Positions 1 through 64,000 of a stretch of DNA of 64,000 nucleotides are shown one piece after another. Source of the DNA: Bacteroidota bacterium. GTDB lineage: Bacteria; Bacteroidota; Bacteroidia; Bacteroidales; Prolixibacteraceae. Made by a program: the position numbers and the translations under genes. The stretch is from the NCBI GenBank assembly GCA_024278975.1, contig JAJRSD010000113.1, forward strand, positions 1 through 64,000, given 5' to 3'. Each line of letters begins with the position of its first letter. The stretch's first letter is position 1. A model generated the notes under the pieces. The model was not told the DNA's origin, did no database searches, and saw only the letters and a program-made list of their open reading frames with translations.

Positions 1-342
1 ACCAAAAACTTCGTGATTTCCCATTGTATAATAGATGGGCATTGTTAGATTTTTAATCGTCTCCTCAAATAAATTGTATAAACTGTCGGCTCTTCCATAA
101 GTCTGTCCCAGTGCATCCATAATATTATCGCCACCCGAAATCACGAAATCGGGAGCTAGTTTATTGATAGTGTCAATTGCCTGTAATAATCCTTCCGTAG
201 CATTTCGCTCGGGAGTTACATGAATATCGGTCATAAAAACAAATGAGAAACTGTTGTCTTTTTTTGAATTGTCTTTTTTTGATATTGATTGACAGTTAAC
301 GAGAATTCCTGCGATTAATACGAGTAAAATTAGTTTTTTCAT
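1..342 (-). CDS. Metallophosphoesterase lipoprotein, N-terminal part only
   Basis: The gene runs off the left edge, so only the first 114 residues are present. It starts with a lipoprotein signal peptide whose lipobox is LVNC (acylated Cys17). It continues with calcineurin-like phosphoesterase metal-binding motifs: FMTDIH (Asp39, His41), SGGDN (about 69-73) and MGNHE (about 108-111). The family hydrolyses phosphoester bonds using a two-metal centre. The lipobox suggests the protein is anchored to a membrane outside the cytoplasm. The substrate cannot be told. The ATG at 342 faces away from the fucosidase gene that starts at 458, so the short spacer probably holds both promoters. Confidence 0.85.
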   Translation of the reverse strand, partial: MKKLILLVLIAGILVNCQSISKKDNSKKDNSFSFVFMTDIHVTPERNATEGLLQAIDTINKLAPDFVISGGDNIMDALGQTYGRADSLYNLFEETIKNLTMPIYYTMGNHEVFG

Positions 343-457
343 GATTAGTTAGATTAAATTATTTTGGAATAAAGATATTCTAATAATCAATTAATTTAGC
401 TGTACTTTCAATTTTTTTTTGAAAGTTTGTAATGATATAATTAAAATACAAAATCCA

Positions 458-1783
458 ATGAAGAAAATTGTTTTAATCTTACTAATTTGTTTGCAGTTTA
501 TGTCGGCTATTGCTCAGGAAACCGATGCGGAAAAGGAGAAAAGAATGCAGTGGTTCGAAGATGCAAAACTGGGTATTTTTATTCATTGGGGAATTTATTC
601 GGTTAACGGAATCGACGAAAGCTGGTCGTTTTACAACGGATATATTTCGTACACCGATTATATGAATCAGATAAATGATTTTACTGCCGCAAATTATCAT
701 CCCGAAGAGTGGGCAAAACTATTTAAAGAGAGCGGTGCAAAATACACGGTGCTAACAACAAAACATCACGATGGCGTTGCACTCTGGGATACAAAATGCA
801 ACGACCATAATGTTGTCGCTCAGTCGCCTGCGGGAAGAGATTTGGTTAATCCACTGGTTAAACAACTTCTAAAAAATAATTTGAAAGTTGGATTATATTA
901 TTCGCTGTTAGATTGGTCGCACCCCGATTATCCAAATAAAACCAAGGTTGAAAAACGTTATAAAACTGATTCGGTAAAATGGAACCGGTTTGTAGATTTT
1001 AACTTTTGCCAGTTAGAGGAGCTTTCCAAAAAGTTTAAACCCGATCTGTTTTGGTTCGATGGCGATTGGGAGCAGTCGGCTGAAAAATGGCGTGCCAAAG
1101 AGTTGAGCGAAGATTTGCGTGGCTGGAACAAAAATGTAATTCTGAATAGCAGAATTCAGGGTTACGGCGATTATGCTACACCCGAGCAAGGTTTGCCAAT
1201 TACCCGGCCAAACAACCGGTATTGGGAATTGTGCATGACAATGAACGACAGTTGGGGCTACCAGCACAACGACCACAACTACAAAACTCCCAATCAGGTA
1301 ATTCGTATTTTGGTTGATTGTATAAATAAAGGTGGAAATTTATTGCTCGATATCGGACCGAAACCCGATGGAACAATTCCCAACGAGCAGGTAAATATTC
1401 TAAAAGAGCTGGGACGATGGACAAATAAACATGCCGAAGCAATTTACGGAACACGTGCCGGAATTCCGTACGAACATTATTACGGACCAACAGCACTAAA
1501 TCAGAAAGGTGATATTTTGTATCTTTTTGTTCCGCATAAACCAAATGGGGCGTTAATTTTAAAAGGTATTAAAAACAAAATAAACCGGATGTGGGTGGTT
1601 GGCAACGGTACAAAATTAAACTGGGATGTTAAAATGAAAGCATACTGGAGTTCCGTTCCCGGCATTGTTTATATCGATGTTCCTGAAGAAGTTCTCGACA
1701 AAGAAGTTACAGTAATAGCTGTTCTTTTAGACGGCAAAATTGATTTGTACCGCGAAAAGGGGCAGGTAATTGAAAGTAACTGA
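458..1783 (+). CDS. Alpha-L-fucosidase, glycoside hydrolase family 29
   Basis: A 441-residue secreted enzyme that removes alpha-linked L-fucose from glycans. The ATG at 458 is chosen over one 39 bases upstream because it begins a clean signal peptide (MKKIVLILLI, cleavage after AIAQ about residue 20). Family 29 hallmarks are KLGIFIHWG (residues 37-45), the TTKHHDG segment (about 100-106), and LFWFDGDW with the likely catalytic nucleophile Asp201. A C-terminal beta domain follows from about residue 350. The length is typical for a one-domain bacterial GH29. It stands alone on its strand, with no SusC/SusD genes nearby, so it is not in a classical polysaccharide-utilisation locus. The exact fucosyl linkage cannot be told. 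Confidence 0.93.
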   Translation: MKKIVLILLICLQFMSAIAQETDAEKEKRMQWFEDAKLGIFIHWGIYSVNGIDESWSFYNGYISYTDYMNQINDFTAANYHPEEWAKLFKESGAKYTVLTTKHHDGVALWDTKCNDHNVVAQSPAGRDLVNPLVKQLLKNNLKVGLYYSLLDWSHPDYPNKTKVEKRYKTDSVKWNRFVDFNFCQLEELSKKFKPDLFWFDGDWEQSAEKWRAKELSEDLRGWNKNVILNSRIQGYGDYATPEQGLPITRPNNRYWELCMTMNDSWGYQHNDHNYKTPNQVIRILVDCINKGGNLLLDIGPKPDGTIPNEQVNILKELGRWTNKHAEAIYGTRAGIPYEHYYGPTALNQKGDILYLFVPHKPNGALILKGIKNKINRMWVVGNGTKLNWDVKMKAYWSSVPGIVYIDVPEEVLDKEVTVIAVLLDGKIDLYREKGQVIESN

Positions 1784-1837
1784 TAAATTTGAAAAATATA
1801 TTTGTTGTAATTCGTTTAGGCTCGATTAAAGTTTTGT

Positions 1838-1950
1838 GATTTGTAGAGATTTGTAGAGATTAGTAGTGATCCATTGTTGTTTCTACAAATCCCTACAAAT
1901 CCCCATCAATCCCCATCAATCCCCATCAATCCCCATCAATCCCCATCAAT
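1838..1950. repeat. Decamer tandem repeat and fold-back sequence
   Basis: The 347-base gap between the fucosidase gene and sucA holds five exact tandem copies of CCCCATCAAT (1901-1950). Two related decamers of the type CTACAAATCC come just before (1882-1900). A left arm (about 1838-1870), built of GATTTGTAGA units, is roughly the reverse complement of those decamers, so the region can fold back on itself. The rest of the gap (1951-2130) is AT-rich and shows no gene. Confidence 0.8.
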
Positions 1951-2130
1951 CACTATAATCCTTTGTTAATCTATATTCCAAAATCAAATATTATTCAAAA
2001 ATTATTTTTCTTTGATATGAAAAATATTTGGAGTGCAATTCTCCATGCGTTGAAAATTTATTTCAGCTAAACATTCTTAATCATTTTTTGTTATTTTTAG
2101 CATAATTACACGACAATTAAAAAATCAATA

Positions 2131-4851
2131 ATGGATAAATTCTCATCGGTGGGAAATCAGGAGTTACAGGCAATTGAAGAGTTGTATCAAAGTTATTTGG
2201 AAAATCCGGAGTCGGTGGATAAAAGCTGGCAACAATTTTTTGCCGGTTTCGAGCTGGCACGTACAAGTTACCCCGAAAAACCTACTTCAAAAAATCTTAA
2301 TAATATAGACAAAGAATTTGCCATAATGAACCTGATTCACGGGTATCGTCAGCGCGGACATCTGTTTACAAAAACAAACCCGGTACGTGCACGCAGGCAA
2401 TATTTACCAACACTGGCAATCGATAATTTTGGTTTGAATGAAAAAGATTTGGAGACCACTTTCCAGGCAGGTAACGAAATTGGAATTGGTGCCGCAAAAC
2501 TGAAGGATATTGTAGAACATCTCGATGCTACTTATTGCAGTTCTATTGGTGTTGAGTATGTTTATATGCGTAAACCCGAAGTTGTTAAGTGGTTAAAAGA
2601 GCGAATGGAAAGTACTAAAAATTCAGAAGTCTATTCTGTTGAAAAGCGTAAACATTTTTTCTATCATTTGAAACTGGCTGTTGGATTCGAGAATTTTATT
2701 CATAAAAAATTTGTTGGGCAAAAACGATTTTCTCTCGAAGGTGCAGAAGTGCTTATTCCATCGTTAGATGCAGTTATAGAACGTGGTGCAGAGCTTGGAA
2801 TTGAAGAGTTTATTATTGGAATGGCACACCGCGGACGATTAAATGTGTTGGCAAATATTCTTGAGAAACCCTACAAAAATATTTTTAAAGAATACACCGG
2901 AAAAGAGTACGAAGACGATATTTCGCAGGGCGATGTAAAATATCATTTGGGATACGAAAACGAGGTTGTTACCGATTTTGGTAAAAAAGTTAAGCTGAAA
3001 TTGATGCCCAATCCATCGCATCTCGAAACTGTTGCTCCGATTGTTGAAGGGATGGTTCGTTCGCAAATAAATTCGATTTATAATAAAGACTACAATAAAG
3101 CGGCGGCAATTGTTATTCATGGCGATGCCGCTATTGCAACGCAGGGTGTGGTTTACGAAACTACCCAAATGTCGCAGTTGAATGGATATAAAACAGGCGG
3201 CACAATCCATTTGGTTGTCAATAATCAGGTTGGATTTACTACTCCATATATCGAGGCTCGTTCAAGTACTTACAGTACCGACGTGGCAAAAGTTACCCGT
3301 TCGCCTGTATTTCATGTAAACGGCGACGATGTGGAAGCGATGATTTTTACCGTAAAACTGGCAATGGAATTCCGTCAGAAATTTCATTCCGATGTTTTTA
3401 TAGATATTTTGTGTTATCGGAAATATGGCCATAACGAAGGTGATGAGCCGCGTTTTACTCAGCCAATGTTATACAAAGCCATTTCGAAACATCCCAATCC
3501 GCGCGATATTTATTCCGAAAGATTGAATGAACTGGGAATAATGACACGCGATGAATCACGAAAGGAGATTAAAGAATTTGATGATTTTCTGGACGGTAAA
3601 TTAAAGGAGTCAGAGAAAATTAAAAAGTTAAAAATCAGAAAGTTTCTGCTGAAAGAGTATGATAATTACGAAAATCCGCAAAAGGTTTCTTTTAACGAAG
3701 CAATAGAAACCGGTGTAAGTCCGGATAAACTTTTTGAAATAGCCAATAAAATAAATAATCTTCCGGCTGATTTAACTTTCTTTAAAAAGGTAAACCGGAT
3801 ACTTTCTGATAGAAAAATGATGATGCACGACGACCGTCTGGACTGGGCAATGGCAGAACTGCTTGCCTACGGAACACTGGTTGCCGAAGGTCATCCGGTT
3901 CGGTTAAGCGGACAAGACAGCGAGCGCGGAACATTTGCACACCGGCATGCAGCTTTTACTATCGAAGGAACTGAAAAAAAATATTTTCCGCTGAGACATG
4001 TTGCCGAAAATCAGGCATCGTTTCATGTTTATAATTCGCTGCTTTCGGAGTATGCTGTAATGGGTTTCGAGTATGGATATTCGCTGGCGCAACCAAACGG
4101 ATTGACAATCTGGGAGGCGCAATTTGGCGATTTTCATAATGTTGCACAGGTAGTTATCGATCAGTATATTTCATCGGCATTCGAAAAATGGGGAATGATG
4201 AACGGGCTGACTTTATTGTTGCCACACGGTTTCGAAGGGCAGGGACCTGAACATTCGAGTGGTCGGATTGAGCGTTTTCTCGAGCTTTCGGCAAATAATA
4301 ACATGCAGGTTATTGTACCTACCACACCAGCAAATATGTTTCATGTTTTGCGCCGTCAGGTGAAAATGAATATGCGTTTACCGCTGATAGTTTTTACACC
4401 TAAAAGTTTGTTGCGACACCCAAAAGTTCAATCGAAAGTTGCAGATTTGGCAACCGGTTCGTTTAAAGAAATTATAGACGATGTAACCGCAAAACCTGGT
4501 TTGGTAGAAAAGATTGTATTTACTTCGGGTAGGTTGTATTACGATTTGGAGAAATATAAAATTGAACACGGAATCACAAATATTGCAGTTGTTCGGTTAG
4601 AGCAGATTTATCCTATCCCGAACAAACAGATAAATCAAATTCTTAAAAAATATAATAAACATACCGAGTTGATTTGGGCTCAGGATGAACCTGAAAATAT
4701 GGGCGGCTGGCCGTTTATAAATCGTAAATTGGAAAGTTTTAGTTTTAAAGTGGTTTCGCGACCGGAGAGTGCCAGTCCCGCAGTTGGTTTGATGGAGAAA
4801 CATAAACAGGGATTAGAAAAAATTTTAGAAAGAGTGTTTACAAAAAAGTAA
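2131..4851 (+). CDS. sucA: 2-oxoglutarate dehydrogenase E1 component
   Basis: Thiamine-diphosphate-dependent E1 subunit of the 2-oxoglutarate dehydrogenase complex (TCA cycle, cytoplasm). It decarboxylates 2-oxoglutarate and passes the succinyl group to the lipoyl arm of E2. The 906-residue length fits the family. The N-terminus has the [13 protein letters not shown] segment typical of E1o. [10 protein letters not shown] lies at residues 231-240, and the ThDP/Mg motif runs from GDAA (331-334) to NNQVGFTT (364-371). A C-terminal transketolase-like half follows, with [14 protein letters not shown] around residue 595. The E2 gene sucB starts 4 bases downstream, so the two are co-transcribed. No lpd (E3) gene is seen in the window. 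Confidence 0.96.
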
Positions 4852-4855
4852 AAAG

Positions 4856-6175
4856 ATGATAGTTGAAATAAAAGTTCCCAGTCCGGGAGAATCGATAACC
4901 GAAGTGGAAATAGGAGCGTGGCTTGTTGAAGATGGTGCTTTGGTAACCAAAGATCAGGAAGTTGCCGAAGTAGAATCAGACAAAGCAACCCTAACAATTA
5001 TTGCTGTTGAAAGTGGTAAAATAAAAATATTGGCTGCTGAAGGCGATTCAATTCCTGTTGGCGATGTGGTTTGTACTATTGATACCAGTGTTGAAGTAAG
5101 TCAACAGTCGCAGTCGCAGTTGCCAGAAAAAGAAGAGGAAAGTATTCAGAGCACCCCTCTGCCTTCGGCATCTTTCGTCAACCGACGGAGAGAATTGAAG
5201 AAAGAAGAGCAGTCTCAGCCAGCAGCCAGTAGCCAGCAGCCAGCAGCCAGCAGCCAGCAGCCAGTAACCAGCAGTAGCCAAGTAAAAGTTACATCGGTTG
5301 CAAAAGAGATGATGAAAGAACATGGACTCTCGGTTGACGATGTTTTAAACGGTTTAAAACGACTCGGAAAAAAAGAGGTGGAAGCAGTTATTAATACACC
5401 TCAAACTGTTGCAGCAAATCAGGTTATTCAACAAAAAGAAGCATCGCGCGAAATAGACCGCAAACGAATGTCGAGTTTACGTAGAAAGTTAAGTGCACGT
5501 TTGGTTTCGGTAAAAAACGAAACTGCAATGCTTACAACTTTTAACGAAATTGATATGAGTTTTGTGATGAATTTGCGTAAAAAAAGTCAACAAAAATTTG
5601 TCGAAACACATGGATTTAAACTTGGATTTATGTCGTTTTTTACAAAGGCAGTTGCAATTGCAGCCACAGAATTTCCGATGGTAAACGCACAACTTGATGG
5701 AGATGAAATTGTAACTCCGCAATTTGTTGATGTGGGAATTGCCGTTTCAACACCAAAAGGTTTGATGGTGCCGATTGTACGAAATGCTGAAAGTAAAACC
5801 ATTCCTCAAATTGAAGCAGAAATAAAGCAACTCGCTGAAAAAGCACGAAATAAAAAGATTACCGTTGCGGAATTAACAGGCGGAACTTTTACAATTACAA
5901 ATGGGGGAGTGTTTGGGTCGTTGCTTTCAACACCAATTATTAATCCGCCACAATCTGCAATTTTGGGTATGCACAATATTTTGGAACGTCCGGTTGCTGT
6001 TGACGGGCAGGTTGTAATTCGCCCGATGATGTACACTGCACTTTCGTACGACCACCGAATTATCGACGGAAAAGATTCGGTTAGCTTTTTAGTAAAAGTA
6101 AAAGAGATGATTGAAAATCCGGAACGAATGTTTACCAGCGGACAGGATGTTGGGGAACTGTTGTTGGGGATTTAG
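4856..6175 (+). CDS. sucB: Dihydrolipoyllysine succinyltransferase, E2 of 2-oxoglutarate dehydrogenase
   Basis: The 439-residue E2 core of the 2-oxoglutarate dehydrogenase complex moves the succinyl group from the lipoyl arm to CoA. Residues 1-75 form the lipoyl domain with the modified Lys43 in ESDKATL. A Gln/Ser/Ala/Pro-rich linker covers about 85-142. A peripheral subunit-binding domain follows (about 143-180, [20 protein letters not shown]). The catalytic domain ends with [10 protein letters not shown], giving active-site His400 and Asp404. The linker is encoded by near-perfect AGCCAGCAGCC repeats at about 5217-5275, so its length may vary between strains. It lies 4 bases after sucA. Confidence 0.95.
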
Positions 6176-6207
6176 GGAAGTTCACAGTTGTAGTTAAGAA
6201 TAAGAAA

Positions 6208-6255
6208 GTCTCAGTCTCAGTTTCAGTCTCAGTTTCAGTCTCAGTCGCAGTCTCA
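6208..6255 (+). repeat. CAGTCT/CAGTTT hexamer microsatellite
   Basis: About eight degenerate copies of the hexamer CAGTCT (variants CAGTTT and CAGTCG) follow 30 bases after the sucB stop. They resemble the short CAGTCG run inside the sucB linker (about 5107-5121). The remaining 138 bases up to the next start codon at 6394 contain no gene that I can support. Confidence 0.75.
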
Positions 6256-6393
6256 GGGAAGAAAATTACTAAATTCCTATTTTGATACTTTTTGTAGAGA
6301 ACCCAATACTGACGATATTGTAAATATCACTACATTAGCGGCTCAAATTGAAGTAAGAAACCTGAGATATTCATTCATAACACTATCAGTACA

Positions 6394-7800
6394 ATGACTT
6401 ATAAGAAAATTGCAATATTTAGTATCGTAATAGTAATGGCAGTTGGCAGTTCTGCGCAATATAAATTGAACAGTTCGTTGGTTTTATCGCCTGAAAATAT
6501 CATTAAAATAACCTTCGAAAACAGTGATCGTATTAAATCTGCTTTTTTTTACCTCGAATCAGCAAAGTCCAATTTTAAATTATTCGAGAGTGATTACACA
6601 CAGTTTAACCCGGTTATCGTTGGTTCGGGTGTTACTGCCGATTCTGAACATAGAAATTACAGCAACTTTTCAACAGGAATGAGAAAGGAGTTTTTCGATG
6701 GTACATCGATAGAAGCTTCCATTGGAAATAATATGGGTTGGGGTAAAAATATGACTTCTCAAAATGTAAATTATATTGAGTCGGAGATAAGTTTTCCACT
6801 GTTTACTTCGGCACGAAAACTCGACAGGCTTATTAAACGAACATTTGAAGAGAATGAGTTATACACGAAAAATCTAGATTATGTGGATGCCGTAAAAGAG
6901 AATATTCACGATGCCGTTGAGCAGTATTACGATTTGGTTCCGCGTATTAAAAGTTACAATATGCTAAAAGCGTATCGTGCTGAGTTACAGGAGTTGTTTA
7001 ATAACGATTCTATTAAAAATAGAGATCAGATCGAAGGTGAAATTGCAACATTAAATTCAGAAATAACAGGTTTCGAAATTTCGTTGTATTCCATGCAACT
7101 GAGCATGGAGAGATATATGAATGTTGATAATATCGACCTTGAACAGTTGTTTGTTATGGATGTTAATTTTAACGAGGAGAACTATTATGGCAGCTATTAT
7201 ATTGAAGAGCCAACTGACAGTATCTTTGCAAAAGCACTTAGTAACGATTCTGAATTTAAGGTACTTGGAATTATAAAAAAGAATGCCGAGGAGAAAAAGC
7301 GATTAGCCCAAAAAGGTAAGTGGGATATTTTTGCTACAACCGGTGCCCGCTATAATTATTACGAAACTAAGGGTAATATAAACCAGGGTAATTTTTTGGT
7401 TGCAGACGCAGGGTTAAAAATAAAACTTTACGATAATAAGGTTCTTAAGAATACTATTGCCAAGGCCGAATCCGATATTTCGGCCATTGAATATATTATC
7501 AGAGATCGCGAAAAATTAATTCGGTCTAACATCGAAAAATTAAAAGACGGGCTGACCAAAAAAAAGGATCAGCTAACGATTACTTTTTCAAGTCTCGAAT
7601 CGTGGAAGAATATTTATAAGACCAAGAAGATGCAATATATTGAAGGAACAGAAAGCGTTGATAATTTTATACAAGCATTTCGCTCTCTTGTTGAAACAGA
7701 ACAAAACCGCTACCATTTAGAGAATAACTACCTCGATTTAATACGTGATTTTAACTACATAACCGGGGCTTATTTTGAATATATAGAATTGCAAAATTAA
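6394..7800 (+). CDS. TolC-like outer membrane protein
   Basis: A 468-residue exported protein with a signal peptide (cleavage near VGSSAQ, residue 22). The long helical stretches (about 145-240 and 355-440), separated by beta-rich segments with alternating hydrophobic residues, are the pattern of TolC-family outer-membrane channels. Examples are FSTGMRKEFFDGTSIEASIG near residue 90, and the late DNFIQAFRSLVETEQNRYHLENNYLDLIRDF helix at about 430-460. TolC proteins form the exit duct of efflux or type I secretion systems. No inner-membrane pump or membrane-fusion gene lies beside it, so partner and cargo are unknown. The family call rests on overall pattern rather than one diagnostic motif. 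Confidence 0.6.
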   Translation: MTYKKIAIFSIVIVMAVGSSAQYKLNSSLVLSPENIIKITFENSDRIKSAFFYLESAKSNFKLFESDYTQFNPVIVGSGVTADSEHRNYSNFSTGMRKEFFDGTSIEASIGNNMGWGKNMTSQNVNYIESEISFPLFTSARKLDRLIKRTFEENELYTKNLDYVDAVKENIHDAVEQYYDLVPRIKSYNMLKAYRAELQELFNNDSIKNRDQIEGEIATLNSEITGFEISLYSMQLSMERYMNVDNIDLEQLFVMDVNFNEENYYGSYYIEEPTDSIFAKALSNDSEFKVLGIIKKNAEEKKRLAQKGKWDIFATTGARYNYYETKGNINQGNFLVADAGLKIKLYDNKVLKNTIAKAESDISAIEYIIRDREKLIRSNIEKLKDGLTKKKDQLTITFSSLESWKNIYKTKKMQYIEGTESVDNFIQAFRSLVETEQNRYHLENNYLDLIRDFNYITGAYFEYIELQN

Positions 7801-8040
7801 TTGCTTACTTAGACAGAAAACACGAACTTTATAAAGTTGATAAAGATATTTTTCAGAATAAAATAATCTTGCTTCAAAAAATTATGCTCGATGATATAGG
7901 TGCCTGAGTTAATTTAAATGTGCCGGAAAAAAGACCCAATAAATATGCTACTGTTTTCGAAGTGAAAGGAGCAATTTGAATTAAGATATTCTTATAAAAA
8001 TAATGATGTTGTTGCGGGATTCTCAATCATAAACTGAAAA
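7801..8040 (+). pseudogene. Possible decayed coding sequence
   Basis: The 260-base spacer before the Gfo/Idh gene translates into protein-like pieces broken by stops and a frame change. The first piece (from 7803) reads AYLDRKHELYKVDKDIF. After a TGA the same frame gives VPEKRPNKYATVFEVKGAI. The next frame then gives FELRYSYKNNDVVAGFSIIN. The composition looks like former protein, possibly another secreted or TolC-like gene. No family is recognised, and chance cannot be excluded. Confidence 0.3.
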
Positions 8041-8060
8041 TCTTATATTTGAAAGAAAAA

Positions 8061-9107
8061 ATGGAAAATCAAATTAATACAGCAATTGCATCTTTTGGTA
8101 TGTCGGGATTAGTTTTTCACGGACCATTTTTAAAGATAAACAGCGGATTCCGGGTTACTCATATTTTAGAACGAACTAAGAATATTTCACGTAATTTATT
8201 TCCCGATGCTGAAATAGTTCGCAGTTTCGACCAGATTCTTGCAACTCCTGAAATTGAACTGGTGATAATTAATACGCCCGATACTTTTCATTTCGAGATG
8301 GCAAAACAAGCCTTGAAAGCAGGGAAGCACGTTGTGGTTGAAAAACCAATAACCCAAAGAAGTAGTGAGGCGAAGGAGTTAATTCAACTTGCAAAACAAA
8401 ATAAAGTATTATTGACAGTTTATCAGAACCGAAGGTGGGATGGCGATTTTTTGACCGTTCAGAAAGTGCTGGCGGAAAATAAACTGGGTCGGTTAATTGA
8501 GTTCGAATCCAATTTCGACAGGTATCGGGCTACTATCAAACCAAATACATGGAAAGAGCAAGGCGATGAATATTCGGGCGTACTTTATAACCTGGGCTCG
8601 CACATGATTGATCAAATTTATTTGTTGTTTGGAAAACCAAAAGCAGTTACCGCACATCTGAAAATTGTTAGAAAAGCAGGAATTATCACCGACTATTATA
8701 ATATCAGGTTCGAATACGAAGGGTTTTCGGCACTTACAAAATGTTCGTATCTCGTAAAAAATGCAGGACTGCGTTACATTATTCATGGCGAGTTTGGTAC
8801 GTTTAACAAATCAGGAATCGACCCTCAGGAAGATTTACTAAAAGCAGGGAATTTACCTGTTGGCGATAATTGGGGCAAAGATTTGCCAGACGAATGGGGA
8901 GTGATTTTTTATGAAAAAGATGGTGAAGAATACGAAGAGCTTGTTGAAACCATTCCCGGTGATTACGGTATTTTTTACAACAATGTTTACGATGCAATAA
9001 AAAATGGAGATGAACTGTTTGTAAAGCCAGAACAGACATTTGAAGTTCTGAAAATTATGGAAGCCTGTAAAAAAAGTAACCTTGAAAAACGGACAATTAT
9101 TTTGTAG
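8061..9107 (+). CDS. Gfo/Idh/MocA family oxidoreductase
   Basis: A 348-residue cytoplasmic NAD(P)-dependent oxidoreductase of the glucose-fructose oxidoreductase/inositol dehydrogenase family, acting on sugars or sugar-like molecules. The ATG at 8061 is preferred to a TTG four codons earlier. A Rossmann domain fills the first 120 residues, with a dinucleotide-binding stretch near residues 8-20 and the family signature VVEKPIT (Glu94, Lys95, Pro96). The C-terminal alpha/beta domain carries SGVLYNLGSHMIDQIYLLFG (about 175-194), with the usual substrate-side Gly-His-Asp residues. There are no sugar-transport neighbours, so the substrate is not predicted. Confidence 0.9.
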   Translation: MENQINTAIASFGMSGLVFHGPFLKINSGFRVTHILERTKNISRNLFPDAEIVRSFDQILATPEIELVIINTPDTFHFEMAKQALKAGKHVVVEKPITQRSSEAKELIQLAKQNKVLLTVYQNRRWDGDFLTVQKVLAENKLGRLIEFESNFDRYRATIKPNTWKEQGDEYSGVLYNLGSHMIDQIYLLFGKPKAVTAHLKIVRKAGIITDYYNIRFEYEGFSALTKCSYLVKNAGLRYIIHGEFGTFNKSGIDPQEDLLKAGNLPVGDNWGKDLPDEWGVIFYEKDGEEYEELVETIPGDYGIFYNNVYDAIKNGDELFVKPEQTFEVLKIMEACKKSNLEKRTIIL

Positions 9108-9229
9108 AATGTTGATGATATTCAATTCAAATATCTTTTCAAATTCTAAAATATTATTTACAATGCCTAAGCAATTTTCAACGCCTGGGTTACAGAATAA
9201 AATTCGTTAAATCTATTTTCTGAATTTTG

Positions 9230-9649
9230 CTATAAACTTAAAGTTTTCCATCCCTCTTTTAAATATTTTGTAAGTGGGGTTCCCATCCCTTTTACATCAA
9301 TTCCCATTTCTGCCAAATCTTTGTCAACGCCATACATTTTGGCACAGGCAACACACGCTTCCACAATAACTCCGGCTTCCTTCATTTTTTTTACATAATC
9401 CTGTAAATTTTTATTTTCCGACAAAAGTTTTACCGACGGTCCCCAGACAATTAGTACAACTTCGTCGAACCAACCCTGCTTTTTAGCATTGTAAGTGTAC
9501 ATAAAACACATTTTCTCTGCAACATCAACATCGCCGCTGGTCCATAAAACAGCAAGTTTTTTTGAGTTATCTTCCATTTTTTTTTCGGTTTCCGCAAATA
9601 CACCTGAAAAAAGTGCGATTGCAATTAGTAGTAAGATTGTCTTTTTCAT
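9230..9649 (-). CDS. DsrE-like exported protein
   Basis: A 139-residue protein that starts at the ATG at 9649, because that start gives a clear signal peptide (MKKTILLLIAIALFSGVFAE). The mature part has the DsrE/DsrF-like fold pattern: KLAVLWTSGDVDVAEKM, then VVLIVWGPSVKLLSE, then the cysteine pair EACVACAKMYGV (Cys99, Cys102), which sits where this family often carries sulfur. Family members relay sulfur or are of unknown function. An exported version is common in Bacteroidota and its role is unclear. It points away from the Cys-cluster gene start at 10309 and converges with the Gfo/Idh gene. Confidence 0.75.
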   Translation of the reverse strand: MKKTILLLIAIALFSGVFAETEKKMEDNSKKLAVLWTSGDVDVAEKMCFMYTYNAKKQGWFDEVVLIVWGPSVKLLSENKNLQDYVKKMKEAGVIVEACVACAKMYGVDKDLAEMGIDVKGMGTPLTKYLKEGWKTLSL

Positions 9650-9710
9650 GATATAAATATTTAAGTGATATAAATTGAGTTCTCTCCTAAAAGTAAAAAA
9701 TAGAAATTTA

Positions 9711-9738
9711 GTCATCTGATAAATCTGTTACCAACCGT
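9711..9738 (-). repeat. Half copy of a MITE-like repeat
   Basis: The sequence AGTCATCTGATAAATCTGTTACCAACCG closely matches the reverse complement of the right half of the roughly 80-base element at 31637-31715 and 58450-58530. It lies just upstream of the DsrE-like gene. Confidence 0.5.
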
Positions 9739-9748
9739 TTATCACGTA

Positions 9749-10309
9749 TCAATCTTCTATACTTTTTGCTAAATCATTTATTTGATGACTTTTCAGATGC
9801 TTAATTAAATTTTTAATTGGAATTAAATCAAATTCGCCAAACTCTTTATATTGAAACCCTGAAATAAACTCTTTGTTCAGCATAAAAAGTTTGCTGTTGT
9901 ATTTGTCTTGCGGAAAAGTATTGTCTAAAGTAAATTCCTCGAAATTGAAATCTTTAAAATTTAATTCGCAAGCCGAAAGTTCCCATTCATTATCATCATT
10001 CATAAAAAGTAGTGGCAATCCGTGTGTACGACAGATTATCGGGCGCTGGGTATAAATTGTACAAACACGATTTTTTAGAAAAATACACTCTCCTTCTTTT
10101 GATTCAGCAGATGTTTCAGGAACCGTTTTAGCCTCCTTTAAATCATTTATTATAGAGTAAAATTCGATGGGAAGAATGCTGTAATCCATACAACACATAT
10201 CGCATCCTTTTTTGCATTTTATCTGTTCAGAGTGTTCTGACTCTAATTTGGTTGCACGATTATCTATCTCGGTCCGCAACAGTTTATACGACTCAAAAGT
10301 CTTATTCAT
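9749..10309 (-). CDS. YkgJ-family cysteine cluster protein
   Basis: A 186-residue cytoplasmic protein starting at the ATG at 10309, not at a TTG seven codons upstream. The N-terminal cluster CKKGCDMCC (Cys32, 36, 39, 40) and the second set GECIFLKNRVCTIYTQRPIICRTHG form the conserved pattern of the YkgJ/UPF0153 family, thought to bind zinc or an iron-sulfur cluster. The biochemical role of the family is unknown. The gene is divergent from the GH3 gene at 10408, with 98 bases between the two starts. Confidence 0.85.
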   Translation of the reverse strand: MNKTFESYKLLRTEIDNRATKLESEHSEQIKCKKGCDMCCMDYSILPIEFYSIINDLKEAKTVPETSAESKEGECIFLKNRVCTIYTQRPIICRTHGLPLLFMNDDNEWELSACELNFKDFNFEEFTLDNTFPQDKYNSKLFMLNKEFISGFQYKEFGEFDLIPIKNLIKHLKSHQINDLAKSIED

Positions 10310-10407
10310 ACTAAAAATATTTTGTGGCAAATTACACTATTTTCACGATTTATAGATTCAATTTAGTATTTTCGTGAAACCACACCGGAACGATAAAAAT
10401 AATTATA

Positions 10408-13017
10408 ATGAAAAAAATTAGTCTAAACCTGTTATTAATAATTTTTTGTTTTACAGCATTTGCACAAAACGAAAATTTCGAATTTCTAAATAGTAATTTA
10501 CCTATTGAAGAGCGAGTTGATATTTTGATTTCGCAAATGACACTGCAAGAGAAAATAGACCAGATGGTTTATAATGCTCCTACGATAGAACGTTTACAAA
10601 TACCTGAATATAACTGGTGGAATGAGAGTTTGCACGGGGTTGCACGTGCTGGTTATGCAACAGTTTTTCCTCAGTCGATAACCATTGCAGCATCGTGGGA
10701 CAAAGATTTAATGTACCGTGTTGCAACAGCAATCTCGGATGAGGCGCGTGCAAAATATCACGAGTTTGTACGCAGGGGAAAACGTGGAATTTATCAGGGA
10801 CTAACTTTTTGGTCGCCCAACATCAATATCTTTCGTGATCCTCGCTGGGGACGCGGACATGAAACCTACGGTGAAGACCCATATTTAACCGGACAGATGG
10901 GAACGCAGTTTGTAAAGGGTTTGCAGGGTGACGACCCCAAATATTTAAAAGTTGTTGCCACCGCAAAACATTACGCAGTTCATTCCGGACCGGAGTCACT
11001 TCGGCATGAATTTAATGCAAAAATTAGTGAACGCGATTTAAGGGAAACATATCTGCCCGCTTTTCGGACTCTAGTAAAAGATGGCGGTGTTTATTCGGTA
11101 ATGAGCGCATACAACCAGTTTCGCAATTACCCGTGTTGTGCAAACCCCGAGCTCGAAAATATTCTAAGAAATGAGTGGGATTTTAAAGGTTACGTAGTTT
11201 CCGATTGCTGGGCGGTTTCCGATTTCTATACTTTTCAAAATTTTTCGAAAGATGCTGCCGAAGCTGCTGCAATTGCGGTAAAAAGTGGTACCGACCTGAA
11301 TTGCGGCGTGTCGTATCAACATTTAGGTGAAGCAGTAGAAAGAGGAATTATTACTGAGGATGAGATTGATGTTTCGGTTAAGCGTTTGTTTACAGCGCGT
11401 TTTAAACTGGGGATGTTCGATTCAGACAAAGAAGTTCCTTATGCACAAATTCCATTTTCGGTAAATACTTCAAAAGAAAACGATGCACTTTCGTTGGAAG
11501 CTGCACAAAAAAGTATCGTACTTCTAAAAAATGATGAGGATATTTTACCTCTTTCAAAAGATATTAAAACCATTGCTGTTATTGGCCCGAATGCTGATAA
11601 CTGGGAAGCTTTAGTAGGCAATTATAACGGGATTACAAAAAATCCGGTTACCGTTCTCAACGGGTTGACAAATAAAAAAAATACCGAGATTCTTTTTGCT
11701 GAAGGTTGTAATCTGGCAGATGGTGTTAGCAACCTTCATCCAATTCCGGGCGATTATTTAGTCACAGAAAAAGGGAATCCCGGAGTTGTGGGTGAATATT
11801 TTGCCAATGCCAAATTAATTGGAGAACCTGCATTTACACGAGTCGATGAGTCGATAAATTTTTATTGGGAATCAAATGCTCCATCGGCAATACTTCCCGA
11901 CGATGATTTTAGTGTTCGATGGACTGGTTACATTGTTCCGCCGGTAACAGGAATTTACAACATTGGATGCTGGGGAATGCCAACTTTGGATATTTGGTTT
12001 GAAGGTGAAAAAATATTAAGTCATTCAACCGAACATCATGCTTTTCATCACGAAAAAGCGATTGAATTGGAAGCAGGCAAAAAATATAAATTTGTTTATG
12101 AATATAAAAACTGGCACGGCGATGGCGATGCAAAACTATTGTGGACCATACCAAATAAAAACATGCAGCAAGATGCACTTGATATTGCAAAAAAAGCTGA
12201 CATTGTAGTTTTGGTTTTAGGACTCTCGCAGCGTTTAGAAGGTGAAGAGATGCCAATAAAAGTTGATGGTTTTGCAGGTGGCGATCGTACTCATTTAAAA
12301 CTTCCGCAAACACAGCGCAATTTAATGAAAGCTGTTGCAAAAGTTGGGAAGCCAGTTATTCTTGTTCTTTTAAACGGAAGTGCACTGGCTGTAAACTGGG
12401 CTGATGAAAATCTTGCCGCTATAATTTCGGCAGGTTACCCGGGGCAGCAAGGTGGAAATGCAGTTGCCGATGTTCTGTTTGGCGATTACAATCCTGCCGG
12501 GCGTTTGCCGGTAACTTATTATAAATCAATAGACCAGCTTCCACCATTCGAAGAGTACGATATGAAAGGAAGAACTTATAAATATTTCAGAGGCGAACCA
12601 CTTTATCCGTTTGGTTATGGTTTGAGTTATACAACTTTTGAATACTCGAATCTGAAAATTGCTAAAAAAGCGAAAACAGGAGAAAGTGTATCCGTAAAAG
12701 TTAATGTTACAAATAGCGGCAAAGTTGCAGGAGACGAAGTTGTGGAGCTATATTTAAAAGACGAAGAGGCTTCAACACCCCGACCAATAGTTGAGCTGGC
12801 AGGATTTAATAGAATAAATTTAGCACCCGGCGAATCGAAAACTGTTGAGTTTGAATTATCTGCCCGGCAGTTTTCTATGATAGGCGAAAATGATAAAAGA
12901 GTTATTGAACCCGGGTGGTTTACAATTTCTGTAGGCGGAGGTCAACCCGGTTTGAAAACTACAAATTCTGTTTCGGGACGAGTTAAACTTAATGGAACGA
13001 GTATGGAGATAAAATAA
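10408..13017 (+). CDS. Glycoside hydrolase family 3 with PA14 domain
   Basis: An 869-residue secreted beta-glycosidase (signal peptide cleaved after FCFTAFAQ, about residue 20). The GH3 N-terminal barrel carries RDPRWGRGHETYGEDP (about 143-158), KHYA (187-190) and the nucleophile in VVSDCWA (Asp265 or 266). The second alpha/beta domain starts near 385. It is interrupted at about 456-582 by a PA14 domain (GEYFANAKLIGEPAF onward), a carbohydrate-binding insert known in GH3 beta-glucosidases. A fibronectin-III-like domain (about 735-860) closes the protein. Activity is probably beta-glucosidase or beta-xylosidase and cannot be fixed from sequence alone. It converges with the DUF5916 gene; the two stops are 1 base apart. 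Confidence 0.93.
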   Translation: MKKISLNLLLIIFCFTAFAQNENFEFLNSNLPIEERVDILISQMTLQEKIDQMVYNAPTIERLQIPEYNWWNESLHGVARAGYATVFPQSITIAASWDKDLMYRVATAISDEARAKYHEFVRRGKRGIYQGLTFWSPNINIFRDPRWGRGHETYGEDPYLTGQMGTQFVKGLQGDDPKYLKVVATAKHYAVHSGPESLRHEFNAKISERDLRETYLPAFRTLVKDGGVYSVMSAYNQFRNYPCCANPELENILRNEWDFKGYVVSDCWAVSDFYTFQNFSKDAAEAAAIAVKSGTDLNCGVSYQHLGEAVERGIITEDEIDVSVKRLFTARFKLGMFDSDKEVPYAQIPFSVNTSKENDALSLEAAQKSIVLLKNDEDILPLSKDIKTIAVIGPNADNWEALVGNYNGITKNPVTVLNGLTNKKNTEILFAEGCNLADGVSNLHPIPGDYLVTEKGNPGVVGEYFANAKLIGEPAFTRVDESINFYWESNAPSAILPDDDFSVRWTGYIVPPVTGIYNIGCWGMPTLDIWFEGEKILSHSTEHHAFHHEKAIELEAGKKYKFVYEYKNWHGDGDAKLLWTIPNKNMQQDALDIAKKADIVVLVLGLSQRLEGEEMPIKVDGFAGGDRTHLKLPQTQRNLMKAVAKVGKPVILVLLNGSALAVNWADENLAAIISAGYPGQQGGNAVADVLFGDYNPAGRLPVTYYKSIDQLPPFEEYDMKGRTYKYFRGEPLYPFGYGLSYTTFEYSNLKIAKKAKTGESVSVKVNVTNSGKVAGDEVVELYLKDEEASTPRPIVELAGFNRINLAPGESKTVEFELSARQFSMIGENDKRVIEPGWFTISVGGGQPGLKTTNSVSGRVKLNGTSMEIK

Positions 13018-13018
13018 A

Positions 13019-15655
13019 CTATCTCCCAATCCGATAAGAGAATTTCAACAAAAATATATTTTTTGGTTTTTCGGTGAACAGATCTTTTATATCGTTGGTA
13101 AAATGAAAAGTTCCATCGTTTTGATATTCGTTTCGGGTTTGCGACCAAACCAAATAAACTATCGAGCCCGGTCGGTATTCCCAGCGAACTACGAGGTTCG
13201 AAAGAAACTCTTTTACATTAAAATCGGGATTTCCAAAGCTGTAATCTACCTTGCCATCCATATTGTCGTCTATTAAATAAGACTGATACTCTTCGTCAAA
13301 ACTAATTTGCTGGTCAGTATAAATATTGTAGCGGTCGGTTAAATTATCGGCTTTACTATCTGTAATATGTTTGAATTCGGTGTATTCGCCGGTTGCAACA
13401 AAAGGCTGCCCCCAGTACTGAATAGTTAAATCGGGTGTAATATTGTAGTTAATTCGCAACGACATGTTTACTGTTGTGCGGTCGATGTGCGCCATTACAT
13501 ATCGTATGTCATCCTGATAAGCGGATTGTGTAACATATTGTAGGTCGCCGTTAAATTTATTTATCCCGGGCGAAACTCCAACTTTTAGAGATTTAAACGG
13601 TCTGTATCCAACTTCAAGTTCATAACTGTTTATATTTCTGAAACCTTTATCGTTACTTAAATATTGCGATCCGGAAAACTCGAATGTTACCTGTTTTTGT
13701 TGATTGGTAGAAACACTGTAACGTATATTTTTATAACCGGGAATTAAAAGTGCCGGACCACCGCGAAGTACAGAGTTAAGCCGCTGCTCTCCATTTAACC
13801 CAAAAGATAAAGAGCCTCTCCAGTAGTTTGTAAATTGGGCACTCGACCTGATACTTCCTCCAACCCCTGTTTTATTTCCTCCAAAATCCCAGGCTCCAAA
13901 TTGATGACCGTTAAAATTAACATCTCTGAAAATAGAAAATGGTTCGTAAATATGGTAGCCGGCCCAAACCACTTCTAAAATCCTGTCAACCCGCTGGGCG
14001 AAACCCACGTCGTTAACTTCAAGTCCCGGAGTTTTCCACGATGCAAAAGCACCTATATTAAATTTACCTCCTTCTTTTCCTATTGATATTTTTCCACCGC
14101 TACCCATAAGTGAAGTTCTGGTACTGTCGAGAGTAACGTAGTCAGCATCAGTTCTTTGGAAATTTCTAATGTATGATGTTTGAGTTCTTGTTATTGCTTC
14201 TTCCGTTCCGTTAACCTGACTAACATAAAGTCCTGCGCTTGTCGACCAGTTGCGGTCGTCCCATTTATGAGTAAAATCCAATCCACCTGTATATGCACTT
14301 TTATGAAGAAATTCGAGATGCTCATCATTAATTCTGCGATTTACCGATGTTACCATTCCGCCTAAATAAGTATTACCGTCGTTAAAATCTTTTTGTAATC
14401 GCCCCACAAAAAAGTTTGTTAGCGGCTCAACCGATTGGGTGCGGCCCTCGCCAATACCTTTAATCTCAGCATTTTCTTCGGCAGTTACACTCTCTAAAAC
14501 TCCAACCGACCAACCATTTTTTGTTTTTCCTGTAATTTTTGCTGCTCCTAAAATAGAAGTAAAATCAGGAACTTCGGCGTATTCTCCATTTTCCGTGCCG
14601 GGGTAATAGTTTGGTCGTCGTCCAATTCTTCTCGAATAGAATAGTCCTTCTGTTCCCATTCCGCCACCACCAATTCCAAGAGTATATTCCAGAATGTTTT
14701 TCCCTTCAATAAAAAATGGGCGTTTCTCTTCAAAAAAAGTTTCGTTTGTAGATAAATTAACTTCTGATGGATCCGCTTCTACCTGTCCGAAATCGGGGTT
14801 TACGGTAAGGTCTAAAGTTATAAAATTTGTCAATCCTATTTTAGAATCCAAACCTGCATTAAACCCATTAATTTTGCCTGAGCTCCTAAAGGGATTATCC
14901 GGCTCTTTTTCAAAACGCTCGGTTCGGGCAACAACATACGGCGTTACTTCCAGTGTATTTTTTGGCTTAATATTTTTGATACCATTCATTGTTCCAAATT
15001 GCGAAACAAAACCTGATTTCTCTCTTTCCATATACTGCCATGATGAAAGTTCTTCTTTACGAAAAATTGATCGTAACACTTGAAATCCCCAGAGTTGTTC
15101 TTCTGTTTCATTAAAACGCAATTGAGTCAGCGGAATACGCATCTCGGCATTCCACCCATAATCATTTTTGGTTGTTTTAACCCACCAAATCGGATCCCAT
15201 GTATCGTCCATGTTTTCTCCATCACCACTCGTTACAAAATCATTTTTTACGCCGGCAGCAGATACAAAAAAACCAAAAGCAGTTCTTTTGTCAAAATAGG
15301 TATCAAACAAAACTCCAACCATATCTCCATCCAGTTGATCGCGCCTCGATAGACGCATTGAAATACTATCAGGACTTTTATCGTGAGCTTTTATAGCAAC
15401 ATAAATATTGTTTTCGTCGTATAGAATTGCAAATTCGGTTTGTTGGTACGGAGCTTTGCCTTCGTAGGGTTCATGTTGAATAAAATGATTCTCCCAGTTT
15501 GCTGAAAGCCATTCATTTTCGTTAAAATTACCATCGATGTTGAGATTCAGGTTGTTAACTTTTTGGGCTGAATAGTTTTTATTCTCGATTTCCTGGGCAA
15601 AAACTAAATTACAAGTTAATAGTAGAAGAATTAAAGACACGATTTTCATAGACAT
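13019..15655 (-). CDS. DUF5916 outer-membrane-type protein with CBM9-like N-terminus
   Basis: An 878-residue exported protein (signal peptide ending CNLVFAQ). Residues 35-220 resemble a carbohydrate-binding family 9-like domain (LNIDGNFNENEW, ILYDENNIYVAIKAHDKSPD). The remainder is DUF5916, recognised by NPDFGQVEADPSEVNLS and ETFFEEKRPFFIEG. It ends in many amphipathic beta strands and an aromatic C-terminus, which suggests an outer-membrane barrel. The family is abundant in Bacteroidota. Its function is not established, although it is often near peptidase or glycan genes. The first of two close ATGs (15655 and 15649) is used; the choice is uncertain. Confidence 0.85.
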   Translation of the reverse strand: MSMKIVSLILLLLTCNLVFAQEIENKNYSAQKVNNLNLNIDGNFNENEWLSANWENHFIQHEPYEGKAPYQQTEFAILYDENNIYVAIKAHDKSPDSISMRLSRRDQLDGDMVGVLFDTYFDKRTAFGFFVSAAGVKNDFVTSGDGENMDDTWDPIWWVKTTKNDYGWNAEMRIPLTQLRFNETEEQLWGFQVLRSIFRKEELSSWQYMEREKSGFVSQFGTMNGIKNIKPKNTLEVTPYVVARTERFEKEPDNPFRSSGKINGFNAGLDSKIGLTNFITLDLTVNPDFGQVEADPSEVNLSTNETFFEEKRPFFIEGKNILEYTLGIGGGGMGTEGLFYSRRIGRRPNYYPGTENGEYAEVPDFTSILGAAKITGKTKNGWSVGVLESVTAEENAEIKGIGEGRTQSVEPLTNFFVGRLQKDFNDGNTYLGGMVTSVNRRINDEHLEFLHKSAYTGGLDFTHKWDDRNWSTSAGLYVSQVNGTEEAITRTQTSYIRNFQRTDADYVTLDSTRTSLMGSGGKISIGKEGGKFNIGAFASWKTPGLEVNDVGFAQRVDRILEVVWAGYHIYEPFSIFRDVNFNGHQFGAWDFGGNKTGVGGSIRSSAQFTNYWRGSLSFGLNGEQRLNSVLRGGPALLIPGYKNIRYSVSTNQQKQVTFEFSGSQYLSNDKGFRNINSYELEVGYRPFKSLKVGVSPGINKFNGDLQYVTQSAYQDDIRYVMAHIDRTTVNMSLRINYNITPDLTIQYWGQPFVATGEYTEFKHITDSKADNLTDRYNIYTDQQISFDEEYQSYLIDDNMDGKVDYSFGNPDFNVKEFLSNLVVRWEYRPGSIVYLVWSQTRNEYQNDGTFHFTNDIKDLFTEKPKNIFLLKFSYRIGR

Positions 15656-15785
15656 AATTGGATATAAACAGATATTTTATTCATAAGACTATTAAAATGT
15701 AATTGTGTTACAAATATTGAGAATAAAATTCTTGTGAAACCGGGGAGATGTGAAAATGATGTTTTATAAAATTCCAGAACAATAT

Positions 15786-15838
15786 CTTTTATCCCTTTTT
15801 CTCGTGCCTCCGCGCCTTTGCGAGTTTTACGATTTGCG
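15786..15838. repeat. Dispersed intergenic sequence of the GCAAAGGCGCGGAGG type
   Basis: Read on the minus strand this segment contains CGCAAAGGCGCGGAGGCACG. A related CGCAAAGTCGCTGAGACGC stretch occurs near 29535-29560. Such sequences recur between genes in many Bacteroidota. The short reading frame across it (15646-15855) is not taken as a gene. Confidence 0.4.
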
Positions 15839-16504
15839 AGTAGCTGACATGTCAATTTTTAAAGTTCCCAGATAAAAGAACAGAGCAGCAATCGCCATTA
15901 AAACATGACTGATAGAGAGGTAATTAAACCATTGGTGAGGAGATGTTTTTGTCATAAAAAACAGTGCTGCAATTGCTGCAAAACCAACACCAATTAACAT
16001 ATATTTGCTGGCTAAGTTTTTTGTTTTCCAGAAAAGAAACCCCTCTAACGAAAGCACCACAAACATTAATCCGTAGCCCGAATGAAATTCAACAAAAAAG
16101 AAATTGAGTGTTGTAATTGTGAGAGTTAAAAATGTTAGAAATTCCAAAATATTTATAACTCTGAAAGCTTTTATTATCGATTCTTTGAGCCAGATTCGGG
16201 TGTGTTCAATTGTGGCACGTTCAACAAACATTATCGAAATCATGCTCATAATCCAACCCGGCAGTTTCCAGTAAAAGCTGAAGTTATATAAAAATGCATG
16301 ACCAATTAAACCGCCCAAAAGAGTGGCAATTCCCATATTCAGAAAATAGATTTTAAAATAGAGAAACACCCTCTCTTTTTTTCCTGATTTTTGAATACGA
16401 TAGAAAAAATACAAGCATAAAAACGAGACAATCAAATCGGTCAATGTAACAATTGGCTCATCAATTCTTATTCCTAAAAAGTATATTGTATTTATTTCGT
16501 TCAT
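15827..16504 (-). CDS. Multi-pass membrane protein of unknown function
   Basis: A 225-residue integral membrane protein with about seven hydrophobic segments (near residues 20-35, 48-68, 80-97, 115-135, 142-158, 168-183 and 195-212). Polar loops are short and no catalytic motif is evident. I do not recognise the family with confidence. A few charged or aromatic residues between segments (GLIGHAF, HQWFNYLSISH) could be ligands but this is speculation. It is divergent from the VPS10-like gene at 16691, and the spacer holds an AT-rich hairpin. Confidence 0.6.
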   Translation of the reverse strand: MNEINTIYFLGIRIDEPIVTLTDLIVSFLCLYFFYRIQKSGKKERVFLYFKIYFLNMGIATLLGGLIGHAFLYNFSFYWKLPGWIMSMISIMFVERATIEHTRIWLKESIIKAFRVINILEFLTFLTLTITTLNFFFVEFHSGYGLMFVVLSLEGFLFWKTKNLASKYMLIGVGFAAIAALFFMTKTSPHQWFNYLSISHVLMAIAALFFYLGTLKIDMSATRKS

Positions 16505-16586
16505 TGGTTGAACACTTTAAAAACATAATTTAATATTGTACCAATTTACAAAACTTATTATCATAATTCAAATATTTTTTATTTCA

Positions 16587-16612
16587 GTAAAAAACAATTT
16601 TTTGTTTTTTAC
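16587..16612. promoter_or_regulatory. AT-rich perfect inverted repeat between divergent genes
   Basis: The arms GTAAAAAACAA (16587-16597) and TTGTTTTTTAC (16602-16612) are exact reverse complements with a 4-base loop. The site lies between the starts of the membrane protein (16504) and the VPS10-like protein (16691). It could be an operator for one of them or a weak terminator-like fold. No regulator is identified. Confidence 0.35.
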
Positions 16613-16690
16613 AAGTTGTGAAACAGCATCTTTTTTTTAGATATTTATTGTTAGATTGCAAAATAAAATTATATCATAAAATAAAATATC

Positions 16691-19354
16691 ATGTTGTACA
16701 AAATTTCAAAAAAATGGGTGAAACCTTTTTCATTGTTAGTTTCTATAATTATTGTTTTTACCACTTCGGTGAATGCACAAAAAGTTATCGAGAAAACTCC
16801 GGCAGAAAAGCGTGTTCAATGGTACAATAATCATGTTGAATTAAAAGAAAACTCAATATTTAAAAACCTACCCTGGCAATTTGTGGGACCAACTAATATC
16901 AGTGGACGAATGACTGACGTTGAAGTTGTAACTCCTAAAGGTGAGAATTATACAATTTACGTTGCAAGTGCTTCGGGCGGAATATGGAAAACTGAGAACG
17001 AAGGAATTACATGGAATCCAATTTTTGAACATGGCATGTCAACAGCTTTTGGTGATTTGGCACTCGATCCACAAAATCAAAATGTAATATGGGCAGGAAC
17101 AGGGGAAGCAAATATTTTTCGTAGTTCGAATGCAGGAGCCGGAATTTATCGCTCAAAAGATGCCGGCGAAACATGGGAACATTTGGGGCTTGTAAATACA
17201 AATACAATTTCGAGGATTATTGTTCATCCACAAAATTCGGATATTGTTTATGTTGCAGCCGGAGGAAACGAGTGGACCGACGACCCGGAAAGAGGTGTTT
17301 ATAAAACTACTGACGGCGGTAAAATCTGGGAGAAAATTTTGTTTGTTGACGATAAAACCGGAGCTTACGATTTGGTGATGCATCCCACAAATCCTGATAT
17401 TATTTATGCTACAACATGGCAGCGTATCCGTAAAAAATGGAACGACCCCAGAACAGAATTAGATTACACAGAAACGAGTATTTATAAAACTGTGGATGGC
17501 GGTAAAAACTGGGAGAAAATCAATAATGGTCTGCCCGAGCCAAAATATCGTGGTCGTATTGGAATTGACCTTTGTAAAGCATCGCCCGATGTTGTTTATG
17601 CGTTTGTCGATAATTACGAAAAACTTAAAGAGGATAATGAATTGAATGAAACAACCGATGCGTATGGTCGCCCCAGTAGTGGCAGAATTAAAGGAGCTAC
17701 TGTTTATCGCTCTGATAACGGTGGCGAAAACTGGAATCAGGTGAGCGAACAAAACAGTTACATGGAAGGAATGTCGGGAACTTACGGATGGGTTTTTGGG
17801 CAAATACGAGTTGACCCGATAAATACCGATAAAATTTATGTAATGGGTTTAGGATTGAATGTGTCGGAAGATGGTGGCAAAACTTTCCGTTCATTGCGCG
17901 GAATGCACGGCGATCATCACGGTTTATGGATTGACCCCGATAATCCAAATTACATGGTAAATGTTAACGACGGTGGAGTGGCAATTTCTTACGACGGAGA
18001 AAATTTCAGAGCATTTTATGACAATTTGCCACTGGCACAATTTTTCAATATTAATGTTGATATGGCGGAGCCTTTTCATGTTTACGGTTCGGTGCAAGAC
18101 CACGGTAGTTATCAGGGTGAAGTTGATTTAAGCCGTGGACGAAATAATATTCCGGCTGTAGATTTTAAACGTGCTCCGGGAGGCGAGGGGAGTAATCACG
18201 CAGCCGACCCGAACAACCCGGATAAATTGTATTCAGCAGGTTTTTACGGAACAATTTCGAAAACAAATATGGCAACCGGCAAAAGCGAACAAATAATGCC
18301 CGAAACTCCCGAAGGTGGCGATAGACTGCGAGGACAATGGCTGGCACCATTTATTTTGTCGCCACACAACCCCGGAATTATTTATCACGGAACTCAGTTT
18401 GTACACCGCTCGATGAACGAGGGAAAAACGTGGGAGAAAATTAGTCCCGATTTAACTTATAATTTGGATGATAAAAAAGGTGATATTCCATATCAAACTA
18501 TATTTACTATTTCTGAATCGCCATTGAAATTTGGTGTTATTTACGCCGGAACCGACGATGGTAGAGTGTGGATTACAAAAAATAGTGGTGCTGATTGGAC
18601 AGAAATAAATAGTGGTCTGCCTTATGGAAAATGGGTGTCGCAAATGGAAGCCTCACGTTTTGATGAAGGCACTGTTTATATGACACAAAATGGAAAACGT
18701 GATGATGATTTTGCCACTTATATTTGGAAGTCGGAAGATTACGGACAGACGTGGATTGATATATCCGCAAATATTCCCTGCGGTCCGGTAAATGTAATTC
18801 GCGAAGACCCAAAAAATAAAAACATACTTTTTGTGGGAACTGATTTCGGAGTTTATGTTTCGCTAAACAAAGGCAAAAGTTGGGAGAGTTTGCCCGGTAA
18901 ATTACCAACAACTTACGTGCACGATTTGGTAATTCATTCGCGCGACGATATCGCAGTTATTGCTACTCACGGCCGTGGAATTTGGGCACTGGATGTACGA
19001 TTAGTAAGAGAGGTTGCAAATGTTGATTCAGATTCGGAATGCGAAATATTAGAATTTGATAATTGTAAATTACCTCGTGGTACAAATCGTTGGTATCGAA
19101 GAACCGGCAAGTATTTGAATGTTCCGTTCTATCTAAAAACCGATGGAAAAACTAAGGTCAGTATTCTTAATGCCGACGATAAAACTGTAAAGGAGTTTGA
19201 AATTGATGGAGTAAAAGGACTTAATTTTGAGGAGTGGGATTTAATGGCTGACGAAGAAAATTTGGTTGAAGCAGGTACTTTTACACTGAAAATTAAAGGG
19301 AAAAAGTATTCTGTTGAGAAAGAGTTTGAAGTGGAAGAGTACAGCAATCGTTAA
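16691..19354 (+). CDS. VPS10/BNR beta-propeller secreted protein
   Basis: An 887-residue exported protein with a signal peptide at about residues 12-30 (ending TSVNAQ). It is built of repeated Asp-box/BNR blades, for example YRSKDAGETWEH, YKTTDGGKIWEK, YKTVDGGKNWEK, YRSDNGGENWNQ and WKSEDYGQTWID. Each is followed by a HPTNPDIIYA-type strand, as in sortilin (VPS10) propellers and bacterial glycosyl-hydrolase-like BNR proteins. A C-terminal beta domain covers about 780-887. Members are often called glycosyl hydrolases, but catalytic residues of a sialidase are not evident, so a binding role is equally possible. It is a single gene with no operon partner. Confidence 0.85.
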   Translation: MLYKISKKWVKPFSLLVSIIIVFTTSVNAQKVIEKTPAEKRVQWYNNHVELKENSIFKNLPWQFVGPTNISGRMTDVEVVTPKGENYTIYVASASGGIWKTENEGITWNPIFEHGMSTAFGDLALDPQNQNVIWAGTGEANIFRSSNAGAGIYRSKDAGETWEHLGLVNTNTISRIIVHPQNSDIVYVAAGGNEWTDDPERGVYKTTDGGKIWEKILFVDDKTGAYDLVMHPTNPDIIYATTWQRIRKKWNDPRTELDYTETSIYKTVDGGKNWEKINNGLPEPKYRGRIGIDLCKASPDVVYAFVDNYEKLKEDNELNETTDAYGRPSSGRIKGATVYRSDNGGENWNQVSEQNSYMEGMSGTYGWVFGQIRVDPINTDKIYVMGLGLNVSEDGGKTFRSLRGMHGDHHGLWIDPDNPNYMVNVNDGGVAISYDGENFRAFYDNLPLAQFFNINVDMAEPFHVYGSVQDHGSYQGEVDLSRGRNNIPAVDFKRAPGGEGSNHAADPNNPDKLYSAGFYGTISKTNMATGKSEQIMPETPEGGDRLRGQWLAPFILSPHNPGIIYHGTQFVHRSMNEGKTWEKISPDLTYNLDDKKGDIPYQTIFTISESPLKFGVIYAGTDDGRVWITKNSGADWTEINSGLPYGKWVSQMEASRFDEGTVYMTQNGKRDDDFATYIWKSEDYGQTWIDISANIPCGPVNVIREDPKNKNILFVGTDFGVYVSLNKGKSWESLPGKLPTTYVHDLVIHSRDDIAVIATHGRGIWALDVRLVREVANVDSDSECEILEFDNCKLPRGTNRWYRRTGKYLNVPFYLKTDGKTKVSILNADDKTVKEFEIDGVKGLNFEEWDLMADEENLVEAGTFTLKIKGKKYSVEKEFEVEEYSNR

Positions 19355-19372
19355 AATAGTTGGAGAAGTCGT

Positions 19373-19585
19373 CTATTCAGCAATAGTTTTAACATATAAA
19401 TTCTCAACCTTTTCGCGTGCCCACGGTGTTCGTCGCAAAAATTTCAGACTCGATTTTATACTAGGGTTACTTCTAAAACTATTGATTCTGATTATCTCTC
19501 CCAATTCATCCCAACCATAATAACTAACAAGGTAAACCATTATTGCTTCGAGGGTTTTTCCGTGGAGTGGATTGTTTGGCTGCAT
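19373..19585 (-). CDS. VF530 family small DNA-binding protein (DUF2132)
   Basis: A 70-residue cytoplasmic protein that is nearly all family consensus: [53 protein letters not shown] and KVENLY. The VF530 fold is small and alpha-helical, and DNA binding has been suggested for it; the cellular role is unknown. The length equals the family's usual size. It converges on the VPS10-like gene, with 18 bases between the stops. Confidence 0.88.
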
Positions 19586-19705
19586 ATTTTAAAGTTTAAA
19601 GTCAAAAGTTTAAAGTTCAGGGTTTCGAGTTCCATCGAATGTTTAAGTCCTTTTTTTTTCTAACTGAAAACTGCAACTGCGACTATTCTTTCTACAACTG
19701 CTCTT

Positions 19706-20752
19706 CTATAACTTCAGTTCTTCCAAAAGCTCGATATAAAGTTTTATCCCATTAAAAATTTCACTTTTATAAATAAACTCATCGGCAGTGTGCGAGCGTG
19801 CCGAAGCTCCCGGTCCCATTTTTACCGATAGAAATGAAATAATTGCCTGGTCGGATGTTGTTGGCGAACCATAAATTGTTATCTCTTTATTTCTTGCCAA
19901 TTTCGCAAACGGGTGGTGTTCTGAAATACCGGAAGAATTTAATCTAACCGAGCGAGGTTTTACTTCCGACTCCAAAAGATTATTAAGAATATCGGCAGCC
20001 TCTTTATTTAAATAATGCTCGTTTGTACGCACATCAACAACAAAATGACAAACATCGGGAACTACGTTATGTTGAGTGCCGGCATCGATTTGTGTAACTG
20101 ATATTTTCACTTCTCCAAGAACAGACGAAACCTTTTCGAATTCAAAATCGCGAAGTCTTTGAATATCGTCCAATGCTTTGTAAAGTGCATTTTTGCCTTC
20201 GTTACGGGCAGCGTGTCCCGATTTTCCGTGTGCATAACAATCTAAAACAAGCAGTCCTTTTTCGGCAATTGCAAGTTGCATTTTTGTTGGTTCTCCAACA
20301 ATTGCAAACTCGATGGGAGTAATTTTAGGCAACACAATTTCCAATCCTCGCCTGCCCGAAATTTCCTCTTCGGCAGAGGCAACAAAAACTAAGTTGAATG
20401 GTAAATCTTTACGTTCGTAAAAATGGATAAAAGTTGCAAGCAGCGAAACCAGAGGTCCACCGGCATCGTTACTCCCCAACCCAAAAATTTTGTCGCCCTC
20501 TTCTATTGGCGAAAACGGATCGAGCGAGTAACCTTTTGCAGGACGAACAGTGTCGATATGCGAATTCAACATTATTGAGGGCTTTTTTTCGGTGTAATAT
20601 TTATTAAAAGCCCAGGTGTTATTCTCTTTTATTGAAAAAGGAATCTCCTCGTTTCTTAGGAAATCGCGCATTACTTCAGCAGCGTTCGATTCCTCTTTAC
20701 TAAATGAAGGTGTGGAAATTAGAGTCTTTAAAAGGTCGATATATTTTTGCAT
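19706..20752 (-). CDS. argE: M20 family deacetylase, probably N-acetyl/succinyl-ornithine deacetylase
   Basis: A 348-residue cytoplasmic zinc amidohydrolase. M20 metal and catalytic residues are visible: NSHIDTV (His65, Asp67), GSNDAGG (bridging Asp96), SAEEEISG (general base and metal Glu at 128-130) and VGEPTKM. A dimerisation domain lies in the middle (about 165-275). Bacteroidota use this subfamily for the deacylation step of arginine synthesis, so ArgE is the best guess. The argB gene in the window is about 28 kb away, so context gives no direct support, and another acyl-amino-acid deacylase is possible. Confidence 0.75.
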   Translation of the reverse strand: MQKYIDLLKTLISTPSFSKEESNAAEVMRDFLRNEEIPFSIKENNTWAFNKYYTEKKPSIMLNSHIDTVRPAKGYSLDPFSPIEEGDKIFGLGSNDAGGPLVSLLATFIHFYERKDLPFNLVFVASAEEEISGRRGLEIVLPKITPIEFAIVGEPTKMQLAIAEKGLLVLDCYAHGKSGHAARNEGKNALYKALDDIQRLRDFEFEKVSSVLGEVKISVTQIDAGTQHNVVPDVCHFVVDVRTNEHYLNKEAADILNNLLESEVKPRSVRLNSSGISEHHPFAKLARNKEITIYGSPTTSDQAIISFLSVKMGPGASARSHTADEFIYKSEIFNGIKLYIELLEELKL

Positions 20753-20849
20753 AAATATAGTTTCTATTTATTGTGCAAAAGTGGTAAAAATAATTTGATT
20801 TGAATGCCACGAAAAATTAAGAAGTTGTCTGATTTGTGTCATCGAAGTA

Positions 20850-20913
20850 CGTCATGCTGAATTCATTTCAGCATCTTAGTTTTAATAGATTCCGAAACAA
20901 GTTCGGAATTACG
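20850..20913. repeat. REP-like hairpin pair
   Basis: Two inverted hairpin modules lie head to head. The first is CGTCA followed by TGCTGAA-ttcat-TTCAGCA. The second is ATTCCGAA-acaag-TTCGGAAT followed by TACG. They belong to the same family as the arrays at 33850-34230 and 52449-53670. The pair sits between argE and the C69 peptidase gene. Confidence 0.75.
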
Positions 20914-20941
20914 TTCAACCAATGTTATATTTTTTTTTATA

Positions 20942-22579
20942 TTAAAACTTCCAACGCATTTTAACCCAAAGTTCGTCGCCCAATTCCCACCACCGATTAA
21001 TTGTTGAGCGGGCGAAAGAGTTCGAATAATCAGTTAAATATTCGCGGCATAATTGTGTTTCATTATCAGTTCCGGCACTCTTTTTATCTTGTTTATACAA
21101 TTCCAAAGCTCGCTTTTCAACAAAATTAATTTCACTAAAAACTTTATCTTCATACTCTGCAACAATTGGCTCGATTATATCTTTTGTAGTTCCCCAGTTT
21201 ACCATTGCCAAACGGTTTGCACGGCGAAAAGCCCACATTGCCGACTCGTGACTAAAATGGTCTTGTCCGCAAATACTAAAACTTTTGGGCAGACTTAAAT
21301 TTCCGCAATAGATCGGGATTCGTGCACTTAATCGAGGTACATCGTAGCTAAACCAAATGCGTCCGCCAATTTCGTCGGGCAAATCATCACGCAGTTGCGC
21401 AATCCAGGAATAGGCACAGTACTGAACAGAAATCGGGCGCTGACGAACAACTGCATCTTTCTCCAGCGAGTTTAGCAGATTTCGCCTGTCGGTTGATAAC
21501 CACGGGTGAGCTGCCGGACTTACAATTGTATCAACAGAAACAACTTTCCTGTCTGCGCCTCGTTTTTTATGGGCTACTTTTAGGTTGCGAATCATTTCGT
21601 ATTCGGTGCCGTCGTAAGTTGCACGGTACAATTCCAACACTTGTCTGACATTTACTTTTTCGTCAACTTTTACCGAAAACGGTAGTTCATCGCTATCGAA
21701 TTTTAAATTTAAACTTGGTGCAAGAGTATTAAAAACAAAGTATTCGCGAATTGTAAATGGTTTACTTCCGCTATAAACTTCCCAGTATTTGAATGTTTTT
21801 TCGCCATCCCAAAAGCCAAGTTTTTTTGCAACTTCAAATACATTTTCCGATGCCATAAAATAGTCGGAGTTATCTAAATCCAATTCCCCGATTCTCGATA
21901 GATTTGCCGAAACACCAACATGGTCGTCAGGGATACGTTGCGCAGCCCAAACACTGCCAATATTATCCGAACCTTCACCAAAAATTTCCAGTTGCCAAAC
22001 CTCTTTTGTATCGGCAATTGTAATGCACTCTCCGGCATCGGCGTATCCATATTCTTTAACTAATTCGCCAATAAGTTTTATTGCCTGGCGCGCTGTTGTA
22101 CAACGTTGTAGCGTAATTCGTTCCAGCTCTTCAATTAAAAACAGTCCGTTTCGGTTTCGTAATTCACGTTTTCCGCCAATAGTGGTTTCGCCAATTGCAA
22201 GTTGTTTTTCGTTTAAACACGGATAAGCGGTATTTAAATATGAGTAGGTCTCTTTTGCTTGCGGAATTTCGCCCTTTAATTCCATTCCGTTTTGGCTCCA
22301 CGCACTGCTTGTGTGCATTGTTCCCCAATATACTTTTTGTGTTGTGTCGCGATCATATTTTTGTGCCGGAACAAATTCGAGCCATGTTCTGTAATATGCA
22401 TCGCAAGTGTGTGCGGTAATCACAGATCCATCGTCGGTAGCATTTTTCCCCAACATTATACTTGTACAACTTTCGTTATACATATCTTCTTCGATTTCCT
22501 GCGCAAAAGAAAAGGGAATTATCAGAACTAAATTCAATAATAAAATAGTGGCTGATTTAAGAAAGCTAGTAAGTTTCAT
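20942..22579 (-). CDS. Peptidase family C69 dipeptidase, exported
   Basis: A 545-residue Ntn-hydrolase-type dipeptidase. The signal peptide ends at PFSFAQ (about residue 27). The expected nucleophile is Cys38 in the segment NESCTSIMLGKNATDDGSV. Family C69 features follow: AIGETTIGGKREL, EYGYADAGECITIADTKEVW, and DHVGVSANLSRIGELD. The family usually cleaves dipeptides after autocatalytic exposure of the Cys. In this protein about 10 residues precede the Cys after signal cleavage, so any propeptide is very short. It stands alone. A second, truncated C69-like gene starts at 63579. Confidence 0.87.
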   Translation of the reverse strand: MKLTSFLKSATILLLNLVLIIPFSFAQEIEEDMYNESCTSIMLGKNATDDGSVITAHTCDAYYRTWLEFVPAQKYDRDTTQKVYWGTMHTSSAWSQNGMELKGEIPQAKETYSYLNTAYPCLNEKQLAIGETTIGGKRELRNRNGLFLIEELERITLQRCTTARQAIKLIGELVKEYGYADAGECITIADTKEVWQLEIFGEGSDNIGSVWAAQRIPDDHVGVSANLSRIGELDLDNSDYFMASENVFEVAKKLGFWDGEKTFKYWEVYSGSKPFTIREYFVFNTLAPSLNLKFDSDELPFSVKVDEKVNVRQVLELYRATYDGTEYEMIRNLKVAHKKRGADRKVVSVDTIVSPAAHPWLSTDRRNLLNSLEKDAVVRQRPISVQYCAYSWIAQLRDDLPDEIGGRIWFSYDVPRLSARIPIYCGNLSLPKSFSICGQDHFSHESAMWAFRRANRLAMVNWGTTKDIIEPIVAEYEDKVFSEINFVEKRALELYKQDKKSAGTDNETQLCREYLTDYSNSFARSTINRWWELGDELWVKMRWKF

Positions 22580-22766
22580 TTATTCTATTTTTTTGATTCA
22601 ACTTTTCAAAATTAGTTTTTTTAGAAAGTTAAGCAATAGCTTTTAAATAATATTACATGGTCATTTTTACCACTCTCCCTCAACTCTTGCATCGGCATCT
22701 CCCCTGAATCAGTGGAGAATATCCAAATGATATTTTGTGTGCCGGGTTCATATCTATTTCATTCAC

Positions 22767-24269
22767 TTAATAGAGCTGTTCGTGGCAATCGGTGCATAAC
22801 ATCTCTTTCCATGCCTCGTCGATATCAACCGGGTGTTTAAATTCCAATGGATCTTCGAGGTTCGAATATTCCATCGACAAAGTAGTCCCCTGAGCAATAA
22901 TTGAATGACACAAATTACAGTCTCTCGAAATTGTCTTTCCATTCTCCGCTATGTGCGTATCGTTATGGCAACGGTAGCAACCCTCTGTTTCAAGATGCCC
23001 CAGAAAGTTGGGGTACTCGCTCCATTTTACACCCATCTCAGGAAAAAAGTTTTTCGAATATCCTTCCTGAATGCTTGCTATTGCATCCTCAATTTCCTGT
23101 TTTTTTGATTGTAACAGGTCAGGATAGTTTTCTTGGTAGTAGGTTTTTACCTGATAGTCGATAGCAATAAAAGCACTGTCGGTTGTGGGATAGTCTTTGT
23201 TAAGTATATCCATCGAAACCAATTTAATGTATGGTAAATCTACAGAAATGGATCCGGCTACGATAAATTCATCGATAATATTTTGAGGTATTTTGTAGTT
23301 GTGCGATGGTCGGTTGTGGCAATCTAAACAATCCATAGTTCTCATATCCAGCGAGTCGATTTCGTTTTGTGAAAGTTTCTGATCGGCATCTTCGAAAATA
23401 TTAACCTCTCCGGTTTTCAGGTTTGTGTACCGTACCCATGGTATTTTTTTTCTCTTGGCATCAACAGCAATGTATTCAATTTTAATATCGGGGTGAATGT
23501 GCCGGTGGATACCTTCGGTAATACCGAGAGCGGTGTGGTCGGAGCTGGTTTTCATCAACATCTGGATGTCGTGCTCAGTATTGGCTTCATCAGAAAGATA
23601 GGAACGTTTAATTTTTAACTTTCTGTCGTAAAACTTCTCCGGCCAGTGGCACTGCTCGCAGGTTTGTTGTGCCGGGCGTAAGTTATGAATTGGAGTTGGA
23701 ATAGGTGTTGGGTATTTCTTCGCCAACACAGAATAAACCTGATATAACCCCGAGAGTTTACTTTTTACGTACCAATCAGCTCCGGTTCCAACGTGGCACT
23801 CAACACAAGATACACGTTCGTGAGAAGATCCCTGGTATGCTACATATTCAGGCTCCATTACAGTATGACAAAGTTTTCCGCAAAATTCTACCGACTCGGT
23901 AATATGAAAAGCCTCGTAACTACCAACTGCTGAAAAAATTAAAAGTACTATTGTTCCTGCTGCAAAAATAACAGATGCATTTCTTGTCCCCGGATTATTA
24001 AAATCGATTAATGGCCAATCTTTTGTTCCCGAGGTATCTCCCTGCTTTTTTAATTTACGTTTGGTCAAATACATACCAACGGGAATTAGTATAAGTCCGG
24101 TAATCAAAAAAGCCGGTAATATCATATAAATAAACAGCCCGATATAAGAACTTCCTATATCGAAAATAAAAGTGACTAATAGTAAAAAAATGATAAATAT
24201 AAAATTCATTATAGCAATGGCTGCTCCAATAATGGAGGTCCAGTTTCGTAGATTTTTTGGTAGTTTCAT
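22767..24269 (-). CDS. NapC/NirT-type heptahaem membrane cytochrome c
   Basis: A 500-residue inner-membrane cytochrome with three hydrophobic segments (about 11-34, 42-68 and 98-116) and a periplasmic haem domain. The first haem motif is CX3CH (CGKLCH at about 130) followed by HTVMEPEYVAYQGSSH, which matches the first-haem region of NapC/NrfH proteins. Six CxxCH motifs follow (CVECH, CEQCH, CLDCH, CYRCH, CNLCH, CTDCH), so seven haems are predicted. NapC-type proteins oxidise menaquinol and pass electrons to periplasmic partners. It is the last gene of the cytochrome block, 69 bases after ccsBA. A distinct terminal reductase is not present. Confidence 0.88.
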   Translation of the reverse strand: MKLPKNLRNWTSIIGAAIAIMNFIFIIFLLLVTFIFDIGSSYIGLFIYMILPAFLITGLILIPVGMYLTKRKLKKQGDTSGTKDWPLIDFNNPGTRNASVIFAAGTIVLLIFSAVGSYEAFHITESVEFCGKLCHTVMEPEYVAYQGSSHERVSCVECHVGTGADWYVKSKLSGLYQVYSVLAKKYPTPIPTPIHNLRPAQQTCEQCHWPEKFYDRKLKIKRSYLSDEANTEHDIQMLMKTSSDHTALGITEGIHRHIHPDIKIEYIAVDAKRKKIPWVRYTNLKTGEVNIFEDADQKLSQNEIDSLDMRTMDCLDCHNRPSHNYKIPQNIIDEFIVAGSISVDLPYIKLVSMDILNKDYPTTDSAFIAIDYQVKTYYQENYPDLLQSKKQEIEDAIASIQEGYSKNFFPEMGVKWSEYPNFLGHLETEGCYRCHNDTHIAENGKTISRDCNLCHSIIAQGTTLSMEYSNLEDPLEFKHPVDIDEAWKEMLCTDCHEQLY

Positions 24270-24338
24270 AAGTTGAAAGTTTTTTTATTGAGTTACATAT
24301 ACAAGTAGATAAAATAATTTTGAAAGTGAACTTTAGTT

Positions 24339-27300
24339 TTAGTCATTGTCGGGTGGTAATAGATCAGGTTCGGTAGCATCGCCATAATTTCGTTTTGTAA
24401 TAAAGGCCGAAACAACCACAATTAGTATTACAACTACAGCAATATATACACCGGCGGGAATTGGCACCGAGTCGCCGGAAGCGTATGAATGAAGTCCTGA
24501 CAGGTAATAATTTACACCGAAATAGGTCATTAATACCGAACTGAAACCGAGAAGTGCCGCTGTACTGAGAGCAAAATATCCCTTAAATCCGGGGATTTTG
24601 TGCATGTGAACGATAAACGAATAAACCAAAACGGTTACAAGTGCCCATGTCTCTTTTGGATCCCAGCCCCAGTACCTGCCCCACGATTCGTTGGCCCAGA
24701 TACCGCCAATGAAAGAACCGATTGTGAGCATATAAAGTCCAATTATCAAAGCAATCTGGATAATGTATTCCAACTCTTTGATAGTGTAAGAAATTTGCCC
24801 CTTGTTTTTTTTGTTCCTTAAAAGAATGAGAAGGAGGTTCGTAAAGCCAAGGAGTGCGCCAATTCCAAGAAACCCGTAACTTGCTGTTACAATGGCAACA
24901 TGAACGATAAGCCAGTACGATTTTAGTACCGGCACTAAGTTGGTAATCTCCGGACTCATCCAACTCAGCCCGGCAATTAGTAGTGTTAAAGCCGATAAAA
25001 CTGTTGTAACAGCAAGTGCCATTTGCGAGCGTTTTGCAAATATCAGACCCGATAAACAGGTTGCCCAACTAATAAAAATCATCGACTCGTAACCGTTGCT
25101 CCAGGGTGCATGACCCGAAATGTACCACCGAAGTCCTAATCCTAAGGTATGTAAAAAGAATAGGATAAATACTAAAATAGTACCAATATCAATAACCTTT
25201 TTGAGCTTCACCTCGGGTTTGAAGATAGAAATAAAAACCACCAGCAATAATATAAGCCCTACAATTAGGTAGAATTTGGCAAGCCTTCCGAAGATGTTAT
25301 AATTGATATAAAAAATTTCGAGGTTTATTTTTGTCTGCGAAGGTACAACTGCACTGCCGTAAATTAATTGGTTGTTCTTTAGTTTAACCAATAAATTGTT
25401 TGCACCGCTCCAGTCGCCGGAGTGTTTTGCACTGTTAACCGCAGCAAAATAATCTGATAATGTCCGGGTAGCAAACTCCCTGTTTTCTGTGGGCAACTTA
25501 TGTTCTGAATTTTTCAGGAATATCCACGAGTTATTTGTTTCATCGGGAATAGGGAATATTTTTAGCATCTCTCCGGAAAGCACGAGATAGCATATATTCA
25601 CCCGTTCGTCAATTTTAATAATCTCTTTGTCCGACTTGTTTCTTGCGGCTGATTTTTTTCCATAAGCCTGTTCAACCAACTTCGATAGTTTGTAGCCACC
25701 TGTCATTAGGTCGTCGAACGAGGCATAATCTCCGGTTATTCCCAGCATCATTTTTATTTCGGGTCTCGAGACTTTTATTAGTTTTACGCCTCTCCATTTT
25801 TGTGGGTCGGCATTCATCCCTAAGAATACTTCAACCGGCGATAATCCTTCAAAACTGTTCTTTTTGTAAACTTTTCTCAATATCTCGGAAGCCACGGAGT
25901 TCACCGGTTCAATCCGGCCTTCGTTACTTTGAATCAGTAATTTTCCAAATTCCCGGGCATGGGTTTTATCAATGGTTCCGGTAGGCGAAGGTGCTTGAGC
26001 ATTTGAAATGCCGGAGATTCCAAGAAATAGAAATAGAACTAAAATCTTGCTTCGCTGTGCTTTTAGTTTTGTAGATGCCTTGATTAATTTTCGAAATCTG
26101 CTATTCCGGTTGAAAAGAGAAAACACCATTCCGGCTATCATCAGGAAATAACCGAGGTAGGTAATTGTTGTTCCCCACGAGTCGTAATTAACCGACAGGA
26201 TTGTCCCTTTTTCATCCTGATCGTACGACGATTGGAAGAATCGGTAACCCTTGTATTTTAATATATTATTCATAAATATGCGGAACGGCATTTCGGTATT
26301 TGCAATTTTGTCGATTAAAACCACATCGCTGGCAAAAGAGGAAGGACTGTGCGATCCGGGGTAACGTTCGAGATCAAAATCTTTTAAGAAGAGAGAAAAG
26401 GGCAGCTTTGTCAATACAGAACCGTACGTTACCGACACGTTCAGGTTATTAACTGTTGTCGAACTCGGTTGCCCTGCCAATCCTTTAAGTCCAAACACAT
26501 TGATAATTTTGGTTTCACCGTCAACTGTTATTTTTGCCCGGAATGCGTCGTGTACCCGACCTTTGTTTTCAGGATTATGAATGAGACGAGTACTCCCATT
26601 TGCAATATATTGTTTCAACGCAAAACTTGTATGGCCAATCTGGTAAATGATTTCCTGATTTAGCGGAAACTCTTCGCCGAGGGGCAGAGTGGTTCGCTCA
26701 GATCCCATTTTGCCTGCCGAAAGCTCTCCTTTTAATGCATTAATAACCAGTCCGCTACTACCTTCACTAATCAAAATAGTCGTAAATTCCGACGGGTTAT
26801 CAAAACTGAAAACAATACCGTTAAAATTCTTAACTTCCCCTTTTTCCAAAATTAGCTCCTGTCGATTTTGATGCTCAAGTACAATCATCGAAATAATTGC
26901 CGAGCCGTTTTTATCTTCAACAATTGTTCTTGTTGCCGAAGGGATAAATTGAATGTTTTCAACTTTTATCGTCCTGTTTTTAAAGCTAATTTTTTCTTTA
27001 TACCTGTTTTTAGTGTTCCCCGAAAACTTAACATCTTTCATTTTCGATACGGTATCCTGTCCATCGGTAACAACCACGTTAATATAGGTTCCGTTTGAAA
27101 GGATTTCGTCGGAAGTTTCTCCTTCACGAATGTGTATTGAACCTTCTGTTCCAACATATCTGGTTACTCCGGCCCCAATAAAAATAATTATAAAAGAGAC
27201 GTGAAATACGATCATACTCCACCGTTTCCCGGAAATCATATTGTTTGTAAACAGACTCCCAATCAGGTTTATTACCGTTAATAAGAGTAATCCTTCGAAC

Positions 27301-27446
27301 CACTTTGAATTATAAACTAATATTTTGGCAGTGGTAGTTCCAAAATCATTTTCAATAAATGTGGCATAGCCAATTGAAATGCCAAAAACAACCAGCAGCA
27401 AGCCGGTAAATGGCATAGAAAACAGATATCTCAATATTTTTCTCAT
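24339..27446 (-). CDS. ccsBA: CcsBA (ResB-ResC fusion) cytochrome c haem lyase
   Basis: A 1035-residue inner-membrane protein that attaches haem covalently to CxxCH motifs in the periplasm (system II). The ATG at 27446 (MRKILRYLF) is preferred to an earlier TTG. The ResB half (about 1-460) begins with transmembrane helices and a large periplasmic region. A second hydrophobic stretch ending GISNAQ near 475 leads a periplasmic insert typical of Bacteroidota. The ResC/CcsA half (about 740-1010) has the haem-handling tryptophan-rich motif WGRYWGWDPKETWAL and flanking His residues. It has its own upstream spacer after a terminator-like hairpin. Its place among nine multiheme genes fits its role in maturing them. 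Confidence 0.93.
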   Translation of the reverse strand: MRKILRYLFSMPFTGLLLVVFGISIGYATFIENDFGTTTAKILVYNSKWFEGLLLLTVINLIGSLFTNNMISGKRWSMIVFHVSFIIIFIGAGVTRYVGTEGSIHIREGETSDEILSNGTYINVVVTDGQDTVSKMKDVKFSGNTKNRYKEKISFKNRTIKVENIQFIPSATRTIVEDKNGSAIISMIVLEHQNRQELILEKGEVKNFNGIVFSFDNPSEFTTILISEGSSGLVINALKGELSAGKMGSERTTLPLGEEFPLNQEIIYQIGHTSFALKQYIANGSTRLIHNPENKGRVHDAFRAKITVDGETKIINVFGLKGLAGQPSSTTVNNLNVSVTYGSVLTKLPFSLFLKDFDLERYPGSHSPSSFASDVVLIDKIANTEMPFRIFMNNILKYKGYRFFQSSYDQDEKGTILSVNYDSWGTTITYLGYFLMIAGMVFSLFNRNSRFRKLIKASTKLKAQRSKILVLFLFLGISGISNAQAPSPTGTIDKTHAREFGKLLIQSNEGRIEPVNSVASEILRKVYKKNSFEGLSPVEVFLGMNADPQKWRGVKLIKVSRPEIKMMLGITGDYASFDDLMTGGYKLSKLVEQAYGKKSAARNKSDKEIIKIDERVNICYLVLSGEMLKIFPIPDETNNSWIFLKNSEHKLPTENREFATRTLSDYFAAVNSAKHSGDWSGANNLLVKLKNNQLIYGSAVVPSQTKINLEIFYINYNIFGRLAKFYLIVGLILLLVVFISIFKPEVKLKKVIDIGTILVFILFFLHTLGLGLRWYISGHAPWSNGYESMIFISWATCLSGLIFAKRSQMALAVTTVLSALTLLIAGLSWMSPEITNLVPVLKSYWLIVHVAIVTASYGFLGIGALLGFTNLLLILLRNKKNKGQISYTIKELEYIIQIALIIGLYMLTIGSFIGGIWANESWGRYWGWDPKETWALVTVLVYSFIVHMHKIPGFKGYFALSTAALLGFSSVLMTYFGVNYYLSGLHSYASGDSVPIPAGVYIAVVVILIVVVSAFITKRNYGDATEPDLLPPDND

Positions 27447-27530
27447 AATAAACAGGTGTTGAATTCCCGGAATATCCGACAATATAAATGCTAATATAAA
27501 ATAGGGGAGTGCGAAGTATGGATAAAAAAA

Positions 27531-27563
27531 TTCCTTTGCTTACAAAAGAGGGAGCAAAGGAAT
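27531..27563 (-). terminator. Terminator-like hairpin after the tetrahaem gene
   Basis: The arms ATTCCTTTGCT and AGCAAAGGAAT form an 11-base-pair stem. On the minus strand the hairpin is followed by a run of T. It lies just past the stop of the cytochrome gene at 27588 and upstream of ccsBA. Confidence 0.7.
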
Positions 27564-27587
27564 CTTTTATTTGTTAAAAATCTCTAA

Positions 27588-28076
27588 TTATTTTGCGGGA
27601 TTCGGATGTGCAATTTTTGCCGAATACTCTTTAAAGTTGAACCCTTTGTAATTGGGGCTCTCCTCGTTGTGGCAAGTTTTACAAACTTTCTCGTCGGGTA
27701 AAATTAATCCGTTTGCAAGGCTCTTCTCCTGGCTCAGCATAATTGTTTTTTTCTTGTACATGCTGCCCGGTCCGTGGCACGATTCGCACGATACTCCCTC
27801 GGCGGCAGTAAGTGTTGCTATTAAACCAGCATCAACTGCAGCAGCAGTAGAATGACATTTTAGACACTTCGGATCTTTGGCTTCGTCGCCTTTTAAAGAT
27901 TCCATTGCTTTGGCGTGAGGTCCGTCGAGCCACGCCTTGTATTGCGCACCTTTGTCTGCCTTGTTGTGGCACATTTTACACTTGCTTGCTCCAATGTATT
28001 TGAAGTCCTGAGCAGTTACTGTAGTACAGATAAAAATAGCCATACTCAATAAAATCATAATCTTTTTTCGGTTCAT
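27588..28076 (-). CDS. Tetrahaem cytochrome c, c554-like
   Basis: A 162-residue periplasmic cytochrome. The ATG at 28076 begins the signal peptide (MNRKKIMILLSMAIFICTTVTAQ). The mature part has four haem motifs: CKMCH, CLKCH, CESCH followed by GPGS, and CKTCH. The order and the GVSCESCHGPGS block match the cytochrome c554-like fold, in which haems form packed pairs for periplasmic electron transfer. The second and third haems are separated by the typical AAEG linker. It is isolated by a hairpin terminator from ccsBA downstream and by 154 bases from the 15-haem gene upstream, so it may be transcribed alone. Confidence 0.9.
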   Translation of the reverse strand: MNRKKIMILLSMAIFICTTVTAQDFKYIGASKCKMCHNKADKGAQYKAWLDGPHAKAMESLKGDEAKDPKCLKCHSTAAAVDAGLIATLTAAEGVSCESCHGPGSMYKKKTIMLSQEKSLANGLILPDEKVCKTCHNEESPNYKGFNFKEYSAKIAHPNPAK

Positions 28077-28230
28077 AGTTGTTGTTTTTAAATGAATAAT
28101 AATTAAAAAATAGTTATTGGTTTTAGACAAATGTTTAAATAAAAAAAATCAAATCTGGTTATAAAAATATCAGGTATAAAAGTGCACTTTTTTTTTCTTT
28201 TCACAAAGGAAAAAAAACTCTATTTTCAAG

Positions 28231-29517
28231 TTATCGGATGTATTCTTTATTGGCATGACAACCCGTGTTGCAACTGCCACCGTTCTTTTCTACTTTAAAT
28301 AGTAACGGCATTTCCCAATCGCCAAAACGGATACTGCTACTAATTAGATGTTCCGACGGTGCTCCGTGCACATTGTGGCACAAATTGCAGTTTCGCGCTT
28401 TTTCGCCGTTCATGTGTAAGTAGTGAAGATTTTGATCGCCGTTACGGAAATTGGTAGCTGTTGAACTTGTTGCTGTTTCCAGTAATTCGGTGTCGTGGCA
28501 GTTGAAACAGAGCTCAAAATTTTCGACTTTCGCGCTGGTATATTGCCCTTCAGGGAATACACCGTTTAACAATAAATGTTCGTTTGAAGCGTGTGGAGCG
28601 TGGCAAACAACGCAACCATCGTCTTCAATAACACCGTGTATAAAGTTGCCCTTTTTTAAAAGTTGCCCAATATTGCTCAACGTTTTTGTTTCGGTTTTTA
28701 TGGTTTTGCTATGGCAACTCAGGCAGAGCTTTTTCTCTTCGTCGATTAAAAACATTCGTTGGTTCGATGCGTGTGCCGAATGACAATTTGCACACCCTTT
28801 TTCATCGTTTATCACTTTGTGCACCACTTTGGCGTTGGTAAGTGTCGATTGTATGTCGTGACAATTATCGCAAAGCACCGGTAGTTTTTCAATCAGTAAA
28901 TTATCCTCTTCCGTACTGTGTGGCGCGTGGCAGTTGGCGCAGTCGTCGTCGAACGGAGGATGGATGTTTTTTAGTTTGGTTTCCATTTGTACCGAGGTGT
29001 GGCAATCGAGACAGAGTGCCGGCTTCTCTTTTTTCAACATATACGAATTGTCCGACTGGTGCGGATCGTGGCAGCTTGCACAATTGCCGTCGGCTGCGGG
29101 TTGGTGTTTTACACGCTTTTCGGTGATGTCGGTATCGTGGCACTCGAAACATAATGTCGACTGTGGCGCGCTGATGAGCAATGCTTTATTGTTGCTGCCA
29201 TGTGGCGAGTGGCACATTAAACATTCGCCCTCTTCGGCAGGCGGATGAATATTTTTCTTTGAATATTCGTCGTGGCACATAAAGCATAAATCGGGCATTT
29301 TCTCTCCCAGCTCAAACCCTTTCACATTCTCTTGCGGATGTTCTTTGCCATTTGCGTTGTGACAGTTCTCACAATCGTCTTCGGCAGGAGCGTGCAATGT
29401 TTTGTATTCGATGTACGTGGTGTGGCAATCGGTGCAACTCTTCTCTTCGGTTTGTGCCACAGCAGTTGAACTAAGGAAGAAGAATAAGATAAATTGTGTA
29501 ATAGTTCGTTTTTTCAT
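28231..29517 (-). CDS. Pentadecahaem (15-haem) cytochrome c
   Basis: A 428-residue exported cytochrome. The start is placed at the ATG at 29517, giving a signal peptide ending SSTAVAQ. I count fourteen CxxCH motifs plus a C-terminal CX3CH (CNTGCH), about one haem per 27 residues. Many are in the doubled CxxCH arrangement with conserved DPH, APH or SPH after the motif and an HPP or HQP histidine between pairs. That is typical of periplasmic or extracellular haem wires. It lies between the tetrahaem gene and the beta-barrel gene. A physical partnership with the barrel is inferred from order only. Confidence 0.9.
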   Translation of the reverse strand: MKKRTITQFILFFFLSSTAVAQTEEKSCTDCHTTYIEYKTLHAPAEDDCENCHNANGKEHPQENVKGFELGEKMPDLCFMCHDEYSKKNIHPPAEEGECLMCHSPHGSNNKALLISAPQSTLCFECHDTDITEKRVKHQPAADGNCASCHDPHQSDNSYMLKKEKPALCLDCHTSVQMETKLKNIHPPFDDDCANCHAPHSTEEDNLLIEKLPVLCDNCHDIQSTLTNAKVVHKVINDEKGCANCHSAHASNQRMFLIDEEKKLCLSCHSKTIKTETKTLSNIGQLLKKGNFIHGVIEDDGCVVCHAPHASNEHLLLNGVFPEGQYTSAKVENFELCFNCHDTELLETATSSTATNFRNGDQNLHYLHMNGEKARNCNLCHNVHGAPSEHLISSSIRFGDWEMPLLFKVEKNGGSCNTGCHANKEYIR

Positions 29518-29657
29518 TTTTTTATAATTTTTTACCGCAAAGTCGCTGAGACGCAAAGAGAAAATAATTATTCTTAAACTTATTTCGATGCAGCCCGCTT
29601 AAAGTAATCATCTTGTATGCAAATTTTTTTATATGCTCTTTTCATAATTCCGGTTAT

Positions 29658-31607
29658 TTAAAATTTTCTGGCTATTTGCAGGTAAACACTATTAAAATCG
29701 GTATCGTCGCCGAGGTAGTTGCGGCGGTAGAATTCAACTCCGGCAGTAATGTAAATTTGCCTGATAATAGTTGTGAATTCGCTGCTTGCTCTTAATAGAT
29801 CGAGGTCTATCTCCGGTCCTCTCTGTTGGCGGTAACTCATAATAAAGTCGATTTTGGTAGTTGCATTAAACTGGTAGGCTGTCGATCCCGAGAGGTCGGA
29901 ATATTTCCGGTTTATATTTTCGTCCACCATATCGTAATCTCTGATATTGCCATTTACCGAGAACGTAAATTTCTTGATCCTTTTTTGGATGTTCAGAAAA
30001 TACCTCATCATTTTATATGGGGTAACAGTGCTGTTTTGGTCTTCGTATTCGGCACCAATTTCAACAAAACCAACCTTAATTTTACTTCCATAAATATTTT
30101 GGTTGATGTAGTTCAAAATCAACAAATCCGATTTCTCAATGTTGTTGTAGTCCATAAAATGACCCTGATAGTATAACTCTAAGAAACGGTTAAAAAGAGT
30201 GATGATCGCGTTGAACCGGTTCGAAATGGCATCGTATTTATACGATCCCTCCTGCACTGCAACATAATCGACAAACACAAACGAGTTGTTCTCAATCTGT
30301 CCGCCGGGTACGCGTTGAATTTCGGTGTAAGCCCCTTTTTCAATTAGTATGTAATCGAAATCGCGCTGGTAAATTATTGTGCCGGTACCATCTTTTACTA
30401 CTATGGTTGCCATACTGATATAGGGTTTCGCCAGGGTTGTTATTTCACCGTCGATAAGTCTTACCGCTTCATTGAAAATGGGGATTGTAACCGTTTCGTT
30501 GTCCATGGAATTTCGCAATAACGAGTAGTTGTATGCGAGGTTTAAGTTTCCGGTGGGGATTTTTTTTGTATAGATAAACTCGAAGCCGGTCTGGGTTCTT
30601 GTTTCGAGATAAAGCGAGTGGTTAATCACTGAATAGTCGTAATAAATCCGGCTGCTCAGGCTCGAAAAAAGCTGATGGCTTAAACTTGTATTTATCTTAT
30701 TTTGGTTCGAAAGCTGGGCTTGCTGCTGGTGGTTATATAAATTGTAGGTAGTTCGGAACCTGAAATTGCGGGGCAGTTCGAAATTGAGGCTTTCGGTGGC
30801 ATTGAAAGTGTGGTACGCCTGATCGCCTTTCCGGTTGTAGTCGTATATAAACGAGCGGAAAGAGTACCTTTTATCTTTATCGAAAAAGAGGCTGTTGGTA
30901 AGGTTGAAATTGTCGGTTGTGTTTTGTATCTCAAAAGAGTTGGCGTCGCGCCTGAAGTATTTATTGTGCGAATAGGTTAGTTCGTTGCGGTCGTTTTTCG
31001 AGAACGATTTTAGTGTTGATACTTCAAAGTTCTCCTGCTCGGTTTTAAAGCTCCGGTCGTTCTCTATCTCAAGCTGATCCCATTTTAAGTTGTTGTAACG
31101 AACATTCACCGGAAGGAATTTTGTTCTTATATAGAGCGAGCTTCCCCACCTGACGGTGTTTGTTTTTATGTTGGTCAGGTTTTCGCGGTTGCTGTAGTTT
31201 TCGCTTAAATTGTAGAACGAGCTTAAAGTAACTGCTTTGTTGCTAAAAAGTTTTGCCCCGAGGTTTAGTGCCTTTAGGGTGCGCACCTCCGAACGGTCGG
31301 GGGTAATCAGGTAATCGTCGAGATCGGTACCGGGACTATATTCGCCCCCGATATCGAGGATCAGAAAATTGGGGTGATAGATGTAACTTTGTGTGTTAAG
31401 TTTCATGCCTCCCGAAAAATAGGTGCTCTTTTGGAATTCGTAAAAATCGTTTATTGTGGTGTGCTTCTCACGGTAAAATCCCTTTACGTTTAGTTCCCCG
31501 TCTAACGAAGTAAACCTCCAAAATGCGGGCTCGAACTCACCGTTTTGCGAATAACCAGCAAAAGGCAGGAGGAGTAAAAGGCAATATTTTAGGATTTTTG
31601 TTTTCAA
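29658..31607 (-). CDS. Outer-membrane beta-barrel, candidate cytochrome porin
   Basis: A 649-residue exported protein with a signal peptide (cleaved after LPFAGYSQ) and repeated amphipathic strands with alternating aromatic residues over the whole length. It ends in aromatic YLQIARKF, as outer-membrane barrels do. I see no TonB plug or haem motif. The only plausible start is a TTG at 31607. The length and strand density resemble the MtrB/PioB/OmbB class of barrels that sheathe multihaem cytochromes, but the sequence alone does not show homology. It lies between the 15-haem gene and a 9-haem lipoprotein gene, which is the reason for proposing a conduit role. Confidence 0.65.
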   Translation of the reverse strand: MKTKILKYCLLLLLPFAGYSQNGEFEPAFWRFTSLDGELNVKGFYREKHTTINDFYEFQKSTYFSGGMKLNTQSYIYHPNFLILDIGGEYSPGTDLDDYLITPDRSEVRTLKALNLGAKLFSNKAVTLSSFYNLSENYSNRENLTNIKTNTVRWGSSLYIRTKFLPVNVRYNNLKWDQLEIENDRSFKTEQENFEVSTLKSFSKNDRNELTYSHNKYFRRDANSFEIQNTTDNFNLTNSLFFDKDKRYSFRSFIYDYNRKGDQAYHTFNATESLNFELPRNFRFRTTYNLYNHQQQAQLSNQNKINTSLSHQLFSSLSSRIYYDYSVINHSLYLETRTQTGFEFIYTKKIPTGNLNLAYNYSLLRNSMDNETVTIPIFNEAVRLIDGEITTLAKPYISMATIVVKDGTGTIIYQRDFDYILIEKGAYTEIQRVPGGQIENNSFVFVDYVAVQEGSYKYDAISNRFNAIITLFNRFLELYYQGHFMDYNNIEKSDLLILNYINQNIYGSKIKVGFVEIGAEYEDQNSTVTPYKMMRYFLNIQKRIKKFTFSVNGNIRDYDMVDENINRKYSDLSGSTAYQFNATTKIDFIMSYRQQRGPEIDLDLLRASSEFTTIIRQIYITAGVEFYRRNYLGDDTDFNSVYLQIARKF

Positions 31608-31636
31608 ATTATTTCGAGTTCATAGTTTCTCTGAAA

Positions 31637-31715
31637 AGTCATCAGATGAATCATTTTGCAAAAGCACAGGAAATTCAAACCTTGCAATCCGTTGGTTAAA
31701 ATTCATCAGATGACT
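31637..31715. repeat. MITE-like element, copy 1
   Basis: A 79-base element with ends AGTCATCAGATGAAT and ATTCATCAGATGACT, nearly inverted repeats. Its inside (CACAGGAAATTCAA, then GCAATC-GTTGGTTA) is shared with 58450-58530. The nonamer CATAGTTTC occurs on both sides (31621-31629 and 31718-31726), possibly a trace of target duplication. The rest of the 190-base gap up to 31797 is a CT-rich low-complexity stretch. Confidence 0.6.
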
Positions 31716-31797
31716 AACATAGTTTCGAGTTAATATATTCCATCTTGTATCTCATTTCTTATATCTCACCTCTCATCTCTCACCTCTTCCCCCTCCC

Positions 31798-32625
31798 CTA
31801 ATTAAACATATATCTGTCGTCGCCGCCGTGCGGGTTATGGCACTCGGTGCAGTCGGCATCTTCAATATCGGCATGCTCTTCGTTTTTAAGTATCTGTTTG
31901 GTTTCGTGGCAGTGGTAGCACAACTGCTGCCCGGTTTTTATTAACAGTTTTTCTTTGCCCGAGCGGTGTGGTGTATGGCATGCCGAGCAGTAACCGCCGG
32001 CAACCGGACCGTGTAAAACTGTATATTGTTCCTTAAAATCGTCGTGGCACTGGGTGCAGGTACCGGGTTGCAGCAACGAGTGGTTCTTACTACCGTGCGG
32101 ATTGTGGCAGGTGGTGCAGTCGGCTTTGTCCGAGCTGTCGTGGAAATCGCTTTTGTAAACCTGCTCCGGTTTGTGGCAGCGCAGGCACATCTCCTGTCCG
32201 GTTTTCAGCAGTAAATTTTTATCTTTTGCTTTGTGTGGCTGGTGGCACTCGGTACAAAACCCACCAGCTGCCGGACCATGCTCGTATCTGTACTGTTCAC
32301 TAAAATTGGTGTGGCAACTGTAACACAATCCGGGTTGCGACTGTTTAAGGCTACCCATACTTCCCTTATCGTGACAGGCAGCGCACTCTCTGTTTCGGTA
32401 GGGCTGATGAATAGTAGAAGTTGGTTTTTGTGCCATGGCAAAAATGGCGGTCGAATCGGCACCAATTTGTTGGGTAGAATCTGTTGCAAAATCCTCTGCC
32501 TCTATTTCATCGGGATTGGGAACATTATCGAAAAAGAAAGCCAATGTTTTATAATGCTTTTGTGTTGAACATGCTATTATAAAAACAGCAAAAATAAGGA
32601 GTATGTATTTTTTTGCATTCGACAT
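31798..32625 (-). CDS. Nonahaem cytochrome c lipoprotein
   Basis: A 275-residue protein with a lipobox (FIIACS, acylated Cys19), so membrane-anchored. After an acidic linker (about 30-75) there are nine CxxCH motifs: CAACH, CYSCH, CTECH, CLRCH, CTTCH, CTQCH, CSACH, CYHCH and CTECH. The last eight fall into two tandem four-haem repeats of about 75 residues with matching landmarks: EQYRYEHGPAAGGFC against EQYTVLHGPVAGGYC, LLLKTGQEMC against LLIKTGQQLC, and DCTTCHNPHG against DCTECHNPHG. This shows internal duplication. It starts 9 bases after the NHL lipoprotein gene. Anchoring on the outer membrane next to the barrel is inferred. Confidence 0.9.
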   Translation of the reverse strand: MSNAKKYILLIFAVFIIACSTQKHYKTLAFFFDNVPNPDEIEAEDFATDSTQQIGADSTAIFAMAQKPTSTIHQPYRNRECAACHDKGSMGSLKQSQPGLCYSCHTNFSEQYRYEHGPAAGGFCTECHQPHKAKDKNLLLKTGQEMCLRCHKPEQVYKSDFHDSSDKADCTTCHNPHGSKNHSLLQPGTCTQCHDDFKEQYTVLHGPVAGGYCSACHTPHRSGKEKLLIKTGQQLCYHCHETKQILKNEEHADIEDADCTECHNPHGGDDRYMFN

Positions 32626-32634
32626 ATTAAAGCA

Positions 32635-33705
32635 TCACTTTTTTTGCATTATTGCCCCGTAAACTCCAATTTTATCTTTCCCGTATTGACTGGTAACAAA
32701 TACAAGGTATTTCAGTGTATAGTCAGCGTCAACATATTTTGTAAAATATTCAATGTGGTTATAGTCGATTGTTATACCGGCAGGCAGGTACATTCCACCC
32801 GGGCCTCCGGTGTTGCCACCAAAGAACATTAATAACTGCCCCTTTTCGTTAAAAATCTGCGTGTTTTCGAAACCGGTATCAACTACAAAAAGGTTCTCCT
32901 CTTTATCAACTGCAATCCCTTTTGGGCGTACAAACTGCCCGAGATTACGTCCGTAGCTTCCAAGCGAAGATAAGTAATTCCCTTTGTGGTCGTAAGTCTT
33001 TATTTTAAACTCCCCAAAATCGGTTACATAAACCTTTTTATCGGTAATGTAAATATTAGTGGGTTGGTAGAGCCGCCCCTCTTCGCCATCTTCACCGCCC
33101 GAAAATGAGAAGAGTAACTTGTTGGGTTTTGCCTGTTCGAAAACATCAACTTTATTGTTTTTTATATCTGTTACCCAAATTTTGTTATCGAAAACATTTA
33201 CATCGGTGGGTTTATATTCGCTACCCAAACCAAAAGCATTTACATAATTCAGGTTGTTGTCGAAAATTACCACCTGTTTTCTCTCCCCGTCGGCAATATA
33301 TAAAAAGCTGTTTTTGTCAACAAAACAATTTAACGGCTTTTTTAATGTTCCTTTTCCCGTGGGTTTAAAATATTCAAAACTATTTTTTTTAAGGTTAATA
33401 ATCTCCAGCCCCTCCAACTCAAGGTCGCAGATATAAATTTTGTTGTTCCCTATTTCGATACCGAACGGTTTAATAATTGGCAGCGAGACCTTTTCGCCAA
33501 CAATTAGTTTCGAGAATTTCGATTGATTTTGAAAAGCTTTGGAACTGCTAAAGCTGGTTAGGAATTGAAGCCGTGCAGTATCGGGCGGTGCAGGGTATAA
33601 AATAGTTGTGGCACCCGATTTCGACAATTTTGAAGTTTTGCACGAACTGAACAGGATCACTCCGGCGATTAGGAATACGGTATAGAAGATAAATTTTCGA
33701 TACAT
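32635..33705 (-). CDS. NHL-repeat beta-propeller lipoprotein
   Basis: A 356-residue lipoprotein. The ATG at 33705 is chosen because it starts the signal peptide with lipobox LFSSC (Cys22). From about residue 75 the protein consists of NHL/6-bladed propeller units such as KPFGIEIGNNKIYICDLEL, YQPTNIYITDKKVYVTDFGE and VRPKGIAVDKEENLFVVDT, each about 45 residues. NHL propellers bind partner proteins or ligands and are often found beside multihaem cytochromes. It is the first gene of a pair with the 9-haem lipoprotein, and a second NHL protein (40056-41093) lies elsewhere in the block. A scaffold role is inference. Confidence 0.85.
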   Translation of the reverse strand: MYRKFIFYTVFLIAGVILFSSCKTSKLSKSGATTILYPAPPDTARLQFLTSFSSSKAFQNQSKFSKLIVGEKVSLPIIKPFGIEIGNNKIYICDLELEGLEIINLKKNSFEYFKPTGKGTLKKPLNCFVDKNSFLYIADGERKQVVIFDNNLNYVNAFGLGSEYKPTDVNVFDNKIWVTDIKNNKVDVFEQAKPNKLLFSFSGGEDGEEGRLYQPTNIYITDKKVYVTDFGEFKIKTYDHKGNYLSSLGSYGRNLGQFVRPKGIAVDKEENLFVVDTGFENTQIFNEKGQLLMFFGGNTGGPGGMYLPAGITIDYNHIEYFTKYVDADYTLKYLVFVTSQYGKDKIGVYGAIMQKK

Positions 33706-33849
33706 AAAATTACTGTTTATTGTAAAAATAGGATTTATATTAATTGGGCAATGCAACTGCCCGTAATTTTTTAAATAAACCCATTTTTGAGCCCACTTCT
33801 CCAAAAAGTAAAAAAATGAACTTTTAGTCATCTGATGACTTGGTGTCGA

Positions 33850-34230
33850 GTCAGGTTGGCGCTTGCCCCTTCGTCATGCTGTCTAAAGGACTCCTCTGAG
33901 AATTTATTTCAGCATCTCCTTGTGTTTTATGAGATTCCGAAACGAGTTCGGAATGACGGGCTCCGAAACAAGTTTGGAATGACGAGCCTGAAACGAGTTG
34001 CCAATGCCAGATTCTTTTAAAAGACCCTGAAACAAGTTCTCCATGTGAGTCCTTTGGACAGAGTGACGTTCAAATGTAATATGGCGTTTATAAATACCGT
34101 CGTGCTGAACTTGATTCAGTACCTCCCAGTGTTTTATGAGATTCCGAAACGAGTTCGGAATGACGGGCTCCGAAACAAGTTTGGAATGACGAGCCTGAAA
34201 CGAGTTTAGAATGACGAGCCTGAACCATGA
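33850..34230. repeat. REP-like hairpin cluster with a 78-base exact duplication
   Basis: This fills most of the 600-base gap between two cytochrome transcription units. It contains repeated hairpin modules of the ATTCCGAA-acgag-TTCGGAAT-GACG type and decayed relatives. A 78-base block at 33922-33999 is repeated exactly at 34129-34206. A reading frame of 125 codons on the minus strand is made only of these repeats and is not a gene. A small GGGCA-N7-TGCCC hairpin (33746-33762) lies nearer the NHL gene. Confidence 0.8.
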
Positions 34231-34258
34231 TACTTGACCTGACAGTTGTACCCTTTCA

Positions 34259-34290
34259 ACAAAAAAAAGGCGATTTTGCAATCGCCTTTA
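34259..34290 (-). terminator. Rho-independent terminator
   Basis: Stem GGCGATT/AATCGCC with a 4-base loop, followed on the minus strand by eight T. It lies 20 bases after the stop of the tetrahaem gene 34310-34933. Confidence 0.88.
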
Positions 34291-34309
34291 AAATATTGTT
34301 TTGCCGGTT

Positions 34310-34933
34310 TTATTTGTTGTGGCATGTTAAACAGAGTGCACTTGCAGCATTGCTAATTACAAGTAATTTGCTGTTTCCTGCAGCATCATGAACGTCATGA
34401 CATGATGCACATTCCATTTTATTTCCTATTAACAGGTCGGCATCTATTGTACCACCAAGACCAGAATTTGCAGTAGTTGGATCAAAAAGTTCACCGTCAG
34501 TAGTAGCCAGAGCAGCATCGTAAGTAAACGAAATAGGATGCTCACTACGTAGGTCTGTTCCAATTAGATCACCTCCCGTTACATATACATTTCCATTGGT
34601 TGTTCCCCCGTAATTATCAACAGCAACTGTTCCGTCGTGGCAACTTAAACAAAGTTTTGAACTTGCCCCCGGCTGTCCCATTGTTGCATCTATTGTTGAA
34701 GAAGTGTATGGAGTAAAGCTTGCTGTAGTCACTTCATGATTCCAAAGAGGCGCGTCGCTAACCGATATGTCAGCTCCATGCGGGGTATGGCAAACTACAC
34801 ATATCTGACCATTCCCGTTGTTATTCCAATTTTCTCCACTAAAGTCATGAGCAGAATTTGCAATTTGCCCAAATCCAACAGTTGCAATAGCTGCAACAAA
34901 AAGTAATGTAAAAAGTAATTTCATCGATTTCAT
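34310..34933 (-). CDS. Tetrahaem cytochrome c with own regulatory region
   Basis: A 207-residue exported cytochrome (signal peptide ending ATVGFGQ, about residue 23) with four haem motifs: CVVCH, CLSCH, CASCH and CLTCH. Its layout matches the first 190 residues of the 12-haem protein at 38363-40054: H-D/N-F/L-S after the signal peptide, CHTPH then APLWN, LCLSCHDGTVA, EHPISFTYDA, then C-CHD-HD. The two are therefore paralogues of one module. The gene is monocistronic: a clear terminator follows. Upstream lie a sigma-54-like promoter, paired upstream repeats and an FNR-type palindrome. It is the likely main target of the neighbouring sigma-54 activator (inference). Residue 1 or 4 may be the true start. 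Confidence 0.9.
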   Translation of the reverse strand: MKSMKLLFTLLFVAAIATVGFGQIANSAHDFSGENWNNNGNGQICVVCHTPHGADISVSDAPLWNHEVTTASFTPYTSSTIDATMGQPGASSKLCLSCHDGTVAVDNYGGTTNGNVYVTGGDLIGTDLRSEHPISFTYDAALATTDGELFDPTTANSGLGGTIDADLLIGNKMECASCHDVHDAAGNSKLLVISNAASALCLTCHNK

Positions 34934-34978
34934 AATATTTAATTTTAAATGTTTATTTTAATCTTCCGCCCATTGTTT

Positions 34979-34993
34979 ACAACATGTGTGCCA
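34979..34993 (-). promoter_or_regulatory. Candidate sigma-54 (-24/-12) promoter
   Basis: On the minus strand the sequence is TTTGGCACACATGTTGTAA. It matches the sigma-54 consensus TTGGCACG-N4-TTGCA except for A in place of the last -24 G and T in place of the -12 C. Spacing is exact. The predicted transcript start is near 34967, 34 bases before the cytochrome ATG at 34933. A sigma-54 activator gene lies immediately upstream. Confidence 0.5.
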
Positions 34994-35218
34994 AAGTTTG
35001 TAATGCGCAGTAATACAGAGTGTTATGAGTAAAGATATTGAATTTATATTATCGGGTTAAAAACTTGTTTTTTTGCTGGGCTTGTTAATATTAAAATTGT
35101 ACAAAAAAGTTATCTCGTTACACTATCTCCTTGTTTTTTTCTAAATGGCTGATAATCATGTATTCTGTACAATATGTTTTTTTATTGTAAAACCGAGGAA
35201 ACCCGCGTGCTTACTGTA

Positions 35219-35232
35219 TTGACATATATCAA
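35219..35232. promoter_or_regulatory. FNR/CRP-type palindrome
   Basis: TTGACATATATCAA matches TTGAT-N4-ATCAA at 9 of 10 positions. It shares its ATAT centre with the site at 47461-47474. It lies about 290 bases upstream of the tetrahaem gene start, next to the paired repeats. Confidence 0.5.
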
Positions 35233-35274
35233 TGGGTGATTTGCCCCATGGGTTATTGGGTGATTTGCCCCATT
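35233..35274. promoter_or_regulatory. Paired 16-base direct repeats, candidate activator sites
   Basis: GGGTGATTTGCCCCAT occurs exactly at 35234-35249 and again at 35258-35273, 24 bases apart. Each copy is an imperfect dyad (TGGG...CCCA). Their position about 270-305 bases upstream of the predicted sigma-54 start is what upstream activating sequences of NtrC-type regulators look like. Binding by the adjacent regulator is inference. Confidence 0.45.
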
Positions 35275-35303
35275 GTTTTTAATCATCTGATAACTTTTCG
35301 GAA

Positions 35304-35336
35304 ATTGTCGGCGTCACTGCGAGTGACACCGACAAT
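35304..35336 (-). terminator. Long hairpin after the response regulator gene
   Basis: The arms 35304-35318 and 35322-35336 (ATTGTCGGCGTCACT and its near complement) form a 15-pair stem with one mismatch and a 3-base loop. It sits 12 bases past the regulator stop. No T run follows on the minus strand, so it may act as a transcript-end stabiliser rather than a classic terminator. Confidence 0.55.
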
Positions 35337-35348
35337 AGACAACGCTCT

Positions 35349-36719
35349 CTATAAATTATGTTTTTTCTTTTTGTAACGGAGTGTATCGCGCGAAATATCG
35401 AGAAGCTTTGATGCTTTTGTCTGGTTGTAGTTAGCCATTTCGAGGGCACGTACAATAATTTGTTTCTCAATATTTTCCAAAGAGATCCCTTCTTCGGGAA
35501 AATCGATTAAACAGTTGTTTTGTGTATGGCTTTGCGGTGTCATATTATTTATTTCGCACGGAAGTGCCCCAACTTGCAGGGTGGTGCCCGATTGTAGTAT
35601 AACAGCTCTTTCAACAACATTTCGCAGCTCCCTTACATTGCCCGGCCAGTCGTAATTCTCCAGTAGTTTTTTTGCCTCGGGGTCGATCTGTTTAATCTTT
35701 TTACGGAACATTTCGTTGAAAAGGGCGATAAAAAAACTGAGAAAAGGGGCAATATCCTCTTTTCTTTCACGCAGTGACGGGATTTCGATCTGAAATACCT
35801 GTAACCGGTAATAGAGATCTTCGCGAAAAAGTTTCTGCTGAATCGACTCTTTCAGGTTTTTGTTTGTGGCGGCAATCACCCGCACATCAACCGGAATATC
35901 TTTTGTTCCACCAATCCGCCGTATCATCCTGTTTTCGAGAGCCGTTAAAAGTTTCACCTGCGTAGTGAGACTAATCTCGCCAATTTCATCGAGAAAAACG
36001 GTACCACCTTCGGCAATTTCATAAAGTCCTTTTTTGAGTTTTTTAGCGTCGGTAAAAGCCCCCTTCTCATGACCAAAAAGCTCGCTTTCCAGGAGTGTAT
36101 CGGGCAGCGACGAGCAGTTAATTGTAACAAAAGGCTTTGTTTTTCGGTTGCTGTCGTTGTGTATTGCCCGGGCAAAAACATCTTTTCCCGTTCCGCTTTC
36201 GCCAAGTAGGAGTATCGTGGTGGCATCGGTTTTTGCAATCTTTTTCGAAACCTGTACAATTTGCTTCATCACGGTTGACTCGTGTACTATACTGTCGAAA
36301 GTTATCTCCTCTTTTTGTTGCCTGCGCAACAGAAGTAGCTCATTTTTTATGTTTATTTTTTCGGCAATATTTTCGGCAATCACAAAAATCTCGTCGAATG
36401 AGAATGGTTTACGTATGTATTCAAACGCCCCTTTTTTCATTGCTGCCACGGCAACATCAACCGATTCGTAGGCGGTCATAAAAATAATATTTGCATCTTC
36501 ATTCATCTCCTTTATGGTGGAAATTACTTCCAGTCCCTGTATTCCCGGCAGATGGTTGTCAACAAAGACCAGATCGGGATAATGGGTTTCGAACAGTTTT
36601 AGCCCCTCTTCGCCCGACCCGGAAGTAAACACTTTGTGCCCCTTTGAAGTTAGTTTTTTTTCAAACGACCAACGGATCAGCCTTTCATCGTCAATAATTA
36701 AAATTTTCAAGGGTTTCAT
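35349..36719 (-). CDS. NtrC-family sigma-54-dependent response regulator
   Basis: A 456-residue cytoplasmic activator. The receiver domain (1-120) has the acidic pair Asp10-Asp11, phospho-acceptor Asp54 (VFVDNHLPG), Thr82 and Lys104. The AAA+ domain (about 143-375) has Walker A GESGTGKD (173-180), the sigma-54 contact loop GAFTDA (220-225, the common variant of GAFTGA) and Walker B FLDEIGE (242-248). A Fis-type helix-turn-helix ends the protein (NYNQTKASKLLDISRDTLRY). Its ATG overlaps the kinase stop by 4 bases (ATGA), so the pair is translationally coupled. The nearby sigma-54-like promoter and paired repeats suggest it controls the tetrahaem gene and perhaps the block. Confidence 0.95.
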   Translation of the reverse strand: MKPLKILIIDDERLIRWSFEKKLTSKGHKVFTSGSGEEGLKLFETHYPDLVFVDNHLPGIQGLEVISTIKEMNEDANIIFMTAYESVDVAVAAMKKGAFEYIRKPFSFDEIFVIAENIAEKINIKNELLLLRRQQKEEITFDSIVHESTVMKQIVQVSKKIAKTDATTILLLGESGTGKDVFARAIHNDSNRKTKPFVTINCSSLPDTLLESELFGHEKGAFTDAKKLKKGLYEIAEGGTVFLDEIGEISLTTQVKLLTALENRMIRRIGGTKDIPVDVRVIAATNKNLKESIQQKLFREDLYYRLQVFQIEIPSLRERKEDIAPFLSFFIALFNEMFRKKIKQIDPEAKKLLENYDWPGNVRELRNVVERAVILQSGTTLQVGALPCEINNMTPQSHTQNNCLIDFPEEGISLENIEKQIIVRALEMANYNQTKASKLLDISRDTLRYKKKKHNL

Positions 36720-38203
36720 AGTTCTGGTTTTAATGGTTTGTTATCCTCTTTTACCGGTAGTTCAACAATGAATGTGCAACCTGCACCAGTATTGTTTTCC
36801 ACCCAAATCTCTCCTTTGTGTTTGTCGATAATGTCTTTTACTATTGCAAGTCCTAATCCTGTTCCTTCGTTTCGTGTTGTAAAAAAAGGGTGAAAAATTT
36901 GTGATTTAACGTCTTCAGGAATTCCTTTACCCGAGTCTTTTATTGAAATTCTCACCATATTGTTCTCTTCGTTGTAGCTTGTTTTGAATACAATGGTGCC
37001 TTTTTTGTTAATGGATTGGATTGCATTAATACCGAGGTTCAGGAACACATCTTCGAGTTGGGCGCGGTCGAAATCAAAAGTTGGGATATTCTCTTGTAGC
37101 TCCTTTTTGAGGATGATTCTTTTGTCGGGCGACTGGTTTTCGAGAAAGAACAAAAGCCCGCGTATCAGATCGTTTATGTCGCTCTCTTTCAGAACAATTT
37201 CCTTCTGTCTCGAATATTTTAACAGGTCGGTAATTGCCTGATTTACCCGGTTGGCTTGCCGAAGCACTTCGTCTAAAATAGCTTTGCTTTTTTCATCTTC
37301 AATTTCGGAACTGATAATTTCTATTGCGTTGGCAATCCCGGTTATGGGATTTCTTATTTCGTGCGCCAGCCGCGCCGACATCTCGCCAACAGTTGCCAGC
37401 TTATAGTTGTTCCGCATTTGGTTTTTATGAAATACCTCCAACTCTTTCTGTGTCTTCTGGAAATTATCGAGCATGGTATTAAAGTTGCGCCCAAGTTGTC
37501 CCAGCTCTTTGGTTTCGGGTATCGATAGCCGCTTGTGGAATACCCCGAGGTTGACTGCTTCGATGGTATTCTGGAACTCGCGCAGTGCCCTCTTTACAAA
37601 CCTGAAATGCATGACCATTATTGTTAAGCCAATGATAATGAGGATAATGATTGCAAAAACTATTATAAACTTTTTTGTAAAACCCACACTAATATTCGGA
37701 CTTTCACCTAGTATATCGACTACGATTGTACCTAAATATTTTGTTGAACGCGGATGGCACGAATAACATTGCGAGCTGTTCTGAAGTGGAATGTATGCCC
37801 GGGTAAAATATGCCGATCCTGAATTTTTGGTTTCTAAAAAAATGGAACTATCGGTTTTTGCCAGTTTGTCGAGGTTTAACGAGTCGAGCAGGCGTAGGTT
37901 TAACGGAGTCGGGTAAATTAATTCGTTATCGGAGTTTAACAAGTATGCATTTTTAACATTTTTATTTAACCGGGTAAAATCTAAAAGTGTGTAAATAATT
38001 TTGCCTTCGTTGCTCCCGAGTGTATGGTAAAACTGCTCTTTCAAAATATTTAATACCGATATAACATTTTTATCATGCTCGGTTTTTACGATATCTTTTA
38101 ACGATTTATTGTAAAAATAAAACGATAGAATAGTAATTGTAGTTACCGATACAACTAATGCGAGTACTATTTTAGATCGGAATGAATTTAGCTTAAATTT
38201 CAC
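36716..38203 (-). CDS. Sensor histidine kinase with a c-haem motif in its periplasmic domain
   Basis: A 495-residue inner-membrane kinase using a GTG start at 38203. An earlier GTG at 38251 lies inside a fold-back repeat and is less likely. Helices at about 11-32 and 176-200 enclose a periplasmic sensor domain. Near its end is SSQCYSCHPRSTKYLG, a canonical CxxCH (Cys146, Cys149, His150). A HAMP linker (about 200-253), the HisKA domain with ARLAHEIRNPITG (phospho-His281) and an ATPase domain (LNLGINAIQ, DSGKGIPED, GTGLGLAIV) follow. Covalent haem in the sensor would let it read periplasmic redox state or a gas. That is inference, supported by its place among cytochromes and ccsBA. It is coupled to the sigma-54 regulator. 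Confidence 0.92.
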   Translation of the reverse strand: MKFKLNSFRSKIVLALVVSVTTITILSFYFYNKSLKDIVKTEHDKNVISVLNILKEQFYHTLGSNEGKIIYTLLDFTRLNKNVKNAYLLNSDNELIYPTPLNLRLLDSLNLDKLAKTDSSIFLETKNSGSAYFTRAYIPLQNSSQCYSCHPRSTKYLGTIVVDILGESPNISVGFTKKFIIVFAIIILIIIGLTIMVMHFRFVKRALREFQNTIEAVNLGVFHKRLSIPETKELGQLGRNFNTMLDNFQKTQKELEVFHKNQMRNNYKLATVGEMSARLAHEIRNPITGIANAIEIISSEIEDEKSKAILDEVLRQANRVNQAITDLLKYSRQKEIVLKESDINDLIRGLLFFLENQSPDKRIILKKELQENIPTFDFDRAQLEDVFLNLGINAIQSINKKGTIVFKTSYNEENNMVRISIKDSGKGIPEDVKSQIFHPFFTTRNEGTGLGLAIVKDIIDKHKGEIWVENNTGAGCTFIVELPVKEDNKPLKPEL

Positions 38204-38245
38204 AAGTAAATATTTTAGTTTAAATCTAATAATCAATTGTTTGCA

Positions 38246-38332
38246 ACTCACCCTCTTCTCCCTCTCTTCGCGAAGAGAGGGACGATAATTTGGTGGACAG
38301 ATTTATCTGACTGCTAAATTATCAGGGTGAGT
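38246..38332. repeat. Fold-back element between cytochrome and kinase genes
   Basis: The ends ACTCACCCT (38246-38254) and AGGGTGAGT (38324-38332) are exact inverted repeats. Inside is a perfect 22-base palindrome at 38260-38281 centred on TTCGCGAA. There is no T run. It covers part of the 160-base spacer between the 12-haem gene stop and the kinase start. Confidence 0.65.
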
Positions 38333-38362
38333 AATCTAAATTCTCATAAGTATATTTTCGTA

Positions 38363-40054
38363 TTAATTATAACTTTTCCCATTATGTCCTTTGTTATGGC
38401 ATCTTAAATAACACCTTCCGGCACGATATCCATCATCCCTGAACCTTGGGGAATTCCCCTGGATACCCCCAACAATATCCACATCGAAATTTATAAGGTG
38501 CGAGTTATTGGCAGTATTACCCTGTAGGTCGCTGATTCCATGTGGGTCGTGGCATGCATTGCAGGGTGTATCTTCATCTACAACATGCGTGAAATGTACG
38601 TCCGTTTGTACTTCATCACCGCTATCAGTGGTATATTCGCTACGCAGATGGCACGAGTAGCAAAGCTCGTATGCCTGAGCCGACTCCACAGTATAATCTG
38701 CTGTTTCGTAATTTAATTTTAAGATTGAGGGGTAAATTGAACCGTGTGGTCCGGCAGGTGCTGTCCCGTTGCTCGCGTGGCAATCGGTACAATATATAAT
38801 ACTGCTTTCCGAGAGGGGTGGGTTAAGGTTTGGTACGTTGTTATTTTTTCCCTGTATCTCAACCGGATGAAAAGAGATTGCTCCGGGTGCAAATTCAAAT
38901 CTTGTATTAACATCTTCAATTACCCTGCTTGTATTTGCTCCGGTTACAGGGTTGTCAGCATGGCATCTGAAACAGAGTTGGTACTCAAACAAAATATTGG
39001 TAATCGGGCTGCCATTTTGGTCTATCCCGCTCACACCGGCAATAGCACCGTTTGCATCGGGGGCGTTTGCCGAAGAGCCGTTTGCTGCGTGTGGGTTGTG
39101 GCAATCAGCACATTCAACATGGGGATCGAATGGTATCACATCTTCGGGCTGGTGAATGTCGTTATAACCGGCAACATCGTGTTTGAATGTTTTTATTAGT
39201 TGCGAGGCAATATCGGTTTGTGCCACATTGCCATTGTGGCAATCGAGGCAGTTGTCTTCCTCAAGGTTCGATTTTAAAATCTGCGCATCGCCGGGGGCAT
39301 TGTGATTTGCATGGCAATTTGCACAACCATTTTCTGCTACTGTCGAGTATGGTGCTTTTATGTGCGCCCAGGGATTGGTTCCCGCGTTGTTCCATGTTGC
39401 CGGAGATGTATTGTGGCTCGATGCGTTCCATAAACTTTTGTCGTGGCAGCTAACGCACAAACCCGAATTCCGGGTGCTTGCCAACAGAAAACTACCATTA
39501 ATATTGTCGTGCGGATCGTGGCACGATGTACATTGCAGTTTACTGTTGCCATCAACATTTGCCGGATAGTCGGGAGGGAATTTTAACCCGCCATCGGCAC
39601 CTGCAAGGTTAGCATCGTAAACAAACGAAATCGGATGGTTGTTCGACAAATTAGTTCCGAGGTTGGTGCTGCCAACAGGCATTTTGCCGCCAGCACCATC
39701 GAAAATATCGGTTGTTCTGCTTGCCACCTCTCCCAGTGCTACTGTGCCGTCGTGGCACGAAAGACATAATATTGAGGAGCCGTCGGGTTGGGTTGGCGAT
39801 GCGTTTAGCGAACTGCTAATTGCATTGTCGTAAATAGTATAAGTTGCTGTGCTGCTGTTGCGGTTCCATAATGGAGCCTGCGCATTGCTGTTGTGCGGGG
39901 TGTGGCAAAAAATACAGACTTCTGATTCGGAAGTAGAGATTACGGTTCCCGACCCGCTTACTGATAAATTATGCTTCGAGTTTAATATTGTTTGAGCGTG
40001 TACGTCAAACGAGAAGAGTGTGATAATAATAATAAAACTTAATCGTATTCCCAT
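38363..40054 (-). CDS. Dodecahaem (12-haem) cytochrome c
   Basis: A 563-residue exported cytochrome. The start is the ATG at 40054 (MGIRLSFIIIITLFSFDVHAQ). Eleven CxxCH motifs (CIFCH, CLSCH, CTSCH, CVSCH, CANCH, CLDCH, CADCH, CFRCH, CTDCH, CYSCH, CNACH) and a final CX3CH (CYLRCH) predict twelve haems. The first 190 residues are a paralogue of the tetrahaem protein 34310-34933, with shared APLWN, LCLSCHDGTVA and HPISFVYDA. The rest adds further doubled motifs with long Asn/Ala/Gly-rich loops. The gene begins 1 base after the NHL gene upstream, so the two are surely co-translated. Secretion to the outside is possible but not shown. Confidence 0.9.
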   Translation of the reverse strand: MGIRLSFIIIITLFSFDVHAQTILNSKHNLSVSGSGTVISTSESEVCIFCHTPHNSNAQAPLWNRNSSTATYTIYDNAISSSLNASPTQPDGSSILCLSCHDGTVALGEVASRTTDIFDGAGGKMPVGSTNLGTNLSNNHPISFVYDANLAGADGGLKFPPDYPANVDGNSKLQCTSCHDPHDNINGSFLLASTRNSGLCVSCHDKSLWNASSHNTSPATWNNAGTNPWAHIKAPYSTVAENGCANCHANHNAPGDAQILKSNLEEDNCLDCHNGNVAQTDIASQLIKTFKHDVAGYNDIHQPEDVIPFDPHVECADCHNPHAANGSSANAPDANGAIAGVSGIDQNGSPITNILFEYQLCFRCHADNPVTGANTSRVIEDVNTRFEFAPGAISFHPVEIQGKNNNVPNLNPPLSESSIIYCTDCHASNGTAPAGPHGSIYPSILKLNYETADYTVESAQAYELCYSCHLRSEYTTDSGDEVQTDVHFTHVVDEDTPCNACHDPHGISDLQGNTANNSHLINFDVDIVGGIQGNSPRFRDDGYRAGRCYLRCHNKGHNGKSYN

Positions 40055-40055
40055 T

Positions 40056-41093
40056 TTATTCGTTTTCTGAAACTTTAAAAACCTGAACGCGCGAGTTGTA
40101 GCTGTCGGCAACATAAATAAAGTCGTTTTTATCGATGTATAAACCTACCGGAAGCGTAAACTCCCCGGATCCAATTCCTTTTTTGCCTATAATTTCCAGC
40201 AACCTTCCTTCTTTGTTAAAAACCTGAATGTTATGGAAAAGTGCGTCGGCGACGTAAATGTTTCCGAAAGAGTCGGTCGCAATCCCTTTTGGCCGGGCAA
40301 AATTCCCTGAACTGTTTCCTGCTTCACCAAATGCTGAAATAAAATTTCCCGCCTTGTCAAACATCTGAACCCTAAAATTCATCGTGTCGATTACATAAAC
40401 TATACCCATTTTATCAATCCAGATAAATGTTGGGTAATTAAACTGTCCCGGTGCATTGCCTCTTGTTCCAATCCGTTTAATTAATTCTCCGTTTTTATTT
40501 AAAATTGTTATTCGGTGCGCGTTGGTTTCAATAATCCAAATCTGTTGGTTTATAGTAGAATAGGCTATTCCCGTGGGGGAGTTTAATATGAGAGTATCGT
40601 TTAATACCGCCAATAGTTTGTCGTTTTGAGAATAGATAAAAACCTTGTTTAATTTAGAATCAGTAAAAAGAATTTTCCGATCGTAAAAGAGGCAGTTACC
40701 TATTAGCGATGGGAAAACAGCATGTTTATTATTTTTGAATTGGGTCATATCACCCACCCCGTTTTCAACGTTGAAAAGTATGCCATTTCCCTGATCCAAT
40801 ATCAACATTGAATCGGGTTTAAACCCAATTACCGAAATTGGGCGATTAAGATTGGGTGCTGCTTTCCCAAAAATCAAATCGGAAAACCAGTTTTTTTTGA
40901 ATGTATTTTCGGGGAACAGATTTACAAACCAGTTATTGTCCTTTTTTTCTTGTTTTATTATTGTGGGAAACTGTCCTGCATATTCAATTGAAAAATATTT
41001 CTCTTGATTTTGGGCAGGGGAGTTAAATGAAAGAGATATTAAAAACACCAAACAGCCACCTATCTTAAACAATTTCAACATTCTTTTTCGCAT
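40056..41093 (-). CDS. NHL-repeat six-bladed beta-propeller, exported
   Basis: A 345-residue protein with a signal peptide ending SLSFNSPAQ. Residues 80-340 hold propeller blades with the NHL pattern: SPTGIAYSTINQQIWIIET, NYPTFIWIDKMGIVYVIDTM, ARPKGIATDSFGNIYVADAL and TLPVGLYIDKNDFIYVADSY, with RVQMF or NIQVFNKEG between them. It has no lipobox, unlike the NHL lipoprotein at 32635-33705. It is placed directly before the 12-haem gene, with a 1-base gap. NHL proteins recur beside multihaem conduits in other phyla and may organise them; the function here is unproven. Confidence 0.87.
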   Translation of the reverse strand: MRKRMLKLFKIGGCLVFLISLSFNSPAQNQEKYFSIEYAGQFPTIIKQEKKDNNWFVNLFPENTFKKNWFSDLIFGKAAPNLNRPISVIGFKPDSMLILDQGNGILFNVENGVGDMTQFKNNKHAVFPSLIGNCLFYDRKILFTDSKLNKVFIYSQNDKLLAVLNDTLILNSPTGIAYSTINQQIWIIETNAHRITILNKNGELIKRIGTRGNAPGQFNYPTFIWIDKMGIVYVIDTMNFRVQMFDKAGNFISAFGEAGNSSGNFARPKGIATDSFGNIYVADALFHNIQVFNKEGRLLEIIGKKGIGSGEFTLPVGLYIDKNDFIYVADSYNSRVQVFKVSENE

Positions 41094-41180
41094 TAGTAGT
41101 AATCAATTAATTCTGTTTTAAAGAACGTCAAAAAAAATAAAATTTAATCTCTTTCCCAAAAGTATTTTGTAAGGTAAAAA

Positions 41181-41882
41181 CTATTGCTCAATGCGGCTAT
41201 CTTCCATTATTATTTCAAAAAAGTACCCGGAGCCAAAATCTTTATTCAGCACTATTTTCCCTTCAATTGTAATAATGTCGCCGGTTTTAGTTTCATCAAC
41301 CGAAGTTGCAGTAAAATCGAAATTTCCTGAGCTACTTGTGCCATCTTGCAGGTGAATCCAGTTTTTGCCCATAATCCTACTGTTGTATTTTGTTACCCTG
41401 CCTCGTATTTTTACTGTTTTATTTTTATATTTTTCTTTATTGTTATACAACTCGGCAATGGTAATTCCTCCTTTTGCCTGTTCAACTTTCATGTTGATTT
41501 TTTTATCAATAGTTTTCGATTTTTGTGGCGACATGTTTAACGAGGTTTTTCCTCCCTCGGCAAAATCGGGGCTAATAACGCCATTCAAAAAGAGGACAGA
41601 GGCAAATGTCCGGTTTAACTCTTTACTTTTAAAATCCTTCATCTCCATTCCTCCCTGATAGTAGTATGTGTCTCCTTTTTTTGCTTCCATTTTCGGAATT
41701 GCGAGCCACTGTAAACTGTCGTTTTCTTCAACATAAAGATAGGTGTATGAAGTTGTTTGTAATACTTCTTCAACTTTAATTTTGTGTACGTTAGGATGGT
41801 TTTTATTGAAGTCGGGGTTGTTTTGCGCAAGGCCCGGTAACAATAAAATAACGAGAGCGGTAATTGTAAGAATGAATTTCAT
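41181..41882 (-). CDS. Exported OB-fold protein associated with multihaem cytochromes
   Basis: A 233-residue protein with a signal peptide (MKFILTITALVILLLPGLAQ). The N-terminal half has YLYVEENDSLQWLAIPKMEAKKGDTYYYQGG. The C-terminal half has TIAELYNNKEKYKNKTVKIRGRV, then WIHLQDGT and GDIITIEGKI, which is an OB-fold (tRNA_anti-like) strand order. Such periplasmic OB-fold proteins, sometimes likened to NrfJ, occur beside cytochrome operons in several phyla, possibly as haem or assembly factors. The role is unknown. It sits 41 bases after the 19-haem/cytochrome b gene and before the NHL gene. Confidence 0.6.
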   Translation of the reverse strand: MKFILTITALVILLLPGLAQNNPDFNKNHPNVHKIKVEEVLQTTSYTYLYVEENDSLQWLAIPKMEAKKGDTYYYQGGMEMKDFKSKELNRTFASVLFLNGVISPDFAEGGKTSLNMSPQKSKTIDKKINMKVEQAKGGITIAELYNNKEKYKNKTVKIRGRVTKYNSRIMGKNWIHLQDGTSSSGNFDFTATSVDETKTGDIITIEGKIVLNKDFGSGYFFEIIMEDSRIEQ

Positions 41883-41923
41883 GCTAAAATTTTAATGTAG
41901 TTTTTAATTTTTGTTTTAAATAA

Positions 41924-44743
41924 TTAGTGCGTAAGTAGTGAGTAAATAATTAAAATAACCAAAACAATTCCCACAAACAGGAACATAAAACCAAATGTTT
42001 TTACAAATCTTATTTTTTGTTTCGAGTAATCTTTTTCAACCACAACCGATTCTAATTTTCCCGATTTCTCGAGTTTTTCAAATTCGCGGGGTCTGTCGTC
42101 TTTGTACTCTTCGTATGGCACATGCCCGGTAAAAATAACGGTATCCATTGGGAACGATTCCGGTCGCAGGTGAGTATTAAAAAAGTGAATGGTAAAAATA
42201 AATCCAACGGCGAGCAACGCTTCGTCGCTGTGTATTATTTGTGCTACATTAATTACCCAGCCGGGCAGGAACATGGTGAAAAATTCGGGAAACCATAGAA
42301 TTAATCCGGTGGAGCCAATAACAATTACCCCCCAGAAAACTGCCATGTAATCAAATTTTTCCCAATAGGTCCAACGTCCATACTCAGGGCGCGGTCCTTT
42401 CCAGACAAACCATTTTATTGTTGCCCAGAAATCGCGAATATCCTGACGGTTAAACATAAGTGAGTTGCTGCCAAATATAAAGGAGCTGAACTTAACTTTT
42501 TTCTTGACTTTAATACGAATTAAATTGTACAGATGATAACCAAAATAGCCAAAGGTTATTACTGCTGCAAACCTGTGAATTGTCCCGGCAGCCTGACCTC
42601 CGCCTATAAGTTTTGCTAATGCTTGTGCCCAGTCCATGTACGCAAATTTTAATATCATCCCGGTTAAAGCCAGTAGTAAAAAGCTTACAATCACGAAAAT
42701 ATGTGTAATCCGGTTACTTCTTGAAAAACGGCGGATGTATATTTGTTTGCCGGTTTTGTGCAAATGCTTTTTCTTTTTGTTGTTGCGCATGGCAGTTATC
42801 GAGCGGGGAATCCATAGCAGGGTGTGCAGTCCGAAAAATACAAATACACTGATTAACAATCCGGTCATTGCCCAGAAAGTATAGTATAACCATGGGAATT
42901 TACTTTTGTTGTAGTGCGTTGCATGTGTGAGGTAGCCGGTGAATTTCATATTGGCATCGGCATGGCATTTCTGGCAGGTTTGAACAATGTTTTTTGCACT
43001 TATTGTTGAATTTATATTGTCCATTTTCAGGATTTTGTGTGCTCCGTGGCAATCGGAGCAGCGGGCTGCTTCGAGGTAGCCAAGCTGGTACACTTTGCCG
43101 TGGTAGGTTTCCATGTATGTGTCGGCTAAATCGCCATGGCATTTCCCACACTGCATGGTTATTTCCGACATGAATTTGTCTTCGTGAACTTCGGAAATTG
43201 CATGGGCACTGTGGCAAGTGCCACAGGTGGGATATTTTAAATCGCCTTCGTCGGGACGGTAGGCATGGTCGCTTTCAATGTATTCATCGTAAATACCTTT
43301 GTGGCAATTTCCACAGGTAGCTGCAATATTTTTGGGATTCACCGACGAACGGTCGTCGGACTCTTTTAACATGAAATGTGTGGTATGGCAATCGGTGCAA
43401 ATGGCGGTTGAAAGCAGTCCTTTTTCGTTCAGGCTTTTGCCATGCACACTTGTCGAGTAATCGTGAAAAGCGTCAACTTCACCGAGGTCGGTTCCTTCAA
43501 CTGCTTTGCCGTCTTTTTTATGACACTCGCCACAAAGCTCCGGAATTGCCGACCTGAAAACAGGCGATGTTTCGTCTTTTTTATATTTTACGAGATGAGT
43601 TCCATGGCAATCGGTACAGTAGGGTGCATTTTCGTGTTTACTAAAGTAAGCTTGTCCGTGGCCACTCGAGAAGTAGATGTCGGCTTCTTCGGCATGGCAA
43701 CTTGAGCAATCTACCGTTCCTGCCGATTCGCACGGACGATCCAGGCTTGCAGTAACATCTGAATGACATTTCACGCAGGTAATATTCTTATGAGCAGAAA
43801 CAGCAAGATCGGTAACATCAACGCTTAACGAAATCTCTTCGTTATTTTTAATCATGTGAATGTTTTCATCGTCATGGCATTTTAAGCAGGTTTTGTCTGT
43901 AATGGTGGCGATAATATTTTTCATCTCAACTTTATGTGGAGGATGACAGGCGGAACAGGCAGGAATGGCTCCGGGTTTCTCTTCCCAAAGCTCCTTGTTG
44001 ATTACCTTAACGTGTACATCTTCAATACGGGCATGGCATTTCATGCAGGTAGTGGCAATGTTCTTCTGCGAAATGCTCGATTTCATATTTGTGTGTGGCA
44101 GCACAAGGTGGTTGCCGTGGCAATCGTTGCAGGTAGCTGTTACAACCAAACCGCTGCTAAACAATCCTTTCCCGTGAATACCCTGACTGTAGTTTTCGAG
44201 AATATTATGCTCCGAGATATTGTATGATCTCGAAACCGCTTCACCTTCTTTATGGCACGAACCACATAAAACCGGAATGTTCATTTTATATGTTCTCGAA
44301 TCCGGATTACTCGATTCAATAATGTCGTGGGTGCCATGGCACTCTTTACAATCGGGAGCATTTTTATCGTTGGCTTGATAAGCCCGTCCGTGTACTCCCC
44401 TTAAAAAATTTAACTGGGCATCTTCATGGCAAATTCCACAGTCAACGGGTTTTAAGATTTCGGGGTGCGGATAATCTTCAACAACCGCATCGACATGGCA
44501 CGCACCACACAAAACATTTTTATGAATTGATTTGTCGAGAGCGTGGGGTGGGATGTACCGTGAAAGTGTTCTTCCATTTCGTATGGTGTTCAAATCAGGA
44601 TCATCGTGGCACATAAAACAGTCATCGTTGTCTTGTGCCGAAGAGATTAGCGGCAGGAGCGATACTATCAGCAAAAAGAGAAACTGCTGAAATTTTGATA
44701 AATAGCTTTTGGGTTGAAAAACGGAAAAAGTTGTACGTAACAT
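41924..44743 (-). CDS. 19-haem cytochrome c fused to membrane cytochrome b
   Basis: A 939-residue inner-membrane protein. After a signal peptide (about residues 18-37), residues 40-620 hold nineteen CxxCH motifs in repeated blocks: CxxCHGTHDI or CHGTHLV, then LCG-CHK(E/K)-G, then [11 protein letters not shown] or [11 protein letters not shown], then NIA-TC--CH. The repeats imply internal duplication. From about 640 there are several helices with cytochrome b561/formate dehydrogenase gamma-like features: spaced His in [21 protein letters not shown] and [32 protein letters not shown]. This b-plus-c architecture is that of Geobacter CbcL-type quinol oxidoreductases, with more haems. It likely moves electrons from menaquinol to periplasmic cytochromes (inference). 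Confidence 0.9.
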
Positions 44744-44789
44744 AGTTTTATCAGGTATGAAATAGTTAGCTTGTTTTCTTGTTGGCTTT

Positions 44790-45407
44790 TTAGTAGTGCC
44801 AGCCAGTTACAATACTTTTAAAATTGTTTATTGGCGATTTGCCAATTGTTGAAACATAAATGTGTATCAATAAAAATATGGATAGAATAAATCCGGTGGC
44901 AGCGTGGGTTAATGCTGTTAACGATATTCCACTCACCGAATAAACACTTTCAATAATTGTTTCAGGAAAAAGCAGTGCAAGCCCGGTAATAATTATTACC
45001 GGAACAAAAATATACATTATTAAAAGGTATGAATATTTTTGAAGCGGGTTGAATTTTCTTTTCTCGGAGATAGGGAATGGCGTTTTTTGCCCGGTAAACA
45101 TTCCAAAAGCGTAATATTTCGCCTGTTTCACAATCCTCTTTGTACATCCCTTAGGTTTTATCCGGTAGTATTTTTTGTTTCCCAAAAACATATTCCCAAA
45201 GAAAAACAGTAGATAGTTTATTGAAACAATCACGCCGGCAACATTGTGCATATTAATTGCCGATTCGAAATTAATAAACGAAAGCGAGCCTTTTGAAAAC
45301 TGCAAATTGAGTCCCGATACAATTAAAATCAGAATTCCAATGGCATTTATTGCATGCCATATTCTTAACCAAACTGGGTATAGATATATTTTTTCTTTTA
45401 TTGACAT
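44790..45407 (-). CDS. Cytochrome b/b561-type membrane subunit
   Basis: A 205-residue inner-membrane protein with four hydrophobic helices (about 15-35, 50-72, 115-140 and 160-185) and His residues placed to bind b haem: LRIWHAINAIGILILIVSGL, INMHNVAGVIVSINYLLFF, LTHAATGFILSIFLLIHIYVS. This is the pattern of the di-haem cytochrome b subunits of formate dehydrogenase, hydrogenase and thiosulfate reductase. It lies between the 7-haem gene (6 bases) and the 19-haem/cytochrome b fusion (46 bases). It could be the quinone-reactive partner of the 7-haem protein (inference). Confidence 0.87.
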   Translation of the reverse strand: MSIKEKIYLYPVWLRIWHAINAIGILILIVSGLNLQFSKGSLSFINFESAINMHNVAGVIVSINYLLFFFGNMFLGNKKYYRIKPKGCTKRIVKQAKYYAFGMFTGQKTPFPISEKRKFNPLQKYSYLLIMYIFVPVIIITGLALLFPETIIESVYSVSGISLTALTHAATGFILSIFLLIHIYVSTIGKSPINNFKSIVTGWHY

Positions 45408-45413
45408 TGGATT

Positions 45414-46349
45414 TTATTTTTTTATTATTCTAAAAATCAGGTGAATGGAAATTCCCACAAGGGTAGCAATAAAAATTATAAGGCTCAGAAGATTTAATAT
45501 TGGGTTCTGGTAGGCGCCAATTACGTATGAACTGTTAGATATTATGGAATTAAATGTACCATCTTCGGATCGCGCCTGAATATTTTTGTATTTGTACAGC
45601 GAAGCTTGCAGCATTGAGTTTGCCGAATGGCATTCGACACACAATTTAAGTGCATCCTCTTTCTTACGTATGTTATGCGATACATTTAAAGAGTCAGCCA
45701 CAATTGTGTGGCACTCGATGCAGCGCACATGCTCGAAATGCAGTGCCTGATTAGGAAGCCAGTCGTGAACCTGTACCAACTGAGGGTTTTGATTCTCCGA
45801 TACCAACTGGTATTTAATCATGTTGTTGTGGCACGAGAAACACATGTCGTTACTGAATTTAACAATTTCTTTGATGTTGTCGCTGTTACGGGCTGTTGCC
45901 TTGTAGTAATGCTGATTATGGCACTTTGAACAGGTAAACTGCCCGTCGGAAATTTTGAAATGGACACTCTTTTTAAATTCATCCTCAATCCGTTCAAACT
46001 GATACGATGCGTAAGTTTCGTCTCCGCCGTGGCAGTCGATACAGGTCATTAGTTGTTCCAGTTTCAGGTCGCCATTGTGCGGGTAGGTTTCGTATTCGTA
46101 CGAATGGCAATCGGTACAGCTAAAAGAGTGATGAACTCCTGTTTTTATCTGAACAGTGTCGAGTATGTAGAGGGGGTTCATAAGCCTTCGTTGATTGTGC
46201 TCTGTTAGCTTGTTAAAAATTGTAAAGGATTGCGATGAGTGGCACTTTAAACAGTGCTTGTTGTCGTCGGGAATTGTTTGAGATTGTACAGGTAGGTACA
46301 ATAATCCCAGCAAAACAACAAAAGTTAGGTTGCGGAAAGTTGCAGACAT
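45414..46349 (-). CDS. Heptahaem cytochrome c with C-terminal membrane anchor
   Basis: A 311-residue protein. The ATG at 46349 begins a signal peptide (MSATFRNLTFVVLLGLLYLPVQSQ). Seven CxxCH motifs follow (CLKCH, CTDCH, CIDCH, CSKCH, CFSCH, CIECH, CVECH), and extra His residues in between are possible distal ligands. A single hydrophobic helix near the end (NLLSLIIFIATLVGISIHLIFRII) should hold it in the inner membrane facing the periplasm. The cytochrome b gene starts 6 bases downstream, so the two probably form a membrane quinol-to-cytochrome unit. The spacer to the pentahaem gene is about 67 bases. Confidence 0.9.
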   Translation of the reverse strand: MSATFRNLTFVVLLGLLYLPVQSQTIPDDNKHCLKCHSSQSFTIFNKLTEHNQRRLMNPLYILDTVQIKTGVHHSFSCTDCHSYEYETYPHNGDLKLEQLMTCIDCHGGDETYASYQFERIEDEFKKSVHFKISDGQFTCSKCHNQHYYKATARNSDNIKEIVKFSNDMCFSCHNNMIKYQLVSENQNPQLVQVHDWLPNQALHFEHVRCIECHTIVADSLNVSHNIRKKEDALKLCVECHSANSMLQASLYKYKNIQARSEDGTFNSIISNSSYVIGAYQNPILNLLSLIIFIATLVGISIHLIFRIIKK

Positions 46350-46416
46350 GGTTTTATAAAATTTAAACTGAAAGTTAAAAGTAACTATCAATGGTTAATA
46401 TATCAGTTGAACGGTT

Positions 46417-47373
46417 TCAGGAGCTAAATATAATAATTTTTATGAAACTTTGCTTAATTATTTTTATCCTTTCGCTTATTAACAGCAACCCTTTTTCGTT
46501 AATAATTTCAAAGATATTTGCCTTGGTTTTAATCAATTCCGATGCCGTATATTTCTTCTGCTTATGGGTATCAGTATCAGGATGAGACCATTTATATATT
46601 TTACTATCTTCAGGATTGTCCTTATTAATATATTTTGCACTGTTTAATGAATTATAAGCATTGTCGGCAGTCAAATCAGGAGTTTGCCCTCCATTTCCAT
46701 GACAAGAAGTACAATTGTTATTTTTCGTAAAAATTGGAATAATATCTTGTGAGAAGCTAATCTTAGGTGTATCCGGATCTTCAGGATCGGTTGGTGGCAC
46801 CTCTTCCGGAATCAGAAAATTGTACGTACACCCACTAAAATTTGTTCCTTCGCTTTCGCCCATGTGGCAACCTACACAACCTACTTTTTTGTGAATTCCC
46901 ATTACCGTACCGGGAGAGTCAGTGTAACCACCAACTCCAAAAATATTGTTTGTCATTGTAGTATAATGTGGTCCTGCATAAGGGCTTGATACCCAAACAC
47001 TATCTTCGTGAACAACAAAATCAACGGTTCCATCGTCATTCCATACTGTGTCAACCGAAGAGTATGCAGTTCCGTTGCTTCTTGCCTGATGACAATTAGC
47101 ACAAGTATTGGAGCTACTTTCAAAATCGAAAACTGTAACACCGTCGGCCAAAGCGAGTATAGCATCATCTGTTCGCATTGGGGCGGAGAGACCTGCTTTT
47201 AAACTAACGTGATTACCATGACACGTGCCGCAAGTAATTTTAGAAGCAAAATCAAGATTGCTTTCCGGGTCGTATCCGATTACATGGTATTCAAAACCTT
47301 CGTTAGAGTGACATTGCATACAACCCGCTCTTACACCGGCATATCCCAATTCAAAACCGGGAGAACCGTGCAT
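46417..47373 (-). CDS. Pentahaem cytochrome c, 5' end apparently lost
   Basis: A 318-residue reading frame with five CxxCH motifs (CMQCH, CGTCH, CANCH, CVGCH, CTSCH). The last third resembles the single-haem module ISFSQDIIPIFTKNNNCTSCHGNG seen at the ends of secreted cytochromes. From the ATG at 47373 there is no signal peptide. Yet the in-frame codons just upstream (47374-47418) read LVWILLLFGASYASS, which looks like the end of one. A TGA at 47419-47421 and the absence of a start codon cut it off. The gene is therefore truncated, mutated or mis-assembled at its 5' end. The C-terminus (LLLISERIKIIKQSF) is also unlike the usual ending. It is the first gene of the cytochrome block. Confidence 0.75.
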   Translation of the reverse strand: MHGSPGFELGYAGVRAGCMQCHSNEGFEYHVIGYDPESNLDFASKITCGTCHGNHVSLKAGLSAPMRTDDAILALADGVTVFDFESSSNTCANCHQARSNGTAYSSVDTVWNDDGTVDFVVHEDSVWVSSPYAGPHYTTMTNNIFGVGGYTDSPGTVMGIHKKVGCVGCHMGESEGTNFSGCTYNFLIPEEVPPTDPEDPDTPKISFSQDIIPIFTKNNNCTSCHGNGGQTPDLTADNAYNSLNSAKYINKDNPEDSKIYKWSHPDTDTHKQKKYTASELIKTKANIFEIINEKGLLLISERIKIIKQSFIKIIIFSS

Positions 47374-47460
47374 GGAACTTGCATACGAAGCACCAAATAA
47401 AAGTAGTATCCAAACGAGTCAGTAATACAGGTGTGGGAGTGATAAATAAGAAGGTATAAG

Positions 47461-47474
47461 TTGATATATACCAA
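47461..47474. promoter_or_regulatory. FNR/CRP-type palindrome upstream of the cytochrome block
   Basis: TTGATATATACCAA fits TTGAT-N4-ATCAA at 9 of 10 positions. It lies 88 bases upstream of the pentahaem ATG and directly past the stop of the FNR-like gene, which makes it a natural operator for the downstream cytochrome genes. Confidence 0.5.
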
Positions 47475-48206
47475 CTATCCATTTTTGCTAATTGAATTTA
47501 GTGAGATTTCGTCTATTATTTCGATTGTATTACCCTGAACAGCAACTATGTTAGATTCTTTAAATTGCTGAAGTATACGTACAAAGCTCTCTTTTGTCAT
47601 GTTCGACATATCAGCAAGATCTTGCCGAGAAAACGGGACAGTAAATATATTGTCGTTGTAAATATCGTTTTTAAGGTACAGCAGTGTGTCAGCTACCCGG
47701 CCCGGCATATATTTTTGAGTCAGGTTTACCAATTTACTAAGCAGGTAATTATTCTGTTTTGTATGGTGGCGAAGCAATTCAATTGCAAACTGCTTGTTCT
47801 CGGAAAATAATTTTGCAATTTTTACTGAGTCGATCAAACAACAGGTTACAGAAGTGGCAGCGGAAATTGTAAATGGTTGCAGCTCGACGTTAAATAGCCC
47901 TCCACCCGTAACAAAATCATGTTTGTGTATTAGTCTTACAATTAAGTTTTTCCCTTTCTCCCCTTCAATATACACTTTTGCTAACCCTTCTCTTATGCAA
48001 ACAACATAAGTTGACGAGGAGTTTTGTTTCACAATTGTCTCCCCTGCTTTAAAAGTAATTTGCTGTTTTTCATCGATTAAATATTCCAGCTCTTTTTCGG
48101 TAAGGCATTTGAAAATATAAATCTCATCATCCTCAAAGCATTTTTTGCAGCAGTAAATGTTGCCTTTAAGGCAGTTAATGCAATCTATTTCTTGTGTCTC
48201 CGCCAT
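47475..48206 (-). CDS. Crp/Fnr-family regulator with N-terminal cysteine cluster
   Basis: A 243-residue cytoplasmic regulator. The first 23 residues hold Cys9, Cys12, Cys19, Cys20 and Cys23 (CINCLKGNIYCCKKC), a pattern able to hold an oxygen- or NO-labile iron-sulfur cluster, as in FNR. A cyclic-nucleotide-binding-like beta roll follows (about 30-145, FKAGETIVKQNSSSTYVV). A long dimer helix leads to a winged helix with VPFSRQDLADMSNMTKESFVRILQQF (about 188-213). Its position at the head of the cytochrome block, with FNR-type palindromes at 47461 and 35219, suggests it switches the block on under low oxygen (inference). The argB stop is 25 bases upstream. Confidence 0.9.
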   Translation of the reverse strand: MAETQEIDCINCLKGNIYCCKKCFEDDEIYIFKCLTEKELEYLIDEKQQITFKAGETIVKQNSSSTYVVCIREGLAKVYIEGEKGKNLIVRLIHKHDFVTGGGLFNVELQPFTISAATSVTCCLIDSVKIAKLFSENKQFAIELLRHHTKQNNYLLSKLVNLTQKYMPGRVADTLLYLKNDIYNDNIFTVPFSRQDLADMSNMTKESFVRILQQFKESNIVAVQGNTIEIIDEISLNSISKNG

Positions 48207-48231
48207 AATATATTCTTGAAATGTACTTATT

Positions 48232-48999
48232 TTATACTAATCGTGTTCCTCGTCCGGTGGCAATGTTTTCGGCATTGGTTATCAGAACCTCTTTTACACC
48301 TTTACGTTTTGCACGAAAACCGTTTTCGAGCTTTGGAATCATGCCAGCATTAATAACGCCTTCATTTTTATATTGACTGAAAAGGGCAGTATCTAAATCA
48401 TGGATTACAGTCGAATCATCTTCCGCATCTAACAGCACACCTCTCTTTTCGAAACAATAAAAAAGATAAACACTAAAACTATTGGCTAATTCGGTTGCAA
48501 TCTCAGACGCAATTGTATCAGCATTTGTATTAAGCAGATTTCCGTTGCCATCGTGGGTGAGTGGAGCGATTACCGGAATAATATTTTCATTTATAAGTAT
48601 TCGTAATTCGTGTGTATTTACATCGTCAATATCGCCAACAAAACCATAATCGATATCTTTTACAGGGCGTTTTTTTGCTTTGATAAGGTCGAGATCGGCT
48701 CCGGTTAAACCAATGGCATTACAATTGCGAGATTGTAACCCGGCAACAATTTTTTTGTTTACCAAACCGCCATAAACCATTGTAACAACCTCAAGCATAT
48801 CGGCATCTGTAATTCGTCTGCCATCTACCATTTTTGTTTCTATACCCAGCTTGTTTGCAATTTCTGTTGCAGTTCGTCCACCTCCGTGTACCAATATTTT
48901 ATATCCCGAAACTTTTTTAAACTGGTCTAAAAGAGCATTTAACGATTCCGGCTCTTCAACTACTTTTCCGCCTACTTTTATAATTGTTAGTCTATCCAT
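48232..48999 (-). CDS. argB: Acetylglutamate kinase
   Basis: A 255-residue cytoplasmic amino-acid kinase for the second step of arginine synthesis (N-acetyl- or N-succinylglutamate phosphorylation). The motifs are IIKVGGKVVEEPE at the N-terminus, LVHGGGRTATEIANKLG (about 37-53), AIGLTGADLDLIKAKKR, and the nucleotide-side NTNADTIASEIATEL (about 155-170), ending with GRGTRLV. The length is standard. It starts 15 bases after hisH, an unusual partner. No other arginine gene adjoins it. The argE-like gene in the window is distant. Confidence 0.93.
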   Translation of the reverse strand: MDRLTIIKVGGKVVEEPESLNALLDQFKKVSGYKILVHGGGRTATEIANKLGIETKMVDGRRITDADMLEVVTMVYGGLVNKKIVAGLQSRNCNAIGLTGADLDLIKAKKRPVKDIDYGFVGDIDDVNTHELRILINENIIPVIAPLTHDGNGNLLNTNADTIASEIATELANSFSVYLFYCFEKRGVLLDAEDDSTVIHDLDTALFSQYKNEGVINAGMIPKLENGFRAKRKGVKEVLITNAENIATGRGTRLV

Positions 49000-49014
49000 G
49001 ATTTAAATAACGTG

Positions 49015-49614
49015 TTAAAGATTAATAAAGTTCTCCAAAATTTTTGCTCCCACCGAACCACTTTTTTCGGGATGAAACTGAGTAGCGTAAAAATTATCTT
49101 TTTGCAATGCTGCGCTAAACGGTAGAATATAATTGCAGGTTGCAACAGTGTGTTCGCCAAATCCTGCAAAAAACGAATGTACAAAATAAACGTACTGGTT
49201 TTCTATTTCTTGTGTGAATAAACTGCTTTTTAAGTTTAATATTGTATTCCAACCCATGTGCGGAACCTTTGTAATAAACTCTTCGCCGGATTTTGGAATA
49301 AATCGTTTTACCTTTTCATCGAAAATACCGAGGCATTTTGTGTCGCCCTCTTCGGAGTGCGAGCACATTAATTGCAGCCCAAGACAAATTCCCAGCACGG
49401 GCTGTTTCAGCGAAACAATTAATTTGTCGAGTTTATATTTGCGTAAATATTCCATAGTTGTACTTGCCTCGCCAACTCCGGGGAAAATTACTTTGTCGGC
49501 ATTACGAATCTTTTCATGATCGGCAGTAATTTCGGCATTTACACCCAAACGGTTAAGTGCATTGTTAACCGATTCTATATTTCCGGCGTTGTATTTTATT
49601 ATTACTATTTTCAT
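49015..49614 (-). CDS. hisH: Imidazole glycerol phosphate synthase glutaminase subunit
   Basis: A 199-residue glutamine amidotransferase that supplies ammonia to HisF for imidazole ring formation. The class I triad is complete: Cys77 in GICLGLQLMC, and His181 and Glu183 in QFHPEKSG. The oxyanion stretch PGVGEAS lies at 45-51. Its partner hisF, together with hisA and hisI, is absent downstream, where argB follows instead after 15 bases. A TlpA-like gene and purU separate it from hisB upstream, so the his operon is broken up here. Confidence 0.95.
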   Translation of the reverse strand: MKIVIIKYNAGNIESVNNALNRLGVNAEITADHEKIRNADKVIFPGVGEASTTMEYLRKYKLDKLIVSLKQPVLGICLGLQLMCSHSEEGDTKCLGIFDEKVKRFIPKSGEEFITKVPHMGWNTILNLKSSLFTQEIENQYVYFVHSFFAGFGEHTVATCNYILPFSAALQKDNFYATQFHPEKSGSVGAKILENFINL

Positions 49615-49633
49615 TGGAAGCTCCTCCTTAATC

Positions 49634-49648
49634 CTCCCCTAAGGGGAG
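49634..49648. repeat. CTCCCCT-A-AGGGGAG palindrome
   Basis: A short GC-rich inverted repeat in the 77-base spacer between hisH and the TlpA-like gene, flanked by further CTCCTCC. Similar elements lie at 50307-50334 and 51231-51262. Confidence 0.5.
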
Positions 49649-49691
49649 GAGATTTAGAAACTGTTGTAAATTAAGTTTTATTGCTTTTCTC

Positions 49692-50270
49692 TTATTCCTC
49701 TCCGTCAGCCGACGGGAGGTTACGTGGGGCCACTAATAAATCAATAACCTCAACCATCTCATCAAATTCATTCTGTTTAAACAAACGAGTCATATAAACA
49801 ATCTTCCCACTTTTATCGATAATTACATTTCGTGTGATGCCTGCTCCTTTTGCTGCAAAAGTGTAGAATATATTTGCGTCTGGATCCAATGCCATCGGAT
49901 AGGTGATTTTCATCTTCTCAGCAAATTTTATCACTTTGTCAACCGGCTCGTCCATGTCAACTCCGAAAAGTGCAAAATCTTTATTGTTTTTATGTTTCTG
50001 CCAAATCTCGTTCTCAATATGTGGCATCTCTTTCCGGCAAACGCCACACCAGCTTGCGGTGAATTGCAGCATCACTACTTTCCCTTCTAAGTCGCTTGTT
50101 TTTATTGTTGTGCCATCGGTTAGTTCAAATTCAATATAGGGCATTTGTTGACCAATTTCAACAATAAAACCGTACTCTTTGGGAATTACTTGTTTTGGAA
50201 TTTCAGTTAGTTGTGCAAAGCCTCCAAAAGCAATTGCAGTAAAAAATAGAAGAGAAAATAATCGTTTCAT
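49692..50270 (-). CDS. TlpA-like periplasmic thioredoxin
   Basis: A 192-residue exported protein. The ATG at 50270 starts a signal peptide (MKRLFSLLFFTAIAFGGFAQ). The AhpC/TSA-like thioredoxin fold has the redox pair in TASWCGVCRKEMPHIENE (CGVC, about residues 82-85), a cis-Pro region GAGITRNVIIDKSG (about 150) and a TLpA-type insertion DMDEPVDKVIKFAEKM. Such proteins reduce cysteines outside the cytoplasm, for example CxxCH cysteines before haem attachment. Serving the nearby cytochromes is possible but not shown, because it lies in the histidine cluster between purU and hisH. Confidence 0.87.
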   Translation of the reverse strand: MKRLFSLLFFTAIAFGGFAQLTEIPKQVIPKEYGFIVEIGQQMPYIEFELTDGTTIKTSDLEGKVVMLQFTASWCGVCRKEMPHIENEIWQKHKNNKDFALFGVDMDEPVDKVIKFAEKMKITYPMALDPDANIFYTFAAKGAGITRNVIIDKSGKIVYMTRLFKQNEFDEMVEVIDLLVAPRNLPSADGEE

Positions 50271-50306
50271 AGTAATATTTATTAACAGCAATATTTCATT
50301 TTTTGT

Positions 50307-50334
50307 TCCTCCCTTTAAGGGGGGAAGGAGGGGA
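50307..50334. repeat. CCTCCCTTTAAGGGGGG-type palindrome
   Basis: A GC-rich imperfect inverted repeat in the spacer between purU and the TlpA-like gene. It belongs to the same loose class as 49634-49648 and 51231-51262. Confidence 0.5.
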
Positions 50335-50340
50335 TTTTTT

Positions 50341-51225
50341 TCAATTAAATACTACTGTTCTGTTTTTAAAAACCAAAATTTTACGTTGCAAGTGTTTATA
50401 GACCGCTTGCGAAAGTACAATTTTTTCTAAGTCGCGCCCTTTACGTATTAAATTTTGTACCGTGTCAACATGGCTGCAACGAGTTACATCCTGCTCAATA
50501 ATTGGTCCGGCATCCAGATCGGTAGTAACGTAATGACTGGTTGCACCAATAATTTTCACGCCACGTTCGTGGGCGGCGTGATATGGTTTTGCGCCCGCAA
50601 AGGCGGGTAAAAACGAGTGGTGGATATTGATAACTTTATTTGGGTAGTTCTTTACAAAATCACTCGATAGTATTTGCATATAACGCGCCAGAACTACAAA
50701 ATCGATATTATTCTCTTTTAGTAATTTAAGTTCGGCGGCTTCTTGTTCCGCTTTGTTATCTTTGGTAATTGGGAAATGATAGAAATCAATTCCAAAACGT
50801 TCGGCAACCGGACGCAGTGTTTCGTGGTTGCTGATAATTATTGGTATTTCAACATTCCATTCTCCGGCGGTGTAGCGTGCTAAAATATCAAACAGACAGT
50901 GTGGCATTTTAGAAACAAAGAGTGCCATTTTCGGAATGTTCTCCGAGAAATTAAGTGTCCATGTCATTTCTAATTTTGTTCCAATCAGCGTATCAAAATA
51001 CTCTCCAATTTTTTCTTTCGGAATGGCAAATCTTTCCAATTCCCATTCAACGCGCATATAAAATATTTTCTCTTTTCTATCGACATGCTGTCCGAGATAG
51101 AGAATATTTCCCCTGTTTTTATTCAGGAACTCGGTTACTGTTGCTAAAATCCCCTGTTTGTCGGGGCAGTGAATCAGCAAAATTGCTGTGTCTTTTTTCT
51201 CTCGTAATGGTTTTATTGTTTTCAT
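50341..51225 (-). CDS. purU: Formyltetrahydrofolate deformylase
   Basis: A 294-residue cytoplasmic enzyme that hydrolyses 10-formyltetrahydrofolate to formate and tetrahydrofolate, balancing one-carbon pools. An ACT domain fills residues 14-95 (TAILLIHCPDKQGILATVTEFL). The formyltransferase domain has VVLARYMQILS, NIHHSFLPAFAGAKPY (catalytic Asn and His, about 212-227) and DLDAGPIIEQD (catalytic Asp, about 249). The length matches the family. It lies between hisB and the TlpA-like gene. A direct role in histidine synthesis is not expected, though formate and one-carbon balance links to purine and histidine metabolism. Confidence 0.95.
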   Translation of the reverse strand: MKTIKPLREKKDTAILLIHCPDKQGILATVTEFLNKNRGNILYLGQHVDRKEKIFYMRVEWELERFAIPKEKIGEYFDTLIGTKLEMTWTLNFSENIPKMALFVSKMPHCLFDILARYTAGEWNVEIPIIISNHETLRPVAERFGIDFYHFPITKDNKAEQEAAELKLLKENNIDFVVLARYMQILSSDFVKNYPNKVINIHHSFLPAFAGAKPYHAAHERGVKIIGATSHYVTTDLDAGPIIEQDVTRCSHVDTVQNLIRKGRDLEKIVLSQAVYKHLQRKILVFKNRTVVFN

Positions 51226-51230
51226 AGTAA

Positions 51231-51262
51231 AAAGCCCCCTAAATCCCCCGAGGGGGACTTTC
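51231..51262. repeat. GCCCCCTAAATCCCCCGAGGGGG element
   Basis: A GC-rich hairpin sequence of a kind common between genes in Bacteroidota. It lies in the 58-base spacer between hisB and purU. Confidence 0.55.
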
Positions 51263-51283
51263 CGGAAGGCGCGGTTTTTTTAA

Positions 51284-52407
51284 TTATAGTTTCCCTTTTG
51301 TCGATGGAAGTTCAAAGTTAAAAACATCTCGTTTAATTGCCATTTTAATTGCTTTTGCCAGTGCCTTAAAAATCGCCTCAATTTTATGATGCTCGTTTGT
51401 CCCTTCGGCTTTTATGTTGAGGTTACAAAGTGCGGCATCGGAGAACGATTTAAAAAAGTGCATAAACATTTCGGTGGGCATATCGCCAACCATTTCGCGG
51501 TTAAATTCTGTGTCCCAGACTAACCACGGGCGACCTCCAAAATCGATGGCTGCCATTGCGAGACAGTCGTCCATTGGTAAGCAGAAACCATACCGTTCCA
51601 TTCCCAGTTTATTACCAACTGCATTTTTAAAAGCTTCGCCCAAAGCCAGCGCGGTATCTTCGATTGTATGATGTTCGTCAACCTCCAAATCACCTTTTAC
51701 CTGCACCGTTAAATCAACACCCGAGTGCCGTCCGATTTGATTTAGCATGTGGTCGAAAAAGTTTAGCCCTGTCGAAATGTTACAAACCCCCGAGCCGTCT
51801 AAATTTAGTTGAACAAGAATATCGGTCTCCTTTGTCTTTCGTACTATTTTAGTAGTCCTTTCGGGCGATGCAACACAAGTATAAATATCGTCCCAGTCGT
51901 CGGAAATAAGTGTGCAAATTTCAGTTAAATTTTGTTTTTTCAATTCATCAACCAAATCACCGTTGTTTAGTAAAATACCTTTTGCCCCCAGATTCTTTGC
52001 CAGTTCGATATCGGTTAAACGGTCGCCAATTACAAAGCTGTTTGCCAAATCGTAATCGCCCGTTAAATATTTTGTAAGAAGTCCGGTTCGTGGTTTTCGG
52101 GTGGGCGCATTTTCTTCCGGAAATGTTTTGTCGATAATAATATCATCAAAAACAATCTCTTCGTTTTCCAGAGCGCGAAGCATTTTATTTTGTGTTGGCC
52201 AAAAGTATCTTCAGGAAAAGAGTCGGTTCCCAGACCGTCCTGATTTGTAACCATAACAAGTTCGTAATCCAGATTTTTTTGAATGTTAAACATATTCCTA
52301 AAAACCTTTGGAACAAATTCCAGCTTTTCCAGTGAATCAATTTGAAAATCGATGGGTGGCTCTTTAATAAGTGTTCCGTCTCGGTCGATAAATAGTACTT
52401 TTTTCAT
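51284..52407 (-). pseudogene. hisB: Bifunctional HisB (HolP phosphatase / IGP dehydratase), frameshifted
   Basis: The two halves of hisB are in different frames. The first frame, from the ATG at 52407, encodes the histidinol-phosphatase start ([29 protein letters not shown]). It then changes at the AAAA run 52201-52204. The second frame continues with [48 protein letters not shown] and the complete dehydratase domain ([44 protein letters not shown]). Restoring one base in the run gives [17 protein letters not shown], the normal family sequence. So this is a one-base deletion, a real mutation or a sequencing error. Steps 7 and 9 of histidine synthesis depend on it. The REP-like array lies directly upstream. 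Confidence 0.9.
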
Positions 52408-52448
52408 ATTGTATTTTTTATATTTTTTTGTCGTTGTTTTGCTTTTGT

Positions 52449-52862
52449 TGATTCTGAAACAAGTTCAGAATGACGTTTCAAATTAGTAATCCGGTTAATC
52501 TCACCCTCATGCCGAATTCATTTCGGCATCTCTGCTTTTTTTAGACCCTGAACCAAGTTCAGGGTGACGTTCCAATAAGCGTTGTTGCTATTAAAACCCG
52601 TCATACCGAACTTGTTTCGGCATCTCTGTTTTACTAATTATTATTCAATTCTTTTTTATCTCAATTAGATTCTGAAACAAGTTCTCCATAGGAGTCCTTT
52701 TGAAAGAATGACGTTTCAAATTAGTAATCCGGTTAATCTCACCGTCATGCCGAATTTATTTCGGCATCTGTTTTTTTAGACCCTGAACCAAGTTCAGGGT
52801 GACGTTCAAATAAGCGCGTTGCTGCTATTAAATTCCGTCATGCCGAATTCATTTCGGCATCT
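52449..52862. repeat. REP-like hairpin array, part 1
   Basis: About eight hairpin modules alternate in orientation, for example ATTCTGAA-acaag-TTCAGAAT-GACG (52451-52471), then ATGCCGAA-ttcat-TTCGGCAT (52509-52529), then ACCCTGAA-ccaag-TTCAGGGT (52545-52565), then ATACCGAA-cttgt-TTCGGCAT. Each carries GACG on one side or CGTC on the other. The spacers are conserved too (TTCCAATAAGCGTTGTTGCT and AATTAGTAATCCGGTTAATC), so a unit of roughly 225 bases has been duplicated. The array splits hisC from hisB. Confidence 0.85.
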
Positions 52863-52873
52863 GCTTTTATTAT

Positions 52874-53161
52874 TCATCGTATCTCCCAATATAAATCATT
52901 CATCTCAGGATTTACCTTTTTTATCAAGTTTATTTTCCATTCTCGATGCCAGTTTTTAATTTGTTTTTCCCTGTCAATTGCCTGATAGATATCTGGAAAA
53001 TCTTCGTAATAAAGTAAATCGGTTAAGTTGTATTTTTTTGTAAAATCGGAACCTATTCCATTTTTATGGTCGGCAATTCTAATTTTTAAATTGCTGGTAA
53101 CTCCAATATAAAATGTCGTTCTGGTTTTATTACTCATAATATATATGTACCCACCTTTCAT
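52874..53161 (-). CDS. GIY-YIG nuclease domain protein inside the hairpin array
   Basis: A 95-residue protein consisting of one GIY-YIG domain: GGYIYIMSNK, then FYIGVTSNLKIRIADHKNG with the conserved Tyr, Gly and Arg, and IYQAIDREKQIKNWHREWK with the conserved Glu and metal-side residues. Small proteins of this UPF0213/YhbQ-like class are DNA nucleases or relatives, and their cell role is mostly unknown. Both flanks are REP-like hairpins, and the gene interrupts the his operon. This suggests, without proving it, that gene and repeats moved in together. Confidence 0.9.
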   Translation of the reverse strand: MKGGYIYIMSNKTRTTFYIGVTSNLKIRIADHKNGIGSDFTKKYNLTDLLYYEDFPDIYQAIDREKQIKNWHREWKINLIKKVNPEMNDLYWEIR

Positions 53162-53186
53162 ATTTTATTTCGATATTTTGTTTGAA

Positions 53187-53670
53187 AGACCCTGAACCAA
53201 GTTCAGGGTGACGTTCCAATAAGCGTTGTTGCTATTAAATTTCGTCATGTCAAATGTATTTTGCCATCTGTTTCTCTTGTTTTTTTTTAGACCCTGAACC
53301 AAGTTCAGGGTGACGTTCCAATAAGCGTTGTTGCTATTAAAACCATAATTATCTTGTTACAAACATATAAACTGACAAAGTTCCAATAAGCGTTGTTGCT
53401 ATTAAAACCCGTCATGCCGAACTTGTTTCGGTATCTCTGTTTTACTAATTATTATTCAATTCTTTTTTATCTCAATTAAATTCTGAAACAAGTTCTCCAT
53501 AGGAGTCCTTTTGACAGAATGACGTTTCAAATTAGTAACCCGGTTAATCTCACCGTCATGCCGAATTCATTTCGGCATCTCTGCTTTTTTTAAGACCCTG
53601 AACCAAGTTCAGGGTGACGGTTAAATAAGCGTTATCGTTATTTAATTTCGTCATGTCAAATAAGTATCTT
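53187..53670. repeat. REP-like hairpin array, part 2
   Basis: The continuation of the array on the other side of the GIY-YIG gene, with about eight modules, some decayed (for example CGTCATGTCAAA in place of CGTCATGCCGAA). It includes the same spacer blocks as part 1, such as TTCCAATAAGCGTTGTTGCT at three places. It ends 5 bases before the hisC stop. Confidence 0.85.
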
Positions 53671-53674
53671 TTAT

Positions 53675-54706
53675 TTAAATTAAATTTTCCATTACTGTTA
53701 TTAGTAAATTATTTTCTTTCGGCGAACCAATTGTTATCCGTAAACTATTTTCGCATAAATGTACATTCGAGCGGTCGCGAACAATAATTCCTTTTTCAAC
53801 CAAATAATCGTAAATTCCTTTTGCATCGTGCATTTTAACTAACAGGAAGTTGGCATCTGATGGGTAAATTTTTACAACAAACGGGAACTCTTTAAGAAGT
53901 TCTGCCATTTTCTCTCGTTCAGCAATTATCAGTTTTACCCAATTCCCCACCTTATCTTTTTGCTCTAATAACTCCAACGCTTTTTGCTGAGTTAAAATAT
54001 TTATGTTGTACGGATATTTTATTTTGTTTAAAACATCAACTATTTCGGTTGATGCAAATGCCATTCCCAATCGGATTCCTGCCATTCCCCATGCTTTAGA
54101 AAATGTTTGAAGGATAACAAGATTTTGGTATCTATTTAACTCGGAAAGAAATGATTTATCGGGTGCAAAATCTATATATGCTTCGTCTATAATTACAATT
54201 CCGTTAAATGATTTTACAATTTCGAGGATTGCGTTTTTATTTAAGCTGTTTCCTGTGGGATTATTGGGTGAACAGAGGAAAATAAGTTTTGTATTTTTGT
54301 TCGTTGCATCAAGGATATTTGTAACGTCCAAGTCAAAGTTGTTATTCAACGAAACCTTTCGGAGTTCAACACCAGAAATATCAGCAGCAACCTGATACAT
54401 TCCGTAAGTGGGATTAATTGTAACGATATTATCAACTCCCGGTTCGCAAAAAGCACGGATTAATAAGTCGATGGGTTCATCGCTTCCATTACCCAGAAAT
54501 ATATTTTTTGCAGGGATATTTTTAAGCTCCGAAATTTTCTCTTTTAGCTCATTCTGAAGCGGGTCGGGATAGCGATTATATGGTTCGTTAAACGGGTTTT
54601 CGTTGGCATCGAGAAAAACCATTGCTTCACCTGTGTACTCGTCGCGTGCCGATGAATAGGGTTTTAGTGTTTGGATATTTTTACGAAGTAAGTTGTTTAT
54701 GTTCAT
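53675..54706 (-). CDS. hisC: Histidinol-phosphate aminotransferase
   Basis: A 343-residue class I/II PLP aminotransferase converting imidazole acetol phosphate to histidinol phosphate. The motifs are DANENPFN near residue 33, LGNGSDEPIDLLIRAF (71-86), SPNNPTGN (146-153), IIDEAYIDF (172-180) and the PLP lysine Lys204 in TFSKAWGMAGIRLG. The C-terminal Arg region is RITIGSPKENNLL. Its ATG overlaps the hisD stop by 4 bases, so translation is coupled. The hairpin array begins 5 bases after its stop. Confidence 0.96.
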   Translation of the reverse strand: MNINNLLRKNIQTLKPYSSARDEYTGEAMVFLDANENPFNEPYNRYPDPLQNELKEKISELKNIPAKNIFLGNGSDEPIDLLIRAFCEPGVDNIVTINPTYGMYQVAADISGVELRKVSLNNNFDLDVTNILDATNKNTKLIFLCSPNNPTGNSLNKNAILEIVKSFNGIVIIDEAYIDFAPDKSFLSELNRYQNLVILQTFSKAWGMAGIRLGMAFASTEIVDVLNKIKYPYNINILTQQKALELLEQKDKVGNWVKLIIAEREKMAELLKEFPFVVKIYPSDANFLLVKMHDAKGIYDYLVEKGIIVRDRSNVHLCENSLRITIGSPKENNLLITVMENLI

Positions 54707-55989
54707 TTTTGAATTTCTTTTAACCGTAAAGTTACAGCATTTTTATGTGCTTCTAACTGCTCGGCTGCTGCCATTTTTTCTATTGCTGGACCAATATTTT
54801 TAAGTCCCTCTTTTGTAATCTCCTGAAAAGTAATTTTTTTCTGAAAACTATCTAAGTTTACCCCGCTGTACGATCGTGCCCACCCATTTGTGGGTAACGT
54901 GTGGTTTGTTCCCGAAGCGTAATCACCGGCACTTTCAGGGGTAAATTCTCCCATAAAAACAGAACCTGCATTTACAATTTGTTCCGAAATTTCGGAATAG
55001 TTTTTTGAGCTTAAAATCAGATGTTCGGGTGCATATTCGTTGATAAGGTCAATTCGTGCTTTCTCATCATTTAAAACAATTAAAACACTGTTTTCAAGTG
55101 CCTTTAAAGTGGTTTCTCTTCGAGGTAGTTTTTCAACCTGATTATTGATTTCATTTTGAATTTGTTCAATAATATCGATATTGTCGGCAACCAAAACCAC
55201 CTGACTGTCGGCACCGTGTTCTGCTTGCGAAAGCAGGTCGGATGCAACGAAAGCCGGATTGGAAGTTTCGTCGGCAACAACCATTACTTCCGATGGACCG
55301 GCGGGCATATCAATTGCAACGGTGTTCATACTTACCAGTTGTTTTGCAGCCATTACAAACTGGTTTCCCGGTCCAAATATTTTATAGGTTTTCGGAACTG
55401 TTTCGGTACCAAAAGCCATTGCACCGATTGCCTGCACTCCACCCAGTTTATAAATTTTTGTAACGCCCGAAATTTTTGCAGCATATAAAATTGCAGGATT
55501 TATTTTCCCCTCTTTGTTTGGTGGCGTACATAAAACAATCTCTTTACACCCGGCAATTTGTGCCGGAATTGCAAGCATCAAAACAGTAGAAAAAAGCGGT
55601 GCTGTCCCGCCCGGAATATAAAGTCCGACTTTTTCGATACCAACCGGTTTTTGCCAACAAGTTACACCCGGTGTAGTTTCAATTTTATTGATTGTAGTTT
55701 TTTGTGTTGCGTGAAAAATCGTAATATTTTTAGCTGCCAAAGTAATTGCATCTTTAAGTTCGCTGCTAACAATCTTTTCTGCATTACTAATTTCCTCTTC
55801 CGAAACCTGTATTGAATCCAAATTAAATCCATCGAATTGTAAAGTGAATTTTCGTAAAGCAGCATCGCCATCACTTTTTATTTCATTTAAAATAGATTCT
55901 ACTTTTTCGTACAATTCAGAAATATCGAAAAGGGGGCGTTTTAAAATCTCCTGCCAACTCTTTTTTTCCGGATTTATATATGTTTTCAT
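54703..55989 (-). CDS. hisD: Histidinol dehydrogenase
   Basis: A 428-residue zinc enzyme making the last two oxidations, histidinol to histidine, with NAD. Recognisable blocks are GIEKVGLYIPGGTAPLFSTVLM (about 116-137), KIYKLGGVQAIGAMAFGTETVPKTYKIFGPGNQ (about 175-207), DMPAGPSEVMVVAD (about 219-232), LLSQAEHGADSQ with zinc ligands, and NEYAPEHLIL with the catalytic Glu-His pair. It ends with TNHTLPTNGWARSYSGV, characteristic of the family. It is coupled to hisC by a 4-base overlap and follows hisG by 66 bases. Confidence 0.97.
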   Translation of the reverse strand: MKTYINPEKKSWQEILKRPLFDISELYEKVESILNEIKSDGDAALRKFTLQFDGFNLDSIQVSEEEISNAEKIVSSELKDAITLAAKNITIFHATQKTTINKIETTPGVTCWQKPVGIEKVGLYIPGGTAPLFSTVLMLAIPAQIAGCKEIVLCTPPNKEGKINPAILYAAKISGVTKIYKLGGVQAIGAMAFGTETVPKTYKIFGPGNQFVMAAKQLVSMNTVAIDMPAGPSEVMVVADETSNPAFVASDLLSQAEHGADSQVVLVADNIDIIEQIQNEINNQVEKLPRRETTLKALENSVLIVLNDEKARIDLINEYAPEHLILSSKNYSEISEQIVNAGSVFMGEFTPESAGDYASGTNHTLPTNGWARSYSGVNLDSFQKKITFQEITKEGLKNIGPAIEKMAAAEQLEAHKNAVTLRLKEIQK

Positions 55990-56055
55990 CGTGTTTATTA
56001 TTTTTATTTTATACAGGGCTTTCTCTGGTGCTGTTAGCTTTTGCTCTTTCGGAGC

Positions 56056-56910
56056 TTAAAAAATCATCTTTTCAATAGGAACAACCAAAATGCCCTCGGC
56101 ACCTGCTTTTTTTAGTTTCCCTATTATCTCCCAGAAATCATCTTCCGAAATTACTGAGTGCATCGAACTCCAGCCCTCTTTTGCAAGTGGAACCAATGTT
56201 GGGCTTTTTATGCCGGGGAGCAGTTCGGTTATTTCATCAACTTTATCGTTTGGAGCATTTAGCAGAATATATTTTTTGCCTTTGGCACGTTGTACCGATT
56301 CGATTCGGAAAATAAGTTCATCGAGAATCTCCTGTTTTTCAGCAGAAAGATTTGGCGAAGCAATTAAAACTGCTTCCGACTGCATTACAACTTCCACTTC
56401 TTTTAAACGGTTGCTAACTAAAGTTGAGCCTGAGCTTACAATATCGAAAATTGCATCAGCAAGACCAATTCCCGGGGCAATTTCAACCGAGCCGGTAATT
56501 ACGTGAATATCGGCATTGATATTATTTTCGGCTAAAAACTTTTTAAGAATAATGGGGTAGGAGGTGGCAATTTTTTTACCGTTAAAAAACTCTACTCCGG
56601 TATATTCCAGCGACTTAGGAATTGCCAGTGAAAGGCGGCATTTACTAAACCCGAGTTTTTTTACAACCACCACATTTTCTCCTTTTTCGAGCATTTCGTT
56701 TTCGCCCACAACTCCAATGTCGGCAACTCCGTCGGCTACGGTTTGCGGAATGTCGTCGTCGCGTAAAAAGAGCGCATCCATTGGGAAATTTTTTGCCGAA
56801 GAAACCAGCTTGCGTTTTCCAATACTTAATCCTATTCCCGCTTCGTTTATCAGATTCATAGAATCTTCGTTTAACCTTCCTTTGGTTTGAATTGCAATTT
56901 TAATCTTCAT
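56056..56910 (-). CDS. hisG: ATP phosphoribosyltransferase, long form
   Basis: A 284-residue enzyme of the HisG long family with a C-terminal ACT-like regulatory domain (about 210-284). It commits ATP and PRPP to histidine synthesis and is usually feedback-inhibited by histidine. The motifs are AIQTKGRLNEDSM (6-18), FLRDDDIPQTVADGVADIGVVGENEM (48-73), SSGSTLVSNRLKEVEVVMQSEAVLI (about 160-184) and the final KKAGAEGILVVPIEKM. It is the first structural gene of the his group. A leader peptide and attenuator lie 135-265 bases upstream. Confidence 0.97.
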   Translation of the reverse strand: MKIKIAIQTKGRLNEDSMNLINEAGIGLSIGKRKLVSSAKNFPMDALFLRDDDIPQTVADGVADIGVVGENEMLEKGENVVVVKKLGFSKCRLSLAIPKSLEYTGVEFFNGKKIATSYPIILKKFLAENNINADIHVITGSVEIAPGIGLADAIFDIVSSGSTLVSNRLKEVEVVMQSEAVLIASPNLSAEKQEILDELIFRIESVQRAKGKKYILLNAPNDKVDEITELLPGIKSPTLVPLAKEGWSSMHSVISEDDFWEIIGKLKKAGAEGILVVPIEKMIF

Positions 56911-57044
56911 TTTAAAAAATAGTTGGAAGACGGAAGACCGAAGCCCGAAGTTGAAAACTTAGGCTGAAAATCTCTCTGTCTTCAATAAAAGTTATTATTA
57001 TTTATCTTTCTCTTTTCCTCTCATTTCGAGAGGCTTTCTTTTTA

Positions 57045-57080
57045 AATAAAAAAAGGCTCACCATAACTGGCAAGCCTCTT
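57045..57080 (-). terminator. Attenuator terminator of the his leader
   Basis: On the minus strand, GGCTTGCCA and TGGTGAGCC form a 9-pair stem (two G-U pairs) with loop GTTA, followed by a run of T. It lies between the leader peptide and hisG and can stop transcription when histidine is plentiful (inferred from the known his attenuation logic). The remaining 130 bases to hisG hold no gene. Confidence 0.75.
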
Positions 57081-57111
57081 TATTAATATCGTTTTAATTT
57101 GAACAAAATAA

Positions 57112-57174
57112 TTACAGCCTACCTGATGGTTGGTTATTCCAATGATGGCCGCGATGTCTTTGTTCTGTTGTCAT
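57112..57174 (-). CDS. His operon leader peptide
   Basis: A 20-codon frame from ATG at 57174 to TAA at 57112 reads MTTEQRHRGHHW followed by NNQPSGRL. Three of twelve codons in the middle are His (H7, H10, H11). It sits about 30 bases before a terminator-like hairpin and upstream of hisG, as leader peptides of attenuated histidine operons do. The number of His codons is smaller than in enteric bacteria. Ribosome stalling on them is inferred. Confidence 0.65.
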   Translation of the reverse strand: MTTEQRHRGHHWNNQPSGRL

Positions 57175-57280
57175 TTCAATAATTATTGTGCAATTATAAT
57201 TATAAAATTGAATTCAGCCAAAGCAATTTGTGTTAATTCGTAATTGTTAAATAAAACGAAACATTCAATATTTATTGAGT

Positions 57281-57311
57281 TTTGTAATTTGCAATCGATT
57301 GCATATATTTG
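57281..57311 (+). promoter_or_regulatory. Bacteroidetes-type promoter of the GH105 gene
   Basis: The -33 box TTTG (57281-57284) and -7 box TATATTTG (57304-57311) match the Bacteroidetes consensus TTTG-N19-TANNTTTG exactly. The predicted start is near 57318, just before the ATG at 57330. Confidence 0.75.
57290..57303. promoter_or_regulatory. LacI-family operator
   Basis: TGCAATCGATTGCA is a perfect 14-base palindrome with the central CG typical of LacI/GalR-family sites. It fills the spacer between the -33 and -7 boxes, so a bound repressor would block transcription. The regulator gene is not in the window. Confidence 0.65.
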
Positions 57312-57329
57312 CGACAAACTATTATTATT

Positions 57330-58436
57330 ATGAATAAATTACTTTCTACATTTTTAGTATTACTATTTATTGGTGGTACTTTATTTGCTCAAAAAGCTGG
57401 TAACGAAAAGCTTTTCAAAGATTCTCATATCAAAAAAACCATGAAAAAAGCGTTGACCTGGCAGTTGAAAAATCCGAAGCACGAATTAACAGACTGGACA
57501 AATGGGGCATTTTACGCCGGAGTTTTTGCTGCTTACGAAACAACGGGTTCAAAAAAAATATGGAAAGCAATGTATAAAATGGGCGAAGCCAACCAATGGA
57601 AACCGGGGCCACGGTTACAACATGCAGATGATATTGCAATTTGCCAGACTTATGTTGATATGTACCGGGTTTCTGGTGAAAAGAAAATGATAGAACCATT
57701 TATTAAAATGGCTGACGAGTTTATGGCAACGCCGTACGAAACAGCAGATATCAGGAAATGTACATGGTGGTGGTGCGATGCGCTTTTTATGGGACCGGCA
57801 GCATTTATAAAATTGGGAATTACGGTGGACGACAACAAATATTTAAAACTTAACGATAGGCTCTTTAAAGAGTGCCACGATTTGTTATACAATAAAGATG
57901 AGGATTTGTATGCACGTGATATTCGTTATAAATGGGACGAGCCCGGAATTGAGATTATTAAAGAAAATAATGGTGAAAAAATATTCTGGTCGCGAGGAAA
58001 TGGCTGGGTAATGGGTGGATTGGTCAGAACTATTTCGGAACTACCAAAAGATTGGCCAACCCGCGATTTCTACATTGAGAATTTCAAAGAGATGGCTGCA
58101 AAAATTATTTCGTTACAACAGGAAGATGGCTTGTGGCGTGCTAGTTTACTCGACCCCGATTATTATCCGGGAGGCGAAGCAAGTGGCTCTGGTTTTTATA
58201 TTTATGCGCTTGCCTGGGGAATTAACAATGGTGTTTTAGATAAGGAATCTTATTTACCGGCTGTCGAAAAGGCGTGGGTAGGTTTAAATTCACTTATTCA
58301 ACCCGACGGTCATGTTGGTTGGTGTCAGCCAATTGGAGCCGACCCAAAAAAGAATTTTAATGCAGATAGTTGGGAAGTTTACGGAACAGGAGCTTTTTTG
58401 CTTGCTGGCAGCGAGGTGATAAAACTGAATGATTGA
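57330..58436 (+). CDS. Unsaturated rhamnogalacturonyl hydrolase-like GH105/GH88 protein
   Basis: A 368-residue secreted enzyme (signal peptide ending GGTLFAQ, about residue 20). An (alpha/alpha)6 barrel is suggested by repeated helical segments. The conserved blocks are WTNGAFYAGVFAAYETTG (about 55-72), LQHADDIAICQTYVDMY (acid/base Asp region, about 94-110), TWWWCDALFMGPAAF (about 140-154) and WSRGNGWVMGGLVRTI (about 218-233). It ends with DGHVGWCQPIG. Family members cleave the unsaturated uronic acid from pectin-derived oligosaccharides. It is controlled by a promoter with a LacI-type operator. It is a single gene, ending at a bidirectional terminator. Confidence 0.88.
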   Translation: MNKLLSTFLVLLFIGGTLFAQKAGNEKLFKDSHIKKTMKKALTWQLKNPKHELTDWTNGAFYAGVFAAYETTGSKKIWKAMYKMGEANQWKPGPRLQHADDIAICQTYVDMYRVSGEKKMIEPFIKMADEFMATPYETADIRKCTWWWCDALFMGPAAFIKLGITVDDNKYLKLNDRLFKECHDLLYNKDEDLYARDIRYKWDEPGIEIIKENNGEKIFWSRGNGWVMGGLVRTISELPKDWPTRDFYIENFKEMAAKIISLQQEDGLWRASLLDPDYYPGGEASGSGFYIYALAWGINNGVLDKESYLPAVEKAWVGLNSLIQPDGHVGWCQPIGADPKKNFNADSWEVYGTGAFLLAGSEVIKLND

Positions 58437-58449
58437 GTCCACTCTGTAA

Positions 58450-58530
58450 AGTCATCAGATGAATCATTTAGCAGAAAGCACAGGAAATTCAAGTCTGGCA
58501 ATCAGTTGGTTACAAATTCATCAGATGACT
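58450..58530. repeat. MITE-like element, copy 2
   Basis: An 81-base element with ends AGTCATCAGATGAAT and ATTCATCAGATGACT and an interior shared with 31637-31715 (about 88% identical by eye). A half copy lies at 9711-9738. Confidence 0.6.
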
Positions 58531-58592
58531 AAAAGTCCATTTATTTACTTTTCGGAGAGGACTTAAATATTAAATAATAATTAGTATCAAGT

Positions 58593-58628
58593 AAAAAGCC
58601 CCGGCTCATTTTTGAGCCGGGGCTTTTT
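58593..58628. terminator. Bidirectional rho-independent terminator
   Basis: AAAAAGCCCCGGCTC and GAGCCGGGGCTTTTT form a 15-pair stem with a 6-base loop. It lies between the convergent GH105 gene and the small secreted protein gene, and has T runs on both strands. Confidence 0.93.
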
Positions 58629-58646
58629 ACTAATATTGCCAAATTC

Positions 58647-59018
58647 TTATTTTGCTTTTTTCGCAGTAATTGGCATTTCTCCTTCGGGTGTATTAACGGC
58701 ACCTTTCATCTCTTTCCCGTTTACTTTTGCTTTTACGCTTACATATTCGTAATCAACATATAAACCACATTTGAATACGCCATCAACGAAAGTAACTTTT
58801 TTCAATTCGATTTTGTAACCATCTTCAAATTTAACTTCACCTACCAATTTCCCTTCTTTTTCGGAAATAATTAACGAACCTTTTTCATATCCGTAAGGAG
58901 CTGCCGGAGCTTCATATTTCCACTCGCCCACAATCTCTTTGTTACTTTGAGAAACTGTTGCATTTACAACACCGGCAAACATTGCCACTAATAATGTAAG
59001 AATAACTACTTTTTTCAT
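58647..59018 (-). CDS. Small secreted protein of unknown function
   Basis: A 123-residue exported protein with signal peptide MKKVVILTLLVAMFAGVVNA. The mature part is beta-rich: EIVGEWKYEAPAAPYGYEKGSLIISEKEGKLVGEVKFEDG, then KKVTFVDGVFKCGLYVDYEYVSVKAKVNGKEMKGAVNTPEGEMPITAKK. The spacing looks like a small lipocalin-like or META-like barrel, though I recognise no named family. It stands alone, converging with the GH105 gene through a shared terminator. Confidence 0.7.
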   Translation of the reverse strand: MKKVVILTLLVAMFAGVVNATVSQSNKEIVGEWKYEAPAAPYGYEKGSLIISEKEGKLVGEVKFEDGYKIELKKVTFVDGVFKCGLYVDYEYVSVKAKVNGKEMKGAVNTPEGEMPITAKKAK

Positions 59019-59189
59019 CTTTCTAAAAAATTTAATTTATATATGAATATTAATATTTCAACTCTAAACGGCTGTCGTATTTTTTAAGCCGATTCGAAGT
59101 AGGTAATGTTTTTTCGGATAAACAAATTAATGGGGCGAGTGTACTTATTTTGGGATGAAATAAACCTGATTAATTCATGAGTTTTCGTT

Positions 59190-59315
59190 ATGAGAAGCAA
59201 AAATACAAAGAATAAAGGGAAGCGCAGGTTTTCAAATCGCAGGAATAGCCGTAGCTATTTCGAGAATTGGAAACAGAGCATTGTCTTTATTCAAAGTAGT
59301 TTGGCTTCGGAATAG
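59190..59315 (+). other. Short basic reading frame in a 330-base spacer, probably not a gene
   Basis: The 328-base gap 59019-59346 contains one 41-codon frame (MRSKNTKNKGKRRFSNRRNS...) and a small inverted repeat GAATAGC-cgta-GCTATTTC within it. The sequence looks like a dispersed Bacteroidota intergenic element rather than a gene. I see nothing else in the gap. Confidence 0.25.
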
Positions 59316-59346
59316 AAATATTTATGAATTATTCAGGTAAACGAGG

Positions 59347-60177
59347 TTAGGATAAAAAGTCTAAAAACAGGGATGAATATTTTTGCGATACCGGGATATT
59401 CTTTTCAAGCATCTTCACTTTTAGATTTAATTTTTTACCATCTTTTTGTACAAACTCTACGTTTAGTGTATTAACCATGTACGAACGGTGACACCGAATT
59501 ATTGAACTATCTTTTAACGATTCTTCAATATTTTTTAGCGTATTTCGCAGCAGTTTGCGTTGAACTTTATTGTCTAAAATAAAATAAACCGAAACATAAT
59601 TATCGGTCGATTCTAACAGCAGTAAATCTTGAATAAGAACCGAAAATTTAATTTTACCGTTTTCATCTTTAAAACTCAAAAGACGTTTATTGTCCGACTG
59701 GTTAGCAATTTTTTCGTGTAATAGTTGAATTTCGTTACGGTGGTTTTTGTAATAAATAACCAAAACCGTAAAAATGTATGGCAGGCAAATTCCAAGCAGT
59801 GTATATTTTATCGAGTAGAAAAAATCGTTTACAAAGTTCCCGATTGGGTTTCCGTAAAGAAATATATATACCAAACTAATAAGCGAAATTTCGATGAACA
59901 GCCAAAGCAGATAAGTTTTTATTTTGAATTGATGCTGTTTAAATATTTTCCTTAACGGGAATTGGGTGAAAAGAAAAACCAACGCACCTACAAAACCGTA
60001 ACTCGAAAGACGCAGGAATTTAATTATTCCCGAATCGGAATACCACCTGCCAATGTTAAACGGTTCGAACACATTCAGAAAAATTGTACTGAAAACGAAA
60101 ATAACAAGAATAAGAATGTAGCGGTCGCTTTTTTTGTCGAGCAGGGTAAAACTGTTATTTAAAAAATTGAAATTCAA
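59347..60177 (-). CDS. Membrane-anchored LytTR DNA-binding regulator
   Basis: A 276-residue protein with four hydrophobic segments (about 20-38, 52-70, 88-108 and 120-145), a short coiled region (about 150-165) and a C-terminal LytTR DNA-binding domain (about 172-275). LytTR marks are LLLLESTDNYVSVYF, LRNTLKNIEESL, IIRCHRSYMVNTLNVEF and IPVSQKYSSLF. Start is a TTG at 60177, because an in-frame stop lies two codons upstream and no ATG follows. A membrane-bound LytTR protein without a kinase may sense a membrane or external signal itself. Targets are unknown. No partner kinase gene adjoins it. Confidence 0.85.
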   Translation of the reverse strand: MNFNFLNNSFTLLDKKSDRYILILVIFVFSTIFLNVFEPFNIGRWYSDSGIIKFLRLSSYGFVGALVFLFTQFPLRKIFKQHQFKIKTYLLWLFIEISLISLVYIFLYGNPIGNFVNDFFYSIKYTLLGICLPYIFTVLVIYYKNHRNEIQLLHEKIANQSDNKRLLSFKDENGKIKFSVLIQDLLLLESTDNYVSVYFILDNKVQRKLLRNTLKNIEESLKDSSIIRCHRSYMVNTLNVEFVQKDGKKLNLKVKMLEKNIPVSQKYSSLFLDFLS

Positions 60178-60254
60178 GATTTACTTTTTTACACCGGCAA
60201 ATTTAAAATTAAAAAAACAATTAAACGCGGTTTGCTTCTGTACACCAAAAAACT

Positions 60255-61466
60255 TTATTGAATTGTTTCGAGAGCCTGCGTTAAATCGTCGATTAAATCG
60301 TCGGCATTTTCTAATCCCACCGAAATACGCATATCGCCCACCGAAATTCCCATTGCTATAAATTGCTCCCGGCTCATCTCTTTTAAATAACTAATTGCGG
60401 GTGCGTAAATTAAACTCTCGTGGCCGCCCCAGCTAACTCCAATTTTAAAGAGTTCGAGACTGTTAAAGAAGGTTTTTATCTCTGTCAAATTATTTGTTTT
60501 CAGTTTAAAAGCCATCAATCCGCTAAACCCACTCATCTGTTTTTTTGCCAGTTTGTGCTGGTTAAAACTTTCGAGCCCGGGATACGAAACGCTCTCAACT
60601 TTTTTGTGCGACTCTAAAAATTGTGCCACTTGTATAGCACTTTTTTCGTGTGCTTTCATTCTTATTGGCAGAGTGCGTAAACTACGCATTATCAGCCAGG
60701 CTTCTATCGGGGCAATTTTGCTGCCCAGCAATTCAAACTCGTTTACGCTAATGCTGTCCATGTTTTCGGTGCTGCCAATTACCACCCCTGCAATAACATC
60801 AGAGTGGCCACCAATGTATTTCGAACACGAGGGAATTTCCAAATCGACACCCATTTTTAGCGGTTGCTGAAAAATTGGCGATGCCCACGTATTATCAATT
60901 ACTGTTTTAATATTTCTTGTACGGGCAAGTTGGGTAATTGCTTCAATATCCTGAATACTAAAAATTGCCGACGATGGACTTTCGAGATAAATTAATTTTG
61001 TATTGGAGCGAATTGCTTTTTTGTATTCGTCTAAATTGTTTCCTGAAACAAAAGTGGTTTCTATTCCCATCTTTTTTTTCAGATAAACCGAAAGCAGATT
61101 GTTTGCCGGCCCGTAAATATTATTGATTGCAATTACATGGTCGCCGGCATTTAGAAAGTGCATTATTGCTGCAGTAATTGCTGCCATGCCCGATGCAAAA
61201 AGGCGTGCTTTTTCTCCCCCGGCAAGTTTTGCAATTTTCTGTTCAACAATGGTTACACTCGGATTTTTTCCCCGCGAATAGATACTGGTATTTACCCGAT
61301 CGTCGAATGCAGCATCGATTGCTTCCCAGCTTTCGAACGTAAAAAGTGTATTCTGAAAAATAGGAGGAACAACAGCTCCTTCGTATTTCTCGCGCTCTTC
61401 GGCGAAATGTGTGATCAGGGTTTCCGGTTTCAGATTTTTTTTCATTTGTGTATCTGCTTCATTCAA
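60255..61466 (-). CDS. Cystathionine gamma-synthase/methionine gamma-lyase family PLP enzyme
   Basis: A 403-residue cytoplasmic trans-sulfuration-family enzyme. The blocks are YSRGKNPSVTIVEQKIAKLAGGEKARLFASGMAAITAA (about 63-100), LESPSSAIFSIQDIEAI (about 161-177), VIDNTWASPIFQQPLKMGVD (about 189-208) and the PLP lysine Lys216 in SCSKYIGGHSD, followed by SWGGHESLIYAP. The substrate (cystathionine, methionine or homocysteine) cannot be fixed. Its ATG overlaps the nhaC stop by 4 bases (ATGA), so the two are translationally coupled. This suggests that the antiporter-family protein may move an amino acid or by-product linked to the enzyme. Confidence 0.9.
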   Translation of the reverse strand: MNEADTQMKKNLKPETLITHFAEEREKYEGAVVPPIFQNTLFTFESWEAIDAAFDDRVNTSIYSRGKNPSVTIVEQKIAKLAGGEKARLFASGMAAITAAIMHFLNAGDHVIAINNIYGPANNLLSVYLKKKMGIETTFVSGNNLDEYKKAIRSNTKLIYLESPSSAIFSIQDIEAITQLARTRNIKTVIDNTWASPIFQQPLKMGVDLEIPSCSKYIGGHSDVIAGVVIGSTENMDSISVNEFELLGSKIAPIEAWLIMRSLRTLPIRMKAHEKSAIQVAQFLESHKKVESVSYPGLESFNQHKLAKKQMSGFSGLMAFKLKTNNLTEIKTFFNSLELFKIGVSWGGHESLIYAPAISYLKEMSREQFIAMGISVGDMRISVGLENADDLIDDLTQALETIQ

Positions 61467-62938
61467 GTTTTGTAATAATTATTTTGTTTGTCAGGTTTAA
61501 CTCGTTTTCTTTTTTTTTTATAAAAACATCCAATCCCGGTAATTGCCAAAAATGGGGCAACCATAAGGTTTGTTAACGACAGAAGCTGCCAGTGCCAGTA
61601 GTCGGCATACGAAACGCCAAGTGTTGCCACAATAAAAATCGATGTGGTTGTCCACGGAACAAGGCTTTCTATCATCGTTCCGTAATCTTCCAGCGAACGC
61701 GATAAAACTTTTCGTGGAATTTTAAGGTTATCGTATTTGGTAATAAATGCGTCGCCCACTACAAAACTTGTTGCGTATTGGTTCGAGGTCATTGCATTTG
61801 TAATTCCTGCCGATAATAATGATGAGATAATTACACTGCTTCTTTTTTTCGCAAACCTGAAAATACGGGTAACAATTATCGACATTGCATCTATTTTATC
61901 GATACTCCCAATGTACACAAATACCAGAATCGAAATTATTATTGGTTCGCTCAGTTCGTAGAGTCCGCCACGGTTAAAAAGGGTTTTAATATTGTCGGGT
62001 ACGGAACTCATCCAATATGCCATTTCAGTATTAAAACCTTTGTAAATTGTTTGCATCACATCGAAAAAACTGAACCTTTGAAAAATAAATGTAAGTAAAA
62101 CAGCCACTACTGTTGAGGTGAGGAGAACCGGAATAGTTGCCTTTTTTTTGATTGAACCGTATAAAACAATTGCCGGAGGAATAAGTAAAAACCACGAGAA
62201 ACTGAACATCGACGAAATTGAGTTGAGTGTGGATTCGACCTGTGTTGTAGTACCTTGTAAATGCTCGGGCGGATAGATAAAACCTAAAATAAAAAATGCC
62301 ACCACAGCAATAACAGCCGATGGGATTGTGGTGTACATCATTGAGCGGATATGGTCGTAAAGTTTTACTTCAACCGCCATCGCAGCAATGTTTGTAGTGT
62401 CGGAAAGTGGCGACATTTTATCGCCAAAATAGGCTCCGCCCACAATTGCTCCGGCGGTAATTCCGGTGTGTGCGTTTACTGTAATTGCAATGCCCATTAT
62501 TACTACGCCAATTGTGCCAATAGAACCCCACGAAGTACCTGTAAATGTTGAGAAAATAACAGGTACTAAAAAGGCCAGAACATATAAATAGTCGGTGTTA
62601 ATTATTTTTATTCCGTAGTAAACCAGCATCGGGATAGTACCCGAAACAATCCAGCTTCCGATAATTAGCCCGATTGCAAAAAGAATAAAAAGTGCGGGCA
62701 GTGCTTTGCTCAGTTTTGCAACAATACTTTTCTGAATTTCTTCCCATTGAAATTTCATAATACGCAACTGTGTAATCGCAAATATCGACCCTGCCAGGAA
62801 AATAATTTCGAGCGGTATTGGTTGCTGATGCAAGAATTCGGGACGTACCACAAGTCCGTAGATAATAAGAATAAAAAGAAATGAAACCGGAAGAAGGGCT
62901 TGAATAAAAGTTGCCTTTTGTTTTGTTTGCTTTGTCAT
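61463..62938 (-). CDS. nhaC: NhaC-family sodium/proton or amino-acid antiporter
   Basis: A 491-residue inner-membrane carrier with about 11-12 hydrophobic helices. Family segments are TGTSWGSIGTIGVVIMGIAI (about 134-153), GAIVGGAYFGDKMSPLSDTTNIAAM (about 163-187), SAGITNAMTSNQYATSFVVGDAF (about 376-398) and LEDYGTMIESLVPWTTTSIF. NhaC proteins exchange Na+ and H+, and some relatives exchange malate and lactate. Coupling to a PLP sulfur-amino-acid enzyme by a 4-base overlap hints at an amino-acid or keto-acid substrate; this is inference. Confidence 0.9.
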   Translation of the reverse strand: MTKQTKQKATFIQALLPVSFLFILIIYGLVVRPEFLHQQPIPLEIIFLAGSIFAITQLRIMKFQWEEIQKSIVAKLSKALPALFILFAIGLIIGSWIVSGTIPMLVYYGIKIINTDYLYVLAFLVPVIFSTFTGTSWGSIGTIGVVIMGIAITVNAHTGITAGAIVGGAYFGDKMSPLSDTTNIAAMAVEVKLYDHIRSMMYTTIPSAVIAVVAFFILGFIYPPEHLQGTTTQVESTLNSISSMFSFSWFLLIPPAIVLYGSIKKKATIPVLLTSTVVAVLLTFIFQRFSFFDVMQTIYKGFNTEMAYWMSSVPDNIKTLFNRGGLYELSEPIIISILVFVYIGSIDKIDAMSIIVTRIFRFAKKRSSVIISSLLSAGITNAMTSNQYATSFVVGDAFITKYDNLKIPRKVLSRSLEDYGTMIESLVPWTTTSIFIVATLGVSYADYWHWQLLSLTNLMVAPFLAITGIGCFYKKKRKRVKPDKQNNYYKT

Positions 62939-63007
62939 GCTTGAAATTTCACAATAATTGTATCGCTAAAATAGATTAATTATTAAGGTGTTCGATTTAA
63001 TTCGAAA

Positions 63008-63361
63008 TTAAACTTCATTTTTTACCAGCATAAATTTGTTATTTTCGAGTTCGGCATAACCCTGATTGTAACAAAAATAGTAAATACGTCCGGTTCGTGT
63101 TGTGTATGTGTGCGTGTAGTGATTAAAATTAAAGTCTTGCTTTTCAAGAGTTCTCTTGAAAGTTGTTGTTTTTTCGTCGGGATTTAGTTTTTCTAAAATG
63201 GAGTGATTTTTTTTCAGAATACGATTAATTTTACGCATATAATTTGTCGATGCACCAAATTTTTTATTGTTATATGCATTTCGGCATAGGTCGTTACAAA
63301 ATTTTTGGTCAGCTCTTCCGCGCAGAGGTTCACCACATTCGAGGCATTTTCGTTGTTCCAT
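63008..63361 (-). CDS. Zinc-ribbon small protein of unknown function
   Basis: A 117-residue cytoplasmic protein beginning with a four-cysteine zinc ribbon (CLECGEPLRGRADQKFCNDLC, Cys6, 9, 22, 26). A basic helical stretch (RKINRILKKNHSILEKLNPDEK) and an aromatic beta region (HYTHTYTTRTGRIYYFCYNQGY) follow. The ribbon resembles DUF2116-like proteins. The function is not known. It is a lone gene between nhaC and the C69 peptidase, in divergent orientation to the latter. Confidence 0.75.
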   Translation of the reverse strand: MEQRKCLECGEPLRGRADQKFCNDLCRNAYNNKKFGASTNYMRKINRILKKNHSILEKLNPDEKTTTFKRTLEKQDFNFNHYTHTYTTRTGRIYYFCYNQGYAELENNKFMLVKNEV

Positions 63362-63578
63362 TTTTCAGATGCTAATAATTTCTGACTAAATATAAGGTTT
63401 TCTGTTGAAGGTTTTATTGTTGACTGAAAATTTTTATTTCGACTAAAAAAAAACTGCTCTGTTGTTAATAATGTTTTTGTGACTTTTTTGTTATAAATAG
63501 GATTCTGAAATTTATTTATGTTAACTCTTTCAATAATAAAAAATGTAAATACTTTTACGAAAAATAATAATTCGAATT

Positions 63579-64000
63579 ATGAAAAAAATATATCCTTTTC
63601 TATTTCTGTTCCTCTATTTATCAGCATATTCTTTTGCCTGTACTAACTTAATAGTTACTAAAGGAGCCTCTAAAAATGGCTCGGCTTTTTTGGTATATCT
63701 TAACGATGGCGAATGGCATCCACATCTTGGTATTACATTGGCAGCAAATCATAATATCAACGATTCACTGGTATTTAAATCTCTGTCGGGGTTGAAATTT
63801 AAAATACATCAGGCGGCACACACTTATCGTAAAACCGGGATTTTAATGAATGAGTATCAGCTTGCTTTGGGTGAAACTACTTTTGAGGGACGCAAAGAAC
63901 TTTGGGATAAAAATTTGCCGATTAAATACTGGGATTTGATGGGACTGACATTGCAGCGAGCTAAAACTGCACGCGAAGCTATAAAAGTTATGACATCGTT
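63579..64000 (+). CDS. C69-like peptidase, N-terminal part only
   Basis: The gene runs off the right edge after 140 codons. A signal peptide ends SAYSFA, placing the nucleophile Cys21 directly at the mature N-terminus (ACTNLIVTKGASKNGSAFLVY), as expected for an Ntn hydrolase. LALGETTFEGRKELWD and KYWDLMGLTLQRAKTAREAI agree with the C69 dipeptidase family seen in full at 20942-22579. It could be a second exported dipeptidase. Confidence 0.8.
   Translation, partial: MKKIYPFLFLFLYLSAYSFACTNLIVTKGASKNGSAFLVYLNDGEWHPHLGITLAANHNINDSLVFKSLSGLKFKIHQAAHTYRKTGILMNEYQLALGETTFEGRKELWDKNLPIKYWDLMGLTLQRAKTAREAIKVMTS

Follow-up and report, generated by a model that had tools for sequence, protein, structure and literature searches.

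A block of nine multihaem cytochrome genes, all in one orientation on the minus strand (22767-47373), raises the question of where the electrons that it would carry are destined. The block lies within the window, by which we mean the whole 64,000-nucleotide stretch of Prolixibacteraceae (Bacteroidota) DNA that was analysed. The original prediction, made from the letters of this stretch, had counted 82 haem motifs in the nine genes and read the block as a possible outer-membrane electron conduit; a recount that allowed CX3-4CH returned exactly this number (6+1, 4, 14+1, 9, 4, 11+1, 19, 7 and 5). Strict CXXCH motifs number 79 in the nine cytochrome genes and, with one more in a histidine kinase, 80 across the block. 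The chance expectation for haem motifs by residue shuffles is 0.46, and none of the 30 ORFs of at least 100 aa outside the block in the window carries one. The GC content of the block is 0.39-0.42 and that of the flanks 0.36-0.39, and the case for recent transfer of the block argued from composition is weak. No Rfam RNA was found in the window at gathering scores, and a 125-aa ORF at 33904-34281, which spans an intergenic repeat, was for that reason rejected as a gene.

Two of the cytochromes point to a filament, a component absent from the original prediction:

34310-34933 (minus strand): omcE4, 4-haem OmcE-type filament cytochrome by homology, with signal peptide (PDB 9yuq, 1.1e-25; 7tfs, OmcE, 1.3e-22)
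38363-40114 (minus strand): 12-haem cytochrome, N-terminal OmcE-type domain plus eight haems; true start probably near 40054

By PDB sequence search, omcE4 is a full-length homologue of the Geobacter filament cytochrome OmcE: the match to 7tfs covers residues 6-207 of 207, and four CXXCH motifs and four distal His ligands are present. All 37 relatives in a hand-chosen alignment (A3: 25 of the 80 loci described below, the window and 11 rows from further genomes) keep its eight ligand histidines, including the N-terminal one. In a wider set of 90 homologues of 190-250 aa, a histidine occupies each ligand position in 81 to 90 of the 90. The predicted model of omcE4 was poor (pLDDT 58.7), and OmcE 7tfs was nonetheless its sole PDB structure match. 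Residues 20-226 of the 12-haem protein match the same structure (3.1e-31), and residues 377-529 match the Pfam MtrC/MtrF domain II/IV at 54.4 bits (cut-off 30). Exactly 12 haems are found in 44 of its 46 homologues, and each OmcE ligand His is kept in 45 or 46 of the 46. Both proteins match OmcE, and a PDB search up to E = 1 gave OmcS for neither; a relaxed motif count revealed no six-haem gene of the OmcS hexahaem type in the block. The MtrC/MtrF domain matches in the 12-haem protein and in the 19-haem protein described below may rest on CXXCH motifs.

Around these genes lie the parts of a candidate route across the outer membrane:

28231-29556 (minus strand): 15-haem doubled-CXXCH cytochrome, MtrA/DmsE-like (PDB 6r2q_A, Mtr complex, 1.9e-14)
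29658-31607 (minus strand): predicted outer-membrane barrel with about 28 long strands, in no named family (AlphaFold pLDDT 89.7, pTM 0.69)
31798-32625 (minus strand): 9-haem MtrA-like cytochrome, probable lipoprotein, lipobox IIAC (PDB 6r2q_A, 3.2e-16)
32635-33831 (minus strand): NHL propeller 2, probable lipoprotein (Pfam NHL 2.5e-10); true start probably internal, near 33705
40056-41093 (minus strand): NHL propeller 1 (Pfam NHL 4.8e-24)

Structure prediction agreed with the original prediction that the 649-aa protein is an outer-membrane barrel, and Pfam recognised both predicted NHL propellers. The barrel model has 28-30 long strands by DSSP, not the 16-18 of a standard porin; MtrB has about 26. 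Among the 50 PDB matches listed, the best TM was to MtrB (6r2q_B, 0.43), and the modelled lengths are equal at 649, although by Foldseek E-value MtrB ranked only 19th among the matches listed, behind TonB receptors and LptD. Membership of the MtrB/PioB family was rejected, as the barrel had no Pfam or NCBIfam match at E ≤ 0.01, the MtrB family was absent from the matches of 46 barrel members scanned, and a barrel profile search of the PDB did not find MtrB at E ≤ 10. The barrel alignment (A2) was hand-chosen and held 43 of the 54 listed barrels of 600-730 aa, the window, L022 and L024. MtrA was the best PDB match of both the 9-haem and the 15-haem protein, and the DmsE-family model scored 152.7 for the MtrA/DmsE-type cytochrome, below its cut-off of 192.2. 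A lipobox pattern made for this analysis was present in 30 of 43 homologues of the 9-haem protein and in 41 of 62 homologues of NHL propeller 2. A defence role for the barrel or for a 233-aa protein was rejected, a PADLOC search on the two having returned none. The block thus probably encodes an outer-membrane electron conduit, as the original prediction had it; the size of the predicted barrel, its best TM and its MtrA-like neighbours favour this part, and neither a gene recognised for a soluble reductase in the block nor a standard porin in the barrel model spoke against it, whereas the filament at the centre and the switch described below had been missed.

By homology, relatives in other phyla share the core of the block. 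Gene order was compared in 80 loci, and because these are the best 80 of at least 484 relatives, the proportions given for them favour close relatives. The contiguous order omcE4, NHL propeller 2, 9-haem lipoprotein, barrel occurs in 37 of these best 80 loci, where 42 of 45 12-haem genes also stand behind a homologue of NHL propeller 1. Two of the best 80 belong not to metagenome bins but to named strains: Carboxylicivirga marina N1Y132, whose locus includes the kinase and activator described below, and Aestuariivivens marinum MT3-5-12, in which both are absent from the locus stretch examined. Ten stretches around OmcE-type genes in genomes of a Desulfobacterota sample held the barrel in three cases, at 20-22% identity, and an unmatched 781-aa ORF at the barrel position in one; no barrel was found in the other six, which include three Geobacter-like ones. 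A barrel is not obligatory beside OmcE-type genes. At E ≤ 0.001 a barrel profile matched 11 of 395 genomes, of which two were counted, the matches in the other nine spanning only 63-118 of 651 positions; absences in such searches are loose because at most three candidates per genome were scored (at most seven in a companion search). Alignment A1 had matches at E ≤ 0.001 in 78 of the 198 genomes of the Desulfobacterota-type sample, many of which cover no more than one or two haem motifs. The barrel tree is partly coherent by phylum (changes: Pseudomonadota 1, Thermodesulfobacteriota 1, Bacteroidota 5, Calditrichota 3, Chlorobiota 2, Ignavibacteriota 2) and therefore settles neither descent nor transfer.

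The same loci bear on an alternative in which the barrel, the NHL proteins and the 12-haem protein form a secretion or assembly machine for the OmcE-type subunit, with electrons crossing the outer membrane elsewhere. Linkage of NHL genes to OmcE is tighter than that of the barrel (73 versus 60 of the best 80 loci), pilus ushers are among the fold matches listed for the barrel, and an eight-gene Geobacter block is reported to be linked to OmcS maturation and secretion in the available portion of PMC12977616. However, a 9-haem homologue directly precedes 41 of the 59 barrels in the best 80 loci and a 15-haem homologue directly follows 31 of the 59, and such MtrA-like cytochromes would be needless for an export channel; before 13 barrels an NHL gene stands in their place. 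We regard this alternative as unlikely, if deserving of attention, and favour the conduit.

The original prediction had also passed over regulation. The block includes a two-component system, and the DNA around omcE4 carries the elements of a putative switch:

34266-34289 (minus strand): predicted intrinsic terminator after omcE4
34978-34993 (minus strand): putative sigma-54 (-24/-12) promoter TGGCACACATGTTGTA, 10/11 positions; starts 60 nt before the omcE4 ATG
35233-35248 (no strand assigned): putative operator copy 1, TGGG-N8-CCCA
35257-35272 (no strand assigned): putative operator copy 2, TGGG-N8-CCCA, 24 nt from copy 1
35349-36719 (minus strand): NtrC-type response regulator with receiver, sigma-54 AAA+ and Fis HTH (Pfam Sigma54_activat 7.4e-69, Response_reg, HTH_8)
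36716-38251 (minus strand): histidine kinase with one CXXCH (HisKA, HATPase_c, HAMP)

By our reading, the CXXCH of the kinase would sit between two membrane stretches; the Pfam model Mcp40H-20_sensor matched at 4.5e-4, under its cut-off. One CXXCH is present in 16 of 19 kinase homologues, and three of the 19 have no haem motif. In the best 80 loci, the activator comes after the haem kinase in all 17 cases, and omcE4 after the activator in 16 of 19. RpoN is encoded in the genome, so that an NtrC-type activator, a -24/-12 promoter, upstream sites and the sigma factor of a putative sigma-54 unit are all present. The single exact occurrence of TGGCACN5TTGYW in the window is the omcE4 promoter, a match that is weak on its own because 0.14 would be expected by chance. 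Across 18 regions, window included, the promoter scores at least 9/11 in 13 (0.36 expected from dinucleotide-keeping shuffles) and lower in five, among them the isolate C. marina at 7/11. Paired TGGG-N8-CCCA sites occur in 12 of 18 regions, again with the window, against 0.0 expected from base-composition shuffles, an expectation that is optimistic because the motif was discovered in the same regions; the site is absent from two of the 18. The promoter and operator sets differ by one region (L049 versus L029). In the 1.23 Mb of the best 80 loci there are 16 operator pairs; by our reading, 15 stand either behind an activator or ahead of an omcE4-type gene, and the remaining one before NHL propeller 1. 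Single sites at 7/8 are common (374), and specificity lies in the pairs only. A terminator follows omcE4 in 11 of 16 regions, window included (0.04 expected from base-composition shuffles).

These elements also bear on the possibility that the conduit is real but omcE4 is a monomeric surface or shuttle cytochrome that does not polymerise. Sequence cannot reveal polymerisation, and the presence of two or more OmcE4-like genes in several of the best 80 loci would suit such a role. Against it stand the conservation of all eight ligand histidines, the N-terminal one included, in the chosen relatives, and a switch and terminator belonging to omcE4 itself, as expected of an abundant subunit. We therefore find a monomeric role improbable and retain the filament reading.

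The remaining genes of the block include candidate inner-membrane and periplasmic parts:

22767-24269 (minus strand): NapC/NirT (NrfH)-type 7-haem cytochrome, candidate inner-membrane quinol oxidase (Pfam PF03264 2.8e-10)
24339-27482 (minus strand): CcsBA (ResB-CcsB fusion), system II haem lyase (PF01578 1.4e-39, PF05140 6.5e-23)
27588-28130 (minus strand): 4-haem cytochrome c554-like, candidate periplasmic carrier (PF13435 1.9e-14)
41181-41882 (minus strand): exported protein with no Pfam family; homologues in 10 of the best 80 loci
41924-44743 (minus strand): 19-haem cytochrome with FdnI-like b-type fusion, candidate quinol oxidase (PF01292 8.8e-8)
44790-45407 (minus strand): b-type cytochrome, cytochrome b561 family (PF01292 2.9e-25)
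45414-46391 (minus strand): 7-haem cytochrome with C-terminal membrane stretch; a homologue adjoins a b-type cytochrome in L038
46417-47373 (minus strand): 5-haem ORF, probably a gene remnant, with no signal peptide or start region

Pfam upheld the predicted haem lyase (ResB and Cytochrom_C_asm) and the two membrane b-type cytochromes, one of them fused to the 19-haem protein (Ni_hydr_CYTB domains), but gave no family at E ≤ 0.01 for the protein at 41181-41882 that had been labelled an OB-fold. Among the best 80 loci, 12 have CcsBA-like matches and six have homologues of the c554-like cytochrome. The 7-haem NapC-type protein matched the NrfH model at 4.1e-13, under the model cut-off, and had no match at E ≤ 0.01 in the PDB search; compared at the level of build, its NapC/NirT domain and 6+1 motifs correspond to the ImcH/NapC quinol oxidases, which combine a NapC/NirT domain with seven haems. 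CbcL joins a multihaem c domain to a b-type membrane domain, and the 19-haem fusion, with 19 CXXCH motifs and PF01292, is of this type by build alone. It also matched MtrC/MtrF domain II/IV at 53.8 bits (cut-off 30) and TIGR01583 at 4.2e-10, under the model cut-off. The 5-haem ORF looks 5'-truncated and had no other match in the genome at E ≤ 0.001.

Since electron conduits can run both ways, the block could instead serve uptake from minerals or a partner cell, and a genome-encoded NrfA could consume the electrons. Quinol oxidation is the usual role of NapC- and CbcL-type modules, however, and no pointer to uptake was seen in the block; because the inner-membrane modules resemble quinol oxidases, outward flow is likelier, and we consider uptake decidedly unlikely. 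That NrfA lies at G000:C4, outside the window, so that the predicted lack of NrfA fits the window and not the genome; its presence could suggest a periplasmic role for the cytochromes, in supplying a soluble reductase of nitrite or sulfur compounds, an explanation that we rejected as very improbable because Pfam and NCBIfam recognised no gene for a reductase in the block and a large barrel and OmcE homology would be superfluous to it.

We compared the preferred reading, a conduit with an OmcE-type filament, with known systems. Like the OmcE filament of Geobacter sulfurreducens (7tfs), omcE4 has full-length homology, four CXXCH motifs, four distal His and a signal peptide, and NHL and MtrA-like neighbours also occur in three genomes taken as Geobacter-like; the Bacteroidota locus differs in that a predicted barrel, a 12-haem protein with a filament domain and a putative haem-kinase/sigma-54 switch accompany the subunit gene. 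OmcE-type filaments are extracellular and polymerise through an inter-subunit His ligand (PMC12954529, available text), and OmcE homologues are said to occur across bacteria and archaea (PMC12307469, in part). The filament role of such cytochromes is contested: in G. sulfurreducens, Fe(III) oxide reduction persists in a triple filament-cytochrome mutant (excerpts of PMC11077965), and sequence models are said to be too coarse for recognising true OmcS nanowires in other genera (PMC12977616, same portion). In concept and layout the block resembles the OetABI and OmcX/OmcS set of syntrophic sulfate reducers, where a porin, a periplasmic cytochrome and a lipoprotein cytochrome are encoded next to putative filament cytochromes and are proposed to work together with them, yet the filament of that set is OmcS-like (OmcS being hexahaem) and the putative one here OmcE-type with four haems (PMC10553843, available sections); the words NHL and beta-propeller are absent from the main text of that paper. 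Shewanella MtrCAB (6r2q) is alike in the MtrA and MtrB matches and in the MtrC/MtrF domain model, whose cut-off the 12- and 19-haem proteins both exceed, but the barrel here falls outside the MtrB/PioB families and the OmcA/MtrC decahaem model was far under its cut-off in all ten proteins scanned. The barrel had no match to a curated Pfam or NCBIfam model by which it might be placed among the Geobacter Omb/Ext porins (OmbB, ExtB/E or ExtI). In Ignavibacteria, which are related bacteria, conduits have likewise been inferred from gene clusters, with the difference that the porins are OmbB-like or MtrB-like (PMC7399161 and PMC4245776, available portions); NHL appears in neither main text and OmcE not in that of PMC4245776. 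The suggestion that the system is possibly undescribed therefore needs qualifying, as these clusters and the wide OmcE homologues were already reported, while the OmcE-type cassette and its DNA switch were not found in the literature searched, whose coverage was partial, so that an earlier description is possible. The available parts of PMC9473688, PMC12133095, PMC13374861 and PMC11976967 contain nothing on such a cassette.

Taken together, we think it fairly likely that the block is an extracellular electron transfer system with an OmcE-type polymerising cytochrome as its terminal part. Electrons would leave the quinol pool through inner-membrane modules, one being the 7-haem NapC-type protein and another the 19-haem/b-type fusion together with the neighbouring b-type cytochrome and 7-haem protein, and pass by the periplasmic 4- and 15-haem cytochromes to a conduit of barrel and MtrA-like cytochromes (the 9-haem lipoprotein, perhaps also the 15-haem protein). 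NHL lipoproteins would top this conduit, from which electrons would pass to the 12-haem protein, whose filament domain may dock to a filament of omcE4 subunits. The haem kinase would sense redox state, and the NtrC-type activator would bind the paired TGGG-N8-CCCA sites and fire the sigma-54 promoter of omcE4, the transcript ending at its own terminator. What the sequences themselves display is the homology, the conserved ligands and gene order, a predicted barrel and the conserved DNA switch, from which we infer polymerisation, membrane topology, docking and electron direction. It is also conceivable, as a tentative proposal towards which we lean less, that the 12-haem protein is the junction itself, its OmcE-type domain capping or seeding the filament by inter-subunit haem ligation and the eight haems of its MtrC/MtrF-like part linking to the barrel conduit.

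A single recurring locus brings together a putative filament subunit, a candidate filament-domain adaptor and a probable conduit, with a regulator added over part of the range. If our reading is right, the paired TGGG-N8-CCCA sites with a sigma-54 promoter provide a DNA signature for searching, and the named strains C. marina and A. marinum make the unity of wire, socket and switch testable. Were the 12-haem protein the junction, the cassette would hold every gene of a 'socket and wire' unit that occurs in several phyla and, among Bacteroidota, Calditrichota and Chlorobiota, answers to a haem-sensing sigma-54 switch, and it would explain how a cytochrome filament plugs into the cell.

The original prediction of nine cytochrome genes in one orientation with 82 haem motifs was borne out: all lie on the minus strand, and within block 22767-47373 they hold 79 strict CXXCH motifs, or 82 with CX3-4CH included, where residue shuffles gave an expectation of 0.46. 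Outside the block, 30 further ORFs of 100 aa or longer contain no haem motif. Pfam and NCBIfam searches confirmed CcsBA, two b-type domains and two NHL proteins, as well as a NapC/NrfH-type protein. The earlier gene inventory was incomplete in lacking a histidine kinase that carries a single CXXCH and an NtrC-type sigma-54 activator, both present by Pfam and encoded by genes that overlap by 4 bases. One of the cytochrome ORFs has neither a signal peptide nor a plausible start region:

46417-47373, minus strand, 5-haem ORF

It looks 5'-truncated, like the 3' remainder of a cytochrome gene that has been lost, and no second match to it was found in its own genome. A Crp-family regulator (47475-48206) directly upstream of the block is a possible second control.

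The product of omcE4 (207 aa, four haems) is an OmcE homologue over its full length (PDB 7tfs, 1.3e-22), and also matches the solved chain 9yuq (1.1e-25), annotated as no more than a putative multihaem cytochrome. Its four CXXCH motifs and four distal His residues are invariant in 37 hand-chosen relatives, and among 90 homologues of 190-250 aa, 81 to 90 have a His at each ligand position. The 12-haem protein (583 aa) carries an OmcE-type domain at residues 20-226 (7tfs, 3.1e-31); in 44 of its 46 homologues of 520-720 aa the haem count is exactly 12, and the OmcE His positions are each retained in 45 or 46. Its C-terminal part, residues 377-529, matches MtrC/MtrF domain II/IV (Pfam, 54.4 bits; cut-off 30), as does the 19-haem protein, also above cut-off (53.8 bits).

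The same genome has a second OmcE-like four-haem gene (L023:11760-12368; G000:C36:159760-160368), roughly 3.5 kb short of a contig end. Its product lacks the His that follows the first haem motif, and no further haem-motif genes were found in the surrounding 15.9 kb. Six loci (L030, L042, L045, L071, L081 and L106) each have at least two OmcE4-like genes, some with five haem motifs, which could possibly give alternative or mixed filaments. Between omcE4 and the NHL propeller gene NHL2 lies a repeat (33900-34213) of two 107-nt copies, 91% alike and 207 nt apart, which reads as a 125-aa ORF and has 22-nt inverted arms nearby.

The predicted model of the barrel (pLDDT 89.7, pTM 0.69) has 28 to 30 strands at least about 11 residues long, counted from the DSSP list. 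Foldseek ordered by E-value placed TonB receptors and LptD first and MtrB of the Mtr complex 19th; MtrB had the highest TM-score among the 50 matches listed (0.43 by query length; the rest 0.24-0.35). Assignment as MtrB by sequence was rejected, with no Pfam or NCBIfam match and no MtrB found by profile, and no conduit families appeared among the matches of 46 barrel family members. The best PDB match of both the 9-haem (3.2e-16) and 15-haem (1.9e-14) proteins is 6r2q_A, which we take to be MtrA; its molecule name in the sequence table is wrong, and the entry title is 'Structure of the Mtr complex'. By our own lipobox pattern, lipoproteins are predicted among the homologues of the 9-haem protein (30 of 43) and of NHL2 (41 of 62).

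Among 61 near-relative genomes, omcE4 was found in three, all of its own genus and one a partial match, and the barrel in two; in a phylum sample of 395 genomes, OmcE (E<=1e-15) occurred in at least six and a full-length barrel in at least two. The cassette is thus rare, with a patchy spread. Scanning the genome_contigs collection turned up at least 484 relatives, of which the best 80 loci, 78 of them from metagenome assemblies, were analysed. Their titles name Bacteroidota groups, Calditrichota, Chlorobiota, Ignavibacteria, KSB1, Gamma- and Betaproteobacteria, Desulfobacterota groups, Sumerlaeota, Omnitrophota, Verrucomicrobia and Holophagae. Homologues in these 80 loci, some of them short, number 69 for OmcE4, 65 for NHL2, 60 for the barrel, 55 for the 12-haem protein, 51 for NHL1, 46 for the 15-haem and 45 for the 9-haem protein, 27 for the activator, 24 for the kinase, 12 for CcsBA, 11 for the 19-haem protein, 10 for the exported 233-aa protein, six for the 4-haem, two for the 7-haem and one each for the b-type and NapC-type proteins; what recurs is therefore the outer-membrane core, and the inner-membrane modules differ between loci. 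An uninterrupted run of omcE4, NHL2, 9-haem lipoprotein and barrel, in that order, is seen in 37 of the 80. In the barrel tree the window groups with genome G012 (100/100), within a 22-row set (99/99) that includes 17 Bacteroidota and three Chlorobiota.

Ten stretches around OmcE-type genes, from at least seven genomes of a Desulfobacterota-type sample, were also compared. The barrel is present at 20-22% identity in three (L141, L142 and L144), an unmatched 781-aa ORF stands in its place in L143, and none was found in the other six (L135-L140). Three of these, L137, L138 and L140, taken as Geobacter-like, have a row of a CcsB-like gene, 8-haem and 10-11-haem MtrA-like genes, NHL and OmcE, with a small 3-haem gene ahead of this row in L138 and L140.

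The stretch between the activator gene and omcE4 carries these elements:

34978-34993, minus strand, predicted sigma-54 promoter of the -24/-12 pattern, TGGCACACATGTTGTA
35233-35248 and 35257-35272, paired TGGG-N8-CCCA sites, a putative operator, both copies exact

A -24/-12 promoter scoring at least 9/11 occurs here in 13 of 18 regions from the window and its relatives (0.36 expected), and at -100 to -35 in 11 of 18 (0.05 expected); in a control set, genes of the same loci that lack a window homologue, such scores are rare upstream (15/433). Of 18 regions, 16 have TGGG-N8-CCCA sites with at least 7/8 matches (0.31 expected), and 12 have two such sites spaced 22-24 nt (0.0 expected). Across the 1.23 Mb of the best 80 of at least 484 loci, single sites are frequent (374), but the pairs at 20-26 nt listed there number only 16, in 14 loci. 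By our reading of the rows, 15 of the 16 are sited after the activator or ahead of an omcE4-type gene; two, in L030, have one site in common, the L034 pair precedes an omcE4 gene hidden by an overlapping ORF, and that in L071 lies between two omcE4-type genes. The remaining pair is before NHL1, in L032. A terminator behind omcE4 is found in 11 of 16 regions (0.04 expected), and the genome encodes RpoN. Since promoter, paired sites and terminator are conserved and RpoN is present, omcE4 probably forms its own sigma-54 unit, controlled by the haem kinase, in loci that have kinase and activator. A third exact site (40741-40756), within the NHL1 coding region, may be chance or a second control point.

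OmcE homologues outside Geobacter have been reported (PMC12307469). In G. sulfurreducens, deletion of omcE is described as impairing ferrihydrite reduction, with a minimal anode effect (PMC10597711); another group describes continued Fe(III) oxide reduction by a triple filament-cytochrome mutant (PMC11077965), and OmcE is stated to polymerise where there is no need for EET (PMC10954620). The function of such filaments is therefore disputed. The arrangement resembles the one proposed for OetABI with OmcS/OmcX (PMC10553843), in which a porin-cytochrome conduit is coupled to a filament of cytochromes, but here the putative wire is OmcE-type, the barrel is unnamed, and the locus also carries a conserved switch and a 12-haem protein with a filament domain.

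The main rival reading is that parts of the block serve as machinery for secreting the filament subunit. Alongside the observed homologies, gene order and DNA switch, we infer polymerisation of OmcE4, the topology and docking of the parts and the direction of the electrons. Judged from the genes, the most likely overall path would run from quinol to an OmcE4 filament: electrons would enter through the NapC-type and 19-haem/b-type modules, be handed to periplasmic cytochromes, pass to the barrel with its MtrA-like cytochromes, and leave this conduit through the 12-haem protein to the filament.
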